The notes beneath the pieces were generated by a model. The model was not told where the DNA came from. It did not search any database and worked only from the letters and a program-made list of their open reading frames with translations. Positions 1 to 64,000 of a DNA stretch of 64,000 nucleotides are shown in pieces. The stretch is from Rhytidiadelphus loreus (taxonomy: Eukaryota > Streptophyta > Bryopsida > Hypnales > Hylocomiaceae): assembly GCA_947034895.1 (NCBI GenBank), contig OX344762.1, positions 44,496,760 to 44,560,759 on the forward strand, in the 5' to 3' direction. Each line of letters opens with the position of its first letter. The stretch's first letter is position 1. A program made the translations under genes and the position numbers.

Positions 1-1235
1 CCATTTATTTTTTTATAAGTCAATGTCATTGCAAATATTATAAGATATATGACAAGATAATAAAATATCCATAGCATACATTAATATGTATGTACATCTA
101 ACATAAATATTGTGCATTTACATTGACAAAAAGTAATGTAGAAATATAATATTATTATAAATTCATTTACTTTTCTATAAATTATTAATACACTAGCATT
201 TTTTGAAAATTAAATGTGCAAAAATATAAATATAAATAATATTGTGAACTTGTCATTAATATATATTAATATTTCAAGAACTATAAAGCAAAGAATTATG
301 TGTAAAGGAATAGATAGTGGAAATGTAAAGTAGAATGTAATGTGAAAACATAACCAAAATAAAATAATACAAAAATTGATGCATTGTTGTATCAGAGCAT
401 AGGATTATTATGATACATGAATATGTCATATTGGCAAGGGACCATTATTTATGAAAAACATCATTGTTAATGGGAACCTAAAACTATAGATCAAAGTACG
501 CTCAATTCAAACATTTAACTGCAGATCCTATCATGTTAAAAAAAAAAAGTGCTTAAATGTGGAAGACCTTTTTGGATTTGAACACATCATTGCTTTCCAA
601 TTGTACTCGGTGTACATGACAATAAGGGACTCAAATCTCAAGCAAGTCATCTTCTTTTGTGGGTGTTTTACATGACTTGTCGTAGGTATTACATATCATC
701 CAATAACTTTTTAACCATGTAGTCAAAAGTTGTGAAAACTATTGTGCCTTAAAGCTACTCCTTGGATACACGTTGTGTGAAATTTTCAAAGAAAAAAACA
801 AATTTTCTTTTGTCTATAGTGAGCTACCTAAAATTGCTATGTTGCCATAAAACAATGTGTGGTCCTTTAGGGGTTAACCCACCACCATTTGGAACATTTT
901 GTCATTTTACTTTTGAGGTCAAGTTCTTTTTTTGGTGAAAAGTAAAAGCACAATAAGTCTTTTACTTTATTCAAAACAATTGTATATAAGAACAGAACTT
1001 TGGAATACAAGAGCATTTAAAAAAAAAGTTTAATTTCCATATGTATACAATTATTTTGAAATATATTTTATATAATTAATATTTTACTTTAGTAAAAAGA
1101 TAATCAAGTTGGATACATATATATATGTAGGTATTGAAATAATAAGATCTCAACAATTACTCCATTGTGTACATTATAATTTTCATATTTACATATATAA
1201 GTATATTAACAAAACATCTCATTGTGAACTCCAAA
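1..1235. other. AT-rich flank without a recognisable gene
   Basis: This stretch is strongly AT-rich with many stops in all frames, and I see no supported gene. Around 861-878 the string CCTTTAGGGGTTAA resembles the right end of the TTAA-flanked elements at 51.4 and 58.0 kb, so an old remnant of that family may lie here. The stretch probably contains the 5' flank or promoter of the transposase-like gene that starts at 1236, but no clear TATA box can be singled out in such AT-rich DNA. Confidence 0.5.
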
Positions 1236-2411
1236 ATGAGGCCCAGAGGTCAGGGAAACCGTCTTATACGACCCAAATTTTGCAAATGTTCTCAATGCAA
1301 AACAAACACTCAGAATGGCAAATATGTAGATAGAAGAACATTTCGTACACACCAAGAACGTGAACGAAATAGACAAATTCAATTAGATAGAGAACAAGAG
1401 TTACATGGTACTCATGTAGCAGAAGATGTAGATCCATCAACTCTAGAAGTCATAAATGTTGATATGGATTCACCAACTTCTGGACCAGCTCCATTGACAT
1501 CAGGATCGAATCAATCTCCAACTCAATCAATTGAAGTTCCAAGTAATGAAAGAATTGAACACGAAGAGGAACACTTGGATGCGGATGAATTACAAGATTT
1601 AAATGCACTTGATGAAAGAAAAAGTATGATGAAGCATGTATTGATTAAAGTGCAAGCAGAATGGGATAACAAAAAAATGTCAATCGAATTACAAGACTAC
1701 ATGCTTGATCAAATGTTTTCAGGGTTGGAAACACCAACAGAGCCAAGAAAAGATAAACTTGGAGATGTATTACGGAATATGCCAAGCGATTGGAAGGGAG
1801 ATTTTGAAGGTCCATCAACTACACCGTCATCTTTTAAAAGACTACTCACAATATACAAGAAGTGGGGCATGGTCGAGACACAAAGATGGAGGATGTGTTT
1901 GGGCACAGAAGAGTTTGTTCATGAGCCAATTCTCTTGGCACCTAGCGAGGATGATACTCACGAAAGGAACGTTGCTTCACGATGCGGGTGCAAAGCTCCT
2001 ACGAAGTTGAAACGATTATGCAGAATCCATGGACAAACATGCACCCAGTGCGGAACATTGCGGGGTGAAATGATAGCCTTTGATTACCTGCCAATTTCTT
2101 TGCAATTACAGTCAATCATGTCATCAAGAATTCTTTGCACTGAAATGTTGTCTATGTGGAACAACCGTGATCAATGGCTTGAAAAAAATGCACCTCCACT
2201 TTTTATTCAAAATTTTTGGGACGGTGAGAAGGTGAGGGACACTCAAGATTGGTGGAATCCACAACATGAATGGGAATTATCAGTGCATTGTCCCAATCGT
2301 GAATGTCGCATGGCATATTGTGCTTATCCAACCAAGTGTGATGAATTGAAAAACAATTGGAACCCTGAAACAGAGCACTATGATTTTCAATGTTGGAGTT
2401 GTAAAAGGCGT
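1236..2411 (+). pseudogene. Tnp2/KDZ-like transposase, 5' half (split by element A)
   Basis: N-terminal part of a DDE-type transposase-like protein. I chose the ATG at 1236 because the zinc-binding start (CKCSQC, residues about 15-20, followed by a basic HQERERNRQ helix) follows directly. An upstream in-frame ATG at 1167 would add only a hydrophobic stretch encoded by AT-rich DNA. An acidic low-complexity segment follows, then cysteine pairs typical of these transposases (CGCK, CTQCG, CPNREC, CWSC). The reading frame runs into element A at 2411. If element A is removed with one GCGT target copy, the codons continue in frame at 39423. The AT-rich codon use differs clearly from the GC-richer genes of element A. 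The assignment to the Tnp2/KDZ group rests on the downstream half; the exact family is inferred. Confidence 0.72.
2408..2411. repeat. Target-site duplication GCGT, left copy (element A)
   Basis: GCGT lies immediately left of the terminal inverted repeat and recurs at 39419-39422 immediately right of the other end. A 4-bp target duplication with perfect 27-bp ends defines the insertion exactly. Confidence 0.88.
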
Positions 2412-2438
2412 AACCCATATTTAACTAATTATGGACAA
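2412..2438 (+). repeat. Element A left terminal inverted repeat
   Basis: 27 bp, identical to the reverse complement of 39392-39418. The next bases differ between the two ends. A second ATGGACAA copy just inside (2450-2457) hints at a repeated end motif. Confidence 0.9.
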
Positions 2439-3346
2439 TTACACCAAATATGGACAAATTGATAGTGCACAATGACCTCGAAAATGTGAAGAAACTGAAA
2501 ACAACGATGGAAAAGTGTCGGCGGCCCACCAACACATTTAATATCTTGCTCCATTGGTTTCCTCAAAATGGATTAATGTCAGACAATTTGATTTTAATGG
2601 ACTTGGAAGTATTAAAATTAATGAGTTACAAATGCAACCTTGTGATATTAGAAGCGGTACCTATAACCGTGGAACCCCAGGAAACTGAGGAAAGGCATAT
2701 CCATAGTACAAATCCTATCATTTCCTATGCAAATCCCAAACACAAGACAACTCCAGCCCCTTTACATGTATCAGCTGGCAACCGATAAGAGGGTCCAGAG
2801 TCTCGTACGTAGACATTACAAAACAGTGCAATCCCCATCCTAGAGCATGAGAAGTGAGCATGTTTGGTAGCATAAAGAATAGAAACATTTTCAAAATGCC
2901 GCGCAGCGGAGCTTCATTTAAATTCAAAATTGACATGTACAAATTCTATGCAATTCCAATAATAGAGGCAGACTGGATATGAGAACGTCTAAAAATGTCT
3001 AAGCTAATGTTGCATTATTCAGATGCGCAATTTGTGTCAACGGGCAGCCGATAGTAAAGGCAAAAACAATTGCGTAGAATAAGGAGATTGCAGACATGAG
3101 GCTAGTCTCCTCCTGACCGAAACTGAGAAGAAGTGAATTGGACATCTGGGTAGAGTCCATGAAAACAAGATTTTCCTGGTGACAGAACGGTGCTATCAAT
3201 ACTGAGCAGTGTCACTCCTATCGGCTGGCAGCCGACACCACCTCCCGATTGTTGCTTCTGACCCGCCCAGCACTGTGGTAAGCATTCATCGAATATATCA
3301 GGGGTTTATCGGCGGGCAGCCGATAGCACACAGAAGAGACGTGGCG
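2439..3346. other. Element A left subterminal region, non-coding
   Basis: About 0.9 kb between the left terminus and the 3' end of the DUF7869 gene. It has no supported coding sequence. It holds palindrome copies at 3035-3054 (degenerate), 3219-3238 and 3307-3325. Confidence 0.55.
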
Positions 3347-6300
3347 TTAGTCATCTCCCTCTTCATCAACATCTTTGTCAATAGCTTCCCCGGCAGCCTC
3401 CAGATTAGCAATTGCAGCAATAACCGAGGCTTCCGGAATAACATGAGATGTTGGCGGTCCATTCTTCGCATGCGAGGGCATTCGGTGCGAGTACAAGACA
3501 ATGTTGACATGAACTACCTGCGGCAGACAAAGTTCCTTATGCCATCTACGGGTCCAACACTCCCTTGCCACAACGGCCTTTCCTTCCCTCTTGGCTTTCA
3601 TTGGAGTCCACCACTCTAGCTTGAAGTTTCCATACGATGGCCCAGGAGTCATGTCCACACACTCGAGTACCCGCCCTAGCCAAACCGGCAGATAATTGTT
3701 GTGACATAGTCGGCAGAGAACAAAATCTCCAAGCAGAACATCCATGAATGGATTAAAGGTCAACCTCGGCCTATCCTTCGCAGGCCCGCAGTATGGAGAA
3801 GGTTCCAAGTCGTCCTCCGGAGTCGTGTCAGTCGGATTATTAGGATCCGCCCCCTCATCGCGACATGCGGATCCGTGATCTCTTGTCCAGTCAGACATCG
3901 GCCAGAATCCTTCCTGCAGCAATGTGGGTGTTGCGGGTAGCGGCTTACTAATCTCCGACAGAATTCTTTCCCAGTATGACATACAACCTGCCATTTCCTC
4001 TACGTATCGCTTGTTTCTGGCCATTCCCGATTTCCAGAATTCGATGTACTTCGCTATTCCATTTTTGATGAAGCACTGTTTCTCATTGCATTCGCTTGCC
4101 CTGGCCACTTCTTTGTCTACGTTCCGTTTCCTGGGATTTATGTGGATGTTACCCCAGAGTGCCTTGAACGGAACAGGTCAAGGATCCCCCTGTGGAAGTG
4201 CCGATCCCCCTGAAGCGTTAGCTGTCCACATTTTCACCGGTGGTCCAGGAGGAAGCCACGAAGAATCCGTTGTCCTTTTCTTGTACCTCATGACCAGTCA
4301 TCCTCGATCATTTCCCGACTCTTCTACGTAGAATTTGAAGATATGCTTATCCCCGAGTCCCACGATCTTGTTGACCCCATCATGATGGAATCCCTTTAGG
4401 TAGGATTTGAAGTCCGCCACCTCTTGAACGAACTCCGGGATGAAGGCTACAGTCTTCTTCGAATCCATAAACGCCTTCATTAGATCTGCAAGAATGTAAG
4501 TGTTCTTCCTCTTGATTAGCTTGGACAGATAACTGAAGTGCGCGTCAATGTCTTCGTGTGTATGACCAACAATAAGGAAGCCAACAGTTACTTCCTTAAA
4601 GATGCGCCTGGCAGTGAATAATGAGCAGAATGCCATGAGGAACCGATTCTTATTGTCTTTTGCGGAATTGTCGAGTTGCAAGAACAACTTCCTTGGGAGT
4701 GGAACATGCGGCCGTCCTGGTCTTGGAGTGTTTGTGATTTTATCAGAGGTCGGAGGAATGGATGAGTTGCATCTTGATTTTCCGTGAAGTAGAGCTTCAA
4801 AGAAGGTGTTTTGAGGAGGAGTGGAGAAGAGGATCTTGGATTCCCGAACAGGCGGCAGCTCCAGAGCTCGAAGAACCCTACATAGCGACGATATAGTGAA
4901 ATTGGAATCCCCGGGCCACAGTGATGTGGAGTAATGTGCATATGCGCCATCGCCATGGCCATGCGTGAGCATGCCAGTACACGATATTGGTATTTGCCCC
5001 AGCTCGGTGGTGGCCTTGGTAATGCGTTGCATCCTCGGAATCGCGGTCTTTGTGGTGTCCATCTTGTCGTGAATATTGCAGAGGAACTCTGATGGATTCT
5101 GAATAGATTGTGATCTCCATCCACCATATACATTTATGCAAGCGCGTTGGTAATTGAGATGTCGTTCTTTGTCATCCACTAGGGCTTGCCACTCATCACA
5201 ACCTCTGGGATACTTTGCAATGAACTCGACCAGGAAGTCACATTCTGTGCATTTGGAGAAATTGCTTCCTACCGCCTTGACCTCGATGTTTTTGAAATGA
5301 GTTTTTCGGAGGCGGCTGATGGCAGATTGTGAGACCGGCTTCATATTGCAGACTCCATTGACCTACAAGACAGACCCAATTGCAAGGGATTCCATGACGA
5401 GAGAATCATATGTATCGGCTGGCAGCCGATAGATTGGGATTGCCCGGAAATTAAAGAGGCAATTGAACTATCACTGACCCGCAAGGTGTCGTGATTCTGG
5501 AGGACGACAATTCGGACTCCTAGTGTTGTGTCGGCTGGCAGCCGACAGAAGCTATAACGGAATGCAGAGGAGTGGAGGATAATGGATACTTACATAATTG
5601 ACCTGCTCGCGCATGTGATCCTAGTTCATTGCAGAGGGGACAACCTTGAGATTATCCACGCAATTATTTCCCACCAGTCTAAACTCATTTGGCATCTGGT
5701 CAGCATTCTCATTGATAATCGTCGTGAGAGTTGCTTGAGCCTGAATAGTATGCGGATGTGGTCGCCGTGTCCCCGCGTTTCCATGAGACCCGCTAACAGA
5801 TCCTCCAACGGCCGCAGCCTTGTAGACATGGTATGCCGACCTGGAGACCCCGTGTATAATATATCAGGCGTTTTCGCAGACGTCTACATTTGCGAGAGTA
5901 ACAAATTTTTTCCCTGGAATAACACCTGCATGAAGTTGACTCTGAACTGCGTATGCCATCTCCCTTCTTGCCTCGAATGTGCAAGCATAGAACTTTCGAC
6001 GTAATGTTCTTGTATCCTCCCAGGGAAACGTCTGGCAACATCTGTGCTTGTAGCAGTTTTGTGAGCTGACCTTTCGTATGTCAAGGTCTGACGTTTTTAT
6101 TTGCAGTTTGGATAAGCCCCCGCGATCCTTGGGCAGCACTCTTCGACGCACGGACCGGTATGGATTCTTGGGCACTCCATGCAATCCTCCGTCGTCAGAC
6201 TCGTTCAACTCAGCAGCCTCGGAGCACAAGGTGACAATATCAGAGAGTAGCCTGCCCCCTTCTAATCTTGTGTGGGACAGCCTCCAGCGCATGGTAGTCA

Positions 6301-7534
6301 TTTGTAGTGCCTCATGGTCAGATACGAATATGACACCCACGTCTGAATCTTCGAGGACGCCGTCGTCGCATGCCTCGTCGGGAAGGCAGACCTGGATCAT
6401 CGCTCTACTGAAGAATGAGAAGTCGTCATTCAAAAGTTCACAATATTGATTTCTCCAAAGTGGTCTATCAGGGAATGGAAGACCTGAGTGGCTAGATGGA
6501 GGATCAGAGGTATAGTTGAGGTCTCCACTTCCACTAGTCCCAATAAACACGTCCGCATCAACGATGCTATCACCAGCACTAGGTTCAGATGCACCATCAC
6601 CAGAGGTACTGAATCCATAAACATTGGGGAGATTGTCAGTAGACCCGCGGCTGTCATCGTCGGATGAGTACCGCCTATCATCCCGTTCATCTTCGTCTGA
6701 TGCATTGGCAGGAATCCGTTGTTGTGGTGCCTCTCGAAATTCGGCCAGGACATCGGAAGAGCTCCCTCCACTTTCGCAGTTACCATTCAGAGAAGGTCGC
6801 GTCAAATGAGTTACTCCCGGTCCTGTCGGCTGGCCGCCGATAGGAGTGGGAGACAAATTAGATGGATTGATAGGCCTGACCTTGTAACCAGACCAGAGTA
6901 TTCTGTATCCAACACAGTCCTTCAGTATCACAAAATGTGGAATCTCGCAGTAGGCATTGTGATCCTTGAAATCATCGACAACATGTAGAAGTCTAACAAC
7001 TAGGAAGAAACTGTGTGGAACTCGGAAGCCTTCCCAGAACCCCTTCGGAGAGCATTCAACAATTATGCCAACACCTGCATACTGCAGGTCGATGCCCACA
7101 GTCAGCAGAAGAGCGACCTCCATATTGATAGTGAGAGACAAGAATTGTTGTATGGGTTTTTCATCCATGTTCAGTTGTATCGGCTGCCGGCCGACACCAC
7201 CGCAACTAGATCCTTCTGCCTCTACGTAGGAATAAACATTACTTGCCTCCCACACGATTGACTTCCCCGCGCAGTGTCGAAGGAAGACCAAGTCCCCCTC
7301 GGGAAACGGAATATTCATGTCAAGGTTATCTGGAACATCAAGTACATGAACACGCACAAGGTAGGGTTCGCGGTTCACTACCCTCTCTACAACGGCCCGC
7401 CCCGCGTAATAGAGTCCTTCGAGGGTGAGAGCAACGACTACTCCCTTCCGCAACGTCAGTCTCCCAGAGCTTCCATTCCGTGTGAACGCTTCGATCGGAT
7501 TTGCATCCAAACCAATGCCAACAGATCCACTCAT
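3347..7534 (-). pseudogene. DUF7869 transposase-like protein with two N-terminal TnpA-type domains
   Basis: Two exons, 7534-5594 and 5362-3347, joined in phase 0 (donor GTAAGT, acceptor TTGTAG). Residues 31-104 and 138-221 are two copies of a domain like the C-terminal module of plant En/Spm TnpA proteins (from memory, Pfam DUF8039), recognisable by VALTLEG, NIPFPEGD and AGKSIVWEASNV. A serine/acidic linker follows, then a Cys-rich segment (CYKHRCC) and, in exon 2, the DUF7869 core with LQLDNSAKDNKN and VGHTHEDIDAHFS. DUF7869 is a conserved, probably RNase H-like domain of mobile genes in plants and other eukaryotes; the Asp/His/Glu-rich motifs are candidate catalytic residues. In-frame stops at 5864-5866 (TGA), 5621-5623 (TAG), 4298-4300 (TGA) and 4178-4180 (TGA), without frameshifts, make it a recent pseudogene. 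It diverges from the gene starting near 9.2 kb. Confidence 0.78.
5363..5593 (-). other. Intron of the DUF7869 gene carrying two palindromes
   Basis: The donor GTAAGT follows a TAT codon at 5594 and the acceptor TTGTAG precedes GTC at 5362; both exons join in phase 0. The 231-bp intron holds palindromes at 5413-5431 and 5529-5547. Confidence 0.75.
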
Positions 7535-9179
7535 GATATAAACTTGGTACGGATCTCATACAATGTTGAATATGCACTTGCTCAAAGTCCCCGGAAGTCT
7601 GTATCGGCTGGCAGCCGATACGTCTGAGAACAAAATGAAAGATACCCTATCAAACACAGTGACTTCTAGTTCCCTCCTTCCCACTAATGGTGTTTGTATC
7701 GGCTAGCAGCTGACATCGACCTAGCTTATGGGCGGGCAACCAACAAGACGGATTGTACGGACAATACCCTGACCCTCATTCACATCACAAAGTTGTAAAT
7801 CAATGAGGGAGATAGATTTCAAATACAATGAAGCGATCAAGGAAGTTTGCACTGATATGAAAACATACCCGATCCATGCGAACTTGAGACATGTAATTGA
7901 ATTGGATGTGCAAAATAGGGAGCTCCAAGACATCACAGACTGGATCCACATCTACTGCATTTAATGTGAGTGTGTCCTAACCTATAGATGCGCAATCCAA
8001 TGCATTCTACTGCAAGCGCGTGCAAGGATGTATTCAGTTCTTCTAGTTCACCTATGACTCATGCTCAGATCCTGATCCTGATCCCTCACGCTCCCGGGAC
8101 AGTGTGACTTGTGACTCTATGTCTGCAAGGAGGAAATGAAACTGAAAGAGGATTACCCTCTGGGAATTGGACCTTAGTGAGGAGGTGCGAGACGCAATTT
8201 GGCACTCAAAATTTGAATGCGGAGGAGGTTGAAGTTCCTGTGATTACAAATGAGAGAGGTGTGTACACTTGAGGATCGCCATTGGAAACGTACGCATGTC
8301 CTTGGAATGAGTGTTCGTCACTTTGATGTCTTTGGGAGGATGTGGTGTACGCTTGAGGATCGACAATGGGAACGTACGCATCTCCGAGCAATGAGTGATT
8401 GTCACTCTGATGTCCTTGGGAGGAAGTGGTGTACTGGATTGTGGATGGAATGCGAGGAATGGATGAAATCCATGGATGAATGGAAAAAGACTGTCATGAT
8501 TGCGCCGACGTTGGCAGCCGACACTTGAGTGGGGGAGGGGGGGGTATACTCCCCTGGCCACTCTCATTTCTCCTCATTTTTTCTCCACCACTTTTGCTCT
8601 CGCTCATGCTCTCGCTCTCTCACCGGCCGGTCGATGACATGCGATTGAGGGACTGAGGAGGAGCGGCCCCGCCTGAGGATTTTAGTGCGCAGCCGATACT
8701 TCACCGTGGGCAGCCGATACTTCGTTGTGGCATCTCCAGACAAGGAGATTTATCTTCAGCTGACAGGTGTCGAAGGCCCGCCGATAAGCAACAGCAGCCA
8801 ACAGCGATGGCGTCCTCCGCCACTGAGAGTGACAGGTATGGGTCCATACATTGTATCAGCTGGCCGCCGATACAATTGTTTATGCTTTGATGATATCCCG
8901 CTGTGAATGTATACTATGTTATTTGAATTGAATGAACACATTGCTCTTGTTATCGGCTGGCAGCCGATAGTAGGGGCAGTAGTAGTCTGGACGGGTTTCC
9001 CATATACAACGGGGGGCAGAAATTGTATTTAGGCAGCATGAAATAGGAACTTCAAGGTAGTATCGGCAGGTGGCCGACACATTTGTCTCGGTGTGTAATG
9101 GTTTCCGTTTGAAACTGTCGGCTGGCAGCCGATACCTATGTATGTGCTATGCTGAATGCCACCACACTTTTCTGCGCAG
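7535..9179. promoter_or_regulatory. Divergent intergenic region of element A
   Basis: This region separates the minus-strand DUF7869 gene from the plus-strand ParB/methyltransferase gene, so it should hold both promoters and possibly early non-coding or short exons. It contains at least nine palindromes or half sites, the densest cluster in the window, an 84-bp tandem duplication (8261-8428) and a G-run followed by a pyrimidine tract near 8530-8630. No open frame here is convincing. The acceptor CTGCGCAG ending at 9179 shows that an upstream exon of the plus-strand gene lies somewhere inside. Confidence 0.5.
8261..8428. repeat. 84-bp tandem duplication
   Basis: Two adjacent 84-bp units (8261-8344 and 8345-8428), each starting GTGTAC(A/G)CTTGAGGATCG. 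A third partial GTGTAC start is at 8429. The units differ at several positions, so the duplication is not very recent. Confidence 0.85.
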
Positions 9180-10618
9180 GAAACCGACCCTGATGGCCAG
9201 ACTTCTCGGCGAGCGGATCCTGAACTCAAGTATAATGGCCGACGGTTTTCTCCCACGCGCGACTTGGATAGCAAATCCGGCCATCCAAGAGTGGGGCTTG
9301 TGTTGAAGGGATTACCCGGACCGGCTAGTGGAGATTGCGTGCTCCTTCAAACTGAAGGGTAACATGATGCCAGGCCACGGCAACGTGATGGAAGTTATGG
9401 CAGTTGGTGGAGATGTCCAGGTGATGATCTGCCTACTCCCAATCGGAAATCCGGACGGCGTCGCGGACTATTTTGCAGTCCAGTTGCCTGTCCACAAGTG
9501 CACGGAGGAAGCATGTGGAGAGAAATCCATGGCGAGGGGAATGACATTTGAGGGGAGCAGCCCTTCCGATAGTGAAGACCTTGTTATGGGATGGGAATGT
9601 ATGAAGGCAGAGAGGGATCAACAGAATGCCCTAATCACTAAGGACATGGCGAAAGGGAAGAAGAAGGTGCCAGCGTCGAGGAAGCAAGTGACAAGATCAC
9701 AGGATCCGGCGAATGAATCTACTGAACAGGAGGCCGGGTCGCCTAGCAAACCCAGGAGGAAGGCAAAGGGAAAGGACGATCCGAATCGGGTGATTATTCT
9801 CACACTGGACGAAGCACTGGTACGCGGGAATCACCTGACGACGAAGACAAAGGATAACGAGGTGAACGCCATCTACCAGGCGCTGGAGACGGGACTCCTT
9901 CACGCATTCCCATACCAGAAGCGGCGACTATCTGGAGTCATTCCATCAGACAAGCTTCACATTGCACCAGACGAGCTGAAGTATCGCAAGATTGCGAAGG
10001 ATCGCCTTGGTCAGGTATTCCATTTGTTTCCTATGCCACTACCCCATCTTCCATTTAATGTCCTCCTACCAATAGTGTCGGTTGCCAGCCGACACCCTGA
10101 AGTGGTGATTCTCACTACCTGGATTTCCGTCATTTCAGGTTAAAACCATGTACAAGGGCTATGGGTCTATTAGGAAGAAGCCCGAAATACACGGCATTCC
10201 ATTGAAACGAGCTCCGTTACCTACAGACAAAGGACTGGACGCAGTGATGGACCAATGCCCGGTGGAGGGTGCCACTGTTGTCATCGGTGGTATAATGATG
10301 CCGTGGTGGCAGGCACCAAATGTCAACTGGTATATCATTGGGGGCCAACATACCGTCACCGCCTGCCGAGAACTAGCCGAACAGTTTCCTGATGGCTCGC
10401 CGGCAAAGGCTGATCTCTTGGAGTTTGAGGTCATTCCGGTATTTAGTAGAGACCCAAACACGCTTGTCCGGGTATCCAATGCTCTTAATCTGAACATCGC
10501 GGAGAAGGTGGCAAAGGAGATGTTCCGATCCTGCGCGGAGATGGGGAGGGCGACATGGGTGAAGGCGGGTTGCCCGGAGCCACATCGAGGAGGAGGCAAA
10601 CTGACGGCCGAGGAATGC
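9180..10618 (+). pseudogene. ParB-like / methyltransferase fusion protein, N-terminal part (cut by element B)
   Basis: Exons 9180-10014 and 10139 to about 10618, joined in phase 0 (donor GTATTC, acceptor TTTCAG). The 124-bp intron contains a palindrome (10076-10094). The first exon has an in-frame TGA at 9304-9306, then a basic, Lys-rich linker (KGKKKVPASRK, KPRRKAKGK) that may act as a nuclear localisation signal. The second exon has a ParB/sulfiredoxin-like signature, NWYIIGGQHTVTACREL, which corresponds to the GxxR/H core of ParB-type domains, followed by a helical stretch. ParB-like domains bind or cut DNA, or hydrolyse nucleotides, in bacterial and phage proteins; the role here is unknown. 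Element B interrupts the frame near the ECW codons, and the protein continues at 21351. The homologous gene in element B supports the domain call. Confidence 0.6.
10015..10138 (+). other. Phase-0 intron with a palindrome
   Basis: The exon ends at a complete CAG codon (10014) and resumes GTT AAA at 10139. The palindrome TGTCGGTTGCCAGCCGACA is at 10076-10094. Confidence 0.75.
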
Positions 10619-10699
10619 TGGTACATGAGCGTGGAGCGTGGAGCGTAGAGCAGGGAGCGGGGATTGGTGAGCAGGAAGTGATATTTTAGGAATTTTGGT

Positions 10700-11065
10700 G
10701 AAGGGGTCACAGAAAAAAATGGATGAAACCCAAAAAAGAAGTTTTAAAAATATTGATAAATATTTATAAGAAATTCTGGAAAAATGGATGAAATATAAAG
10801 AAGAACCACTTTAAAGGGTCATAAAACTGGATGTTTGTTAGGAAAAGGTTTGGAAAATGGGTTGAGAATAAACTGATGAAAGTCATGAAGAAAATGGATG
10901 AAGGGAGTTCAAATTAATGGATTAAATTGGATGACAAAAGTGGATGAAGGAAGTTCAAATTAATGGATGAAAGTGGATGGAAAAAGTAGATGAAGAAAAT
11001 GGATGACTTTGAAGTGGATGAAAAAAGTGGATGAAGGCGGTTCTAATACATGGATGAAACTCATG
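10700..11065 (+). repeat. Element B left subterminal GGATGAA tract
   Basis: At least ten scattered TGGATGAA or close variants in an AT-rich stretch, mirrored by TTCATCCA copies at 20.7-21.03 kb. Such clustered subterminal motifs are typical transposase-binding zones of DNA transposons; binding here is inferred. Confidence 0.7.
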
Positions 11066-11930
11066 AAAGTGGATTGAAAAAAAGGATGATTGTGACTCCG
11101 TGAAATAAATGTATGTAATGGATGATGATAGATTACAGTGATTTCTTGAATTCTTTGTCAGACACGCTTCTTGTACTTTCACATACATTAGGGCTGCATT
11201 ATATGGTGTAGCATGATCCTCTTTAAAACAATGAATAAAAAATTGCAACGAAATAGAATCATCTGCTTCTAGACCCACATAACCCACTAGAAATAAATAA
11301 AAATTCTTGCAATGGATTTAGGGTAAATGCATAACTGATGCTAGGGACAAAACAAAGAAAATTAAGAAAACTACTTCTATGAAGAAAAGCACAGAATATG
11401 GTGATGAATAGCATGCTGCCAAAGGGCAAACGGTACTAACCCCTTGTTCAACAAAAAAATCTCTCTCCAATTGTTGTTGAGTCAGTTGAAGACGTCCTAC
11501 GGGGTTTAGGGTTTTCAATTTAGCGGTTGGTAGCAGTCTTAGAAGACCACCCACGTGAAGAAGCAAACTCAACAATAATAAATTAATGCGCCATTGCGTT
11601 GGGACCAATGTTACTTATGCTGCTTATGCCAGGTTCCACCATTCTGGGAAGGTCATGAGGCTAATTGAAGATTCTGTAGATGGGACCCGCCCATACAAGT
11701 ATCGTCTAATCTCAAGCATATCATCATGAAAGATTCGTTTTAGGAAATAGCCGTTGAAGTCAGTGAAGAAGCCGAAAAGTCGATTATGTTCCACCATCTC
11801 AGAACAACTAAATTTGGATTTTATTCACAACCTCCATGATCGACTCCAATACTAATGTTGAGAGCGGGGACCAGTTATCTTCATGCCCTCTACCGATAGC
11901 TTTTTATTTTTGTGATAGGCAGCTCTGAGC
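11066..11930. other. Element B left inner region without a supported gene
   Basis: Short open frames occur on the minus strand (11318-11608, 10955-11287) but match no family and have no splice context that I trust. I see no clear feature here. Confidence 0.4.
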
Positions 11931-13320
11931 GAGATTCTTTCGAATCCTTCACGCCCTGCTGATTGTTTTCTATTTTAGCGCTTGGGGATTTCCGGGGATC
12001 AGTTACCCTTCCTGGTTCTGTGATCTTTTTTTTATGTTGGTGCTTTGGAAATTCGCAGGGATCAGTTGACTTTGACTACTGTGTTGGATGCCTTGACGGA
12101 CCAGGTGGGGAATAGTGGACCTTGAAGCCCTTGGGGTTTAGGGTGTATATTTGTATGTGAGGTAAGTCGGGGATCAGTTGACCTTCACGCCCCCGATAAT
12201 TGTCTTTAGTTTATGTGCACGGGAGCTTAGTGCGTGGATTAGTTCACCTTCACCTCCAGGAGTCTTGTTATTAATTGTTGCACGTGGAAAATGGTGGAGA
12301 GCAGTTGACCTTGACAACTCCGCTGTTGTAGACAGACCATTTGGAGCATTGGCCGCTCTGTGCCGATAAGTCCCAAAGGGCAGGTCGTAATGTGCCCATA
12401 CAAATGCTCAGTGCGGGGATATGATATCATGACGCCCTCAGAACCAATTCTTATTTGTTTTGTGTGGGGGAGCTTAGTGCGGGGATCAGTTGGCCTTCAC
12501 GCCCCCCCGTGATTTGTTTTTTGCTTGATGTGGTCGGGTTCATTGGGGGATCAGTTGGCCTTCACGCCCCCCGTGATTTTTTTTCGGATTTTGTGCTTGC
12601 GGTCCGGCGGGGATCAGTTGGCCTTCAGGCCCCCGCCGTGCAGACAGCGGATTAGGGCCAGCAGCCTCTCGGTGCCGAGAGGTCCAGGAGTGGAGGTGTC
12701 GGTCTGCCCACCCATGAACACACAATGGGGGATCAGTTGGCCTTCACGCCCCCCCGTGATTTGTTTTTTGCTTGATGAGGTCGGGTTCATTGGGGGATCA
12801 ATTGGCCTTCACGCCCCCCGTGATTTTTTTTCGGATTTTGTGCTTGCGGTATGGCGGGGATCAGTTGGCCTTCATGCCCCCGCCGTGCATACAGCAGATG
12901 AAAGTACAGCGGCATCTCGTTGCCGAGAGGTCCAGGAGTGGAGGTGTCGATCTGCCCACCCATCAGCACATAATGGAGTATCAGTTGGCCTTCACGCCCC
13001 CCCGTTATTTGTTTTTTGCTTGATGTGGTCGGGTTCATTGGGGGATCAGTTGGCCTTTACGCCCCCCGTGATTTTTTTGGTGGATTTTGTGCTTGCGTTC
13101 CGGCGGGGATCAGTTTTCCTTCACGCCCCCGCCATGCAGACAGCGGATTAGGGCTAGCAGCCTCTCGGTGCCGAGAGGTCCAGGAGTGGAGGTGTCGGTC
13201 TGCCCACCCATCAACACACAATGTGGGATCAGTTGGCCTTCACGCCCCCCGTGATTTTTTTTCGGATTTCGAGCTTGCGGGGATCAGTTGGCCTTCATGC
13301 CGCCGTCAGTGCAGACTGCA
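11930..13320 (+). repeat. Array of GGATCAGTTGGCCTTCACGC repeats with 247-bp higher-order period
   Basis: Degenerate copies start near 11.99 kb (GGATCAGTTACCC, GGATCAGTTGACC). From 12.48 kb well-conserved copies GGGGATCAGTTGGCCTTCACG recur at about 12480, 12546, 12609, 12726, 12792, 12857, 12974, 13040, 13106, 13225 and 13278. Three units form a higher-order repeat of about 246-250 bp that also includes a GTGCCGAGAGGTCCAGGAG segment. The same unit appears inverted at 18.48-18.81 kb on the other side of the gene. Confidence 0.9.
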
Positions 13321-13463
13321 GAATTGGGCGAGTGGCTTCTTGGTGGCGAGAGGGCTTCTGGAGGAGGTCACGGACTGACCACTGATGTGGGTTCTATAAT
13401 ACAGAGAATGTACACCAAGAACATGCAGAAATACTACATCGATAAAAGAACATCATTTCAAAG

Positions 13464-16400
13464 TCAATCGGTTGACATGGAAATATCCTCACTCTCGGAT
13501 GTTTGTCTGTCAGACTCAACTGCACAATCATCAATGAACTCAAGAACACGAGGGTCTACCAGATGAGCCCTGGAATGAGGCCTACGGTCACCGGAAACAT
13601 AATCCCTACACAATGACTCAACGTATTCGGGAAGTTGAAACGTCTTAGGTGGGCTTGGGAAGAATTTCGGATTCCCAAAGAATGGGACATGTGAGGCGGA
13701 CGCTACTTCTGGCGCTTGCCTACGCAATCAAGTGAAGCACACAATAGTCGATTAGAATTGATGAAGTATAAATTTGAAAAGAAGATTTACTGAAGGCGAA
13801 AAAGAGATGATTTACTTACTGAAGAATGATGTCTTCACTATACGTTGAGCCGGCACTTCATCATCCTCCAAATCGTGAGAGACATCCACGGGGCGAGCCA
13901 CTTCTGATTGAATGAAAGCAGTTTGGCGGATAAGGGGTTTAATGAGTGCGTCAAAAATGACCTTGTCTTCCTCAAATGCGAGAATATGTCATCGAGTGGC
14001 TCGGCATGCCTGAATGCTTGTTCCTGCATCCATTCCCCACACATGCCAAGGCTTATGTAGATATTAGAAGAACTAAAAGGTGAACCAGAGTTCAATGAAA
14101 TCAGTAGAATGGTTGGAGACACACCAGTGGCGGCAGAGCAGTCAACAACAACGGAATCAGGTTCGTAGCATCCCTCTACAAGCATGGCCATGAATCCTGA
14201 TGCCTTCTCCTGAGGCCCCCTCTAGGGTTTGTCTCCATTCATGGTGACGTCTTCTGCAAAACACAAGTTCCGTAGGCAATCATCTTTGCCTACTGTGACA
14301 CCCACCTTGGCATGTGAAGGAACGTATTGAAAAGGATAGTCAGCCTCAGTCTTGGGGCCATTATTTTTTACGACAAGGGAGATGGCAAACCGTTGAGTCT
14401 AGAGGAAATACGAAGTCAGTCATCAATGTTGTGCATAGTAATGAATGAGAACTAAATATGAATACATAAGAGAAGGCAATTACCGTTTTCCTTGGATCAA
14501 TTGGCGACGTTAAGTGAAGATGGTTCATGCTCCACCAATCAACAAGTATCTTGAATCCAAACTCTTTGCAACACCCTAGAAGTTGGCTCCTGTGCGGTTT
14601 CGAGGGGGTTGGATACATCACAAGAAGAGCTCCATTATCGTGCAAAAAGCCTAGAGCGAAGTCAAAAATTGGGACCAACCAGTCATCCGAAAATTGGTTC
14701 CAAGTAGGAATAGGTCCAGGTGGAGCCGATACGGTAGGTACATGTAGTCCTTCAGGAACATCCACGATAATCAAGTCCACCATAGGCCTTGTACTCAATA
14801 CCCCGTCAAAATAGCGATGTTTGTCTGTAGCATGCTGCTCCAAGACATTTGAATGGCATGATGTTAGAAGGAAAATGAAAAATGATCATAAATGAATGAA
14901 TTGTGGATTCAACTAATAGAAAACAAGAAGTGCAAGCCAATGAATCATGCAATTACCACTGTCAAAAAAGCTTCAACGTTGTCCAAGGCCTTCTCGTCCA
15001 CTGTGAGAGCTTGCAACGAGATGTTCATGATGCACTCATCAACGTCAACGACTGGATCCATATTTCGCACAATAGGTGTCACTCCATGCACCAAGCGATC
15101 TTGAGTGAGAGAGAAACTGGAGAGGTGTCTTTCAAATCAGCGGCGCTTGTAGCTGGCAATGGAGTCTCCGCCTTTCTTTTCTTCCCTTTCTTGTTGGCCT
15201 TCTCTACTTCCTTCTCCGCCTTTGAGGCCATCCTCTTAGTCTTCATGTCCTCTGTCTTCTTCTTGGCCTCCTCCAACCTTTCCAATTTCTTCTTGTCAGC
15301 TGCGTCCCGTTTAGCGATTGCTTTGGCACGGGCCTCCGCATCAAGTCCGGCGAACTCATCGAATTCAACCTCCACAGTAGCGTTCTCCTTCAGTGACCTA
15401 AAGAGATCTGTCTCCTCAAGTGGAATGGACCCAATGTTGCATTCAAGGTACCAGGGGCAGGCTTGGAGATGAGGAGTTGTCCAATTTCTGAGTTGCCAAG
15501 GCAAAAACATGCAGTCCTCTTTTGATCTGTCCAACCACGTGGTCAGGAAGGGTGGCAAATCTTGTTTGGTGATGGCCTTCTTGGCATATAACTCATACAT
15601 GAAATACCTATGAAGAAAATCGGTTGAATAATTTGTGAGAGATCCCAAACAAAAAAATTGAGAGATGTTTTGATAATCATTGACTGAACTATGAAGTAGG
15701 AAATGATAGATAAGAGAAAATAATAAAAATTGAAGGTTCAGATGCAGACCGAATAACAACGTAAAGTACATCTCGATATCGAGATGTACCTTAAAAGCCA
15801 GACCGACATGCACACAGGAAGTCTCGAACATCAAAATTAACATAGTGTTCATGTTGTAAACCAGAAAGTTACATGTGACATTAGAATCTAAATATTCATT
15901 AAAATCAATAAAGGACATGTAATTGTGGATGCCAATGGAGAATGGGATGTAGGGTACCTAAAAATGAGACAGTGAACTGCAAGCATTGCCCCTTTGTAAT
16001 CCTTAAAGGTGTCTGACTTCTTGAATGCGTCCCCTCCTCTGAACATGCCTGTATATGCCATGTCCCAAAGCTTCATTCTCCATCCCTCGAGGTAATCCTT
16101 CAAGGATTTTGGCTCGGCATCAGCTGCCATATTTATCGGAATGTTATCTGCTCGGATAACATTGTCAAATAACTTTGATGCGGTGTCCTCCAACTGCATG
16201 GGCAGACATGTTCAGTATTAGATTTAGGTATATTGATTCATTGTACAATAACCAAGAGTACAATATAGAAATGCGGCTTTGCGATCAACATAGAATAATG
16301 TCTACCTAACCATGAAATGATATGTTTTTGTAATAATGATGTCCATACCCCTGAATACCAACATGCCCTCGCTAAAAACAGTGCCAGCTTTTCTTCATTC

Positions 16401-19006
16401 ACCGGACGAGGAGGAAATCGACGGGCTTCTCTAGTTGGGCCGGAGGAGTTCATCCACTTTAGCCACTTTACTTTCGACTCCGCTGAAGCATTTGACGTCG
16501 AGATCATTTGCAGCTTCTCAAGACTCAACTCTGGTGTGGCAAAAAGGTTCCAATGGCGCTCGATCTGCGAAGAAAACCATTGACAGATTGAGTATTGAAC
16601 AAATATTGAGGAATTACACTATCACTGTTGATGGTGTATTGGAACTAACCTCGTGAAGCCATTCTGGTCCAAGTGCGGGGTTTGCTACTGAAACAATCTT
16701 TGACAGCTTTTTGTAATACTTGTCAGTAGAATCCTTGATTGATGACTTCATGGCCTTTGCAATCCCTTTCTCCGTCGCCTCCTCAGCAGGTGTATCTTCC
16801 TTGTACTTCCGAATGGCAACCTCAGCAGCAGCTAAGATTTCTTGTTGAAATGTAGAGTTTAGGATATCAGATATGGAGGAAACAAAAAATATAATCACAA
16901 AAATAAGTGACCGATGCACATACCTTGAAAATGAACGACGTGAAGACCTCTAATGCCATGTTGTACCATTTCACACGAGTGTTATTCAGGCATGTCTTCA
17001 CTTCATCCGCCGATAATAGATCCTTGAACTTGTCAAGGTCCATTACTCCATACTTCTGCACACGGTACAGTGTGTGCACAAGATTCGTCTTCACGTGGTA
17101 ACTCTCTGTTTGCCTACATGATATATCAATATGACAAATGCGTTCAGTATTGTATGAATAGGATAATCAATTCAGTGCGCAAAGTAAGATTAGAATGGTA
17201 TGCTTACTTGTTAATGTTATGCATTGCTTCCATAGCCAACCCAATCCGATTTGCCATATCCAATACAATGGAGTCTACAGAGATATGCCACTCTTTTTCC
17301 GTTGAGTGCAATCGGTTGATGTGGTTCATCCATGCAATCCTCCTGTGATTTCCATCACAAACATAGAATTTGTAGTCTACCAGGTGCTTAGAACAGGTTG
17401 GGACATCAAGATCGAATTGAATTCGTCATTGACTGCATTCCAAAGCGGTCCCCAAGCTTCTTTTTCCTCAGCAGAAAACACCCCAGTATGCCCATCCTCA
17501 TTCGAGACAGACACATAGAAGACTCGTGCCCCCTCCTCGTATCCCCCACTGAACTGATGCTCCAGTAAAGTTAAATCACACGATAAAGTCGGGCGCACCA
17601 TAGGCATTGGAATCATTCGGCACAGCGGGATCTTCATACGAGAAGCATCCGTGGAGGTAAGTCTAAGTCCATGGAGAATTGACACAGTGTCAATCTTCTG
17701 GGACTTGCGGATATCGTCTTCTAATGCATCCTTCAGCACACCAGAGGTACCGTTGTCCTTAGACTCCGACTCAGAAATCATTTCGGCGTCGTCATTCATC
17801 TCGCCTCCCGGTGAGGCAGATTCATGCAGGAGATTTTCCATGGACTGTGTCCGTAGAGACGTCTGAAATACGACAAAACAGTGAACGCCATCCAATTAGA
17901 GGATTACCAAACTATGCGATGCAAATGAGATATGATGTACATATAATGTGGAAGCTAATGCACATGCAAGCTAGGTCTGTATTAATAGGCTCCGTCATGC
18001 ACATGCGAAGCACATGTGATCCAAGGACCTATACTGACCACAACATAGAACAAGAATGTCCTGATCTAGATCAGAAGCGGATGTGACCTCGTCAACATCA
18101 ACAGGATCAAGGAAGTGCATATCCCTAGTTAATGGGAAGTGAATCCTCTCATCTCGCGATCCCACAGAGGTGCAGGACGATACATCAGGGGCCAGAAGTC
18201 CCTCCCTATACATTTCGTCCATGCCCTCATCAAGATCCCTAATAAGATTATCCAAACTTACTACGCGTCGAATCGGATGCGGCTGTGGGGGATTCATTTC
18301 CTCATTGCTTTCAAGTACTCCTCCCGATTGACTCCCACACGCTGCTACCACCGCCATGGCAGCCGGAGGCACGGTCCCCTCCTAAATTCAAGAAACAATG
18401 AACCATCAGAAATACAACGACAAAAAATAGGAGTTGACTTGGCAGCCCCCGGTCGACCAAAAACATCCTCTCTGCAGAGCAGGGCGTGAAGGCCAACTGA
18501 TCCCCGCCAATACGTGAGCACATAACCAAAAAACAAGAGAAGGGGGGGCGTGAAGGACAGCTGATCCCCCAATGCGAGCTGGTGAGTGGGCAGACCGACA
18601 CCTCTGCGCCTGGCCCTCTCGGCACCGAGATGCTGGTGGGCTGGAGGCGCTGGCTGCACACAGGGGGCGTGAAGGCCAACTGATCCCCGCCTTCACTCAC
18701 GCACACAATCCACAAAAAAAACAAGGGGGCGTGAAGGCCAACTGATCCCCGCCAACACGTGATCACATCAACCAAAAACAAGGCGCGGGGGGCGTGAAGG
18801 ACAGCTGATCCCCCAGCGAAACCACACGATTCAACCAAAAAACAAGAGAAGGGTTTTTTTTTGTGCAGACATTTCCGACTGTGGGGATTCAAGTATCAAT
18901 GAATTGAAATTACCTCCAGTGATAGATGCGATGCTTCCGTTTCTCCGTCTGCACCACTTGCACACACCGCGGTCGCTTTCCTTGATCTGAGGTTTCGGTC
19001 CGCCAT
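13464..19006 (-). CDS. ParB-like / methyltransferase-like protein of element B (multi-exon)
   Basis: Long spliced gene with ATG at 19006. The first exon, 19006-18914, encodes MADRNLRSRKATAVC. Further exons lie at about 18381-18039, 17895-17390, 17371-17210, 17112-16924, 16845-16650, 16560-16250, 16195-15960, 15610-15080, 14840-14490, 14220-13830 and 13725-13464; several boundaries are approximate. Exon 17371-17210 encodes FYVCDGNHRRIAWMNHIN, a ParB-like motif equivalent to that of element A. A Lys/Glu-rich coiled coil with a basic patch is near 15.2 kb. The last third resembles a SAM methyltransferase of the N4/N6 order: DLIIVDVPEG in place of DPPY, a GALLVMYP strand and a late SAM-loop-like VVVDCSAATG. 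The missing DPPY aromatic makes activity doubtful. A frame change near 17385, just before the ParB motif, suggests decay or a misplaced splice site. Confidence 0.58.
18385..18913 (-). repeat. Inverted GGATCAGTTGGCC array in intron 1 of the element B gene
   Basis: The sequence GGGCGTGAAGG(C/A)(C/A)A(A/G)CTGATCCCC occurs at about 18480, 18546, 18663, 18726 and 18790. These are reverse complements of the unit at 12.0-13.3 kb. The array fills the intron between the first exon (18914) and the second (18381), so the element carries mirrored arrays on both sides of its coding region. Confidence 0.85.
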
Positions 19007-20699
19007 CACTGATAGACTGATCGTCGACAAGAGCACAAGAATGAACCACTGGAGCATGAACTGAATTGCGAAACGGGGACCTTTGACCAGACAGTACTTC
19101 TTTGATAATTCTGTAGAATGGCAGCGCGGTGGAGGAGGGAGTTCATCGGGCTCCTTTAGGGTTTCCCTGGATGGCAAGGATATCGACTTAGTTGGGAGAC
19201 TGTAGACTCCCTTGAGCCTACGCAGCTGATGCGGACTGGGACACGTGGAAGACCCTGAACTATCCATGAATGTTCTTCCGGATCCACTTTATCGAATTAA
19301 ATTCTGTCACACTGAACCATTCCTTCCTTTTATTTTTCGGAATTCGTTGACTGTTGGTAGGATAATGATATTTCTGTATGAAATATCAAGACATTATATA
19401 TCTCAATTGATTATGACCAATCAGAAATTGAATTATTCAGTTATCATATTGCATGTGATAATTATATCAAATGCCATTTGCAATCACCTGTTCTATGGTA
19501 TGTGGGGCCTTCATTTATCGAAAGATAGGCCTATTTGGAGAAGCAAGTGAAACGGAATGTAGGTAATTTTCATTCCAAGCTTGACATTTATGAAGATCTG
19601 AAAAATGAAATTTGGCTATTTTCATAAGGCAGATGCTCATCTTTCTTTTATTCTGCACATGAACTCCAATTTTGTAGAATATATGAAAAGCAATGCCTGG
19701 ATCATATGTAGACTTAAATTGCACTATGGGCTCTCTCCATTATGCCAAACACATGTACATTCAGTTTGATGTTCGTGATCACAGGATCGCACTTGGACCT
19801 ATTCATTTGTCCTAAATTGAAAATATACCATTCCTTGATTGTTATTGGATGGTCTATCTCACGTGTCATCAAATTATCTACTTGCTTCACTGGGATTGGA
19901 TATGTGCTGAATTTCTCAGAATTCAGATTGAAATCCACCTTCTGGACCCGACTGCATCATCGTTCATTATTTCTACATACTATACAGTACGATCACCTTC
20001 ACCCCAATAATATTATTCTAGAATGATCCACTTTGGATCAGTGGTTCTGAACATGAAAATTGCACGTCACTTATAAATAGTCATGCACGATTTTCCGAGC
20101 ATTTGTTGGGGTGACTGTAAATGACTGGGAGATTCTTCTGTCCACTCCAATATAAAGGTTCCAGAAATGTGGTGTTATTTGAATAATATCTGACTCCTTA
20201 TTCACTGGCATGATAATTTACTTAACGCCTTGGTATCAATTCTCGTCACTGAGAAGTGCATTCATGAGTCACCATAATGACAGATTCACTATTACTCCAT
20301 TCATCTGAACATCCCAATTGTTCTCCATTCATCTGAAATATGGAAATTCGGCAATCTTCGCATTGAGCAATATCCTCTCCATCCTGAATCCATGAATTAG
20401 TAATGTCTAAAGTGGTTCTTCATAATTCTTGATTATCTACATTATACCCTAGAACCAATTCTAGCACTTGTTATTGTACATTATATAAGTTGCTATTTAA
20501 TATTGTAATGAAGTAGCGCCTACATCTACAGCCATTTACATTTCTGCCGTCGGATACATTAGTGAGAGCCCTAATGAAATTAATGTACAAGTGGCTCTGT
20601 CATCAAATATATCCCTTAAATGGCCGTCAATCTTTCTTCCATCTGCATATATTTAATGTCCTTACATTATTCTACTTTCATTCCTTTTTCCAATGACAT
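19007..20699. other. 5' flank of the element B gene, no supported gene
   Basis: AT-rich DNA between the ATG at 19006 and the right subterminal tract. It presumably contains the promoter of the minus-strand gene. No conserved coding frame was recognised. Confidence 0.45.
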
Positions 20700-21129
20700 T
20701 CATTCATTTTAAAATACAATTTCATCCACTTCTTGAGATCGAATTCAATCCCACAAAATTTATATACTTCCATCATTTCCCTAAAATCTACTCTTCACAA
20801 CACTTGCATCAACCTTCATCTACTTTATAAAATTTCCTTCACCCAAGACCACTTGCAATTCTGCCAAGAATTCTCCTCTCTTCCCCTAAAAAAATGTCAT
20901 ACAATGTTTTCATCCACCTCCATCCATTTCTTGAATTATTTTTTTCATCTTTTTCCTATAATATAATGAATCACATTTTATCATCCACATTCATCCAATT
21001 TCTAAATTAATTTTTTCAATCCTACAACCCATTTCATCAAGTTTTACCCTCTCTTTTTTTTATATAGAAGCTCCACGCTCCGAATACTACGCTCTACGCT
21101 CCATGCTCACACTCGATGCTCGTATACTA
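20700..21129 (-). repeat. Element B right subterminal tract and terminal repeat
   Basis: Repeated TTCATCCA/CATCCACTT motifs (20.7-21.03 kb), then CTCCACGCTCCG, ACGCTCTACGCTCC and CACTCGATGCTCGTATACTA. These mirror the left end at 10619-11065. Confidence 0.7.
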
Positions 21130-21350
21130 GCTTCGTTGGCCGACGGCCGCATTTGAGGTATTCATCATAAACTGTGCTTCATGAATAGGAATTTAATTTA
21201 ATTATATAATCGTTCGTTAATTGCAATTGTATTGGCTGCCCGCCGATACATGGCGACATTCATAATGTTCATATGGAAGTATCTTTTCTATCGGCTGCCG
21301 GCCGATACAATTTTGACATGTTCTCACACATTAAATACTGAATAATGCAG

Positions 21351-23720
21351 GCAACAAAGTTGAATGTCATGGCGCACTTTGTCGACGAGAAGGTCTCGTC
21401 AAAGCTGCCACTCATCTTTGTTAAGGAGAGGACATGGGTACTGTGGACTGAGGTGTTCGACGCTTGGGAGAATGGTGAGCTTGTGGGCGACGATGGGACT
21501 ATTCCGAATTCCATCGTCAATCGAAAACCACTGACACATATCACCAAGACGGACCTGACGCCTACTCTCGGCCTCCGCGATGCCGACCTCTGTGAACTTG
21601 TGGGGGACATCCTCAACCTCCGTGTCAGCATCAAGAACAGTGCAAAGGCCCGATCATCAGGAAAGGTGACACTCTTCGATTGGTGCCGGGATAAGAAGCT
21701 GGACAGGGTCGTTATGAACGAGATCATGTGGCTCAGGAAGAAGTACCCGCTGCTTTGTAAGGATGCTACTTGGGTCCCGTATTCTGACGAGGCGTGGCAA
21801 GAACTTGCAAACGCGGAAGGCTATTCTGCTGCTGTCGTTCGGAATGTGTGGAAGGACGTCAAGAAATTCACAGACGGCAGCAACTGGTTGAACGGGCGAG
21901 CCAACCCCATACATCCCACGACGGATAAGTCTATGGATGGCAAGGCGCCTGGGGTATTCTACACAACGTTGAAGAGCTACGCCATTGTTGCTGTGGATCC
22001 GATCCGGGGGAGTGGGTCAGACCTCAAGTACGAGTGCCGCCTTGGAGAGACTATATTCAGCGTGATGGATGCAGTTCGGGGCGGCTCTGAGTCTTTGGGC
22101 CTCCAACCTGGGGACCGGAAGTTCTTCGTGCTATTTGGGTACAACGAGAGTGGGGAACCTTTGCATGTGAATAAAGAAAATTTCTTGGAATTAGCAATTG
22201 TGGCAGAGGCTCCCTCGGAACTGGACGATGATTCCGACTCCTACATTCCTCTGCCAATGCTCTTCATAGGCAACTCTCGATTCAAGGATTCCATGGCGGC
22301 CGCCTCCTATTCATCTGTGTCGTCCTGGTATTTCCAGACGGTGTACTACCAACCATCTCCTCGCGGGGGATTTCTCAAGGCCGAGCTGGAGGCGAAGCCA
22401 ATGGTCACACTATCTCTGACCTACCCCAAGCCGGAGGACAGAGGCAGTATGCAAGGGGTATTCAAGAAGTTCACTGGAATCCAAAAGCCCCTTGAGTGGT
22501 ACAACCAAGATGTCGATGGCGAGGTCGACTGGAACGGAGGATTATGCGACGTTGGCCATGGGCTCCTAGAGCTATTGATGAAGCCGACTCTCAAATCCAA
22601 GGACGCCACCGTCATCAATATTTGGGGAGGTGGAAACGTTACCGAGATCGCTCTGGTAAGTCATGTGCTGTAGTACACTGGGAGTTTAATGTTTTCTTCG
22701 TATACATCCATTTGTGTCGGCTGGCAGCCGATACAAATCCTATCTGACTGCAATGCTCTATGTTTTCAGAGGAATGGTTGCCCCGTTCTGGAGTTTGTTC
22801 TTGAGGAGGATGGCGTAGCGAAAGCTAATGAGCGCGTCAAGGGAATGAACCTTGTTTCCGCTGCTCATGTCTTTGCTCCTCCGCGGGACCCTGCATTACT
22901 GGAGGTTCGCACTGCTGGAGGATTGGGGCTGGGGGCTCAGTCGACTCCCTCCTTCACTCCACGTCCCCCCACTGATTCAGAATCCGTGCGTCCACCACAG
23001 ATTATTGTCGGCTCTGATGATCCACCCTCGAGGGTCCGCCTTCGGATTAATCAACCAACCACATCACATCCGATTGTCCTGCGCGGCGACTCGTCCAATG
23101 AAGACTCCATCATGCAAGCACTGCTTCGCAAGCCGCGAGGTAACCGACGTCGGGATCCTACACCAACCGAACCTTCGTCGCCCACTTGTATAGCTCAACG
23201 GGAGTCGGCACCAACAAACAGCAATATCATGTCGCCCATTGATCCCGCTCATAGTCGCCAAGCAGTTCGTGACACTGTACCGTGCGATGTTGGAGAAACT
23301 GAAGAAGGTGGAGTTGGCGATGATGGAACTTTGGACGCCATGGTCGTTGATTTACATAATCCCCTGCCATCTGAGGAGATCCTAAGAGCTCAATCAGAAC
23401 GCCAGGGGTCCAAACCAGCAGGAGCCGTCGAGAACCCGCCAGAGTCTACCGTTGATATTGGCGGCCAGCCGACACATCCAACTGCATCCGCTGGCGGGTC
23501 ACGACGGGGTAGGAGCAAAGGAAACAGACCGGATGGGACTTCGCCTTCTTTGGACTCTCGTCGCACTGGCCGGTCCAAGGGGAAACGGAAACGCACGGAG
23601 GTGGAGGTAGACAATGTCGTGCCTTTGGAGAACATGCCAGAGCACGACTTCCCCAACGAACCGCTATCTCCCGTTCATGAGGGAGCATCCATGCAAACGC
23701 GGTCTAGAGGTTCGTCGTAG
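21351..23720 (+). CDS. ParB-like / methyltransferase fusion protein, methyltransferase part
   Basis: Continuation of the gene cut by element B. The exons are 21351-22655 and 22770 to about 23709-23720. The acceptor AATGCAG and donor CTG|GTAAGT give phase-0 joints, and the 114-bp intron carries a palindrome (22715-22733). The first exon matches the layout of N4/N6-type DNA methyltransferases: AIVAVDPIRGSG where DPPY is expected, LGLQPGDRKFFVLFG as the strand after it, and a late SAM-loop-like segment, ATVINIWGGGNVTEIAL, that runs into VLEFVLEEDG. The DPPY aromatic is absent, so catalysis is doubtful. The second exon is a disordered Pro/Ser/Arg-rich tail with basic clusters (RRGRSKGNR, RSKGKRKR). 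A TAG at 23718-23720 ends this frame unless the weak donor GTTCGT at 23710 joins it in phase to the NIF exon at 23950. Confidence 0.6.
22656..22769 (+). other. Intron with a palindrome between methyltransferase exons
   Basis: Donor GTAAGT, acceptor TTTTCAG, 114 bp, phase 0. The palindrome TGTCGGCTGGCAGCCGATA is at 22715-22733. Confidence 0.85.
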
Positions 23721-23949
23721 GTCAGAGATATGTGTCCAAATATTTGAGGAGTAACTAGAGTAGGTCATTTAACTTAGTGCTACCTGGCTCCGACTTGTTC
23801 TCTGGGACTTGTCACTGTGTGCCTTCAACTATGCAGAATAGACTATTTATGTAGTGTGTCGGCTGCCAGCTGATACAATAGAATTTTCTTGTTCGAATCC
23901 ACTCATTGTATTGCATCTAAGTCATTATGTACGTCATCTCTCATTGCAG

Positions 23950-24708
23950 ATTCTCATGCTCCACCATCTGAGTCCTCAGAGAAGACCGTGTCTCAAGGAG
24001 GAGACGAGTGTGACAAACTGACTACGGACATTAGAGCACACGATTCAAGTCCTGATGCTCCACAGGTAGCGTCTTCGAAATTGTTTCTTTTCATTGAGGT
24101 CCAGGGAACCATAATGTTCTTCGAGCCACTCATTTTGAAGGGAAAGGGTTCGCATCAAAGGTCTCAGGTCAGAGATCGTCCGGGACTTCAACAATTTCTG
24201 AGATTTTGTATGAGTCAGGACATCACGATTGTCTATTGGTCGGATTTGGTGTTGGACACTCTCAAGCATCGTCTAGACAATATTAAATGGAAGGTGCCGG
24301 AGATTGGAGATAGCTTTCTTGCCTTCGGGCAAGAGTCATGTGACCTTAGCACATACCGGAATCCGACGAATCCTGGTAGACCAATTTTCTTGAAGCGTTT
24401 TGCACGTCTCTTGGCCTCCCCGACACTGTTCAACAGTGGTGCCTCCATTCAGAATTCATTGATCATCGATCATATTCCTTATAGGAACATTCTGAATTTG
24501 CCATATAGTGCAGTTCATCCACCTCCTTGTACAATGTACTCGGAGGCGAAATTGAAGGCTCCCAGACTCCCCTTCCTCCAGCAAACGATGATCCCGTTTC
24601 TGGAGGGGTTGCTGTCTTCTGGGCTCTCGGTTCCCGAGTACTGCGAGCGGAATTCGGAAGTCGGTCTTCCGCGATGCATGCCGGGGTCAACTCAATATAA
24701 TCTGTGCA
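23950..24708 (+). pseudogene. FCP1/NIF HAD phosphatase-like domain, 5' part (split by CACTA element C)
   Basis: An exon opens after TCATTGCAG (acceptor ending 23949). The protein has the order of NLI-interacting-factor/FCP1 domains: SKLFLFIEVQGTI at the DxDxT position, RPGLQQFLRFC, DITIVYWSD, SFLAFGQESC, GRPIFLKRFARL, SLIIDHIPYRNILN and a C-terminal FLEGLLSSGLSVPEY. Functional members use DxDxT and a late DD pair. Here these positions read EVQGT and DH, so phosphatase activity is unlikely. Element C enters after an LC pair of codons at 24708 with a GCA duplication, and the frame continues at 37374 for about 26 codons. It may be the C-terminal domain of the preceding ParB/methyltransferase protein or a separate gene. 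The preceding intron region carries a palindrome at 23857. Confidence 0.68.
24706..24708. repeat. Target-site duplication GCA, left copy (element C)
   Basis: GCA directly precedes CACTACAAGAAAA at 24709 and recurs at 37371-37373 directly after TTTTCTTGTAGTG. A 3-bp duplication is diagnostic for CACTA elements. Confidence 0.93.
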
Positions 24709-25360
24709 CACTACAAGAAAATTGCCAAAAACGTGATTGGCACATATGACTGCAAATTAGTCGTATTCCAGTCGCGTGACTGCTATACGACTGCAGGCCC
24801 TGCAGTCATATTAGTTGAGTCGTATTTCAGTCACGGGCCACATTTTATTAGCACCATCCAACAGAGGGTAGACGGAGGACGGATGATAGAATGGACGAGA
24901 CATCCATTGGCTTTGGCTAAGGTGGACAAGGGCGTGTGCCTGGCACACGCCGTTTGAACGGGGACGTGGCAGGCGCTCATTCGCCGGAGTGTTCCGAAGT
25001 GCCAGTCACGGCGCAGTCACTTTCTAGTCATGGTACGGATTTGAAGGGCCAATTGGCTTCTGACACGTGTCACGGTACGGAGGGTCATTAATGAGGCATT
25101 TTGGGGTCTGTAGGGGTGTTATATAGTGTCCTGGAAGTCAACCAGGAGTGCCTTCCTAGTCATTTTACAATCATAGGGAAGTCGCGTGGAAGTCATGAGG
25201 GCAACACCACGACTGATGGACGTGCCACATCACTGACTGCTGAAGTCGCGGTACAGTCACGTTGTAGTCACTACGCTGTATTGTTTAAATCGTTGTGCAG
25301 TTCCGGGGCAGTCATCTTACTATGGAGGATACAAGAGTGACTGCACACTGCTGAACTGCA
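24709..25360. repeat. Element C left terminal repeat and subterminal AGTCAC array
   Basis: After the CACTA end, the motifs AGTCGTATT, CAGTCACGG, AGTCACG and CGACTG recur about twenty times in both orientations. The mirrored array is at 36.65-37.36 kb. Confidence 0.8.
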
Positions 25361-25693
25361 CAGTACTGTTGCAGACAGCCAATACGGTTCCCATTCAAGC
25401 ATACTAAGCAATTTCTACATGCATACTATAACACTAACACAGACAAAGTACTAATACGGAAGCCCTTAGCGCACTAGACATACCCAAAGCATCATACTCA
25501 GAATTCAAAATGGAACTTGAGGGAAATAGTCATTAGAAACATGCAACCAAAAGTTGTGAATTGGAGGCTAGTTTATAAGACTATTGTTCTGCTCCTGTGA
25601 ACATAGTCCACCACTATCTTCCAGGCTACATCACAATGTATACTAACTAGAGGTGCCTGCCTCCCTTGCCTGCGGGAGTAGAAAAAAGGGGCT

Positions 25694-28600
25694 TCATGTG
25701 ACCAGCTTCAAGTTCTTTTCCCCCCACATTGCGTTGGCACCCTTGACGTCCTGAATCATATATTGATCTCCTTTTTCGTTGGGGAACATCAAAGAGACAC
25801 CCTCTTGCAAAACAAGGCGCACGTCCACCCTCCACCCCCCCTTGGGATATCTTGTCCGTGGAATTGGTGTTCACCTGGTACACCGCTGATGGTTCCCAAC
25901 GCCACTTTCTGCTTCACAGCCCTCGGATTCATGAGAAATACTTCGTCCCCGACCTTGAACTGCAAAGAAAACCACATTAGCAATTTTTGAGAGTCCCGAC
26001 CCATGTAGAGCAAAATCCAGCATCATTTTGCAAACGCCCCCCCTTGAAAGTCACTAGCACGTCACTCACTAGCAACTACATTGTGACTCGCTACTTCAAC
26101 CCAAAACTGCCGTACAACTGGCGCGTGACTGCAATTTCACTTAGACAATAAAAAAACAAGAGAATCGGGAAGGCACAAGATTTTTGGAGTGTTGGAGCTT
26201 ACCTTCTTTGGGTTGGCGTCCTTGTTCGCCACAGTCTTCGCCCTCGTCGACGGCTTCTGCGTTCTGACCTGCACACACACACTAAACCCATCAAACATAA
26301 AACAAAAGGGCAGATGAGAGAGAGCACCTTCAAAATCCGGACACAAAGCCTCTCCTTGTTTGACGTGCAATGAATATAATGTCTTAGGGGGGCTATTACC
26401 TTGCTTGGAGACTTTGCCGGCTTCTTCCCTTTCTTCTGCAAGGGATCCGGCCGTACTAGCGGTACAGATTCCTCTACGTCGGATTCCACAACTTCATCAC
26501 GAAGTGTGGGCAGATTCGAGACAACAGAAGGCAACAGTGGGACTTGTTGCAGCAGGTCTGCTGATTTTGGCTCTCCATCGTCCTCAGCGGTTGCCTCTCT
26601 CTCCTTAGTGGCGGCATTCTCCTCTTGCACCCCTACATTTCCCTTTGTAGCTGCCAAGTTCAACTCGTCAACATGGGTTCCTTGGATCACAACAGTGGGT
26701 GATGCCTCGGTGGGAAGGCTAATTGCTGCGTCTACGATGGGGTCGGCGCTTGCGTCTTCGGGAGGCTTCTCCACCTCCGTTGCAGCATCTGCGGCTGCGG
26801 CCACTTCTGCACCCTCCGCAATGTCGAAGGCATATGCGGATCCATTGTTGAGACTCCCCGGGACCATGACTTCAGTTGTGGCGGGTGTCGGTTTAGCCGG
26901 CGGGCTTTTCCGTCCCTCCACTTTCCAATGCAAAGGAATTGCCGCACCGTGCGTGGATGGCGGGTCCTTGACGGATATTTCAGAGTCAGAAGAAAGCGTC
27001 ACTTCCGCATGAGTGGCCGTGACGGTTGCAGGATTCAACGCTTTAGGCAGTGCACATGCGCAGGTTGCTGAGGCACCTTTCTGTAGCATTGAGGCAGCTC
27101 CGGCAGGTACACCATCTGTAATGTTCTGAAGCACCTCTGCAGCGTGAAACCCTTGCTGACCACGGGATGATTGATGCTCTAGCGCGGAGTGAGTTAGGGA
27201 CGAGCTGCCGTCTTCCCCCTGTTTGGACTTCCACATGAACTCTTGGAACATGGACCTCATTTCTTCTGTGGTTGCCATGATTTGCTCGAACTTCCCGTGC
27301 ACATCCTTCTTCAATGCATCAATTTGACATTGCAGACTAGACTCCTGCGCAACCCCACCCTCAATATCAAAATACACGGACCCCTAACAACATTGTCCCC
27401 GAATCACCAAGTGGAAGTGCCCTCGTAGTCGCGACAGAGTCACCTGTCACCATGCGATGACTCGTACGCGACTGCACAGCGACTTCTAAGAGACTGAATT
27501 ATTACTTCATGGTGACTGAGACGCGACTTCATGGCGACTTTGGGATTAGTTCCCGGTGACTGTGACGCGACTTCACAACAACTTCTAAGCCACTGCGGGA
27601 ATATTGCCCGGCAGTGCACCACTTGAATGGTTAAGGTCTACAAAGCATTGTGCATGGGACTGACTTACACATTCCTCATAGCGTGTATTCCTCTTGTTGT
27701 AGTTCACATTGACTAAATGCACCTAATATGTCTCAAGCTAACCAGAGTAAAGCAACTCACTCAGACTAAAAAAACAGTGCATGGGGCAGATTTACACATA
27801 ATACAGACACAGACATAACTCATACATAAATTAGACGTACCTTAAACAGAAGGAAGAATCACACTCAAACTCACCCTCAGACTCACCCTCACATAACTCA
27901 GACTCGAACTACAATAATTTAGATTCACACATGGGGAGGACTCACATTTAATTGAGATTCATATATAACTCAAAGATAACTCGCTGGCATACCGATCATG
28001 CGCTTTAGGCAATGCATGTTCAGATTCAAGAAATGCACCTACAAAGTCCTCGCAATTTAACCTTCGTAAAATAATGCGACTGCGGGATTACTTCCCGGTG
28101 ACTGAGACGTGACTCCACAGCAACTTCTCAGTGACAAACAATTACTAGCCGGCAGTAATCTACTGAAATGGTTAAGGGCCAACTTTACTTACGACATCTG
28201 TACCCACTCGCGGTTGAGATTGGCTAAATGCACCTATTTGGTCCGTAGAAACAAGAGGAAAACAACTCACTTGTACTCACATAGGGATAACTGGGATTCA
28301 CATAACTCAGACTCAAAGATAATGAGGACTCATGCATAGCGTAGACTCTCACATAACTAAGATTAGAACTATAGAAACGTCCCACTCAGAAGGCATATGG
28401 GTGGCCCAGCACATGACTAACATACCACTTTGTGGGTTAGGCTCCCCACGCCGCTGCTCCGCACAACATCTACAATGTCGGTAATCCCTGGGCTGGTGGA
28501 CCGTCTTTCTCTCTGCACACAAGCACAGAAGGGAACCTCACATTGCAATTATGAGAAAGACAACCAAGACGTCAATAATTCACTGCTAAAAATACAAGAA

Positions 28601-29933
28601 CTTGCAAGAACTTACAAAAACTTGCAAAAAAGGGTAAGCAAATATTCTCTTCATAAGGAAGCTCACCAGTGAGGCTTCCACTCCCGCTTTGCCTTTCCTG
28701 CCTACTGCACTGAGGCCCTTCACACTTTGACGTGCCACGGCCATCTGGGCGGACTTCTCTTTTTGGGAAGCCGTATTCCAATATTGAATTAGGCGTTCCC
28801 ATTGGTCGGGATCGATGTGCACCGGGGGTTTGGAGTTCTCCCGATCTGTGGAGGACAGCCACTTACTTTTCAACCGAGACCTCTCTGATTTCATAAACTT
28901 CGTCACTGTCGTTCGGAAGGCAGCCATGCTCAAAGGGGACCCAACGTACTCGAACTCGTTGTCCAAAAGCTCCCGCAGCTTCTGGAGAGTGTGAGGCTTA
29001 TGCTTCGACCAATCCACTATGCTCATGTCCATGACTTTTGGAACAAAATTCCGCACCGCTAGGTCCCACGCATTCTTCCCCGAGCAGCCAGGATCCACCT
29101 CGCCCCCCTCAAGCACTTCCACGAAGTTGGGTTTAGGGGGACCCGTCAAGGTCTCTTCTCTTCCAAACTCATAAGCTGTACGCTTCTTCCGCCGACTTGT
29201 GTGCTCAAATGTCCGCTCCACTTCATCGCATCCAGTCTGGTAAGAGTGTCGTCCTAGCGCATTCCGCAGAGGTTGGCGGGGGGGGTGGCGGCTTTGGCAG
29301 CCACTTTCTCGGCTGCCATTGCCATCCTGAATCCTCAGGCTCGTCAGGTGGTGGGGGTGGCTGCGAAGACGGCCTACGTGCAAGGAACTTCCTCGGTGAC
29401 TTCAAGATAGGGGTAGGTTTTGGGCGCTTTGTCCTTCTGTCCACCAACGGCTCTGGTTCCTCCATGTCATTGTCACTGGAGTCGAACAATGCATCCTCTG
29501 CAGCAGCGCACCAAACAGAAAGAGCGGTGAGCAAGACAAAGGCATCCATTTGGTTTAGAGGGGAGACGGAGTGGTTCCCAAATTGACCCATACATCCATA
29601 TTGCGCAAAACAAAGAAAACCCGTACTTGGGGTTGATCAAAGGATGAGGGCGCAAAAAATTGGGTATGCTGGGCAAGTCTGGTTCTGGGACTCCCACTGC
29701 GGGTAAGGCGAATCGGGTCACGCTTCTTCCTCCTGAACCCGACACACCAATGCAGCCCTGACCCTAGCAACCTTGAAAGAAAGCGGGAGACAATTTTTAC
29801 CTGCCGCACCATCCTCCAATTTCGAAAGCCGCTCTACATGTGTACAAGCTATAGCTAAGTGCATCATACCTCTTGCAATGGCCTCTTCATTGGACTCCGT
29901 CGCCTCTGAGGAAGAATTGCGGTCGCTGCTCAT
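25694..29933 (-). CDS. CACTA TnpA-like protein (Ptta/En/Spm transposase family)
   Basis: Six exons: 29933-29801, 29497-28667, 28512-28426, 27383-26400, 26268-26203 and 25959-25694, all with GT donors and AG acceptors and consistent phases. Exon 2 holds a Pro-rich basic linker and the En/Spm plant transposase-associated core, DPDQWERLIQYWNTASQKEK, followed by the usual Arg/Lys-rich segment. Exon 3 gives SSGVGSLTHKV, the short motif after this core in TnpA proteins. Exon 4 has a coiled coil and a low-complexity Ala/Glu/Thr tail. Exon 6 carries the C-terminal beta-domain (VGDEVFLMNPRAVKQKVALG). A run of seven C on the plus strand (25835-25841) shifts this last domain out of frame; eight would restore it. 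TnpA-type proteins bind subterminal repeats and assist the transposase. The gene lies opposite the Tnp2 gene. Confidence 0.78.
27400..28425 (-). other. Long intron of the TnpA-like gene with AGTCGC and ACTCAGACTCACA repeats
   Basis: The interval between exon 3 (28426) and exon 4 (27383) has no coding potential. It contains GCGACTTC/GTGACTG motifs like the element ends and repeated ACTCAGACT/CTCACA words. Confidence 0.5.
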
Positions 29934-32555
29934 TTTGGACTTGTCACCTGTTGCTCCACAACTGCCGTGAGTGCGCTTCTCCCTTTTGCTCCGTCCTCGG
30001 AGGCCCCGTTGCCTGCTACTCCTACGCACAACCTTCTCACCTTTCTCTCGGCGATTTGGCCCCTCACACTCGCGCTTCTTGCGGGAGTCCTGATCGCTGT
30101 GCGATGCAGGTGGTTTAGGGTTCAGTAGGTTTAAGAATACAATGGCCTTATTGAAGGAGCCGCACAAGCACAAAGAAAATCAAAACAACCCAACTGCAGG
30201 GAGAAGACGAAATCATGAAAAAAAAATAAAACCGCTCGGGTTACGCCTGCCTCCTCAAGCGAGACTACGAGAGAGACACACTTGAATTGCCCCGCCGCCA
30301 CCGGTTCCACGTGGCCGCCTTGTTGAGGAATGGGGTTTAAGGCAATTCTTCACTGATTGCACTCCGACGCTACTTCCCCACGACTTCTTCGTCACTCACA
30401 TGAAGTGATACAAAAGATAGACATTGGACGTTGTGACTTCTGCACAACTCCAACACGACTGCACAGTGTCCAAGGCATATGGGCGGCGCGTTTTTCAAAG
30501 CTCATAAACCGTTAACCCTATCGCGGCGGCTGCTTGCAGAGATTAACGGGTTGCACCATGGCTGTGCATAGAAACACACGCGCAAGCCAAGCAAGAGAGA
30601 CGGCCAACTCTGCGGGCAGGGATGTGCGGCAGCGGTTGGGGAGCACAAAATATTCTATTCAGGCGGAGCATGCGGCGTGGAGGACACAACGACATCGACC
30701 AACTTCAGTGCACCCACAAATGCAGGGACAATTGAATTACAAAGTAAGGTAAGGAGGAAACTCACGGTGCAAGTTGCGAGTTGAAAAGAGGCCCGAATTT
30801 TGCGTGAACTTCTGCCACATGCTTGTCCCGTGCCAGTTCATATTCTCCCTTCTGCGGTGGCGGAGACTCCATGCCGTGCCCTGAGCTTCGAGATGCTTGT
30901 CACCTGACCAGAATTTGTTGCCTGCTTCCTTGTGCGTAGGTAAACCAACGTTGTTGATCGGAGCAAAATAGCGTGCAAGACAGGCGCGGAGCTGCACGGA
31001 GGAAGAAGGTCGTTGCCGGCATGTATAGTTTCAAAATCCAAAGCCTCATCTTCCCTTCTATTCAGACTGCCACAAAAAGTGTGATTTGTTCCTCCTCAAG
31101 CAGGTGTGCATTCTTGATCACGACGAGGGAAAAGAGGAAGTGGGTTTGATTACGGGACAGATCTGGCGGCTGACATTTAATTACGAGGTTATGCAATAAC
31201 TCATGACTTGTCCACGACTGAAGGAAGTATTTATACGAGCTAGATTTGCTTCTGATTTTGTTATGATCGCAAAGTGATAGCATGACTCCTAACTCATGAA
31301 GCATTGAAGCCTATATACGGTTCAGGGGGGACACCCTATATACGTCAATTCACAGGATGTCTGTGTGCTGACTTCAGAGACTTAGTGAGGACCCCACGGC
31401 CGGACATTAGACTACAGGCCCCATCCTCCCGAGTCCCGACGACTTGAGATAGTCACGGGTAAGTCGCAGGCTTTGTCTACGGTGACTTCCTCGATACTTC
31501 ATGGTGACTTCTCAAAGCTTCTTCGCGACTCGATGGTGACTTCCTCGCGACTTGATGGTGACTTGATGGTGACTTGTGAGGATTTTGAAGATGATGGACG
31601 CTTGCAGGTGACAGTCGAAGCTGCGACCGCCCCACCCTCTGTTGCAGGGTGTGAAGACGCTGGACAGAACTCGACATCCTTAAACCGTATCGTCCACACA
31701 CCCTCCCACATGAAACCACCTCCAAAAGTTCAGTCACTAAGTCTTCACGCAGTGTGTGCACAACCAAACGGCCACCCTAAATCCCCAAGTGAGCTTGAAG
31801 TTAGCATGCGCCCCTCGGAAGTTAGTTACCAACATGTCTTTGAGAAGTTAGAATTGGCAACTCCTGCTAGACTAGGTGCACTACCAGAGGCAGTCATGTC
31901 ATTGGTATTACCCACAAGTCTTGGCTCCCTAGGTCGGGTCCCCCAAAAGTGTGTTTGAGGGATACTATGTCTTTCGCCATATCTAAAAATTGTACCATGA
32001 TAGGACACAATTTGTTGGCGGACACTTCTGTGCCAGAAGGCGGGCTGGAGGAATTTGTTAGCACCACTGCAACGTTTGCAGCTCCGTGCTAGGAGGAGGA
32101 TCTCTCTATGGCTGCTTTGTTTCAAAAGCGCATATTAAATAAAAAAAGGACGGTACTACTGTCTATGTTTTGTTTCATGTTCACTCTACTAGTCTACTAC
32201 CCCTACAATATCGTGCCTAAAGCGCGTGTGCTGTCCCTCATCCAGACCCGGCACATGTACGTGTAGTATGGAAGTTAGCTACTTAGGATGCACTTGAGAC
32301 CCGAGCATGCGCCCACTGCCTCCCCTCCCCTTTGAATTTGGTTGACAACGCCACGACTTGCCGGGGACCCATCCCCAGTCATGACCGATTCATTTTGAAG
32401 TCACTCAGAAGTCACGTAAGAGTTCCGCGTAGGGCTGTCACTACAATCGCACTTCAAACTTGTTGCCTATGCCATGGCATACTTATTTGTGAGGTGGTTT
32501 TCTTATCTGTGCCCATGCGTTCAATTCAGGGCAGCTATTGGATTTGGAGTTCCTT
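29934..32555. other. Divergent region between the TnpA-like and Tnp2 genes of element C
   Basis: About 2.6 kb with no family-level coding match. It includes the promoter side of both element genes and more CGACTT/GTGACTT motifs (31.44-31.58 kb). An AG just before GCAGCTATTGG near 32530 could be the acceptor of a 5' leader intron for the Tnp2 gene. Confidence 0.45.
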
Positions 32556-35500
32556 ATGGAGGATCCAATTATGCCAGCAATACTTCCATGCAGTGATAGG
32601 CAACGGCAGCGGCTACGGGATGACAAGATGTGGAGTAGAGAGCTTCGTCGGGCTTCCGAGCACCACTTGAAGAGGTTGGCTTGCCCATGCAACAAATGCC
32701 GTGGAGGAAGGAAGTTACTTATTCATAACGTGAAAGAGCACCTCCTCCGAAATGGTAGACATCCAAGTTGTCGAATTTGGAGAGGTCCAGGTGACAAGGA
32801 CTCTTCAGACGAAGAATGGGAGTGCGAATTTTGGGGACCAACGGCGGCAGAAGCGGTTGGGATTGATGCAAATGTGGACACCGCAAGCATGATCGAACAA
32901 GCTTTGGAGCATGAGGATGTAATCGCAGATGCCGCCGACCAAGTGCGTCGTGAGGTGACCGATGCCTTTGCCATTGCGGACTTCGTCCATGCAGATTGTT
33001 TGGGAGTGGATGTGGAGGACACAGCGGAGGCAGAGGAATGCAGGGACGACACCAACCCGCCTACAATGGGTGTACCCATCGATGGAGCTGAGGCCAACGA
33101 AGACACAGATGGCCAAGCACTGGAGGATTCCATGCAGCATTTATACTTCGGCGCCCGATCCAGCAAGATTGGAGCCACAGTGTTGCTCATGAATCTCTGT
33201 ACGGTTCATGGAGTGAGCAACAACTGTGCAAATGAGTTGTTCAGTCTCTTGCACCTACACCTTCTTCCGCAGAACAACACATTGCCGAGAACGTACCATG
33301 CAGCAAAGACCTTTACAGCAAAATTGGGGCTCACTTACAACACCATCCACGCTTGCGAGAAAGGGTGCGTGCTGTTTCGCGGTGAGCATGCGGAAGCCGT
33401 ACGTTGCCCTAAGTGTGGAGGATGTCGATACAAAGACGAAGAGCGACGGGCTCTACCACTCAAAGTATTGCGTCATTTCCCCATCATTCCCCGGCTGAAA
33501 TGGATGTTTAGGAGTCCTAACATCTCCAAGTTAATGGTGTGGCATGTAGAGAACCACAGTGATCGTGTGGGCGGGGACGGCCTTGTCCGGCATCCATGTG
33601 ATTCGAAGGCGTGGCATCACTTCCATGAGAATGTTGACCCCACCTTCCAAAATGATCCCCGAAACACTCACTTTGCGTTGGCAGCAGATGGAGTGAATCC
33701 GTTCAAGCAAAATAGGTCGTCTTGGTCCACTTGGCCAATTGTGCTGTTGAATTACAATATCCCTCCGTGGTTGACTACAAAGAAGTTTTTCCTCCTTTTG
33801 GCCTTGTTGATTCCAGGTAAAGAGTCCGTGACATTGGAAACCTTCAATGTGTACCTCGCGCCCCTCGTGGACGAGTTGCTGGAGTTATGGGAAGGTGTTC
33901 CTGCGTACGATGTGACGAAGGATGTAGGATCCAGATCATTTCAGCTACGGGCCATGCTGTTGTGGACTATCCATGACTTTCCAGGCTACGGCACAGTTGG
34001 AGGGTTTTCACATCAAGGTTACGCGGCATGTCCTTGGTGTGGTGTGGACCTCGGCGCCGAGCACTCCGTGGAGTTGGGCAAACAAACGTATGTCGGGACC
34101 AGGCGATGGTTGCCCGAAGATCATCCATACAGATCAGCTGCAATGAAGGACCACTTTGACGGTGAAATGGAAACTAGGCCTAAACCACGTGAAGTCACAG
34201 TGGAGGAACAAATAGAGCACGCCAGGAACTGCGAGGCATGGAGAGCAGCGGGACATAGAGATGGTACAACCGGGGACCCTTCAAAGGTGCACGGCGTGAA
34301 GCGACTGAGCGATCTTCACAGATTGTCCTATTGGCAGGTGAGTGCAACTGCTCTTTGAACTCCTTCAGGCATGAAGGCGACTTATAGGTGACTTATAGGA
34401 AACTTATAGGTGATTTTCAATCTACTGTTCTAGTGTCCTGGTAGTCACATCAGAGTAGTACGGAAGTGTCAGCTTATTCTCGCAGTGACTTGTGAGTGAC
34501 TTTTGCCAGTGCTAGCGGGGGCTCCATTTTCCGGATTCGGTCTTGTATGTGGAATAAGTGCCTCATGTTGTTTGAACTTGTAAATAATGAAGTGTTGTTA
34601 CTGACCCACTACACGCTTTTTACCTCTGCAGAAGCTTCTGATTCGGTACACCTTGGACGTCATGCACTGTGAGATGAATCTGTCTAAGAACTTTTTGAAA
34701 ACAATAACAGGGAAGAAGGATACTGTGAAAGTGAGAAGAGATTTGCAGAGGCGGAATTTGCGCAGACATCTTTGGCTGACCCCAAATCCCCATAACCCAG
34801 GAAAGATGCTAAAGCCTCGAGCTCCGTATGTTATGCTAGATTACGAATTTGAGAAGTTTGCAAGGTGTCTGGAGGCCTTGAAGGCACCATCCGGCTATTC
34901 CTCAGACCTGGGCAAGTGCATTCGAAAAAAGAACTTTGGCGGTCTAAAGTCGCACGATTACCATGTGTTGATGCAACAGGTGCTGCCATTGGCACTTCGA
35001 GGGCTGATGCAGCCTGGGCCACGATTGGCTGTCATGAGAATGTGCAAGGTGTTTCGACGCTTGTGCACAAAGGTTTACAACCCAGCGGACTTTGCATCAT
35101 TGGAGTTTGATGTTGCGGAAAGCATGGCATTGCTGGAGATAGAATTTCCGCCTTCTTTTTTTGACATAATGACCCACCTCCCCTATCATCTAGCGAAGGA
35201 ACTTGACCTTTGTGGACCTGTAAGCGCCCGTTGGATGTATCCGGTAGAACGTTACATGAAGGTCTTAAAAAACCACGTGAGGAACATGGCCCGACCCGAA
35301 GCGTGTATGGCAGAGGGGTACTTGAAAGAAGAGTGCCTCGGCTTCATCACGGAGTACTTGCAGCGGTTTGAGCCCACACAGAGACGTGTTTGGGACGAAG
35401 ATGAAGAATATGGTGACGCCGAGGAGGTGCTACAAGGGGCCGGAAGGCCATATGTGATGAGCCCCGAGCTTCGAGATGTCGCTCACCAGTATGTGCTGAC

Positions 35501-36617
35501 AAACGTGTCCCTTATGGAGGATCTAAACGCGTAAGTCCTTGATGCATCCTAAAACCGCCGGCTAGGTCCCCCAAATTTCGCAACAGTTGTTATCGCCCCC
35601 TTCGTACATTTGTGCGGCTCTGGGGCAGTGGGTGTTGGTTCCCCATTGTTGGTGACAAGTTGTGTCAGAGTCGTAGGAAAGTGACTTCCCAGTCACTTAT
35701 CAATCACTTACCAGTCGTACACCACTAACTTTCCAACTTCCACGTAACTAGGTGTAGTAAAATTTTAGTCACTCTAGTCTTGGAGCCCTCGAAATGTTCC
35801 TCAAGTGTTTTATTGTTCTCGACTTTTTTCTGTACCTCCTTACCATCTGCAGACGGGCCATTGAGCGTGTTTGGTATGTTTCTGCAGGAAATGGCAAACC
35901 GAGGTTGAGCAAGATCCGTCTACTACAGCATTGGCAGAGTGGATTATGAATACCGTGGGTGAGTCTCAGTTGAATCTCCGGAACCTAGACGACATGGATC
36001 GCCTCTTGTTAAGCAAGAAGCCATCCCGAAAGGCCACTCGATATACACGGATCTTGGCATTTGGTAACCGGTTCCGGGTAGATGACGACACCTCTGCTCG
36101 AATGGTGAGCTACAACAGTGGCATCGCATCGGTGTTTTCACTGCCCGCAGAAAGTGATTCGGATGCATCAGTTCCATATGTAGGTGTTCTCCAAGACATA
36201 TTCCTCTTGGATTACGGAGCACTGCAAACGCCCGTCATCCTACTGCGATGTGAGTGGGTGAAGCCCTTCGACAATCCTGGGAATCCAACATACATCCGAG
36301 ATGACGACGGCTTCTTGGTTGTCAACTTCCGCCACAAACTCCCTCGCTTGTCGGAGCCCTTCATCTTTCCTAGCCAGGCGACGCAGGTTTTTTTCTCAGA
36401 TGTTGTCGATAGACCAGGTTGGAAAGTTGTCTTACGCAAAGAAGCAAGAGCAAAGCGGGAAGTGGTTGACACCGCAGACGCCTTCATTAGCACCACAGTG
36501 GACAGCGTGGGATTAGTAGCACCCAGGCAACTTCCTCGACCAGTGCAAAGTGTGAACTTAGTGGGTGCTATAGAGTTGTCTGTAGAAGACAACTTATTAG
36601 CACAAGGAGCATACTAG
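32556..36617 (+). CDS. CACTA Tnp2 transposase (Transposase family tnp2, DUF4218, DUF4216)
   Basis: Three exons, 32556-34337, 34632-35530 and 35888-36617, with GTGAGT and GTAAGT donors and CTGCAG acceptors. They join to 1137 codons without a stop. Residues 26-75 are the transposase-associated zinc domain (CPCNKC at 43-48). The tnp2 catalytic domain follows with CPKCGGCRY, FPIIPRLKWMF, RHPCDSKAWHHF, LAADGVNPF, LLIPGKES, DFPGYGTVGG and CPWCG, ending in DVMHCEMNL of exon 2. Exon 2 also has DUF4218 (SHDYHVLMQQVLPLALRG, YHLAKELDLCGPVSARWMYP). Exon 3 is DUF4216 (YVGVLQDIFLLDYGALQTPV, QVFFSDVVDRPGWKVVL). The protein should cut and join the CACTA ends. The complete frame, matching ends and target duplication suggest a recently active element. 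I chose the ATG that directly precedes the zinc domain. Confidence 0.95.
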
Positions 36618-37370
36618 TGTCATAGTTCCATAGACAACTAGTACATAGTGTCGCTTAGTCATTACTGAGTGACAATGGAGTCGCGTACAGTCGTATAGCA
36701 GTCACGTATTATGTATGACTCCGAGCCTACTCTATGGGCCCATTTTGAACTTGGTGAACTATATTTCGCAATCTCCTTTAAGCCTTGGCATTGGCTTCCG
36801 CCTCCCTTCATTGTGACCCTTGAAATGTCCACTATGTACTTACTCCAGCACAATTCTGAGGCGCAGCCGCTTTACAGTAATTACCTGCATGCAGTATCTT
36901 AGTGAGTGAATGATCTCTCTTCGCCCCTCATAGAACTCTACATTTTGTAGGTGCAGCTCCCATGAGATCTCTAATCCTTTCTTTGTGGCCCCTCTCTTTG
37001 GTAGAATCCTACATTGCGTGCCAATCGCGATGAAGTCACAGTACAGTGTCCGTCAAGTCACGGAAAAGTCGCTCACAAGTCATCGAAAGTGACTCCCTGT
37101 GACTATTGCATAGTCGTCCCCGACTGTGCCAATCCACCTGCTGACTGTCGTGCCACATCAGCACATTTTCATCGCTCCCTACAGCAGTCGCGGATGAAAC
37201 GTTACCCCTTCGCTGCAGTTCATGTCGTAGTCACGAGCGCGACTGCTCCACAACTCAGTCCTTGTGCATAAAATGAGACGGTGCAATTAGGGAGGTGCTA
37301 GTCGCGCGGCAGTCGCATTTTTCCTGCAGTCACATATTGCAGTCACATATTTGGCAGTTTTCTTGTAGTG
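36618..37370. repeat. Element C right subterminal array and terminus
   Basis: About 750 bp with dense GTGACT/AGTCAC/CAGTCG motifs, ending in GGCAGTTTTCTTGTAGTG. It mirrors the left end. Confidence 0.8.
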
Positions 37371-37373
37371 GCA

Positions 37374-37453
37374 TTGAAGTCACGGCAGACTGTAAGAAGG
37401 GATTTGAGGTGCCCTACTCAGAGGAAGAGCTACTGGCCATGGGAACGAAATGA
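37374..37453 (+). pseudogene. FCP1/NIF-like domain, 3' part after element C
   Basis: With element C and one GCA removed, the NIF frame continues here for about 26 codons, including KKGFEVPYSEEELLAMG, and ends at TGA 37451-37453. A palindrome follows at 37494. The continuity supports the exact CACTA boundaries. Confidence 0.65.
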
Positions 37454-38208
37454 TGCGGATGCTAGTCAACTTGTCGCTGGAGGGCGCTTACTATATCGAC
37501 TGCCAGCCGACACTATTATTAGAAATTGTATAAATGTCTTGTACATATAGCGTAGGACTTGTACCATATGTTTAAAAACTTTTGTATGGATTTTTTTGCT
37601 AAACAATTACGTGTAATAAAGGCATTTACCGACGCCTATCCAGCTATATAAGACGGATAGTCGTTTCGCTCTCGAAGCATTCAAATGTTTCCTTCGAGAG
37701 TTTGAATGTTCTAGCACGATCACTGTAATCAACAGTTATAGAATTCTTGGATGTAGTCGTTGAATCTCCACTAAACTGACTAGACTGCATGTAATGACTC
37801 AGTCTCCCAGACGATCTGCAAATGCTTCTAGCTTGGGACTCTGGCGGGACTGTGGCATTAACTGTAGCAAGGCTTGTTTAGTGGAGACTCATCGATTGCA
37901 TCTGGTCTTCTACAACACTTGTTTACAGTTCTCTGCTTTACCCTTTCACTCTTTAAGGAAGCGTTTGATTGCTTCCAGAGCAAAAGCGCGCTTTGCCATA
38001 CATGGCTGGGCATGGCCATCTTTTCTTTTACAAACTCGCACACTCATACTCACTTCTCGTGCCTAGATTTCGGGGGGAATCATTGCTTACTGCTTTATCA
38101 TTTATCAAAAACCCTACGTATCGGCCGCCAGCCGATACCTTGCATGCCGGTTCTCAGCTCCCTTGTAATTACCACATAATCTTGAGTCATCACATTTCTG
38201 TTCTGTTC
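37454..38208. other. Element A spacer before the second NIF-like gene
   Basis: There is no secure coding sequence. Palindromes are at 37494 and 38119. The latter lies in the apparent intron that ends with the acceptor CTGTTCAG at 38208-38209. A short open frame at 37794-38066 was not convincing. Confidence 0.45.
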
Positions 38209-38209
38209 A

Positions 38210-38861
38210 GGAGTCCACCAATGGGCAACCCCATACATTCAAAAAGTGTGTGGTGCTCTGCGTCACGGGATTGCTTTGTTTTGTCGACCCGAATATCGAG
38301 GTGGATAAGTGGGACCCTCACCGAAACATTGTTAGACGTCCAGGGCTCGTCGGAATATTTTCTACGTTGTTTGAAAAGTTTCACGTCGGGATTTGGTCGA
38401 AAATGCCAATGCATGAACTGCGGCCGCTGCTTGCTCACTTGCTTCCGAAAGATGTCATTCAAAAGCTATCATTTGTATATGGGAGAGAATACTGTGTAGA
38501 TAGGCAGAATTTTCCTTAGTGCTACAAAATGATATCAACACTGCTTGCAAAGGGACCGTCCAAGGAAATTTGTTCATTTGACCAAGTGCTCATGGTTGAC
38601 GTCTGCCCGATTTCACTACGGAGAACACTGGATACCGCGTGCTATATTCCCCTGGCATTTATGGGGCATCTCAACTTCCCAAATGCTAGTAGAGTCATTC
38701 CAAATATTTCAACGGACATCATTCCATTCATATATCCCATGTACGAGCATGATTCAGTTTCGGAATATGTCAAAGTCACCAAAAGACCGGGACAATTACA
38801 CTATGAAGTGGCACACACCATGAAATACGGGCATCCAAATTGGGATGGGATATTCGGGTAG
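38210..38861 (+). pseudogene. Second FCP1/NIF-like domain, with in-frame stop
   Basis: The reading frame after the acceptor TTCTGTTCAG gives VVLCVTGLLCFVDP at the phosphatase motif position, RRPGLVGIFSTLFEKFHVGIWSK, LSFVYGREYC, LMVDVCPISLRRT and a final HDSVSEYV. This is the same motif order as plant NIF/FCP1 proteins. The catalytic DxDxT reads CVTGL and the late DD pair reads DV, so it would be a pseudo-phosphatase. A TAG at 38517-38519 interrupts an otherwise continuous frame (the next codons TGC TAC AAA ATG stay in phase), consistent with a single C-to-T change from CAG. It is a tandem relative of the domain at 23950-24708, not an identical copy. Confidence 0.65.
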
Positions 38862-39391
38862 AGACTTCTTGTTGATATATGGGCTGCCAGCCGATACACT
38901 GCTATCGTCCGTTGAGGTGCACAGTATATACCTTCATCGCCGTCATCAATTTTATTGCCTTCATCAACTGTACCTCCAAAATCAAATGGATTGTCATCAA
39001 CGCATTACTCACTTTCACATCCTACTTTCGGGGCCGCATCACGTTCTGAGATATCGGCTGCCAGCTGATACTCCTCGTAGATTCCTCTGTAGCTGATCTA
39101 GTTAGTGTGAGGCAAATGTAATGTGGCTTGTGCTTTCAGCAGCATGGAGGTTGTCTTACCCTGCTCTGATAGTCAAATCATTCATCTTAGCTAGTTCATG
39201 TGGACTATCGGCTGGCATCCGACACTGTGCCACGCCTTGTGGTCATCAGCTATGTAATCTGTCATTCTCAATATATCATGTTATTTTACGTTTCGTATAC
39301 ACTGCGGGCTGTTCTGTATGATGATTGTTGCACAAAAATCATTGAATTCCACTTTATCGGCGGACAGCTGATTGAATTCTGGACCATGGAT
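38862..39391. other. Element A right subterminal region
   Basis: Non-coding DNA with four palindromes (38878, 39052, 39206, 39355) leading to the right terminal repeat. This mirrors the palindrome-rich left end. Confidence 0.6.
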
Positions 39392-39418
39392 TTGTCCATA
39401 ATTAGTTAAATATGGGTT
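39392..39418 (-). repeat. Element A right terminal inverted repeat
   Basis: Exact reverse complement of 2412-2438 (27 bp), followed by the second GCGT copy at 39419-39422. Confidence 0.9.
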
Positions 39419-39422
39419 GCGT

Positions 39423-41474
39423 GTTCTGAAACCAAAGTTGATGGTGAAAGGGGATCCACGGAATGTTGCATTAGGAGCACATTGGGATGGTTTCAATGTA
39501 ACCGGAAAAAGGTCTCGAGGTTGTTGGATTTTGAATCTTACAGTATTGAACGCCGGGACTTCATCGAACATTTCATTGTTGCCTGTACTGTTAATTCCGT
39601 TGGGTAATCATGAGGACTTCAATATTGTACGCATGAAGAAAAATATTTCATCTTTTCTGCAACCATTTGTAGAAGAGCTAGAGGTGTTATTTTTAGAAGG
39701 CATAAAATGCAAGTACAACTATCCAATTGGTAGAATTAGCAGGTTCCTATCAAATTCAGATGGTTTACCATTGATTCGGGCATTCTTGATGCTAGTAACA
39801 GGTGACCATCCTGCACAATGCAAGATTGGAAGACTGAAGAGTTCTGGCCCTGCAAGATGTAGACGTTGTAAAATGAGTTCTGTTGAAGTTCGTCGAGGGA
39901 AATATGCTTACGATAAAAACCAAGAGCAGGTTCTAAATCCGCCTCCCATGAGGACATCACAAGAACTATTTCAAGGTGTTCGAGACTGGAATGTTCATAG
40001 TGATGAACCAGAAGTAAGAGATCGTCTTAGTAGAGTATCTGGTGTATCCGGAGAGTCGAAGTTGTGGCAGTTGTACCACTTGTATGGATTTGACTTGTCA
40101 AAAGATCTGGTATTTGATGTAATGCATATCATGGGATTGAATCTTTTCAAAAAATTTACTAAAATTTTTTTTGAAGACATAGAGAAGCATGAACAAAAAA
40201 GCAAAATCTACGATGTCGTGAGGTCAACTTGCAATTCAATCACAGAAGTGCGTGTAGCAGAGTTGAAACAAAGCCAGTGGCCCTGTGATCCTATAAGCAA
40301 CCATGAAACTTATACAGCTGAGGAATACCAAAAATTTGTGATGTGGATGCTACCTATAATTGTGCATAAATTCAAAGGGAAGTATTTGAAAGAACGTTGC
40401 ACGCAAGGATTGTACCTTGTGGATATAGCTCATTATTTTTTCAACTACACAAGGTCAAAAGGTTGGACAGGAGATGACCTGCTTGTTGTGCATCTCTTGC
40501 TACAGAAATAACGAACTTTTTCAGAGGAATTGGATGGTCCAAATGGTAGACCTTTGGAGCATATTGCTGGAGCAGGACACATTATGGAAGATATAAGACG
40601 GTTTGGACATAGTGATGTGTATTGGTGTTTTCCACATGAACGGGAAATACAAAAATATACAAATATGAATACAAACCAAAAAAATGTTGAGGCCACATTC
40701 ATAAAGTATTATTCTCGAAGAGTGTTTCAGATGGTTAACATCTACAAATACCAAGAACGTGACAATTTGGAGACTTCAGAACGAGCACTAATAGAAGTAC
40801 ACAAATCATATTGGCATTCCGAGGAAGATACAAATGACCATGCTATTGATTCGTCATGTCCACTAATCCATGGTAATGGTTGTCTTAGAGTATCTACAAA
40901 GGAAAAAACGACAATATTGATGAAATTGTTGAAGTGTCCTCCAATGAATGCTTGTGCCGTGACAACAACTATGAAGGGTATTATAATTAGTCTTCTTCGC
41001 AATAAACCAAAGGAAGCCAATTCCATTATATCTTCTTATTTGCATCATCAACACCCGCACTTGGAAATCAGTCAAAAACTATACATTTATGAGCACAAAA
41101 GGTGTATGATGGGCAATGTTTTCTACAAAGTTGGTGATGATGTTGTAGTAAAACATGATAGTCCATTGGGCACACCTTTCAAAGGCAACATTACAACATT
41201 TTTTGCACATGATTTCCAAGGGTGCATTCAAGTATATTTTGCTGCAAAATATTATGAGCAAGTAAGAGTATCATCTAGTGGTCAGGAGACAAATATCGTT
41301 GATGAATTCACTGGTATGAATTTCATCAAGAATAATGTATTTGTTCCATATGATGATACGTGCATTAGGCCAATGAGTTGTATTATGCACAAATTCATGT
41401 GCATAAAAAATTCTCGGCTAGGTAGAACTAGGAATTTGGCATATGAGATGCAAGATACACTAAAACGTGATTGA
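39423..41474 (+). pseudogene. Tnp2/KDZ-like transposase, 3' half
   Basis: Continues in frame from 2411 once element A is removed. GNHEDFN and FLQPFVEELEVLF match the PGPxEP-type block of Tnp2/KDZ transposases. GDHPAQCKIGRL plus ARCRRCK is the Cys-rich block, and DLVFDVMHIMGLNLFKKF is the conserved DxMH block. An in-frame TAA at 40509-40511 follows LLLQK, but the same frame resumes with DIRRFGHSDVYWCFPHEREI, the usual W/F-P-x-E-R segment. Near the end, VGDDVVVKHDSPLGTPFKGN looks like the small beta-domain often found at the C-terminus of these proteins. The TAA would arise from CAA by one transition. So the gene is broken by one insertion and one stop, but it is otherwise long and conserved. 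Confidence 0.72.
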
Positions 41475-42655
41475 TTAGTTCGGTGACTGAAGCAGTGTAG
41501 TTTGTATTTCATTCAAATTTTGGAGAAATTGAGAAAATTAATTATATATATGTAACTAGTTGCAAGCCAAATGTGTAGGAATCCAAATTTCATGTAATTT
41601 TGCTTCTTCATTGTATCATGTTCATGTACAATATGAAATGTCTTTAAAGTTCAAAGTTCACGTACTTTTTGCATTCATTGTTTTCTATTTTGCAAAATCT
41701 TAGGTTATGTTAATGCATTGTATAGTGTGAAACAGGAAGGGTAGTGAACGTACTTTTCATTGTTTCCTATTTTTAAAGAAGTTGCAATGAGAATGCATTA
41801 TTTATGAAACTTAGGTCCTTCACATTTGACATCTTTGAAGTATACACTAGTACATTCATTAAGTCATTCACTTAGGTGTTTAAACAATTGAGAAGATGGA
41901 GGCATTTGAGATGATGAAATGAAATTTTGTATTTGTTGGATGTAGAACTTTCTAATACTAAAATCATCTTGTCATTCAAATTTAAATAGAATAAGAAACA
42001 AAAACAGAAAGAGTGTTTTTTATGACATACTTTGGAGCAATGGGAAAAAGTGACAAATTGTCCATTGGAGCGTAATTTAGCATCTGTGGAGTCATTTTGA
42101 TATTACCTTTGAAGAGGATCATAAAGATTTGAAAGAATTGAAAGAGTGAAAATAAAAACAATGCTCCAAAATCAATAAAAATCAAAGTCATGCATTATTG
42201 TTAATCCTTTATGGTAGTCTGTTTTAGGGTTTTATGCAAAGGTTCATTTTGCTTTCTTCAATGTATTGGAAGTGTACATTTTAGGAGGTGGTCGCTTTTA
42301 GTGACCATTGTGTTTGAACTTCAAAAATCCATAACTAATTTCAAAAGGATCCAAAAAATATGAAACAACTTTGGTTAAATGCCAATTCCTTTTGTTACTT
42401 GGTTTTCAAACAATGAAATAATTTGTCCATTTTTTTTAGGATGAAAATTTTATGTTTAAGTAAAAGATTTAATGAAAAGGCAAGTCAATAGAGAATAAAC
42501 TACCATAATAATGATAAGTTGACACAACTTCCTATGAAAACTTAATGAAAATTGTTTCAAGGAGTTTAGCTTCTCTGAAAAGGCAATCAACACTTCAATG
42601 GTCACTTTAAGAGGAGGCTACCTTAATGTGCTTCTTTTCACTCTCAACAATGAAT
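41475..42655. other. AT-rich spacer, nothing recognised
   Basis: 3' flank of the split transposase gene. There are no supported genes or clear repeat boundaries; its own terminal repeats, if any, were not found. Confidence 0.4.
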
Positions 42656-42659
42656 AGAG

Positions 42660-43580
42660 TCAAATTGTTCTTCTGAATTACACCCAAAAAATAAAAAACA
42701 AAATTTAATTGGGGATTTTTAATTGAGTTTAAAAGAATGCCTTGGAATTTTATTTAATTAACATTAATAAAATAGATGGATTCAACTATACAGAAGTGCA
42801 TTTACACCCCCCAAAAAAATCAAAATTTTTTAATTAGGATTTTCTTAACTGAATTAAAAAAAATGCCTTCAAATTTTATTTAATTAACATTAATAAAAAT
42901 ATGATGAATCCAACTCTACAGAGTGAATTTACTTCCACAAACAATTAATCAAGTAATTTTAATTGGGGATTTTTAATTGAATTTAAAAGAATGCCTTGAA
43001 GTTTTATTTAATTAACACTAATAAAAATATGATGGATTCAACTGTACAAGGTGAAATTATCCCAAAAACAATTAATCAAATAATTTTAATTAGAGTTTTT
43101 AAATCAAATTTAAAAGAATGCCTTCAAATTTTATGTAATTAACATTAATAAAAATATGATGCATCCAACTCTACAAAAGTGAATTTACCCCCAAAAACAA
43201 TTAATCAAATAAATTTAATTAGGGTTTTTAAATCAAATTTAAAAGATTGCCTTCAAATCCTATTTAATTAACATTAATAAAAATATGATGAATTCAACTC
43301 TACAAAAGTAAATTTACCCTCCAAAAAATTAATCAAATAATTTTAATTAGAGTTTTTAACTCGAATTTAAAAGAATGCCTTCAAATTCTATTTAGTTTAC
43401 ATTAATAAAAATGTGCTGAATCCAACTCTACAAAAGTGAATTTACCCTCCAAAAAATTAACCAAATGATTTTAATTAGGTTTTTTAAATTTAATTTAAAA
43501 GTATGTCTTTAGATTTCAATTAATCAATATTAATTACGAATTTGATGAATCCATTTGTACAGAAGTGGAATTACTTTTCC
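42660..43580 (+). repeat. Tandem repeat, about seven 128-bp units
   Basis: A unit containing AAAAGAATGCCTTCAAATTT, TTAATTAACATTAATAAAA and CCAACTCTACAAAAGTGAA recurs with the GAATGCCTT marker at 42735, 42861, 42989, 43116, 43245, 43373 and 43501. The spacing is 126-129 bp. It is AT-rich and satellite-like. Confidence 0.92.
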
Positions 43581-43674
43581 AACTCTTGTCATACTTGTAT
43601 TAGAAATGGCAGTTTTGGAATGTTTTTGGTGAAAACATAGTGAAAGAACTTAAAAAATTAAACATGAAAGGACT

Positions 43675-44221
43675 TAAGGTAAACCAGCCTATGACAGGCC
43701 AAGTGCCTAATACAGACATCTATAAGATGACCCATTACAGTTTTCCATCAATCTGTGCCAAGTTTTTTCTAATTAATGTTAGCAAAACTTTATTAGGTAG
43801 GTTGATGGCTGAAATCAATGTTTTGTATGATGGTGATGGAGATGTTAGAGACTGTTTTAGGAACTCGTCCCTTTCTAGTGTAATTCATTACATGAACTAA
43901 CTTTTTTTATTGCTTTACATCATGTCCATGTTAGAAAATATTTCAACCATATTAGGAAATATTGTAACTGCATTGGGTGGTTTGATGACCACCATGGGTA
44001 TAGTTTTTGATGGTTGTGGGATAGTCTACAGACTATTTTGAGCCATCTGGCCAGTTCTCTTCAAAAATCTGTAACAAATTCATACTTTGTCAAAAAAATA
44101 AAATTTCAATTGTTCTACCAATTTTTCATGTTTGCCTTTATATGGAAAAAAAAATTCAAAATTTCAAATATGTCAACAAGGCAAACCAGGCAATCTGCCT
44201 GTCATAGGCTGGTTTACCTTA
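43675..44221. mobile_element. 547-bp inverted-repeat (MITE-like) element
   Basis: 25-bp perfect terminal repeats beginning TAAGGTAAACCAGCCTATGA lie at 43675-43699 and inverted at 44197-44221. The interior is AT-rich and has no gene. A flanking duplication could not be identified, so the superfamily is open. Confidence 0.75.
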
Positions 44222-44623
44222 CGAAGCTCAACATTTTATCATTTGATTGCAAATAAAAAATTCCACAGTGTTTTCCAACGGGGGAGCGAGGGCCGACCCA
44301 CTGTGAAGGGACAACTATATTGAGCTCCCGCCCGCACCTGCGTCGCGCCTGCGTCGCGCGCCTGTGCCGGGGTGGCATTACCCCCCACTTTACCCCCAGC
44401 ATAAAGCCTCCAAAGTTCCCAGTGAGAACCTCACGACTCCAGACAGCGCCGTTTCATGTTCTTGCAGTGAGGGTCCTCTCCAAAGTTCGAACACAAAACA
44501 CTGTGACTCGTGATGTGTTAAATGCCAAACCATACCTCCGTTGCCCACCCTACATGCAACATCTTCCATGTGAGGACGGATTCAGCAACTTACACCTCCT
44601 GCAAGCTAGTGAAGCAGCATTTT
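44222..44623. other. GC-rich patch without supported gene
   Basis: A sharply GC-richer stretch (CGCCCGCACCTGCGTCGCGC near 44330). A 101-codon frame reads through it but resembles no family. Confidence 0.35.
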
Positions 44624-47600
44624 AAATAAAGAAGTCTTGCGTCAATGGAAGCTGTCGAATATGATGTCGACTGTAGCTTTGTATTACATCTCACTTCTCC
44701 CTCGCACCAAATTCTCAAAATAAACTTATAACATCACTCCAAATTCTTATCTCACTGCTCAACTTCATTAAGTCGGTGAATTGTAGAGACGACTCTCTTT
44801 GCTGCACACTCTCGACTCATTCTCACATTCTCATAATACCGCAGAAAATGTTTTCAGATGTTGCGTACACATGTGATCAATTCGACAAGTCATGTGATAA
44901 GAGTCATGTTGGGAGTCTAGAAGATGTTTAAGAAAAAACTGTTTTATTGCAGGTGATTGACCTAGATGATGATTGATCCAAACTCAAGAAAAAAAACTTT
45001 CGACAGTGGCATTCATAAGGTGGCATTGAAGTTCAATCCAAGAACCTTCGTGATGTAGAGCACAGTCCGGGGAGAGCTTTTTTTTCATGGAACTTGGTGT
45101 ACTTCCACTTCGATTTGAGTTCTCGAGTTTGAGTTCACTCAAGTTTTTGTTATTTTAATCGGTTATGTTCTAGATAAGTCTTTTTTGGTCGGTCAATAAC
45201 CTCTTTATCTTTTTAACACTTAGTTGATTTCATGAATTAATATAGGCACATGGCACAAAAAAAGTGGATTTTCACTTACTTACAGTTAGCATTGACCTAT
45301 GTTATTATACACTCACTTGAGATTGTTGTTAGTTTTCCAACACTCATGTAATATTTTACAAAGTTTCAAAGTTGAGTACTTGAATCCTTGAATGGACACC
45401 TTTCACTGGTTGCTTTCGAAAATTTGTGGTGGTATTAAGTCATAAAAGTGTTCACTCAAGGATGTCCAATTTTCAGGTGTTGGAGAATGAAAGGTATGAC
45501 TATTTGGAGTGTGCTACCCTAACCCATAAATGACGTGCGGACATTTTGTGTCCAATGAATGATAGAGAATGCTTTCATGTAAGACAAAAGTGCAACTATT
45601 CATCCTCTAAATTTTGTTGTGAAAAAGGGAATTCTTTTACAATAGTTTGACTTCCAGTGAGTTTTTTTGCATTTGTTTACATGAATGATTTCCAATGTCA
45701 CCAATCCGTCCTTTAAGGGTTAATACTATTGCACGTGCAAAGGAAAAATTGAAAGCAATGTGTCTCAGGAAAGTGAGCAGCACTTGTCAAATCAGTCCAA
45801 CGTTGTTGAGGAATACGTTACGTTGTGCCCAGTCACTGCCTGCCATGCTTTACCTCCAAATTAGAAAGCCTGATGAGTCGTCATGACTCTCACTGGGAAA
45901 TGAAGCCCATCCCATGGGCACTGTGCATAAAGCCACCATGATCATCCCTTAGTTCGTGTACATCTCCCAAATCAATATGTATCTATGACTGTGGAAGAAA
46001 CGATTTTAGAACATGTACCAAGAAAAACTTTGACCCTTACTGACTTTTGTTTATGGTATTCAAATTGGCTGCATTATTTAATTTGGTGCATTGGAAACTC
46101 TTTCCACTTGTCAATAAGAAAATATGAAAATTTGACCACTACAATCATAGTAACTAGGCATAGTAGTAAAAAGAAGCAGTTTCATTGGAGGGATGCCCAC
46201 CTTATTCCGTCTTTCATTGGGAAGGCAATTGCTTACAAGTTTTAGTCCAATAAGCATTAGTCTATCCTAATTTTTTGGGTCACTCCACTTATATAACTTA
46301 CAATGATCTCATAAATTTTTCTAAATAAGTGATAGAAAATTTCTTAGAGATATATTAGTCTTTAAAATTAATGAGTTGGATCTGATCTATTAATCCCTCT
46401 CACGTACTTCCTTGATGTCCTCCAAGGATTAATCCTAGATTGCAACTTTTATTTAAAATTCACTATTGAATTTATTTTTTCATTTCCATTGTAGATCACA
46501 TCTTTACATTATTTTTTGTAAATTTAGAAATGCCCTTGTATTTTATTGTATGTAGATTGACCATAGATCATCAAGCCAAATTTTAAAATCTTTCATTTTG
46601 TATGCACCCATTGTCCTCTACATATGAATTAAAATTTTCATTAAAAAAATCAGAGGTGTCTTGTAAATCATAAAAATTTCAAATTATTTTGTGGGGATTA
46701 AAATTATCATCATTATTCAAAGAAAAAGTAAAGAAATTTCAAATTACATACAAAATATGATTAAAAAATCTGAAAATTTCACTACAGGTATATATTATGG
46801 CATCCTAGAAGATCATGGTAAAAATCATATTAATTTTCATATCATTCTATCAATTTAGAAAATTGGTTGTACAATATTTGACCCTAATTGTAACAAAAAC
46901 ACTCATTATTTGGAACTTTAAAGCTTTTAAGTGAAATAGAAAACTAGAATTAGAAGCTCCAATTTTAATTTGTGTAAAAGCAATTAGATTCATTTCAAAT
47001 ATCAAAGTCAAATATTAAGAAAAAAAAGCCAAAACTAAGTGCTCATTAAAGTACAATATGTAAGGATACACATGTGGTAGAAGTCTCACATATAATTATG
47101 TATCATGTCTTGATATTCTTAATCAAGCCAAAAGCCTCCTACCTAACCTTACTATAAACCTAATTATTTAAGAAAATGTACCTTCAAAAAGTTAAGGTGG
47201 CTATATTTCCTAGAGTTATAAATACTAATGATGGGTGAATGCAAGAAACACCGGTACTATTTGGCGTCACAATTGGAATGACGGAGATGCAATTTGCCAT
47301 ATCTTTTGGGAAATGAAGTCCATGTACTTGAAATTTTTATTGAAGATGGCTAACTTGGAAGTCCTTAGATTCTTTACTTTTGAGAAATTTTGAAAAAAAG
47401 TCCTTTAATTAAATTGTAATTTACCTAATTTGTCACACTTTGCGTTTTAGGGTTTTTTAGTACTATGGAGCATCCAAAAATGATGATGTATGTCTAGGAT
47501 TGTTGTGGGCTATTGCCACAATAGAAGGGCATGTGCCCACTAAAGGGCATTCAAAAAAACACAATTCTTTGTCCTCAACATGCATGCAAATAGGGGTCCC

Positions 47601-49015
47601 TTGCCCATAGCGCTCCTAACATTTATGATGGTTTCAACTTTTAGTTTTTGGTGAAATGTAATCACTATCAAGTCTCTACAAATGGCCAATTTTTAGTTTT
47701 TTTTATTCATGATTTTCTAATTATTATTAATTTATACTTAATTTTATCTACTTTTTGTGACAAACTGTCATTTTTTTAAGTAGTACTATTTTAGTATTAT
47801 TAAATACTCAAAAGTACTACTGGCCGTTGATTTTTCGAATCAACAGCTGAGATTGCTCTGTTTTGCAGTACTACGAGTACTAGCAGTACTAGGCAGAAAA
47901 AACGCAGTTTTGGCAGAATACTCCCTAAATCGTTCAATGTTTCTTGCATCTACCTTGACGATGATTTTATTGAGTCGATATTCTTGGGTGTTTTAATGGA
48001 GTGTAACTCATAAAGGCCTTCAAAGACAAATGAAAGTTTGGATAGGTTCCCATAATCTCAATATTTGGCAAAAGAATTTATGAAACTTTTTTTGAAATGA
48101 CAAAAACATATTAGCTTTTAGGGAATGTAATTTTTATTTCAATTGATAAATGGAGGAAAATTTATGCTACACAAAGGACAAAATGGAGATCATTAGGCAA
48201 CAAAACAAAACAAATCCACTTCAAATATTCTTTTACGTAAATTTATTTCTCAAAGATTACATTTTTATCGATTTGGAAAGATTTCACTCATTGGATTATT
48301 TAGTGATGTGAAACTTATAGAGCATCTTGTTTTTATGGATAATACTGATAGCATTTTTTTGAATAAATAACTTATTACATACAATTTAGTTTTTCAACGT
48401 AAACAAATTATAAAATCAAGGTGTGTAGTGCAAAAACTTTAAGTTAAAAAGATTTTAAGTCTTAACATCTAGTCACACAAGTGCCAAAAATTTAATTTGT
48501 TTACTTTAAATGCATCTATCTTGCACTTTATAAAGTCAAAGTTTTTGAAATTTCTTTCACACAATTTCATACTACACTAAAAATTGTCACCCGTACTAAC
48601 TACTTACTCAAGGCTATAAGTTTTTACAGAAGATGAATATTTTATAGAAAGCATAGATATCAATACTTTCCAAAGATTTGGATCACTATAAAGATAGTTA
48701 GTAAAATATTCATTAAGTAAATAAATTTATAGCATTCTTAAACAATAAGTGATTGTAGGTGATACTACATTTGGCATTTAGTTTAGTACATTTTCTAGTG
48801 TAGCTTTGAACAAGATCATGTGGCTATATATGCAAAAATATAAATTTAAAAAAAAGGTTTGTACTTCCAATAGAATTGACATTTTGAGTTTTTTTTTTTA
48901 TTAAAATAAGACCTTGGTTCTATACGAGTTTAGGAAACCTACTCTTTCTTATTTTTTAATGTTATGATTTGATAATTAACTTTCTTCACATTTTCTTCAG
49001 AAGTTCAATTTAGAA
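44624..49015 (+). repeat. Segmental duplication, copy 1
   Basis: Aligns in order with 52757-59030: 44624-45240 with 52757-53350, 45217-45440 with 54468-54726, 45455-46330 with 55028-55940, 46395-47170 with 56352-57130 and 47930-49015 with 57400-59030. Shared landmarks include CAGATGTTGCGTACACATGT and GATCAATTCGACA. Copy 1 lacks most later insertions and so serves as the empty-site reference. It has no coding genes. A segment near 45990-46170 (TTTGACCCTT...) is also found at 52.34, 55.57 and 61.23 kb. Confidence 0.85.
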
Positions 49016-49241
49016 GCCCTCTGTTCATCAAACACATCGAATATGGACGTCCGAGCACTTTAAGGGTTAAAGCACCCTACAGAATGTTACAGAAATACTA
49101 GCACAACACCTGATGCACTTTGACCGTACACGCACCATTCTGCAGAGGTGCGGTATATCTAAGGACGAAGAAGGCGACCAGGAAACGTCCCTGACTTCCC
49201 CCGTGGATTGGCCTTCAAGCAACGCTCAGCACAAGCATTCC

Positions 49242-49248
49242 TATAAAT
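49242..49248 (+). promoter_or_regulatory. Probable TATA box of the SDR gene
   Basis: TATAAAT in a suddenly GC-richer promoter-like stretch, about 500 bp before the start codon. A 5' leader of this length, perhaps with a leader intron, is implied. Confidence 0.5.
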
Positions 49249-49749
49249 TCCACGCAGCCTAACCAATGATCTCAGCTTTCGGAGCTCTCTTCACCCTAAG
49301 TAACCCGCAATTGCAGTTTCAGTCTACTTCGCCATTTTCACTGTGAGCTGATCAAAAGGTCTAGCCACAGACTTCACCTCGAATTGACGCTTCAGGAGTG
49401 CTAGCCTCATACTCGCAAACTATTACTCCGTAGAGACACAGTTACGTATTCTCCGATTTGCAAAGGGTGACAGGCAACTGATTCAGACTCGGAGGTGTTG
49501 GTAGAATTTGCTGATTGCTTCCCACTAGAATATCTGTGGCGTTGGTAATCAGATAGCCATTTAAATTGTGAAGAAGTAGTGCCGATCGTTCTGATAACAT
49601 ACAGAAAGGTTACCGAAGTTAGCCATTCTGATTGGTGGAGTGTAGGTTGGCAATTGTTCGTGACCTGATTTCCTGAGTACGTGAGGATTCTTGTGGTGGA
49701 ATTTCGGAAGAAAGAGCCGCAAAGACCGAGTGAGGACAGGTCGAGAATC

Positions 49750-50703
49750 ATGACGTCCAGCGCTCCCCGCATTACTACGCCCTTCACCGAATACTCCACC
49801 GCGGCCGAAGTCATAGACGGCGTCGACCTCACAGGCAAACGTGCCATCGTCACGGGAGCCTCCTCGGGACTCGGGGTCGAGACAGCCCGCGCGCTCGCTT
49901 CAGCAGGAGCCGAGGTCACGCTCGCAGTCCGCGACGTCGAAGCTGGCAAGCGAGTCGCCACGGACATCACCTCCAACACGGGAAATACGAATGTGTTTGT
50001 CGCACCGCTCGACCTCAGCAGCCACGCATCCATCACGGCGTTCACGAAAGCATGGAAGGGCCCGTTGCACATCCTGGTGAACAACGCCGGGATCATGGCG
50101 CTACCTGAGCTCACGCTCACCCCCGAGGGCTGGGAGCAGCAATTCGCCACCAACCACCTGGGCCACTTCGAGCTCGCCCTCGGCCTCCACGACGCCCTCG
50201 CCGCAGCCGGGAACGCACGCGTCGTGTCCGTGAGCTCCGCGGGTCACTCCTTTTCCCCGATTGTGTTCGACGACATTCACTACGCGAATCGCAAGTACAA
50301 CGACTTCGAGGCGTATGGGCAGTCGAAGACGGCGAACGTGCTGTTCGCCGTGGAAGGGAGCAAGCGGTGGGCGAAGGTCGGCATCACCGTGAATGCCTGC
50401 CACCCCGGCGCCATTCTAACCAACCTGGTACGCCACATGAAGCCCGACCCCCAAATGGTGGAGTCTCTTAAGACTTTGAAGTACAAAAGCGTGGAACAGG
50501 GGGCATCGACGCAAGTGTGGTTGGCGACGTCGCCGCTGGTGGAAGGGATTGGCGGTCGGTACTTCCAGGACAACAACGAGGCGGAAGTAGTTCCCGGTCG
50601 CGACGTGGTTTCTCCTGGTTGCAGTCCGCACGCGCTGGACGCTGCGGACGCCGCGAAACTGTGGGACGTGTCGCTGGAGCTGTTGAAGCAAAGGACTGTC
50701 TGA
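49750..50703 (+). CDS. Short-chain dehydrogenase/reductase (SDR), intronless
   Basis: 317-residue classical-type SDR expected to use NAD(P)H on an unknown carbonyl or hydroxyl substrate. It has TGASSGLG (35-42) for the dinucleotide, NNAG (111-114), Asn135, Ser162/163 in VSVSSAGHS, and the catalytic Tyr189 and Lys193 in YGQSK. The ATG at 49750 is the natural start; upstream codons in frame lack an ATG and are unlike the family. No membrane segment or targeting peptide is obvious. The gene is intronless and has GC-rich third positions within AT-rich DNA. Its wording (LTPEGWEQQFATNHLGHF, AYGQSKTANVLFAVE, GGRYFQDNNEAEV) looks closer to actinobacterial or fungal members than to the plant TIC32 group, as far as I recall both. 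Horizontal origin is an inference. It sits between the two arms of a segmental duplication. Confidence 0.96.
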   Translation: MTSSAPRITTPFTEYSTAAEVIDGVDLTGKRAIVTGASSGLGVETARALASAGAEVTLAVRDVEAGKRVATDITSNTGNTNVFVAPLDLSSHASITAFTKAWKGPLHILVNNAGIMALPELTLTPEGWEQQFATNHLGHFELALGLHDALAAAGNARVVSVSSAGHSFSPIVFDDIHYANRKYNDFEAYGQSKTANVLFAVEGSKRWAKVGITVNACHPGAILTNLVRHMKPDPQMVESLKTLKYKSVEQGASTQVWLATSPLVEGIGGRYFQDNNEAEVVPGRDVVSPGCSPHALDAADAAKLWDVSLELLKQRTV

Positions 50704-51403
50704 ATCTCTGGGAAATGCGCTCCCGTAACCTTACTACTCCGTAATCAAATTCAGCCCCAGACCGGTCGAGAAATGGTGAAGCGAAGGCGCGAGCAAACCA
50801 TAAACCGATCGAGAAATTGTGCAATTGACAGTCGATCGAAGCAGCTGTTGTTGCACCGGGTTTGGTAACTACTATACACCTAATTCAAGCACTCTTGAAA
50901 GCAACCCAATAATAAGGATCTGAGGCTCAGGGTTCCTATTACTGCAGCTTGAATTTCAAAGTTGCGAGGGAATCACCGGTTGCGATGGGCAATGCTTGTA
51001 TGGAAAGGTGTTACGTCTGGTTTTAGGGCTTAGGATCGATGAATCAAATTCTGCTGCTCAGATAGAATGTAGTTGCGTGGCAATAGCTGCAAATATTTCA
51101 GTATTAAAGTAGTTGGGATTTTGATGAGTCTTGTTGGTAATTGAAAGAAGATGCAGAATTTTCTAAAGCTTGCATCCCAAGTCACTCTTGTACATCATGA
51201 CTCGTGACCCTCGCTATGTATTGTACAACATCCCTATGTGTACATCTCCAAAATCAATATGTAGCTATGTTAAAGAAATGATTGTAAAACATCTATCAAA
51301 CATAACTTTTATGGTTGTTTTGGCAGACATCACGATAACGTGACAAACAGACGTCATACAATGTCTAGTAGAGCCCTCGTGACGTCCATTAGGTCAACTT
51401 TAA
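50704..51403. other. 3' flank of the SDR gene and start of a repeat fragment
   Basis: Likely 3' untranslated region, with AATAATAAGG near 50908. From about 51235 (TACATCTCCAAAATCAATAT) the sequence matches 45960 of the duplicated unit, then is interrupted by the TTAA-flanked element at 51404. Confidence 0.45.
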
Positions 51404-52122
51404 CCCCTAAAGTCCCATTGTCCCCTCGGGGGACAATTTGGAATTTGGGCAGGTTCCTATGGGCTGAAATTTTACCCTAATTTTTTTAAACTTTTTTTGA
51501 AGATAGAAAATTTGTTCAGCTTTGTGGGAATATAATTTTTATTTCAATCGGTGCCCGGAAGCAAGAGTTATACCACAAAAAGCCTAAAACTGAACTCGGC
51601 GGGCAACACAAAAAAAAATTGCAAAAATTCAAAATGATTTAAAAAATAAATAAATTCTCAAAGATAATGTTTTTGTCTACATCTAAAGCTTTGATTCATT
51701 CCACTTTGATTAGTGATGTGAAAGTTGTGAACAATCTTATTTTTCGGGCAATCTAAGCATCTTTTTGGAAAAAAAACCTTGTAGGATTTTTTTTCCTAGA
51801 CTCCCAACTCAATTCTTCAACACAATAAATTTTAAATTCAAACTCCACAATGTAATTTTTTTCCACAAATAGAGATTAAAGTCATCTAAAATTGCAGTCT
51901 AGTGTTCAAAAAAATTTGTTTTTTCAACTTTGAATGCTCATATCTCTCAATCTGTACAGTCAAACTTCATGAAATTTTACCACATGATCTAGAACAAGTA
52001 AAGTTGTAGATCCTACGGTTCAATTCTAAAAAAAGTTTTTGTTTTGTTTTTTTGGACTAACGCAGTAGAAATGACAGTTTTGAGTGGTTTTTGACAGAAA
52101 AATGGCCTTGGGACTTTAGGGG
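51404..52122. mobile_element. piggyBac-like non-autonomous element (TTAA target)
   Basis: 719 bp with perfect 14-bp terminal repeats CCCCTAAAGTCCCA, flanked by TTAA at 51400-51403 and 52123-52126. TTAA target duplication with C-rich ends is characteristic of piggyBac. The interior has no gene. A related copy is at 57970-58539. Confidence 0.8.
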
Positions 52123-53350
52123 TTAAGGTTGACTTTCAAATAAATGACTCTATAGGTCCGCTAACTTGACACATTCAAATCTCACTTTAGTAAAGTGTCT
52201 CAATTTGATAAACACATTACATTCTAAATTTAAGTTCATAATTATAGTGAGATTTAAAATTATCTAAGTGGATGGCTAACATGCGACGTCAAAGTCCAAC
52301 ATGTCACCGAAACCCAAGACTGTATGAAATAAGACAACCTAGATAACTTTGACCCTTCATAACTTTTGCATATGGTATTCAAATGGTGCGTTCTTTAGTG
52401 CATTGAAACTTGAAAACTTCTATGACCATTTTGTCAATAGTAACTAGGCATAGTAGTACAAAAGTGGTGGTTTGGAGGGGTGCCCACTTGATTTCCTCCC
52501 CTTGGCTGGAAGTTGCTCCCAAGCTTGAGTCCAATAATCATTAGACTATCCTAAATTTAGTCATTCCACTTATATAACTTATGATGATCTTATAAATTTC
52601 ACTAAACAATAGCTAATTTCTCAAAGATAGTTCTTTAAAATTAATTAATTGGTAGTTATCTATTAATCCTAGATTGCAACTTCTATTTGAAGTTCATTGT
52701 TATATCAATTTTTGCATTTCCACTTTAAATCACATCTTCACATTTTTATAAATTTATAAATAAAGAAGCCTTGCAATAATGGAAGCTTTCGAATACGATG
52801 TCAACTGTAGCTTTGTATTACATCGATCTCACTTCTCCCTCACATCAAATGAATCTCAAAATAAACTTACAACATCACTCCAAATTCTTATCTCACTGCT
52901 CAACTTCTTTGAGTCGGTGAATCGTAGAGACGACTCTCTGTGCTGCACACTCTCCACTCATTCTCACATTCTCATAACACCGCAGAAAATGTTTTCAGAT
53001 GTTGCGTACACATGTGATCAATTCGACACGTCATGTGATAAGACTCATGTTGGGAGTCTCGGAAATGTTTAAGAAAAAACTGTTTTATTGCAGGTGATTG
53101 ACCTAGATGATGATTGATCCAAACTCAAGAAAAAAAGGACTTTCGACCGTGGCAATGAGATGGTTTAGAAGTTCAATCCAAGAACCTTGGTGATGTAGAA
53201 CACAGTCCGGGGAGAGCTTTTTTTAATGCAACTCGGTGAACTTGCACTTCGATTTGAGTTCACTAGATTTTTGTTATTTTACTGTAATGGGTTATGTCCT
53301 AAATATGTCTTTTTTGGTCGTTCTATAACCTCTTAATTTTTTAACACTTA

Positions 53351-54467
53351 AGGTGGGTGGCTCGAATTGCGACCCGCTTCTTGGAACCATCCCTACAAGA
53401 GGCTCTGAAATGGACAGTAAGCGGTTGTGGAATGGACTGTGGATGATGTGAGAGCTTAATAAGGTTTGTTAGATGTTGGTTTATACTTTAGATATGGTGT
53501 AATAAGTGCTAAGGTGGGTCGATTTTGAACTAAGAGTGGAAATAAGACAAGTGTCCACTTCATTTTTGCAAGAAACACATTTACGGTTCAACATCCTTTT
53601 ACTAAAATGACTCTCAGTCACTCATTAATTCTTGTATTGATATGAAATTTTAGCAGCACAAACTAGACTAGTAGGCTCAACTTTTCCAACAAAAAAATAT
53701 TGAAAACGGACCTTGTATGAAGAAGTTATAAGCCGCCAAAGTTCACTGTGATTGAAGAATGTTGGGATTTAGAACTTCGAATTGCTCTCAAACATTCAAA
53801 ACAACTTGAATTGACGTGAAAATCTTACCACAATAATTAGACTTCAAGGAGAACATAACCCAACAAATTTTACTGAAAACAAACTTAGAATGAAGGAGAT
53901 AGAAGACCCCAAAGCTGCAGCCACCAAATGCATTTTGGTTAACTCAAATTGAACTTGTGAACTTCGATTGGCTCCCAAAAAATAAGTAAAACTTGAATTG
54001 ATCTGAAAATGTTATCACACAAACTAGAATAGAGAGTGCAAATTTTCCAACAATGTTTATTGAATTTGGAAATTGGATGCAAAAGTTACAGCACTTTGAA
54101 TTGGACTTAAAAGTATATTGGTTCCTTGAGGCGTTTAGGGCTTCAGTTTAGTAAAGGTCACATTTAGGAGCCTTAAGTATTACTTTTTCAATGCTTCACT
54201 GCTTGTTTTTGGTCACACCATATCTTTTTTTAGACCACGAGTGTGTGGGTTTTGCAAGGCCTAGGATCACAAATAGGTACCTATGGCAGAATTCTTTGGA
54301 AATTCATAAGTAATTCATAAATGCTCCGAAAAATATGAAACCACTTGTGTTAGATTCCGCATCAATTCTTCTTCAAGTGAAAAATAAGGGAAAATATTTT
54401 TGTGCCTCTTAAACACATCAAAAAGTCCTAACAGCCCTTAAAATGTCGCTTTTTGAGCCACCCACCT
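53351..54467. mobile_element. 1.1-kb TA-target inverted-repeat element
   Basis: Begins AGGTGGGTGGCTC and ends GAGCCACCCACCT, flanked by TA (53349-53350 and 54468-54469; TTA is also possible). Copy 1 of the duplication has the empty site AACACTTAGTTGATTTC near 45222. No transposase is present. The TA target suggests a Tc1/mariner-type or, with TTA, a Harbinger-type non-autonomous element. Confidence 0.85.
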
Positions 54468-54726
54468 TAGTTGATTTCATAGATTGATATAGGCACTTGG
54501 CACAGAAAAAAGCGGATTTTCACTTAGAGTTTAGCATTAACTTGTGCTATTGTACACTCACCTAGGATTGTTGTTAGTTTTTCAACACTCAAGTAATATT
54601 TTACAAAGTTTCAAAGATGAGTACATACAATACTTGAACCTTTGAATGGACATCCTTGAAGCATGAAATGTCTCACCTTTCATTGGTTGCTTGTGAAAAT
54701 TTGTAGTAGTATTAAGTCATAAAAGT

Positions 54727-55027
54727 CATTAGAGGAGATTTGGAAGGTCGGGAGGGCCGTTTCAGGCTTGTTCCCGGCGTTGTTCTCCAGACAGTTTGGG
54801 AACGGCCATTACCAGATTTTTTATTTTTTTATTTTTTTGAAAATTTTAAAATGAAACAATGAGTTGAAATTTCATTTTATTTTTTGAAAAAAAATAAAAA
54901 TTGACGTGGCAGTTGCCTTGCCACCTTAGGTAGCACCTTTGAACAACTCCGGACTGTTAAAGGTTGTTTCCAGCCCAAGGGAACTCACAGCCCTCTAGAG
55001 GGGTTGAATCCCCTCTAAATGTCTAAT
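54727..55027. mobile_element. MITE, family with CATTAGARGAGATT ends (copy 1)
   Basis: Starts CATTAGAGGAGATTTGG and ends near AATCCCCTCTAAATG (55020) or TCTAATG (55027). It is absent from the corresponding place in copy 1 of the duplication (near 45444). It shares GGGAGGGCCGTTTCAGGCTT with the copy at 57133. Confidence 0.7.
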
Positions 55028-55970
55028 GTATTGACTCAAGTCCAATTCGTAGGTGTTGGAGAATGAAAGGTATAACTAACTTGGAGTGTGCTACCTTAAC
55101 CCATAAATGACATTTTGTGTTCGATGAATGATAGAGAATCCTTTCATGTAGGACAAAAGTGCAACCATTCATCCTCAAAATTTTGTTGTGAAAAAGGGAA
55201 TTCTTGTACAATAGTTTGACTTCCAGTGAGTATTTTTGCATTTGTTTACGCCAATGATTTCCAATGTCACCAATCTGTCCTTTAAGGATTAATACTATTG
55301 CACGTGCAAAGGAAAAATTGAGAGCAATGTGTCTCAGGAAAGTGAGCAGCACTTGTCAAATCAGTCCAACGTTGTTGAGGAATGCATTACGTTGTGCCCA
55401 CGCCGGGGCCCACGCACTGAATTGGAAAGCCTGATGAGTCGTCATGAGTCTCACTGGGAAATGAAGCCCATCCCATAGGCACCGTGTATAAAGTCGTCAC
55501 AATCATCCCTTTGTGTAAATAAATCAATATATGTACCTATGTGGAAGAAACGATTTTAGAACATGTATCTAAGAGAAAGATTGACCCTTCCTAACTTTTG
55601 CATACGGTATTCAAATTGGTTGCATTATTTAATTTTCTGCATTGGAAACTCTTTCCACTTGCAAATAAAAAAATATGAAAATATGACCACTGCAATAATA
55701 GTAACTAGACACAGTAGCAAAAAGTGTCAGTTTGGGGAGATATCTAGTTTATTCCGCCTCTCCTTGGTAGGCAATTGTTCCCAAGCCAGAGCCCAATAAG
55801 CATTAGTCTATCCTGAATTTTTAGTCACTCCACTTAGATAACTTACAATGATCTCATAAATTTCTCTAAACAAGTGATAGATCATTTCTCAAAGATAGTT
55901 CTTTAAAATTAATGAGTTGGACCTTATCTATATTAAACCTTACTGAAAGACCCCCCCCCCCATGACCAAG

Positions 55971-56258
55971 CACTAGAAGAAAACCGCGTTGGACTGCCCA
56001 AAATCTGCGTTAAATTCCTCCAAAACTGCGTTAAATTCAACAAAAAACGTCATATGGTTTTTGTTGAAAACCATGTTGAGAATGCAAAGAATTGTGTTAC
56101 AACGTAGGGGAATGCAAAATCTATGCTAGATTCTACGATATCTATGTTTCTCTTGGTTTTCACTGCATTTTCAACATGGTTTTCAACAAAAACCATATGA
56201 CGTTTTTTGTTGAATCCAACGCAGATTTTGGGCAGTCCAACGCAATTTTCTTCTAGTG
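55971..56258. mobile_element. CACTA-type foldback MITE (288 bp)
   Basis: CACTAGAAGAAAACCGCG at the left and the inverted CACTAGAAGAAAATTGCG at the right. About 41 bp of terminal repeat carries two mismatches, and further inverted homology (CATATGGTTTTTGTTGAAAA) makes nearly the whole element a hairpin. The target duplication is AAG (55968-55970, 56259-56261). No gene. Confidence 0.88.
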
Positions 56259-57132
56259 AAGGTAATTACCAAAAAGCTTCAATTATTAGACAATTAGGTG
56301 CATTCTTTTGTTTCTATGGTGAATAATGTAGTCATCCATGGTGACCACTTTGGGGCTTCAATATATATCCTCCAAGGGTTAATCCTAGATTGCAACTCTG
56401 TCTATTTGAAATTTACCATAGAATCAATTTTTGCATTTCCACTTTAGATCACATCTTCACATTATTTTTGTAAATTTAGAAATGTCTTTGTATTTTATCC
56501 TATATAGATTGATCGTAGATTGCTAAGCCAAACTTCAAAATCTTTCATTTTGTATGCACCCATTGGTCTCCATATATGAATTAAAATTTCCATTTATAAA
56601 TTACAGGTCTATTGTAAGTCATAAAAATTTCAAATGAATTTGTGGAGATTAAAATTATCATGATTATTTGAAGAAAAAGTAAAGAAATTTCAAATTACAT
56701 ACAAAATATGCTTAAAAAATCTGAAAATTTCACTACAAGTTTATATTATAGCATCCTAGAATATCATGGTATAAATTACATTTTCCTATCATTCTATCAA
56801 TTTAGAAAATTGGTTGTACAATATTTTCCCCTAATTGTAACAAAAACTCATTATTTTGAACTTTAAAGTTTTTAAGTGGAATATAAAACTAGAATTAGAA
56901 AATTCCAATTTTAATTTGTGTGAAAGCAATTAGATTCATTTCAAATATCAAAGTCAAATATTAAGAAGAAAAAGTCAAAAATATGTGCTAATTAAAATAA
57001 ATTAAGTAGGAATACGCATGTGGTAAAAGTCTCACATATAATTCTTAAAAGCATTATGTATCATGTCTTGATATTACTATATTAACCTACTTAACCTACT
57101 TAACCTTACTATAAGCCCAATTATCTAATAAA

Positions 57133-57402
57133 CATTAGAAGAGATTCCAGGGCAAGGGAGGGCCATTTTGGGCCTGTTCCCTACCCTAAGAACAGTCAGA
57201 ATTTTTAAATATTAAAAAAAAATTAAAAATTAAAAAAATTATTTTTTAATTATTTTTTAATTATCAATTAATTAGTAGCAGTTGACGTGACACAGTTGCG
57301 GCCACATCAGATCACTGCTGTGGCACAGTTCCCAGCGTTCCTCGATGTTTGGAAACGCTTGGAAACTCTCAGTTTTGTTTTGGCCTGAAAAATCTTCTAA
57401 TG
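57133..57402. mobile_element. MITE, family with CATTAGARGAGATT ends (copy 2)
   Basis: Starts CATTAGAAGAGATTCC and ends AATCTTCTAATG. Its interior GGGAGGGCCATTTTGGGCCT matches the copy at 54727. No gene. Confidence 0.68.
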
Positions 57403-57969
57403 ATGTGCCTTCTTAGAGTTACACTAATGATGATTCTTCTATTGAGACAATATTCTTGGGTGCTTCAATGGAGTGTAACTCCTAAAAAACAAATACAAGT
57501 TCAGGTGGGTTTTTATAATCTCAATATTTGGCATGATTTTTTAAAACTTCTTTTTGAAGTTAAAAAAATATATTAGCTTTCAAGGAATGTAATTTTTATT
57601 TCAATTGATGAATGGGAGCAAAAGTTAAAATATACTAAGCATAAAATAGAGATCATCGAGTAACAAAACAAAATAACTTGAAATATTCTTTTTCTTAAAT
57701 TTGTTTCTCAAAGATTACATTTTTTTCTATTTGGAAAGATTTTATTCATTCCATTTGGATTAGTGATGTGAAAGTTATAGAGAACATCTTGTTTTATAGA
57801 TAATTATAGCATTTTTTTTATTAAATAACTTATTACACACAATTTAGTTCTTCAACATAGAAAAAATTATAAAATCAAGATGTGTAGTACAAAAATTTGA
57901 AGTTAAAAAGATTCTAAGTCTTATAATCTAGTCACGCAAGGTCCAAAAAATTCCATTTGTTTACTTTAA

Positions 57970-58539
57970 CTCTAAAGTCCTATTGTTCCTACAGGGGACA
58001 AAATGGATTTTAGGCAAGCTCCTATGATCTCAATTTTTCTAGAAATTTTTTGTAACTTTCTTTTAAGGTAGAGAAACTTATGAGCTTTCTGGAAATATAG
58101 TTTTTATTTCAATTGGTGCATGACGGCAAAAGCTATGCCACAGTAACTTTAAATGAGGGAGTCCGGGCAACAAAAACAATTCAGAAAAAATTGAAATAAA
58201 AATTTTAATATTTTTTTCCTTGTAAATTATATTTTTTTCTAAATCATAAGCTTTGATTCATTCCATTTGGATTAGTGATGTGAAAGTTATAGAGCTTCTT
58301 ATTTAGCAGGCAATCATAGCAACTTCTTGCAAGAATTTTTTTTCTTACACTTTGAATGCTAATATCTTTCAATCTATACTGTCAAACACAACAAAAAAAT
58401 TTATCACATGATTTAAAACAAGTGTAGAACAAGATCCTACAGTTACCTATGGAATATATATATATTCTATAGGTGAATGTAGCAGAAGCGTGGTAGTTTT
58501 GAGTGATTTTGACAAAAAATGACCTTGGGATTTCAGGAA
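57970..58539. mobile_element. piggyBac-like non-autonomous element, degenerate copy
   Basis: 570 bp, flanked by TTAA (57966-57969, 58540-58543), with ends CTCTAAAGTCCTATT and, inverted, TTCCTGAAATCCCAA. Its interior is homologous to the element at 51404-52122. The uninterrupted site with a single TTAA is at 48506-48509 in copy 1 of the duplication. Confidence 0.78.
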
Positions 58540-59126
58540 TTAAATGCATATATCTTGCATTCTACAAAATCAAAGTTTTTGAAATGTACTAACTACTTAC
58601 TCAAAGCTATAATTTTTTTTACAAAAGATGAATATTTTAACAAAAGCATTGATATGAATACTATCCAAAGATTTGGATTGCTATAAAGATAGTTGGTAAA
58701 TTATTCATTAAGTGTATAAATTTATAGCATTCTTAAATCAATTAGTGTAGGTGATACTACATACAACTTTTAGTAAAGTAAATTTTTGAGTGTAGATCAC
58801 AGCAAGATCGTTTACCTATTATGCAAAAATATCAAATTTAAAAAAAGGTTTGTACTTCCAATAGAATTGACAGTTTTGAATGGGTTTTTTTTATTAAAAT
58901 AAGGCCTTGGTCCTATGGGAGTTTAGGAAACCGAGTAGGAAACCCATTCTTTGTTGTTTTTGAATGTAATGATTTGATAATTAAATTTCTTCACATTTTT
59001 TTCAAAAATTCAATTTAAAAAAGAAAAAAAGTTTCAAATGTGAAGGTTTAGCCACTCTCTCCACACCTCAAAAATCCATATGTACATATATGTTGAAGAA
59101 ACAATTTTGAAACTTCTACCCAAATT

Positions 59127-61234
59127 CACTACAAAAAAATGGGGGTAAAGATGACTACTAAAAATGACTGCATAGAAGTCATTTCGGACAACAATGATTG
59201 AAAAATGACTTTGGGGTGGACGAGAATTTTTGTGGGAAAGGTTTCACAGCTACCCATTTTCAAATGAAATTTGGTTGACGTGGACGTCCATATTAGCCAA
59301 TTATGTAGTCATTTTGTAATTGTTGATGTGAATGTGTCAGAGTCAAGTCAGATTTATGTCAGAGTCATGTCAAAGTCACATCAAATTTATGTCAGAGTCA
59401 TATTAGATTCATATCAAAGTCGCATTAGAGTCATGTTTAAATCACATTAGAGTATTGTTCAAGATACATTAGAGTCATGTTTAAGTCATTGTGAAGTCAT
59501 TTAGAAGTTAAGATAGAGTCTTTGCAAAATTCAAATGGATTGACAAAGGGCAAGTCATTTCATAGTCATTCTAAAGTAACTTGAATTCAAGGTTTAGATC
59601 ACACTCCAAAGTCATTCAAAGTTCCACAATGATACACCATACAAAATACACTACATCAAATACACCATACATTATATACAATACACCATATTTGGCATAC
59701 ATGTTACATGGCTTTCAAAGCCACTTAGCATGTGAGTATGAAGAAATGAAATGACAAGCCATTTATTGTAGTGGGGTAATAGGAGGCAAGACAAACCATG
59801 TGGGATATGTGAAACGCAGGAATTGTGTTACAAGTAATATTTTATACTTCATGGAGGCTTAGAAAATTAACCTTCTTAAAAAAACTTTGAACTTATAAAA
59901 GTTGGAAAATCAATCTACTTTCATCTTCAAAAATTTGTTTTAGATTTCAAAACTCAAATCAAAAGTTATAGACAAATTTGCAAACATGATAATGTTTAGG
60001 GAGGTTGTGCACATCTTAGTTGTTCTTAGAGTAATTTATTGTTATGTGACTTCAAGGTCACTAAGTTGAAGTCATTCTGAAGTCATACCATTTAGTTGCA
60101 CCTACCTCTGTCGTATTTGCTTTAATTGAGAACTATTTGGCCGCTTTGTTTGGCTTGAGGGTTTTGTCATTAAAAAAAAAAGGAGCCCACTAAGAAGTTG
60201 ACAATTCCCAATCGTAGGGAACTTTGACAGCAATTTGTTTTTAAAAAAAAAAGTTGATAAAAAAACAACCCTAGCAAGCTTGTGCACTTCTTTAAGGGAG
60301 GACAGATCCTAGAAGATAAATTGAAAAAACATTAGAATAATTGAAATAAAAGTTTTAATTAAAATAAACTTGTAATTACAATTTTTTTTCAATTTTTTGT
60401 AGTAGGAAGGCAACCATATCAATCTGCTTGTTTTAAAAAATTATATATATATATATATATAATTTATTATTATTATCAATTAATTATTATGATGATTTAT
60501 GATTTATGATTTTTATGATTATTTGTTATTTATTATTATGATTTAAATTTTAAAGCAAGAGGTGTCTTCCTCTTCACTAGTCACTGCACTCCCTTGTCCT
60601 ATGCTGCCTATAGTCACATCCCAAAACTGTGCACAGGGAAGTCTTCTCCGAGCAAGCAAAGGTTTGCCTAGTAGAAATTTTTAAAATGGGCCTTCGCCTT
60701 TTGCAAGTGATGACTAAGTAACGACATTGTCGCACCATAGTGCCCCCCCCATTGCAAAGTCTGACCACGTACTATTAGAATTTGACTACTGAAGTCATTT
60801 TGAAGTGGATGCACTTGCAACCCAAGAAGGCGCAACAAACTTGCATCCACATCAGCACAACATTTTCTACGTCACGATCTTGTTGAGTCCTTTTCAAGTC
60901 ATTGGATTTCCCTGTCAATCATTTTCTAGTCATTTCTAAGTAGAAAATAGTTACATTATATAACAACGCAATTGTTCTACGTGATTGAGTCTTCCACATT
61001 GGATACCCCAGTAAACCTACCAAAAGGTCGACAACAATTTGAACTGAAAATGGTGGATGAAGCTCTAAAGTCATCCATACTTCATCTTGTAGTCGCAATC
61101 ACGACTACAGAACAACTCAGACATTGGGAACATTTTGAATTTGGTGCTATTACAGAGGTAGTAGTCATTCTTTAGTCAAACTGGACATGAGGTCATTCTT
61201 ACCTAGTTACAAAAGGAGTTGATTTCTTGTAGTG
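59127..61234. mobile_element. CACTA-like non-autonomous element (2.1 kb)
   Basis: The left end is CACTACAAAAAAATGGGGG, the right end is GATTTCTTGTAGTG, and the target duplication is ATT (59124-59126, 61235-61237). The subterminal zones are full of AGTCAT/ATGACT motifs (for example GTCAGAGTCATGTCAAAGTC near 59360), analogous to the AGTCAC arrays of element C. No transposase is present; it presumably depends on an autonomous relative. It interrupts another copy of the TTTGACCCTT repeat. Confidence 0.85.
60442..60461. repeat. (TA)n microsatellite
   Basis: About ten TA units inside the CACTA-like element, followed by TTATTA and TTATGATTTATGAT simple repeats. Confidence 0.9.
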
Positions 61235-61966
61235 ATTATTTTGACCCTTCATAATTTTTGCAATTTTGCATACAAGATCCAAATGTCACATTATTTGGTG
61301 CATTCAAAACTCCTTTCACTTGCTAACAAGATAATATGAAAATTTGACTAGTCTAATAATAGTAACAATACACAATATCAAAAGTAGTGGTTTTGGGTGT
61401 ACCATTTGTAAAGGTCCTTGCATTCAAGTAGTTTGCTTTAAAAGTAACCTTCTAAGAGTTAATTGCATTTTGTGGTGGTGGCTACAAACCCCCAAAATGG
61501 CCAAGGTAGACATCCAATTGGGGGATGTTTAAAAATAGTACAACAATTTTAAAAAATTCCAAAAAATTACTCAACATCTTAAACTACCACATGTACCTTC
61601 ACTTCAAGTTTCATCGAAAACGGACAAATGATGCAAAAGTTATGAGCAAAAAACTACATGTTCAAAGTCAAGGGGACACAAAATAGGACAAATGTTTCTT
61701 ACAATCACCCACAAATAGTGGATTTGTGGGATCCTCAACGAGTAGGCTGGTAATTAATTGGTGATATTTAAAGCAAGATGCCGAAAAAAGGGTTTGTCAC
61801 GAAAAATGGACAAGCCAAGTGATTAAAGATCATCTCTCATATTCTGTGAGATCCAAGATCCTTTCCAAACAAAAGCGAGGTGGCGTGGTAGCAGGCACCT
61901 AGGAATTAGAGCATGTATTATGATAAAATTGGAAGGGGCGGTCATACAAAGATTACAAAGTTTTAG

Positions 61967-62880
61967 ATGGATCCAAAGCGGGGGTTGTTACAACTGGTAG
62001 AAGGGAGCTGCGTGCTTCCTGATGAAGGTCTGCAAGAAGCTCGAGTGGTTTTATGGGACAGTAAATTCAAGTCATTTATGGAGTGCAATCCCGAGACAAT
62101 GCCAGACGTTCCTAATTTAGCATGGCTTTTTAGCACAACGGTAGTGCCGAATCTTGAATGGGATCCGGCAGAATGGCAGTGGGCAAAATTAAAGAAACTA
62201 AAGGAGTCCCTCTTTTTGGGTTATACGATTAAGAGAGGATATTTATAGGATTTACAATCTGAAGTGGAAAAGCCTATTTGTATTCAAGAGTTAGCTAATC
62301 AAGGGTATGATGAGAAGGATGTAGATACTACTCTTAAACTTCTTTGGCATGGAGGAAGACCTAGGAAACAAGCAATGTTCATTTGGCAAACACTTAATAG
62401 AGGAATAGTGAATTGGTGAATGCAATACCTGCATCTTTTGAGCTCATAGTGACGGGAGATTGGTTATCTTGGAGGGTGCGAAATGTGGATACGAGCTGTG
62501 GCATCTGCGGCTGTGATATGGAGACCATCCCTCACTTTTCGCGGGAATGTTCTAGCATCCGGGAGTTATGGGGCAAATTTAACAATCTGGCAAATGACTT
62601 CAATGGACCAATTATCAAATCGCTTCAAGATGCATTTCTTGGCAAGCTGAATTGTTATAGTTCTGGTAAGTTAGGTAAATACATCATTGATAAGCAAGCT
62701 TGGGACATTATGAGATCCTCTTTAGTTTGGTACATTTGGACAGAGAGATGCAACTAGAAATATGCCAATTTCGATTTTAGTGTTCAGAAAATTTTGAGTT
62801 CCACTTGGATTTCGACTATTCACGCTAGCATGACAATTTGGAAGCACTTTCGTTCTATTGTTAAAAACGAAGAGTTATTA
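61967..62880 (+). pseudogene. L1-type LINE 3' remnant (zf-RVT region)
   Basis: The frame from 61967 gives WDPAEWQWAKLKKLKESLF and, after a stop at 62246, LKLLWHGGRPRKQAMFIWQT. After a frame change it gives SCGICGCDMETIPHFSRECS and LVWYIWTERCN. This matches the zinc-finger-like region at the end of plant non-LTR reverse transcriptases: a W-rich segment, an AMFIWQ block and CxxC...H...C. At least two stops and one frame change are present, and the reverse transcriptase core is missing. It lies directly left of the copia LTR. Confidence 0.72.
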
Positions 62881-63072
62881 CTTATTAGTTAGCACTGAAA
62901 TTTTTTTTGTTGCGGAATGGACACCGCTTTTCTGTACTTCTGGTAATGGGGTTTGGCACTTCACTGTGCCTCCCCTTTTCCAGTAACTTTTCTCGTGTTC
63001 GTTTTTTATTTGGAAGGGGGCGCAAGCCTTCATTGGCTTTCCAAGCATGTACTGCACTTTGACCGTGGTGCG

Positions 63073-63307
63073 TGTTAAGGTGAAGGCACAAACATTAAGC
63101 ATAACAAACAACACAATTGAACAAGAGAAATATATCCTCCCATAGCATGGGGAAGGTCTTTATATACTATCCAATACAGGTGTGTAAAAGTTAAAGTTAA
63201 AGTTAAAGTAACTAGTAGATCGCTCTATATAGATAGAACCTTCTATTCTAGTGTCATCTAGAAATAGCATCTACTATTCTATTTCTGAGTCAATGACTAC
63301 TTCAACA
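63073..63307 (-). repeat. Copia 3' LTR (minus-strand element)
   Basis: Read on the minus strand it starts TGTTGAAGTAGTCATTGACT and ends CCTTAACA. It contains the TATA-like GTATATAAAG and an AACTTT triple repeat. The 235-bp length and TG...CA ends fit a short copia LTR. The partner LTR lies beyond the window, so the GTGCG next to the left end cannot be confirmed as a target duplication. Confidence 0.82.
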
Positions 63308-63317
63308 CTCCTCCTCG
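63308..63317 (-). promoter_or_regulatory. Polypurine tract of the copia element
   Basis: On the minus strand, CGAGGAGGAG directly precedes the LTR TGTTGA. This is the usual priming site for plus-strand synthesis. Confidence 0.8.
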
Positions 63318-63399
63318 ATCTATAGTTACCTCATTAAAAACTGATCTGTGATAAAACCTAAATTAGGAAAAATCCCACAGACAGAAAAGAGTGTAACTT

Positions 63400-64000
63400 C
63401 TATTGAGGAACTATCTCATACAACAAACGCATGCCGGCCTCTTGTACTAATCTCCTATGAGTATAGGCCGGAAGAGCTTTCGTCAACATGTCTGCAATGT
63501 TGTGCGCCGATTCGATCTTCTTGACTTCTATTTGCCCAGATTGAATGAGGTCTTGGGTGAAGCCAAATATCTGTGGAGAAATGTGTTTGGTGCGGTCAGT
63601 TTTGATGAAGCCAGACGCCACTTGAGCTATACATGCAGAGTTGTCCTCAAAGATGATAGTCGGCTTGAATTCTTGAGTAATTTCGCATTGCTCCATGATG
63701 ATCTTGTTCATGTTCCTCAACCATACTGCTTCCCGAGTTGCTTCATGGAAAGCAATAAGTTCAGAGTGGTTTGAGGAAGTAGCAGTAACCGTCTACTTCA
63801 CTGATTTCCACGAAATAGGAGAGTTATTCTTCAAAAATATGTATCCAGTTTGTGACTTCCCAGTACTCTCGTCGGATTTGAATCCGGCATCAGCATAACC
63901 TATGATATCTGAGGTCCCTTCTTTGGAATAACAGAGTCCCAAGTCTTCAGTCCCTCGGAGGTATCGGAATAAGTGTTTGACACCATTCCAATGACGAGCT
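63400..64000 (-). pseudogene. Ty1/copia pol, reverse transcriptase end and RNase H (partial)
   Basis: The frame runs off the window edge. From the edge inward it has HWNGVKHLFRYLRGTEDLGL and GYADAGFKSD (RNase H start), then SWKSVK, a stop, TVTATSS, SELIAFHEATREAVWLRNM and IIFEDNSACI. The end is DRTKHISPQIFGFTQDLI, IESAHNIADMLTKALP and YEIVPQ. This is the canonical copia RNase H order. The TAG at 63793-63795 replaces the Gln of the usual VKQTVTATSS motif, so this copy is defective. It ends about 90 bp before the LTR. Confidence 0.95.

Follow-up and report, generated by a model that had tools for sequence, protein, structure and literature searches.

In En/Spm (CACTA) transposons, which make 3-bp duplications and use a tnp2 transposase, the TnpA protein binds sites that lie subterminally. 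Members of the Sola superfamily of DNA transposons, reportedly described by Bao et al. in 2009, make 4-bp duplications and use a DDD transposase. Sequence-specific anti-silencing by plant transposons is, in the accounts available, best documented in the Arabidopsis VANDALs, where the VANDAL21 motif YAGTATTAY forms tandem arrays of one orientation and evolves fast, and where element ends are degenerate (PMC5735166, PMC10398659). Fungal transposons with TET/JBP genes are DNA transposons with an accessory DNA-modification gene, as the element described here may be, but the accessory protein is a different one and the transposases named in the available text belong to other superfamilies (PMC12730594). 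The survey that is our source for phage ParB-fold fusions covers eukaryotes, and its main text as available has none of the strings "transpos", "moss" or "plant" (PMC12704722); "TIR", "TSD" and "DUF" are absent from the available text of a Physcomitrium transposon paper (PMC7466625). Among the titles listed by literature searches, those for ParB-bearing moss transposons dealt with bacteria and other matters and none was on the element described here; a search for DUF7869 by name found no literature.

The window, the 64,000-nucleotide stretch analysed here, contains a dead, doubly interrupted member of a 13.8-kb family of cut-and-paste DNA transposons in a bryophyte-like plant. Its members have ends of 27 bp flanked by 4-bp duplications and carry three conserved genes (A, B and C), along with one palindrome repeated about 27 times over their whole length (Table 1). 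The sequence-only reading was right about the ends: the inverted repeat is perfect, GCGT stands on both sides, and the flanks outside the GCGT copies rejoin the interrupted host frame into a single one of 784 residues. The end sequence AACCCATATTTAACTAATTATGGAC was found at 2412 (+) and 39418 (−), against a mean of 0.00 expected from 100 dinucleotide shuffles. Genome-wide, the terminal 25-mer had 191 matches at up to 3 mismatches; the reversed-pattern control had 0. Terminal inverted repeats with a duplication of constant length, the mark of DDE/D cut-and-paste DNA transposons, were seen in 12 of 12 copies checked, the duplication always being of 4 bp. In other copies the genes again follow this order within the same pair of ends, with a 4-bp duplication on either side, a pattern that the sequence-only reading had proposed to look for. 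The element is not of the CACTA (En/Spm) type, its ends being AACCC and its duplication 4 bp. Sola has the 4-bp duplication in common with it; genes B and C are not known to be part of Sola.

The earlier proposal that 2412–39418 is one giant element did not survive comparison with ten other copies, which were pairs of + and − ends 11–18 kb apart taken from 100 listed of the 191 ends, with pairs 35–130 kb apart left out. Against each of these, alignment of the window copy stops at 10577–10610 and restarts at 21139, then stops at 24705–24708 and restarts at 37371–37372. Because both inner blocks are absent at these points in 10 of 10 copies, we regard them as nested insertions. The element's own sequence comes to 13.8 kb, and five of the ten other copies measure 13.79–13.81 kb. 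Nested insertion 2 has CACTA termini and a 3-bp duplication, which places it in CACTA (En/Spm), and it carries tnp2/DUF4216/DUF4218. A single 37-kb transposon would fit the fact that the ends enclose 37 kb, but it is virtually impossible: the ten other copies rule it out, insertion 2 has ends and a duplication of its own, and insertion 1 has a 10-bp duplication. No pair of ends closer than 11.4 kb was present among the 100 listed of the 191, so no gene-less short copies were seen there; to that extent the counterevidence that the sequence-only reading had itself named, other copies of the ends without any of the genes, did not appear.

Table 1. Features of the interrupted element copy, in window coordinates
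Feature	Position	Strand	Details
Left terminal inverted repeat	2412..2438	+	27 bp, perfect
Right terminal inverted repeat	39392..39418	−	First 27 bases identical at both ends
Target-site duplication GCGT	Left 2408..2411; right 39419–39422		Both sides
Gene A 3' exon, DUF7869 transposase	3350..5362	−	Pfam DUF7869; ORFs; model of E1 copy
Gene A 5' exon region, N-terminal half	5555..7506	−	No Pfam domain; dN/dS 0.195 (aligned part)
Gene B exon 1 (first modelled)	9180..10014	+	dN/dS 0.134
Gene B exon 2, ParB-like motif IGGQHTVTACREL	10139..10610	+	dN/dS 0.048; relatives among other repeat ORFs
Nested insertion 1, foreign to element	10611..21139		10.5 kb; ~10-bp duplication CTGACGGCCG/CCGACGGCCG; missing there in 10/10 copies
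Gene B exon 3	21351..22655	+	dN/dS 0.080; 96 genomic matches
Gene B exon 4, linker-like	22770..23708	+	dN/dS 0.341
Gene B exon 5, NIF-like	23949..24708	+	NIF E 0.053 (0.0052 in another copy); dN/dS 0.081 (aligned part)
Nested insertion 2, CACTA transposon, foreign to element	24709..37370		TIR CACTACAAGAAAA; TSD GCA; missing in 10/10 copies
Gene C, NIF-like	38211..38858	+	NIF 1.1e-5 in related copy; dN/dS 0.119
15 palindrome sites	2769..10094		Starts 2769, 3035, 3219, 3307, 5413, 5529, 6824, 7178, 7602, 7697, 8854, 8951, 9061, 9116, 10076
5 palindrome sites	21230..23875		Starts 21230, 21289, 22715, 23456, 23857
6 palindrome sites	37494..39373		Starts 37494, 38119, 38878, 39052, 39206, 39355

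Gene A encodes a DUF7869 (PF25273) protein of the kind found in mosses and liverworts, matching the profile at 4301–5362 (−) with E 8e-42 and 143.4 bits against a curated cut-off of 26. Its frame is broken in the window copy, into ORFs at 3347–4177 and 4298–5362; dN/dS for the 3' exon is 0.061 (E1 versus F1). Named relatives occur in Ceratodon purpureus, Physcomitrium patens and Riccia sorocarpa. DUF7869 proteins have been deposited as hypothetical or by domain only; what the present analysis adds is the structure of the element, its accessory genes and its palindromes. No PDB match to gene A was found at E ≤ 1. Two TnpA-type domains had been proposed for its protein, but the gene A ORFs have no such Pfam match; the En/Spm-type domains that Pfam does find, Transposase_24, Transpos_assoc and tnp2, all sit in the nested CACTA. 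Shorn of "giant" and of the TnpA domains, the original description stands in so far as it names a DNA transposon that pairs a DUF7869 transposase-like gene with a divergent, multi-domain partner.

That partner, gene B, is split twice: exon 2 resumes at ~21150–21157 after nested insertion 1, and exon 5 at ~37374–37453 after nested insertion 2. An acceptor site just upstream of exon 1 suggests a still earlier exon. Gene B lies within 100 kb inward of 78 of the 100 listed ends and outward of 1, and so goes with these ends. A listed end points at 62 of 80 gene B loci within 100 kb, the list of ends being incomplete for the other 18, which makes this a less than clean check on the other counterevidence foreseen; as far as the check goes, genes standing outside such ends did not appear. 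The spliced model (1,465 residues) had no homologue at E ≤ 0.001 among 7,995 scored, and exon 3 alone had 7 among 7,997.

Gene B had been read as a fusion of ParB-like, methyltransferase-like and NIF-like parts, of which the NIF-like part holds. The Pfam NIF profile matched gene C of another copy at E 1.1e-5 (25.6 bits, above the curated cut-off of 21.8), gene B of the same copy at E 0.0052 (16.9 bits, below cut-off), and the window exon of gene B at E 0.053. DxDxT, the catalytic motif of FCP1/NIF phosphatases, lies at the profile's start; the matches start at profile positions 30 and 35 of 160, and the sequences at the motif's place, VLCVTGLLC in gene C and LFIEVQGTIM in gene B, lack it. Since the matches begin past that place, the NIF-like domains in both genes are probably modules for binding proteins.

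Neither of the other two parts had a Pfam match. Gene B presumably resembles ParB at the level of motifs, and one exon 2 relative gave weak matches to DUF6551 (E 0.0074, 16.3 bits, cut-off 26.8) and to phrog_1033, "ParB-like partition protein" (0.02); with this backing a ParB-like fold is suggested and unproven. GQH is invariant in 6 of 6 sequences compared. PDB searches by sequence or profile gave nothing for exon 2; an exon 1–4 piece drew seven chains at chance level, most of them nanobodies, and the exon 3 profile drew one nanobody. In phages, tblastn with an exon 1–2 piece gave a single chance-level match (E 4, terminase), and no relative of exon 3 was found in viral contigs. Of 54 divergent exon 2 relatives, none was as close as 20 kb to any of the DUF7869 matches scored (150 of 1,806 candidates); these ORFs may thus come from other repeat families. 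For the methyltransferase-like fold, unproven likewise, support came from no test: none of the Pfam, PHROG or PDB-profile matches was to a methyltransferase, and no motif like DPPY, the type catalytic for N4/N6 DNA methyltransferases, was seen by eye. The predicted structure of exon 3 (pLDDT 48.7) was too poor to judge its fold.

The 19-bp palindrome TRTCGGCTGSCAGCCGAYA has 27 sites per element, scored at up to 4 mismatches to TATCGGCTGSCAGCCGATA. None was found in the nested insertions or the window flanks. In the E1 copy 24 of 27 lie outside exons, all five modelled introns contain sites, and the palindromes are better conserved than the remaining noncoding DNA. Of the 834 sites in the genome, those listed keep to the neighbourhood of gene B and the element ends: 48 of the 50 exact palindromes in the list fall within 15 kb of element anchors. 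Of the two exceptions, one is flanked by a listed end and a gene B match that are 75 kb from each other; the second is 39 kb past a gene B match, with the listed end in the opposite direction. Both may be in swollen elements.

So many copies of one conserved palindrome suggest that the element uses a protein of its own to mark its DNA. The palindrome is new; on the best reading it serves for self-marking, the protein probably being that of gene B. Taken whole, our account of this dead family member, with gene A as transposase and an element protein, likely gene B, coating the palindromes and countering silencing, has about an even chance of being correct. Gene A would encode the DDD/E transposase, cutting at the ends and leaving a 4-bp stagger on insertion. 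The palindromes would be bound by a dimeric protein that the element encodes, gene B being the likeliest candidate, so that the element is coated and marked; the coat would most likely serve to keep the element's genes active, either against host silencing or through the organisation of its chromatin. Less certainly, the coat might also join the two ends, 13.8 kb apart. Such anti-silencing would work like the VANC/VANDAL system, to which we do not assign the element. As there, a short element-specific motif lies mainly in noncoding regions, including introns of element genes; the likeness is one of motif placement, and the VANDAL21 motif is by contrast tandem and single-oriented, and VANDAL ends degenerate. 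With En/Spm and its TnpA the element shares a second protein and many binding motifs, putative here, and differs in motif placement, duplication length and transposase.

The palindromes could instead be binding sites of the DUF7869 transposase, serving end synapsis, autoregulation or enhancement of transposition, with gene B in another role. TnpA sites in En/Spm are a precedent, gene A occurs in both full families compared, and the E1 sites begin 0.35 kb from the left end and finish, with a 4-mismatch site, ~45 bp from the right. We nevertheless hold this somewhat unlikely, as the sites are spread rather than just subterminal and occur in all five modelled introns, and as two copies of a DUF7869 family with no nearby gene B match lack any site over 4.2 kb, a stretch that stops short of the left end, in a genome with 1,806 first-look DUF7869 candidates and 834 sites, those listed keeping with gene B and the ends. 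Recruitment of a hijacked host DNA-binding protein, for instance a transcription factor, would suit conserved sites in introns and intergenic stretches; with exact sites almost all near elements, such a protein would have hardly any other targets, which makes this improbable.

Self-marking by gene B could also take more specific forms. A ParB-type clamp may have been taken up along with parS-like palindromes, the gene B dimer loading at ~27 dispersed sites, spreading, and making a coat for self-recognition that would hold the element open in the face of silencing and pair its ends for transposition; this is unlikely, and we know of no earlier partition-style system built into a eukaryotic transposon. 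Very improbable is that gene B works as a functional ParB-methyltransferase, marking self DNA by methylating the palindromes. A stretch resembling motif I, downstream of the ParB-like one and spanning the junction of exons 3 and 4, would favour this; against it stand the negative searches and the poor exon 3 model described above. In phages, ParB folds frequently occur fused to N6_N4 methyltransferases (PMC12704722). Such fusions, which may act in this way, resemble gene B in the apparent order of the two stretches, but show no detectable sequence homology to it, and gene B adds a NIF-like end.

Anti-silencing of the VANDAL kind may be commoner, as part of that literature suggests (PMC10398659). 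If our account is true, this family would be a second self-marking design, in another plant lineage, built from one conserved palindrome together with a set of genes that selection maintains; self-marking would then evolve repeatedly, and the question would become testable in moss. Were gene B truly ParB-derived, bacterial partition biology would be joined to eukaryotic transposons.

The ends of the element proved exact. AACCCATATTTAACTAATTATGGAC lies at 2412 of the window and, reversed, at 39418 (none in 100 shuffles); 27 bases of terminal inverted repeat are identical between the two ends, a GCGT target-site duplication flanks them, and joining the flanks yields a single open frame, which is 784 residues long. 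The sequence-only reading was right on the ends, the duplication and the rejoined frame. The interrupted host frame (1146-2411 plus 39423-40511) resembles tnp2 (Transposase_21; E 1.7e-5, 24.5 bits, under the cut-off of 28.6), and so looks like a transposon gene itself.

The same reading took the span for a single giant element of 37 kb, and here it failed. Across the genome (407 Mb, five large contigs), the 25-base end gave 191 matches when up to three mismatches were allowed, where the reversed pattern gave 0. From plus/minus end pairs 11-18 kb apart we fetched ten copies, E1-E10. In all ten the ends recur with a perfect 4-bp duplication, each of a different sequence (TTTT, TACA, ATAT, AAAA, ACCT, TCTT, ATAC, TAAA, CTAT, AAAG). 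Five copies measure 13,792-13,806 bp and the rest 11,405, 13,221, 13,490, 15,813 and 17,819 bp; E6-E10 have extra gaps or insertions of their own. All ten lack both inner blocks of the window copy. The first alignment break falls at 10610 in eight copies, 10607 in E1 and 10577 in E9, with restart at 21139 in all; the second falls at 24708 in nine copies and 24705 in E10, with restart at 37371-37372. Because the alignments break and restart around these blocks, the window copy is a 13.8-kb element with two nested insertions.

Nested insertions and other repeats of the window
Feature	Position	Type	Details
Nested insertion 1	10611-21139	10.5 kb	duplication of 10 bp, one mismatch; units resembling GGGGATCAGTTGGCCTTCACGCCCCC in inverted arrays, near 12.5-13.3 and 18.5-18.8 kb
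Nested insertion 2	24709-37370	CACTA element	TIR CACTACAAGAAAA, TSD GCA, tnp2, DUF4218, DUF4216
Transposase_24 match	28589-29401		within nested CACTA
Tandem repeat	42704-43572	AT-rich	128-bp unit, 6.8 copies
Inverted repeat	55971-56258	likely CACTA-type miniature element	start CACTAGAAGAAAA, end TTTTCTTCTAGTG

A Pfam scan of five ORFs of nested insertion 1 found no domain, the one match being at chance level (Coilin_N, 0.094).

In E1, gene A (DUF7869 transposase-like) runs leftward as two open frames, 667 and 671 residues long, separated by an intron of ~0.2 kb. Two mosses, Ceratodon purpureus and Physcomitrium patens, supply its closest named relatives, which points to a moss or another bryophyte as the likely host; read by eye, P0006 of the former and P0010 of the latter cover both exons, which supports the intron. 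Gene B, a partner gene with a NIF-like end, runs rightward in five exons with GT-AG introns, totaling 1,465 codons (one a stop) and a final stop. An acceptor-like site precedes its modelled exon 1, which suggests an additional exon upstream. Gene C, NIF-like, lies downstream of gene B. The gene order was expected to recur, and F1, a copy of a second family (13,279 bp, TSD ATAA, imperfect ends), is arranged as E1 is.

E1 and F1 were compared by the Nei-Gojobori method. The two exons of gene A gave dN/dS ratios of 0.061 and 0.195; the five exons of gene B gave, in order, 0.134, 0.048, 0.080, 0.341 and 0.081; gene C gave 0.119. These are rough values, with dS above 1 in seven of eight segments, and the alignment was partial for the 5' exon of gene A and for exons 1, 4 and 5 of gene B. 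The F1 copy itself carries stops and frame breaks. Even so, genes A, B and C have all been under selection as parts of the element.

DUF7869 abounds in the genome, with 1,806 first-look candidates, of which 150 were scored; many have open frames near 1,000 residues. Five DUF7869 loci (L002-L006) share 99.6-99.9% identity across 3,391 bp, indicating that some such families were recently active. Gene B exon 2 has relatives of 30-40% identity in many ORFs genome-wide (L062-L066 among them), up to ~560 residues long, apparently a broader set of ParB-like proteins carried by repeats; of five that were fetched, one matches DUF6551, weakly.

DUF7869 stands in Pfam with no assigned function, and a search of open-licence literature for the name found no paper. 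Nor did any of the open-licence papers listed in further searches show a DUF7869 transposon that also has genes B and C and dispersed palindromes. Sola elements have a 4-bp duplication and a DDD transposase; by that likeness, the element may be Sola-type.

The palindromes came from a repeat finder, whose recurrent motif, TRTCGGCTGSCAGCCGAYA, is a nearly perfect 19-bp palindrome with its variable second base mirrored. At up to four mismatches there are 27 in E1, 27 in F1 and 19-27 in the other nine copies, against a mean of 0.0 in 20 mononucleotide shuffles of E1. In E1, 24 of 27 are non-exonic though exons account for 65% of its length (P 8e-9), every modelled intron (5/5) holds one or two, and the largest spacing is 2.1 kb; in F1, with approximate exon bounds, 23 of 27 are non-exonic. 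All 26 in the window fall within the element's own sequence, with 0 in the 23 kb of nested insertions and 27 kb of flanks. Noncoding identity between E1 and F1 is 80.7% at palindrome positions versus 59.4% at others.

Genome-wide, 834 sites match at up to one mismatch, and the reversed pattern none. Among the exact sites listed, 48 of 50 are no more than 15 kb from a match to gene B or to the ends, zones covering 0.7-1.3% of two chromosomes. One exception (C1:385515) has a listed end on one side and a gene B match on the other, the two being separated by 75 kb; the other (C2:23298421) is 39 kb past a gene B match, in the direction opposite to the listed end. In a third family (L061), where part of exon 3 is 43-46% identical, there are eight related sites at up to five mismatches, one more than the shuffle-controlled limit of four. 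The interval from exon 3 to exon 4 holds four of them and that from exon 4 to exon 5 two; of the remaining two, one is inside exon 4 and one past exon 5. Read-through past the splice site spells the palindrome in three of seven exon 3 homologues (P0121, P0122, P0127), and scanning 128 proteins with the same strict pattern turned up no further case; on a looser reading by eye, VG[CG]PP[TI] or RLPAD-type peptides of P0001, P0006, P0009 and P0010 fit it. On these grounds, the motif seems old and stable.

The conserved ends, duplications, genes and motif are observed; from them it is inferred that a dimer binds the palindrome. Gene B is the best candidate for the binder, because the sites accompany gene B and the ends, while four 3.6-kb DUF7869 loci have none and there are 0 in 4.2 kb of two copies of a DUF7869 family with no nearby gene B match (left end outside the stretch examined). 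Of in-frame stops in gene B exon 3 matches, 109 of 133 are TAG, and five of nine stop changes in fetched copies are TGG or CAG to TAG (shared stops counted per copy). C-to-T decay, acting on CAG and TGG, would produce such an excess, so the copies look as if they were formerly methylated. According to passages of PMC5735166 and PMC10398659, VANC, of the Arabidopsis VANDAL transposons, is an element protein that binds short motifs in noncoding regions, including introns, and removes methylation. VANC motifs are tandem and quick to change, which counts against the analogy, whereas the palindromes here are dispersed and seemingly stable. By that precedent, an element protein on the palindromes would act in VANC-like anti-silencing.
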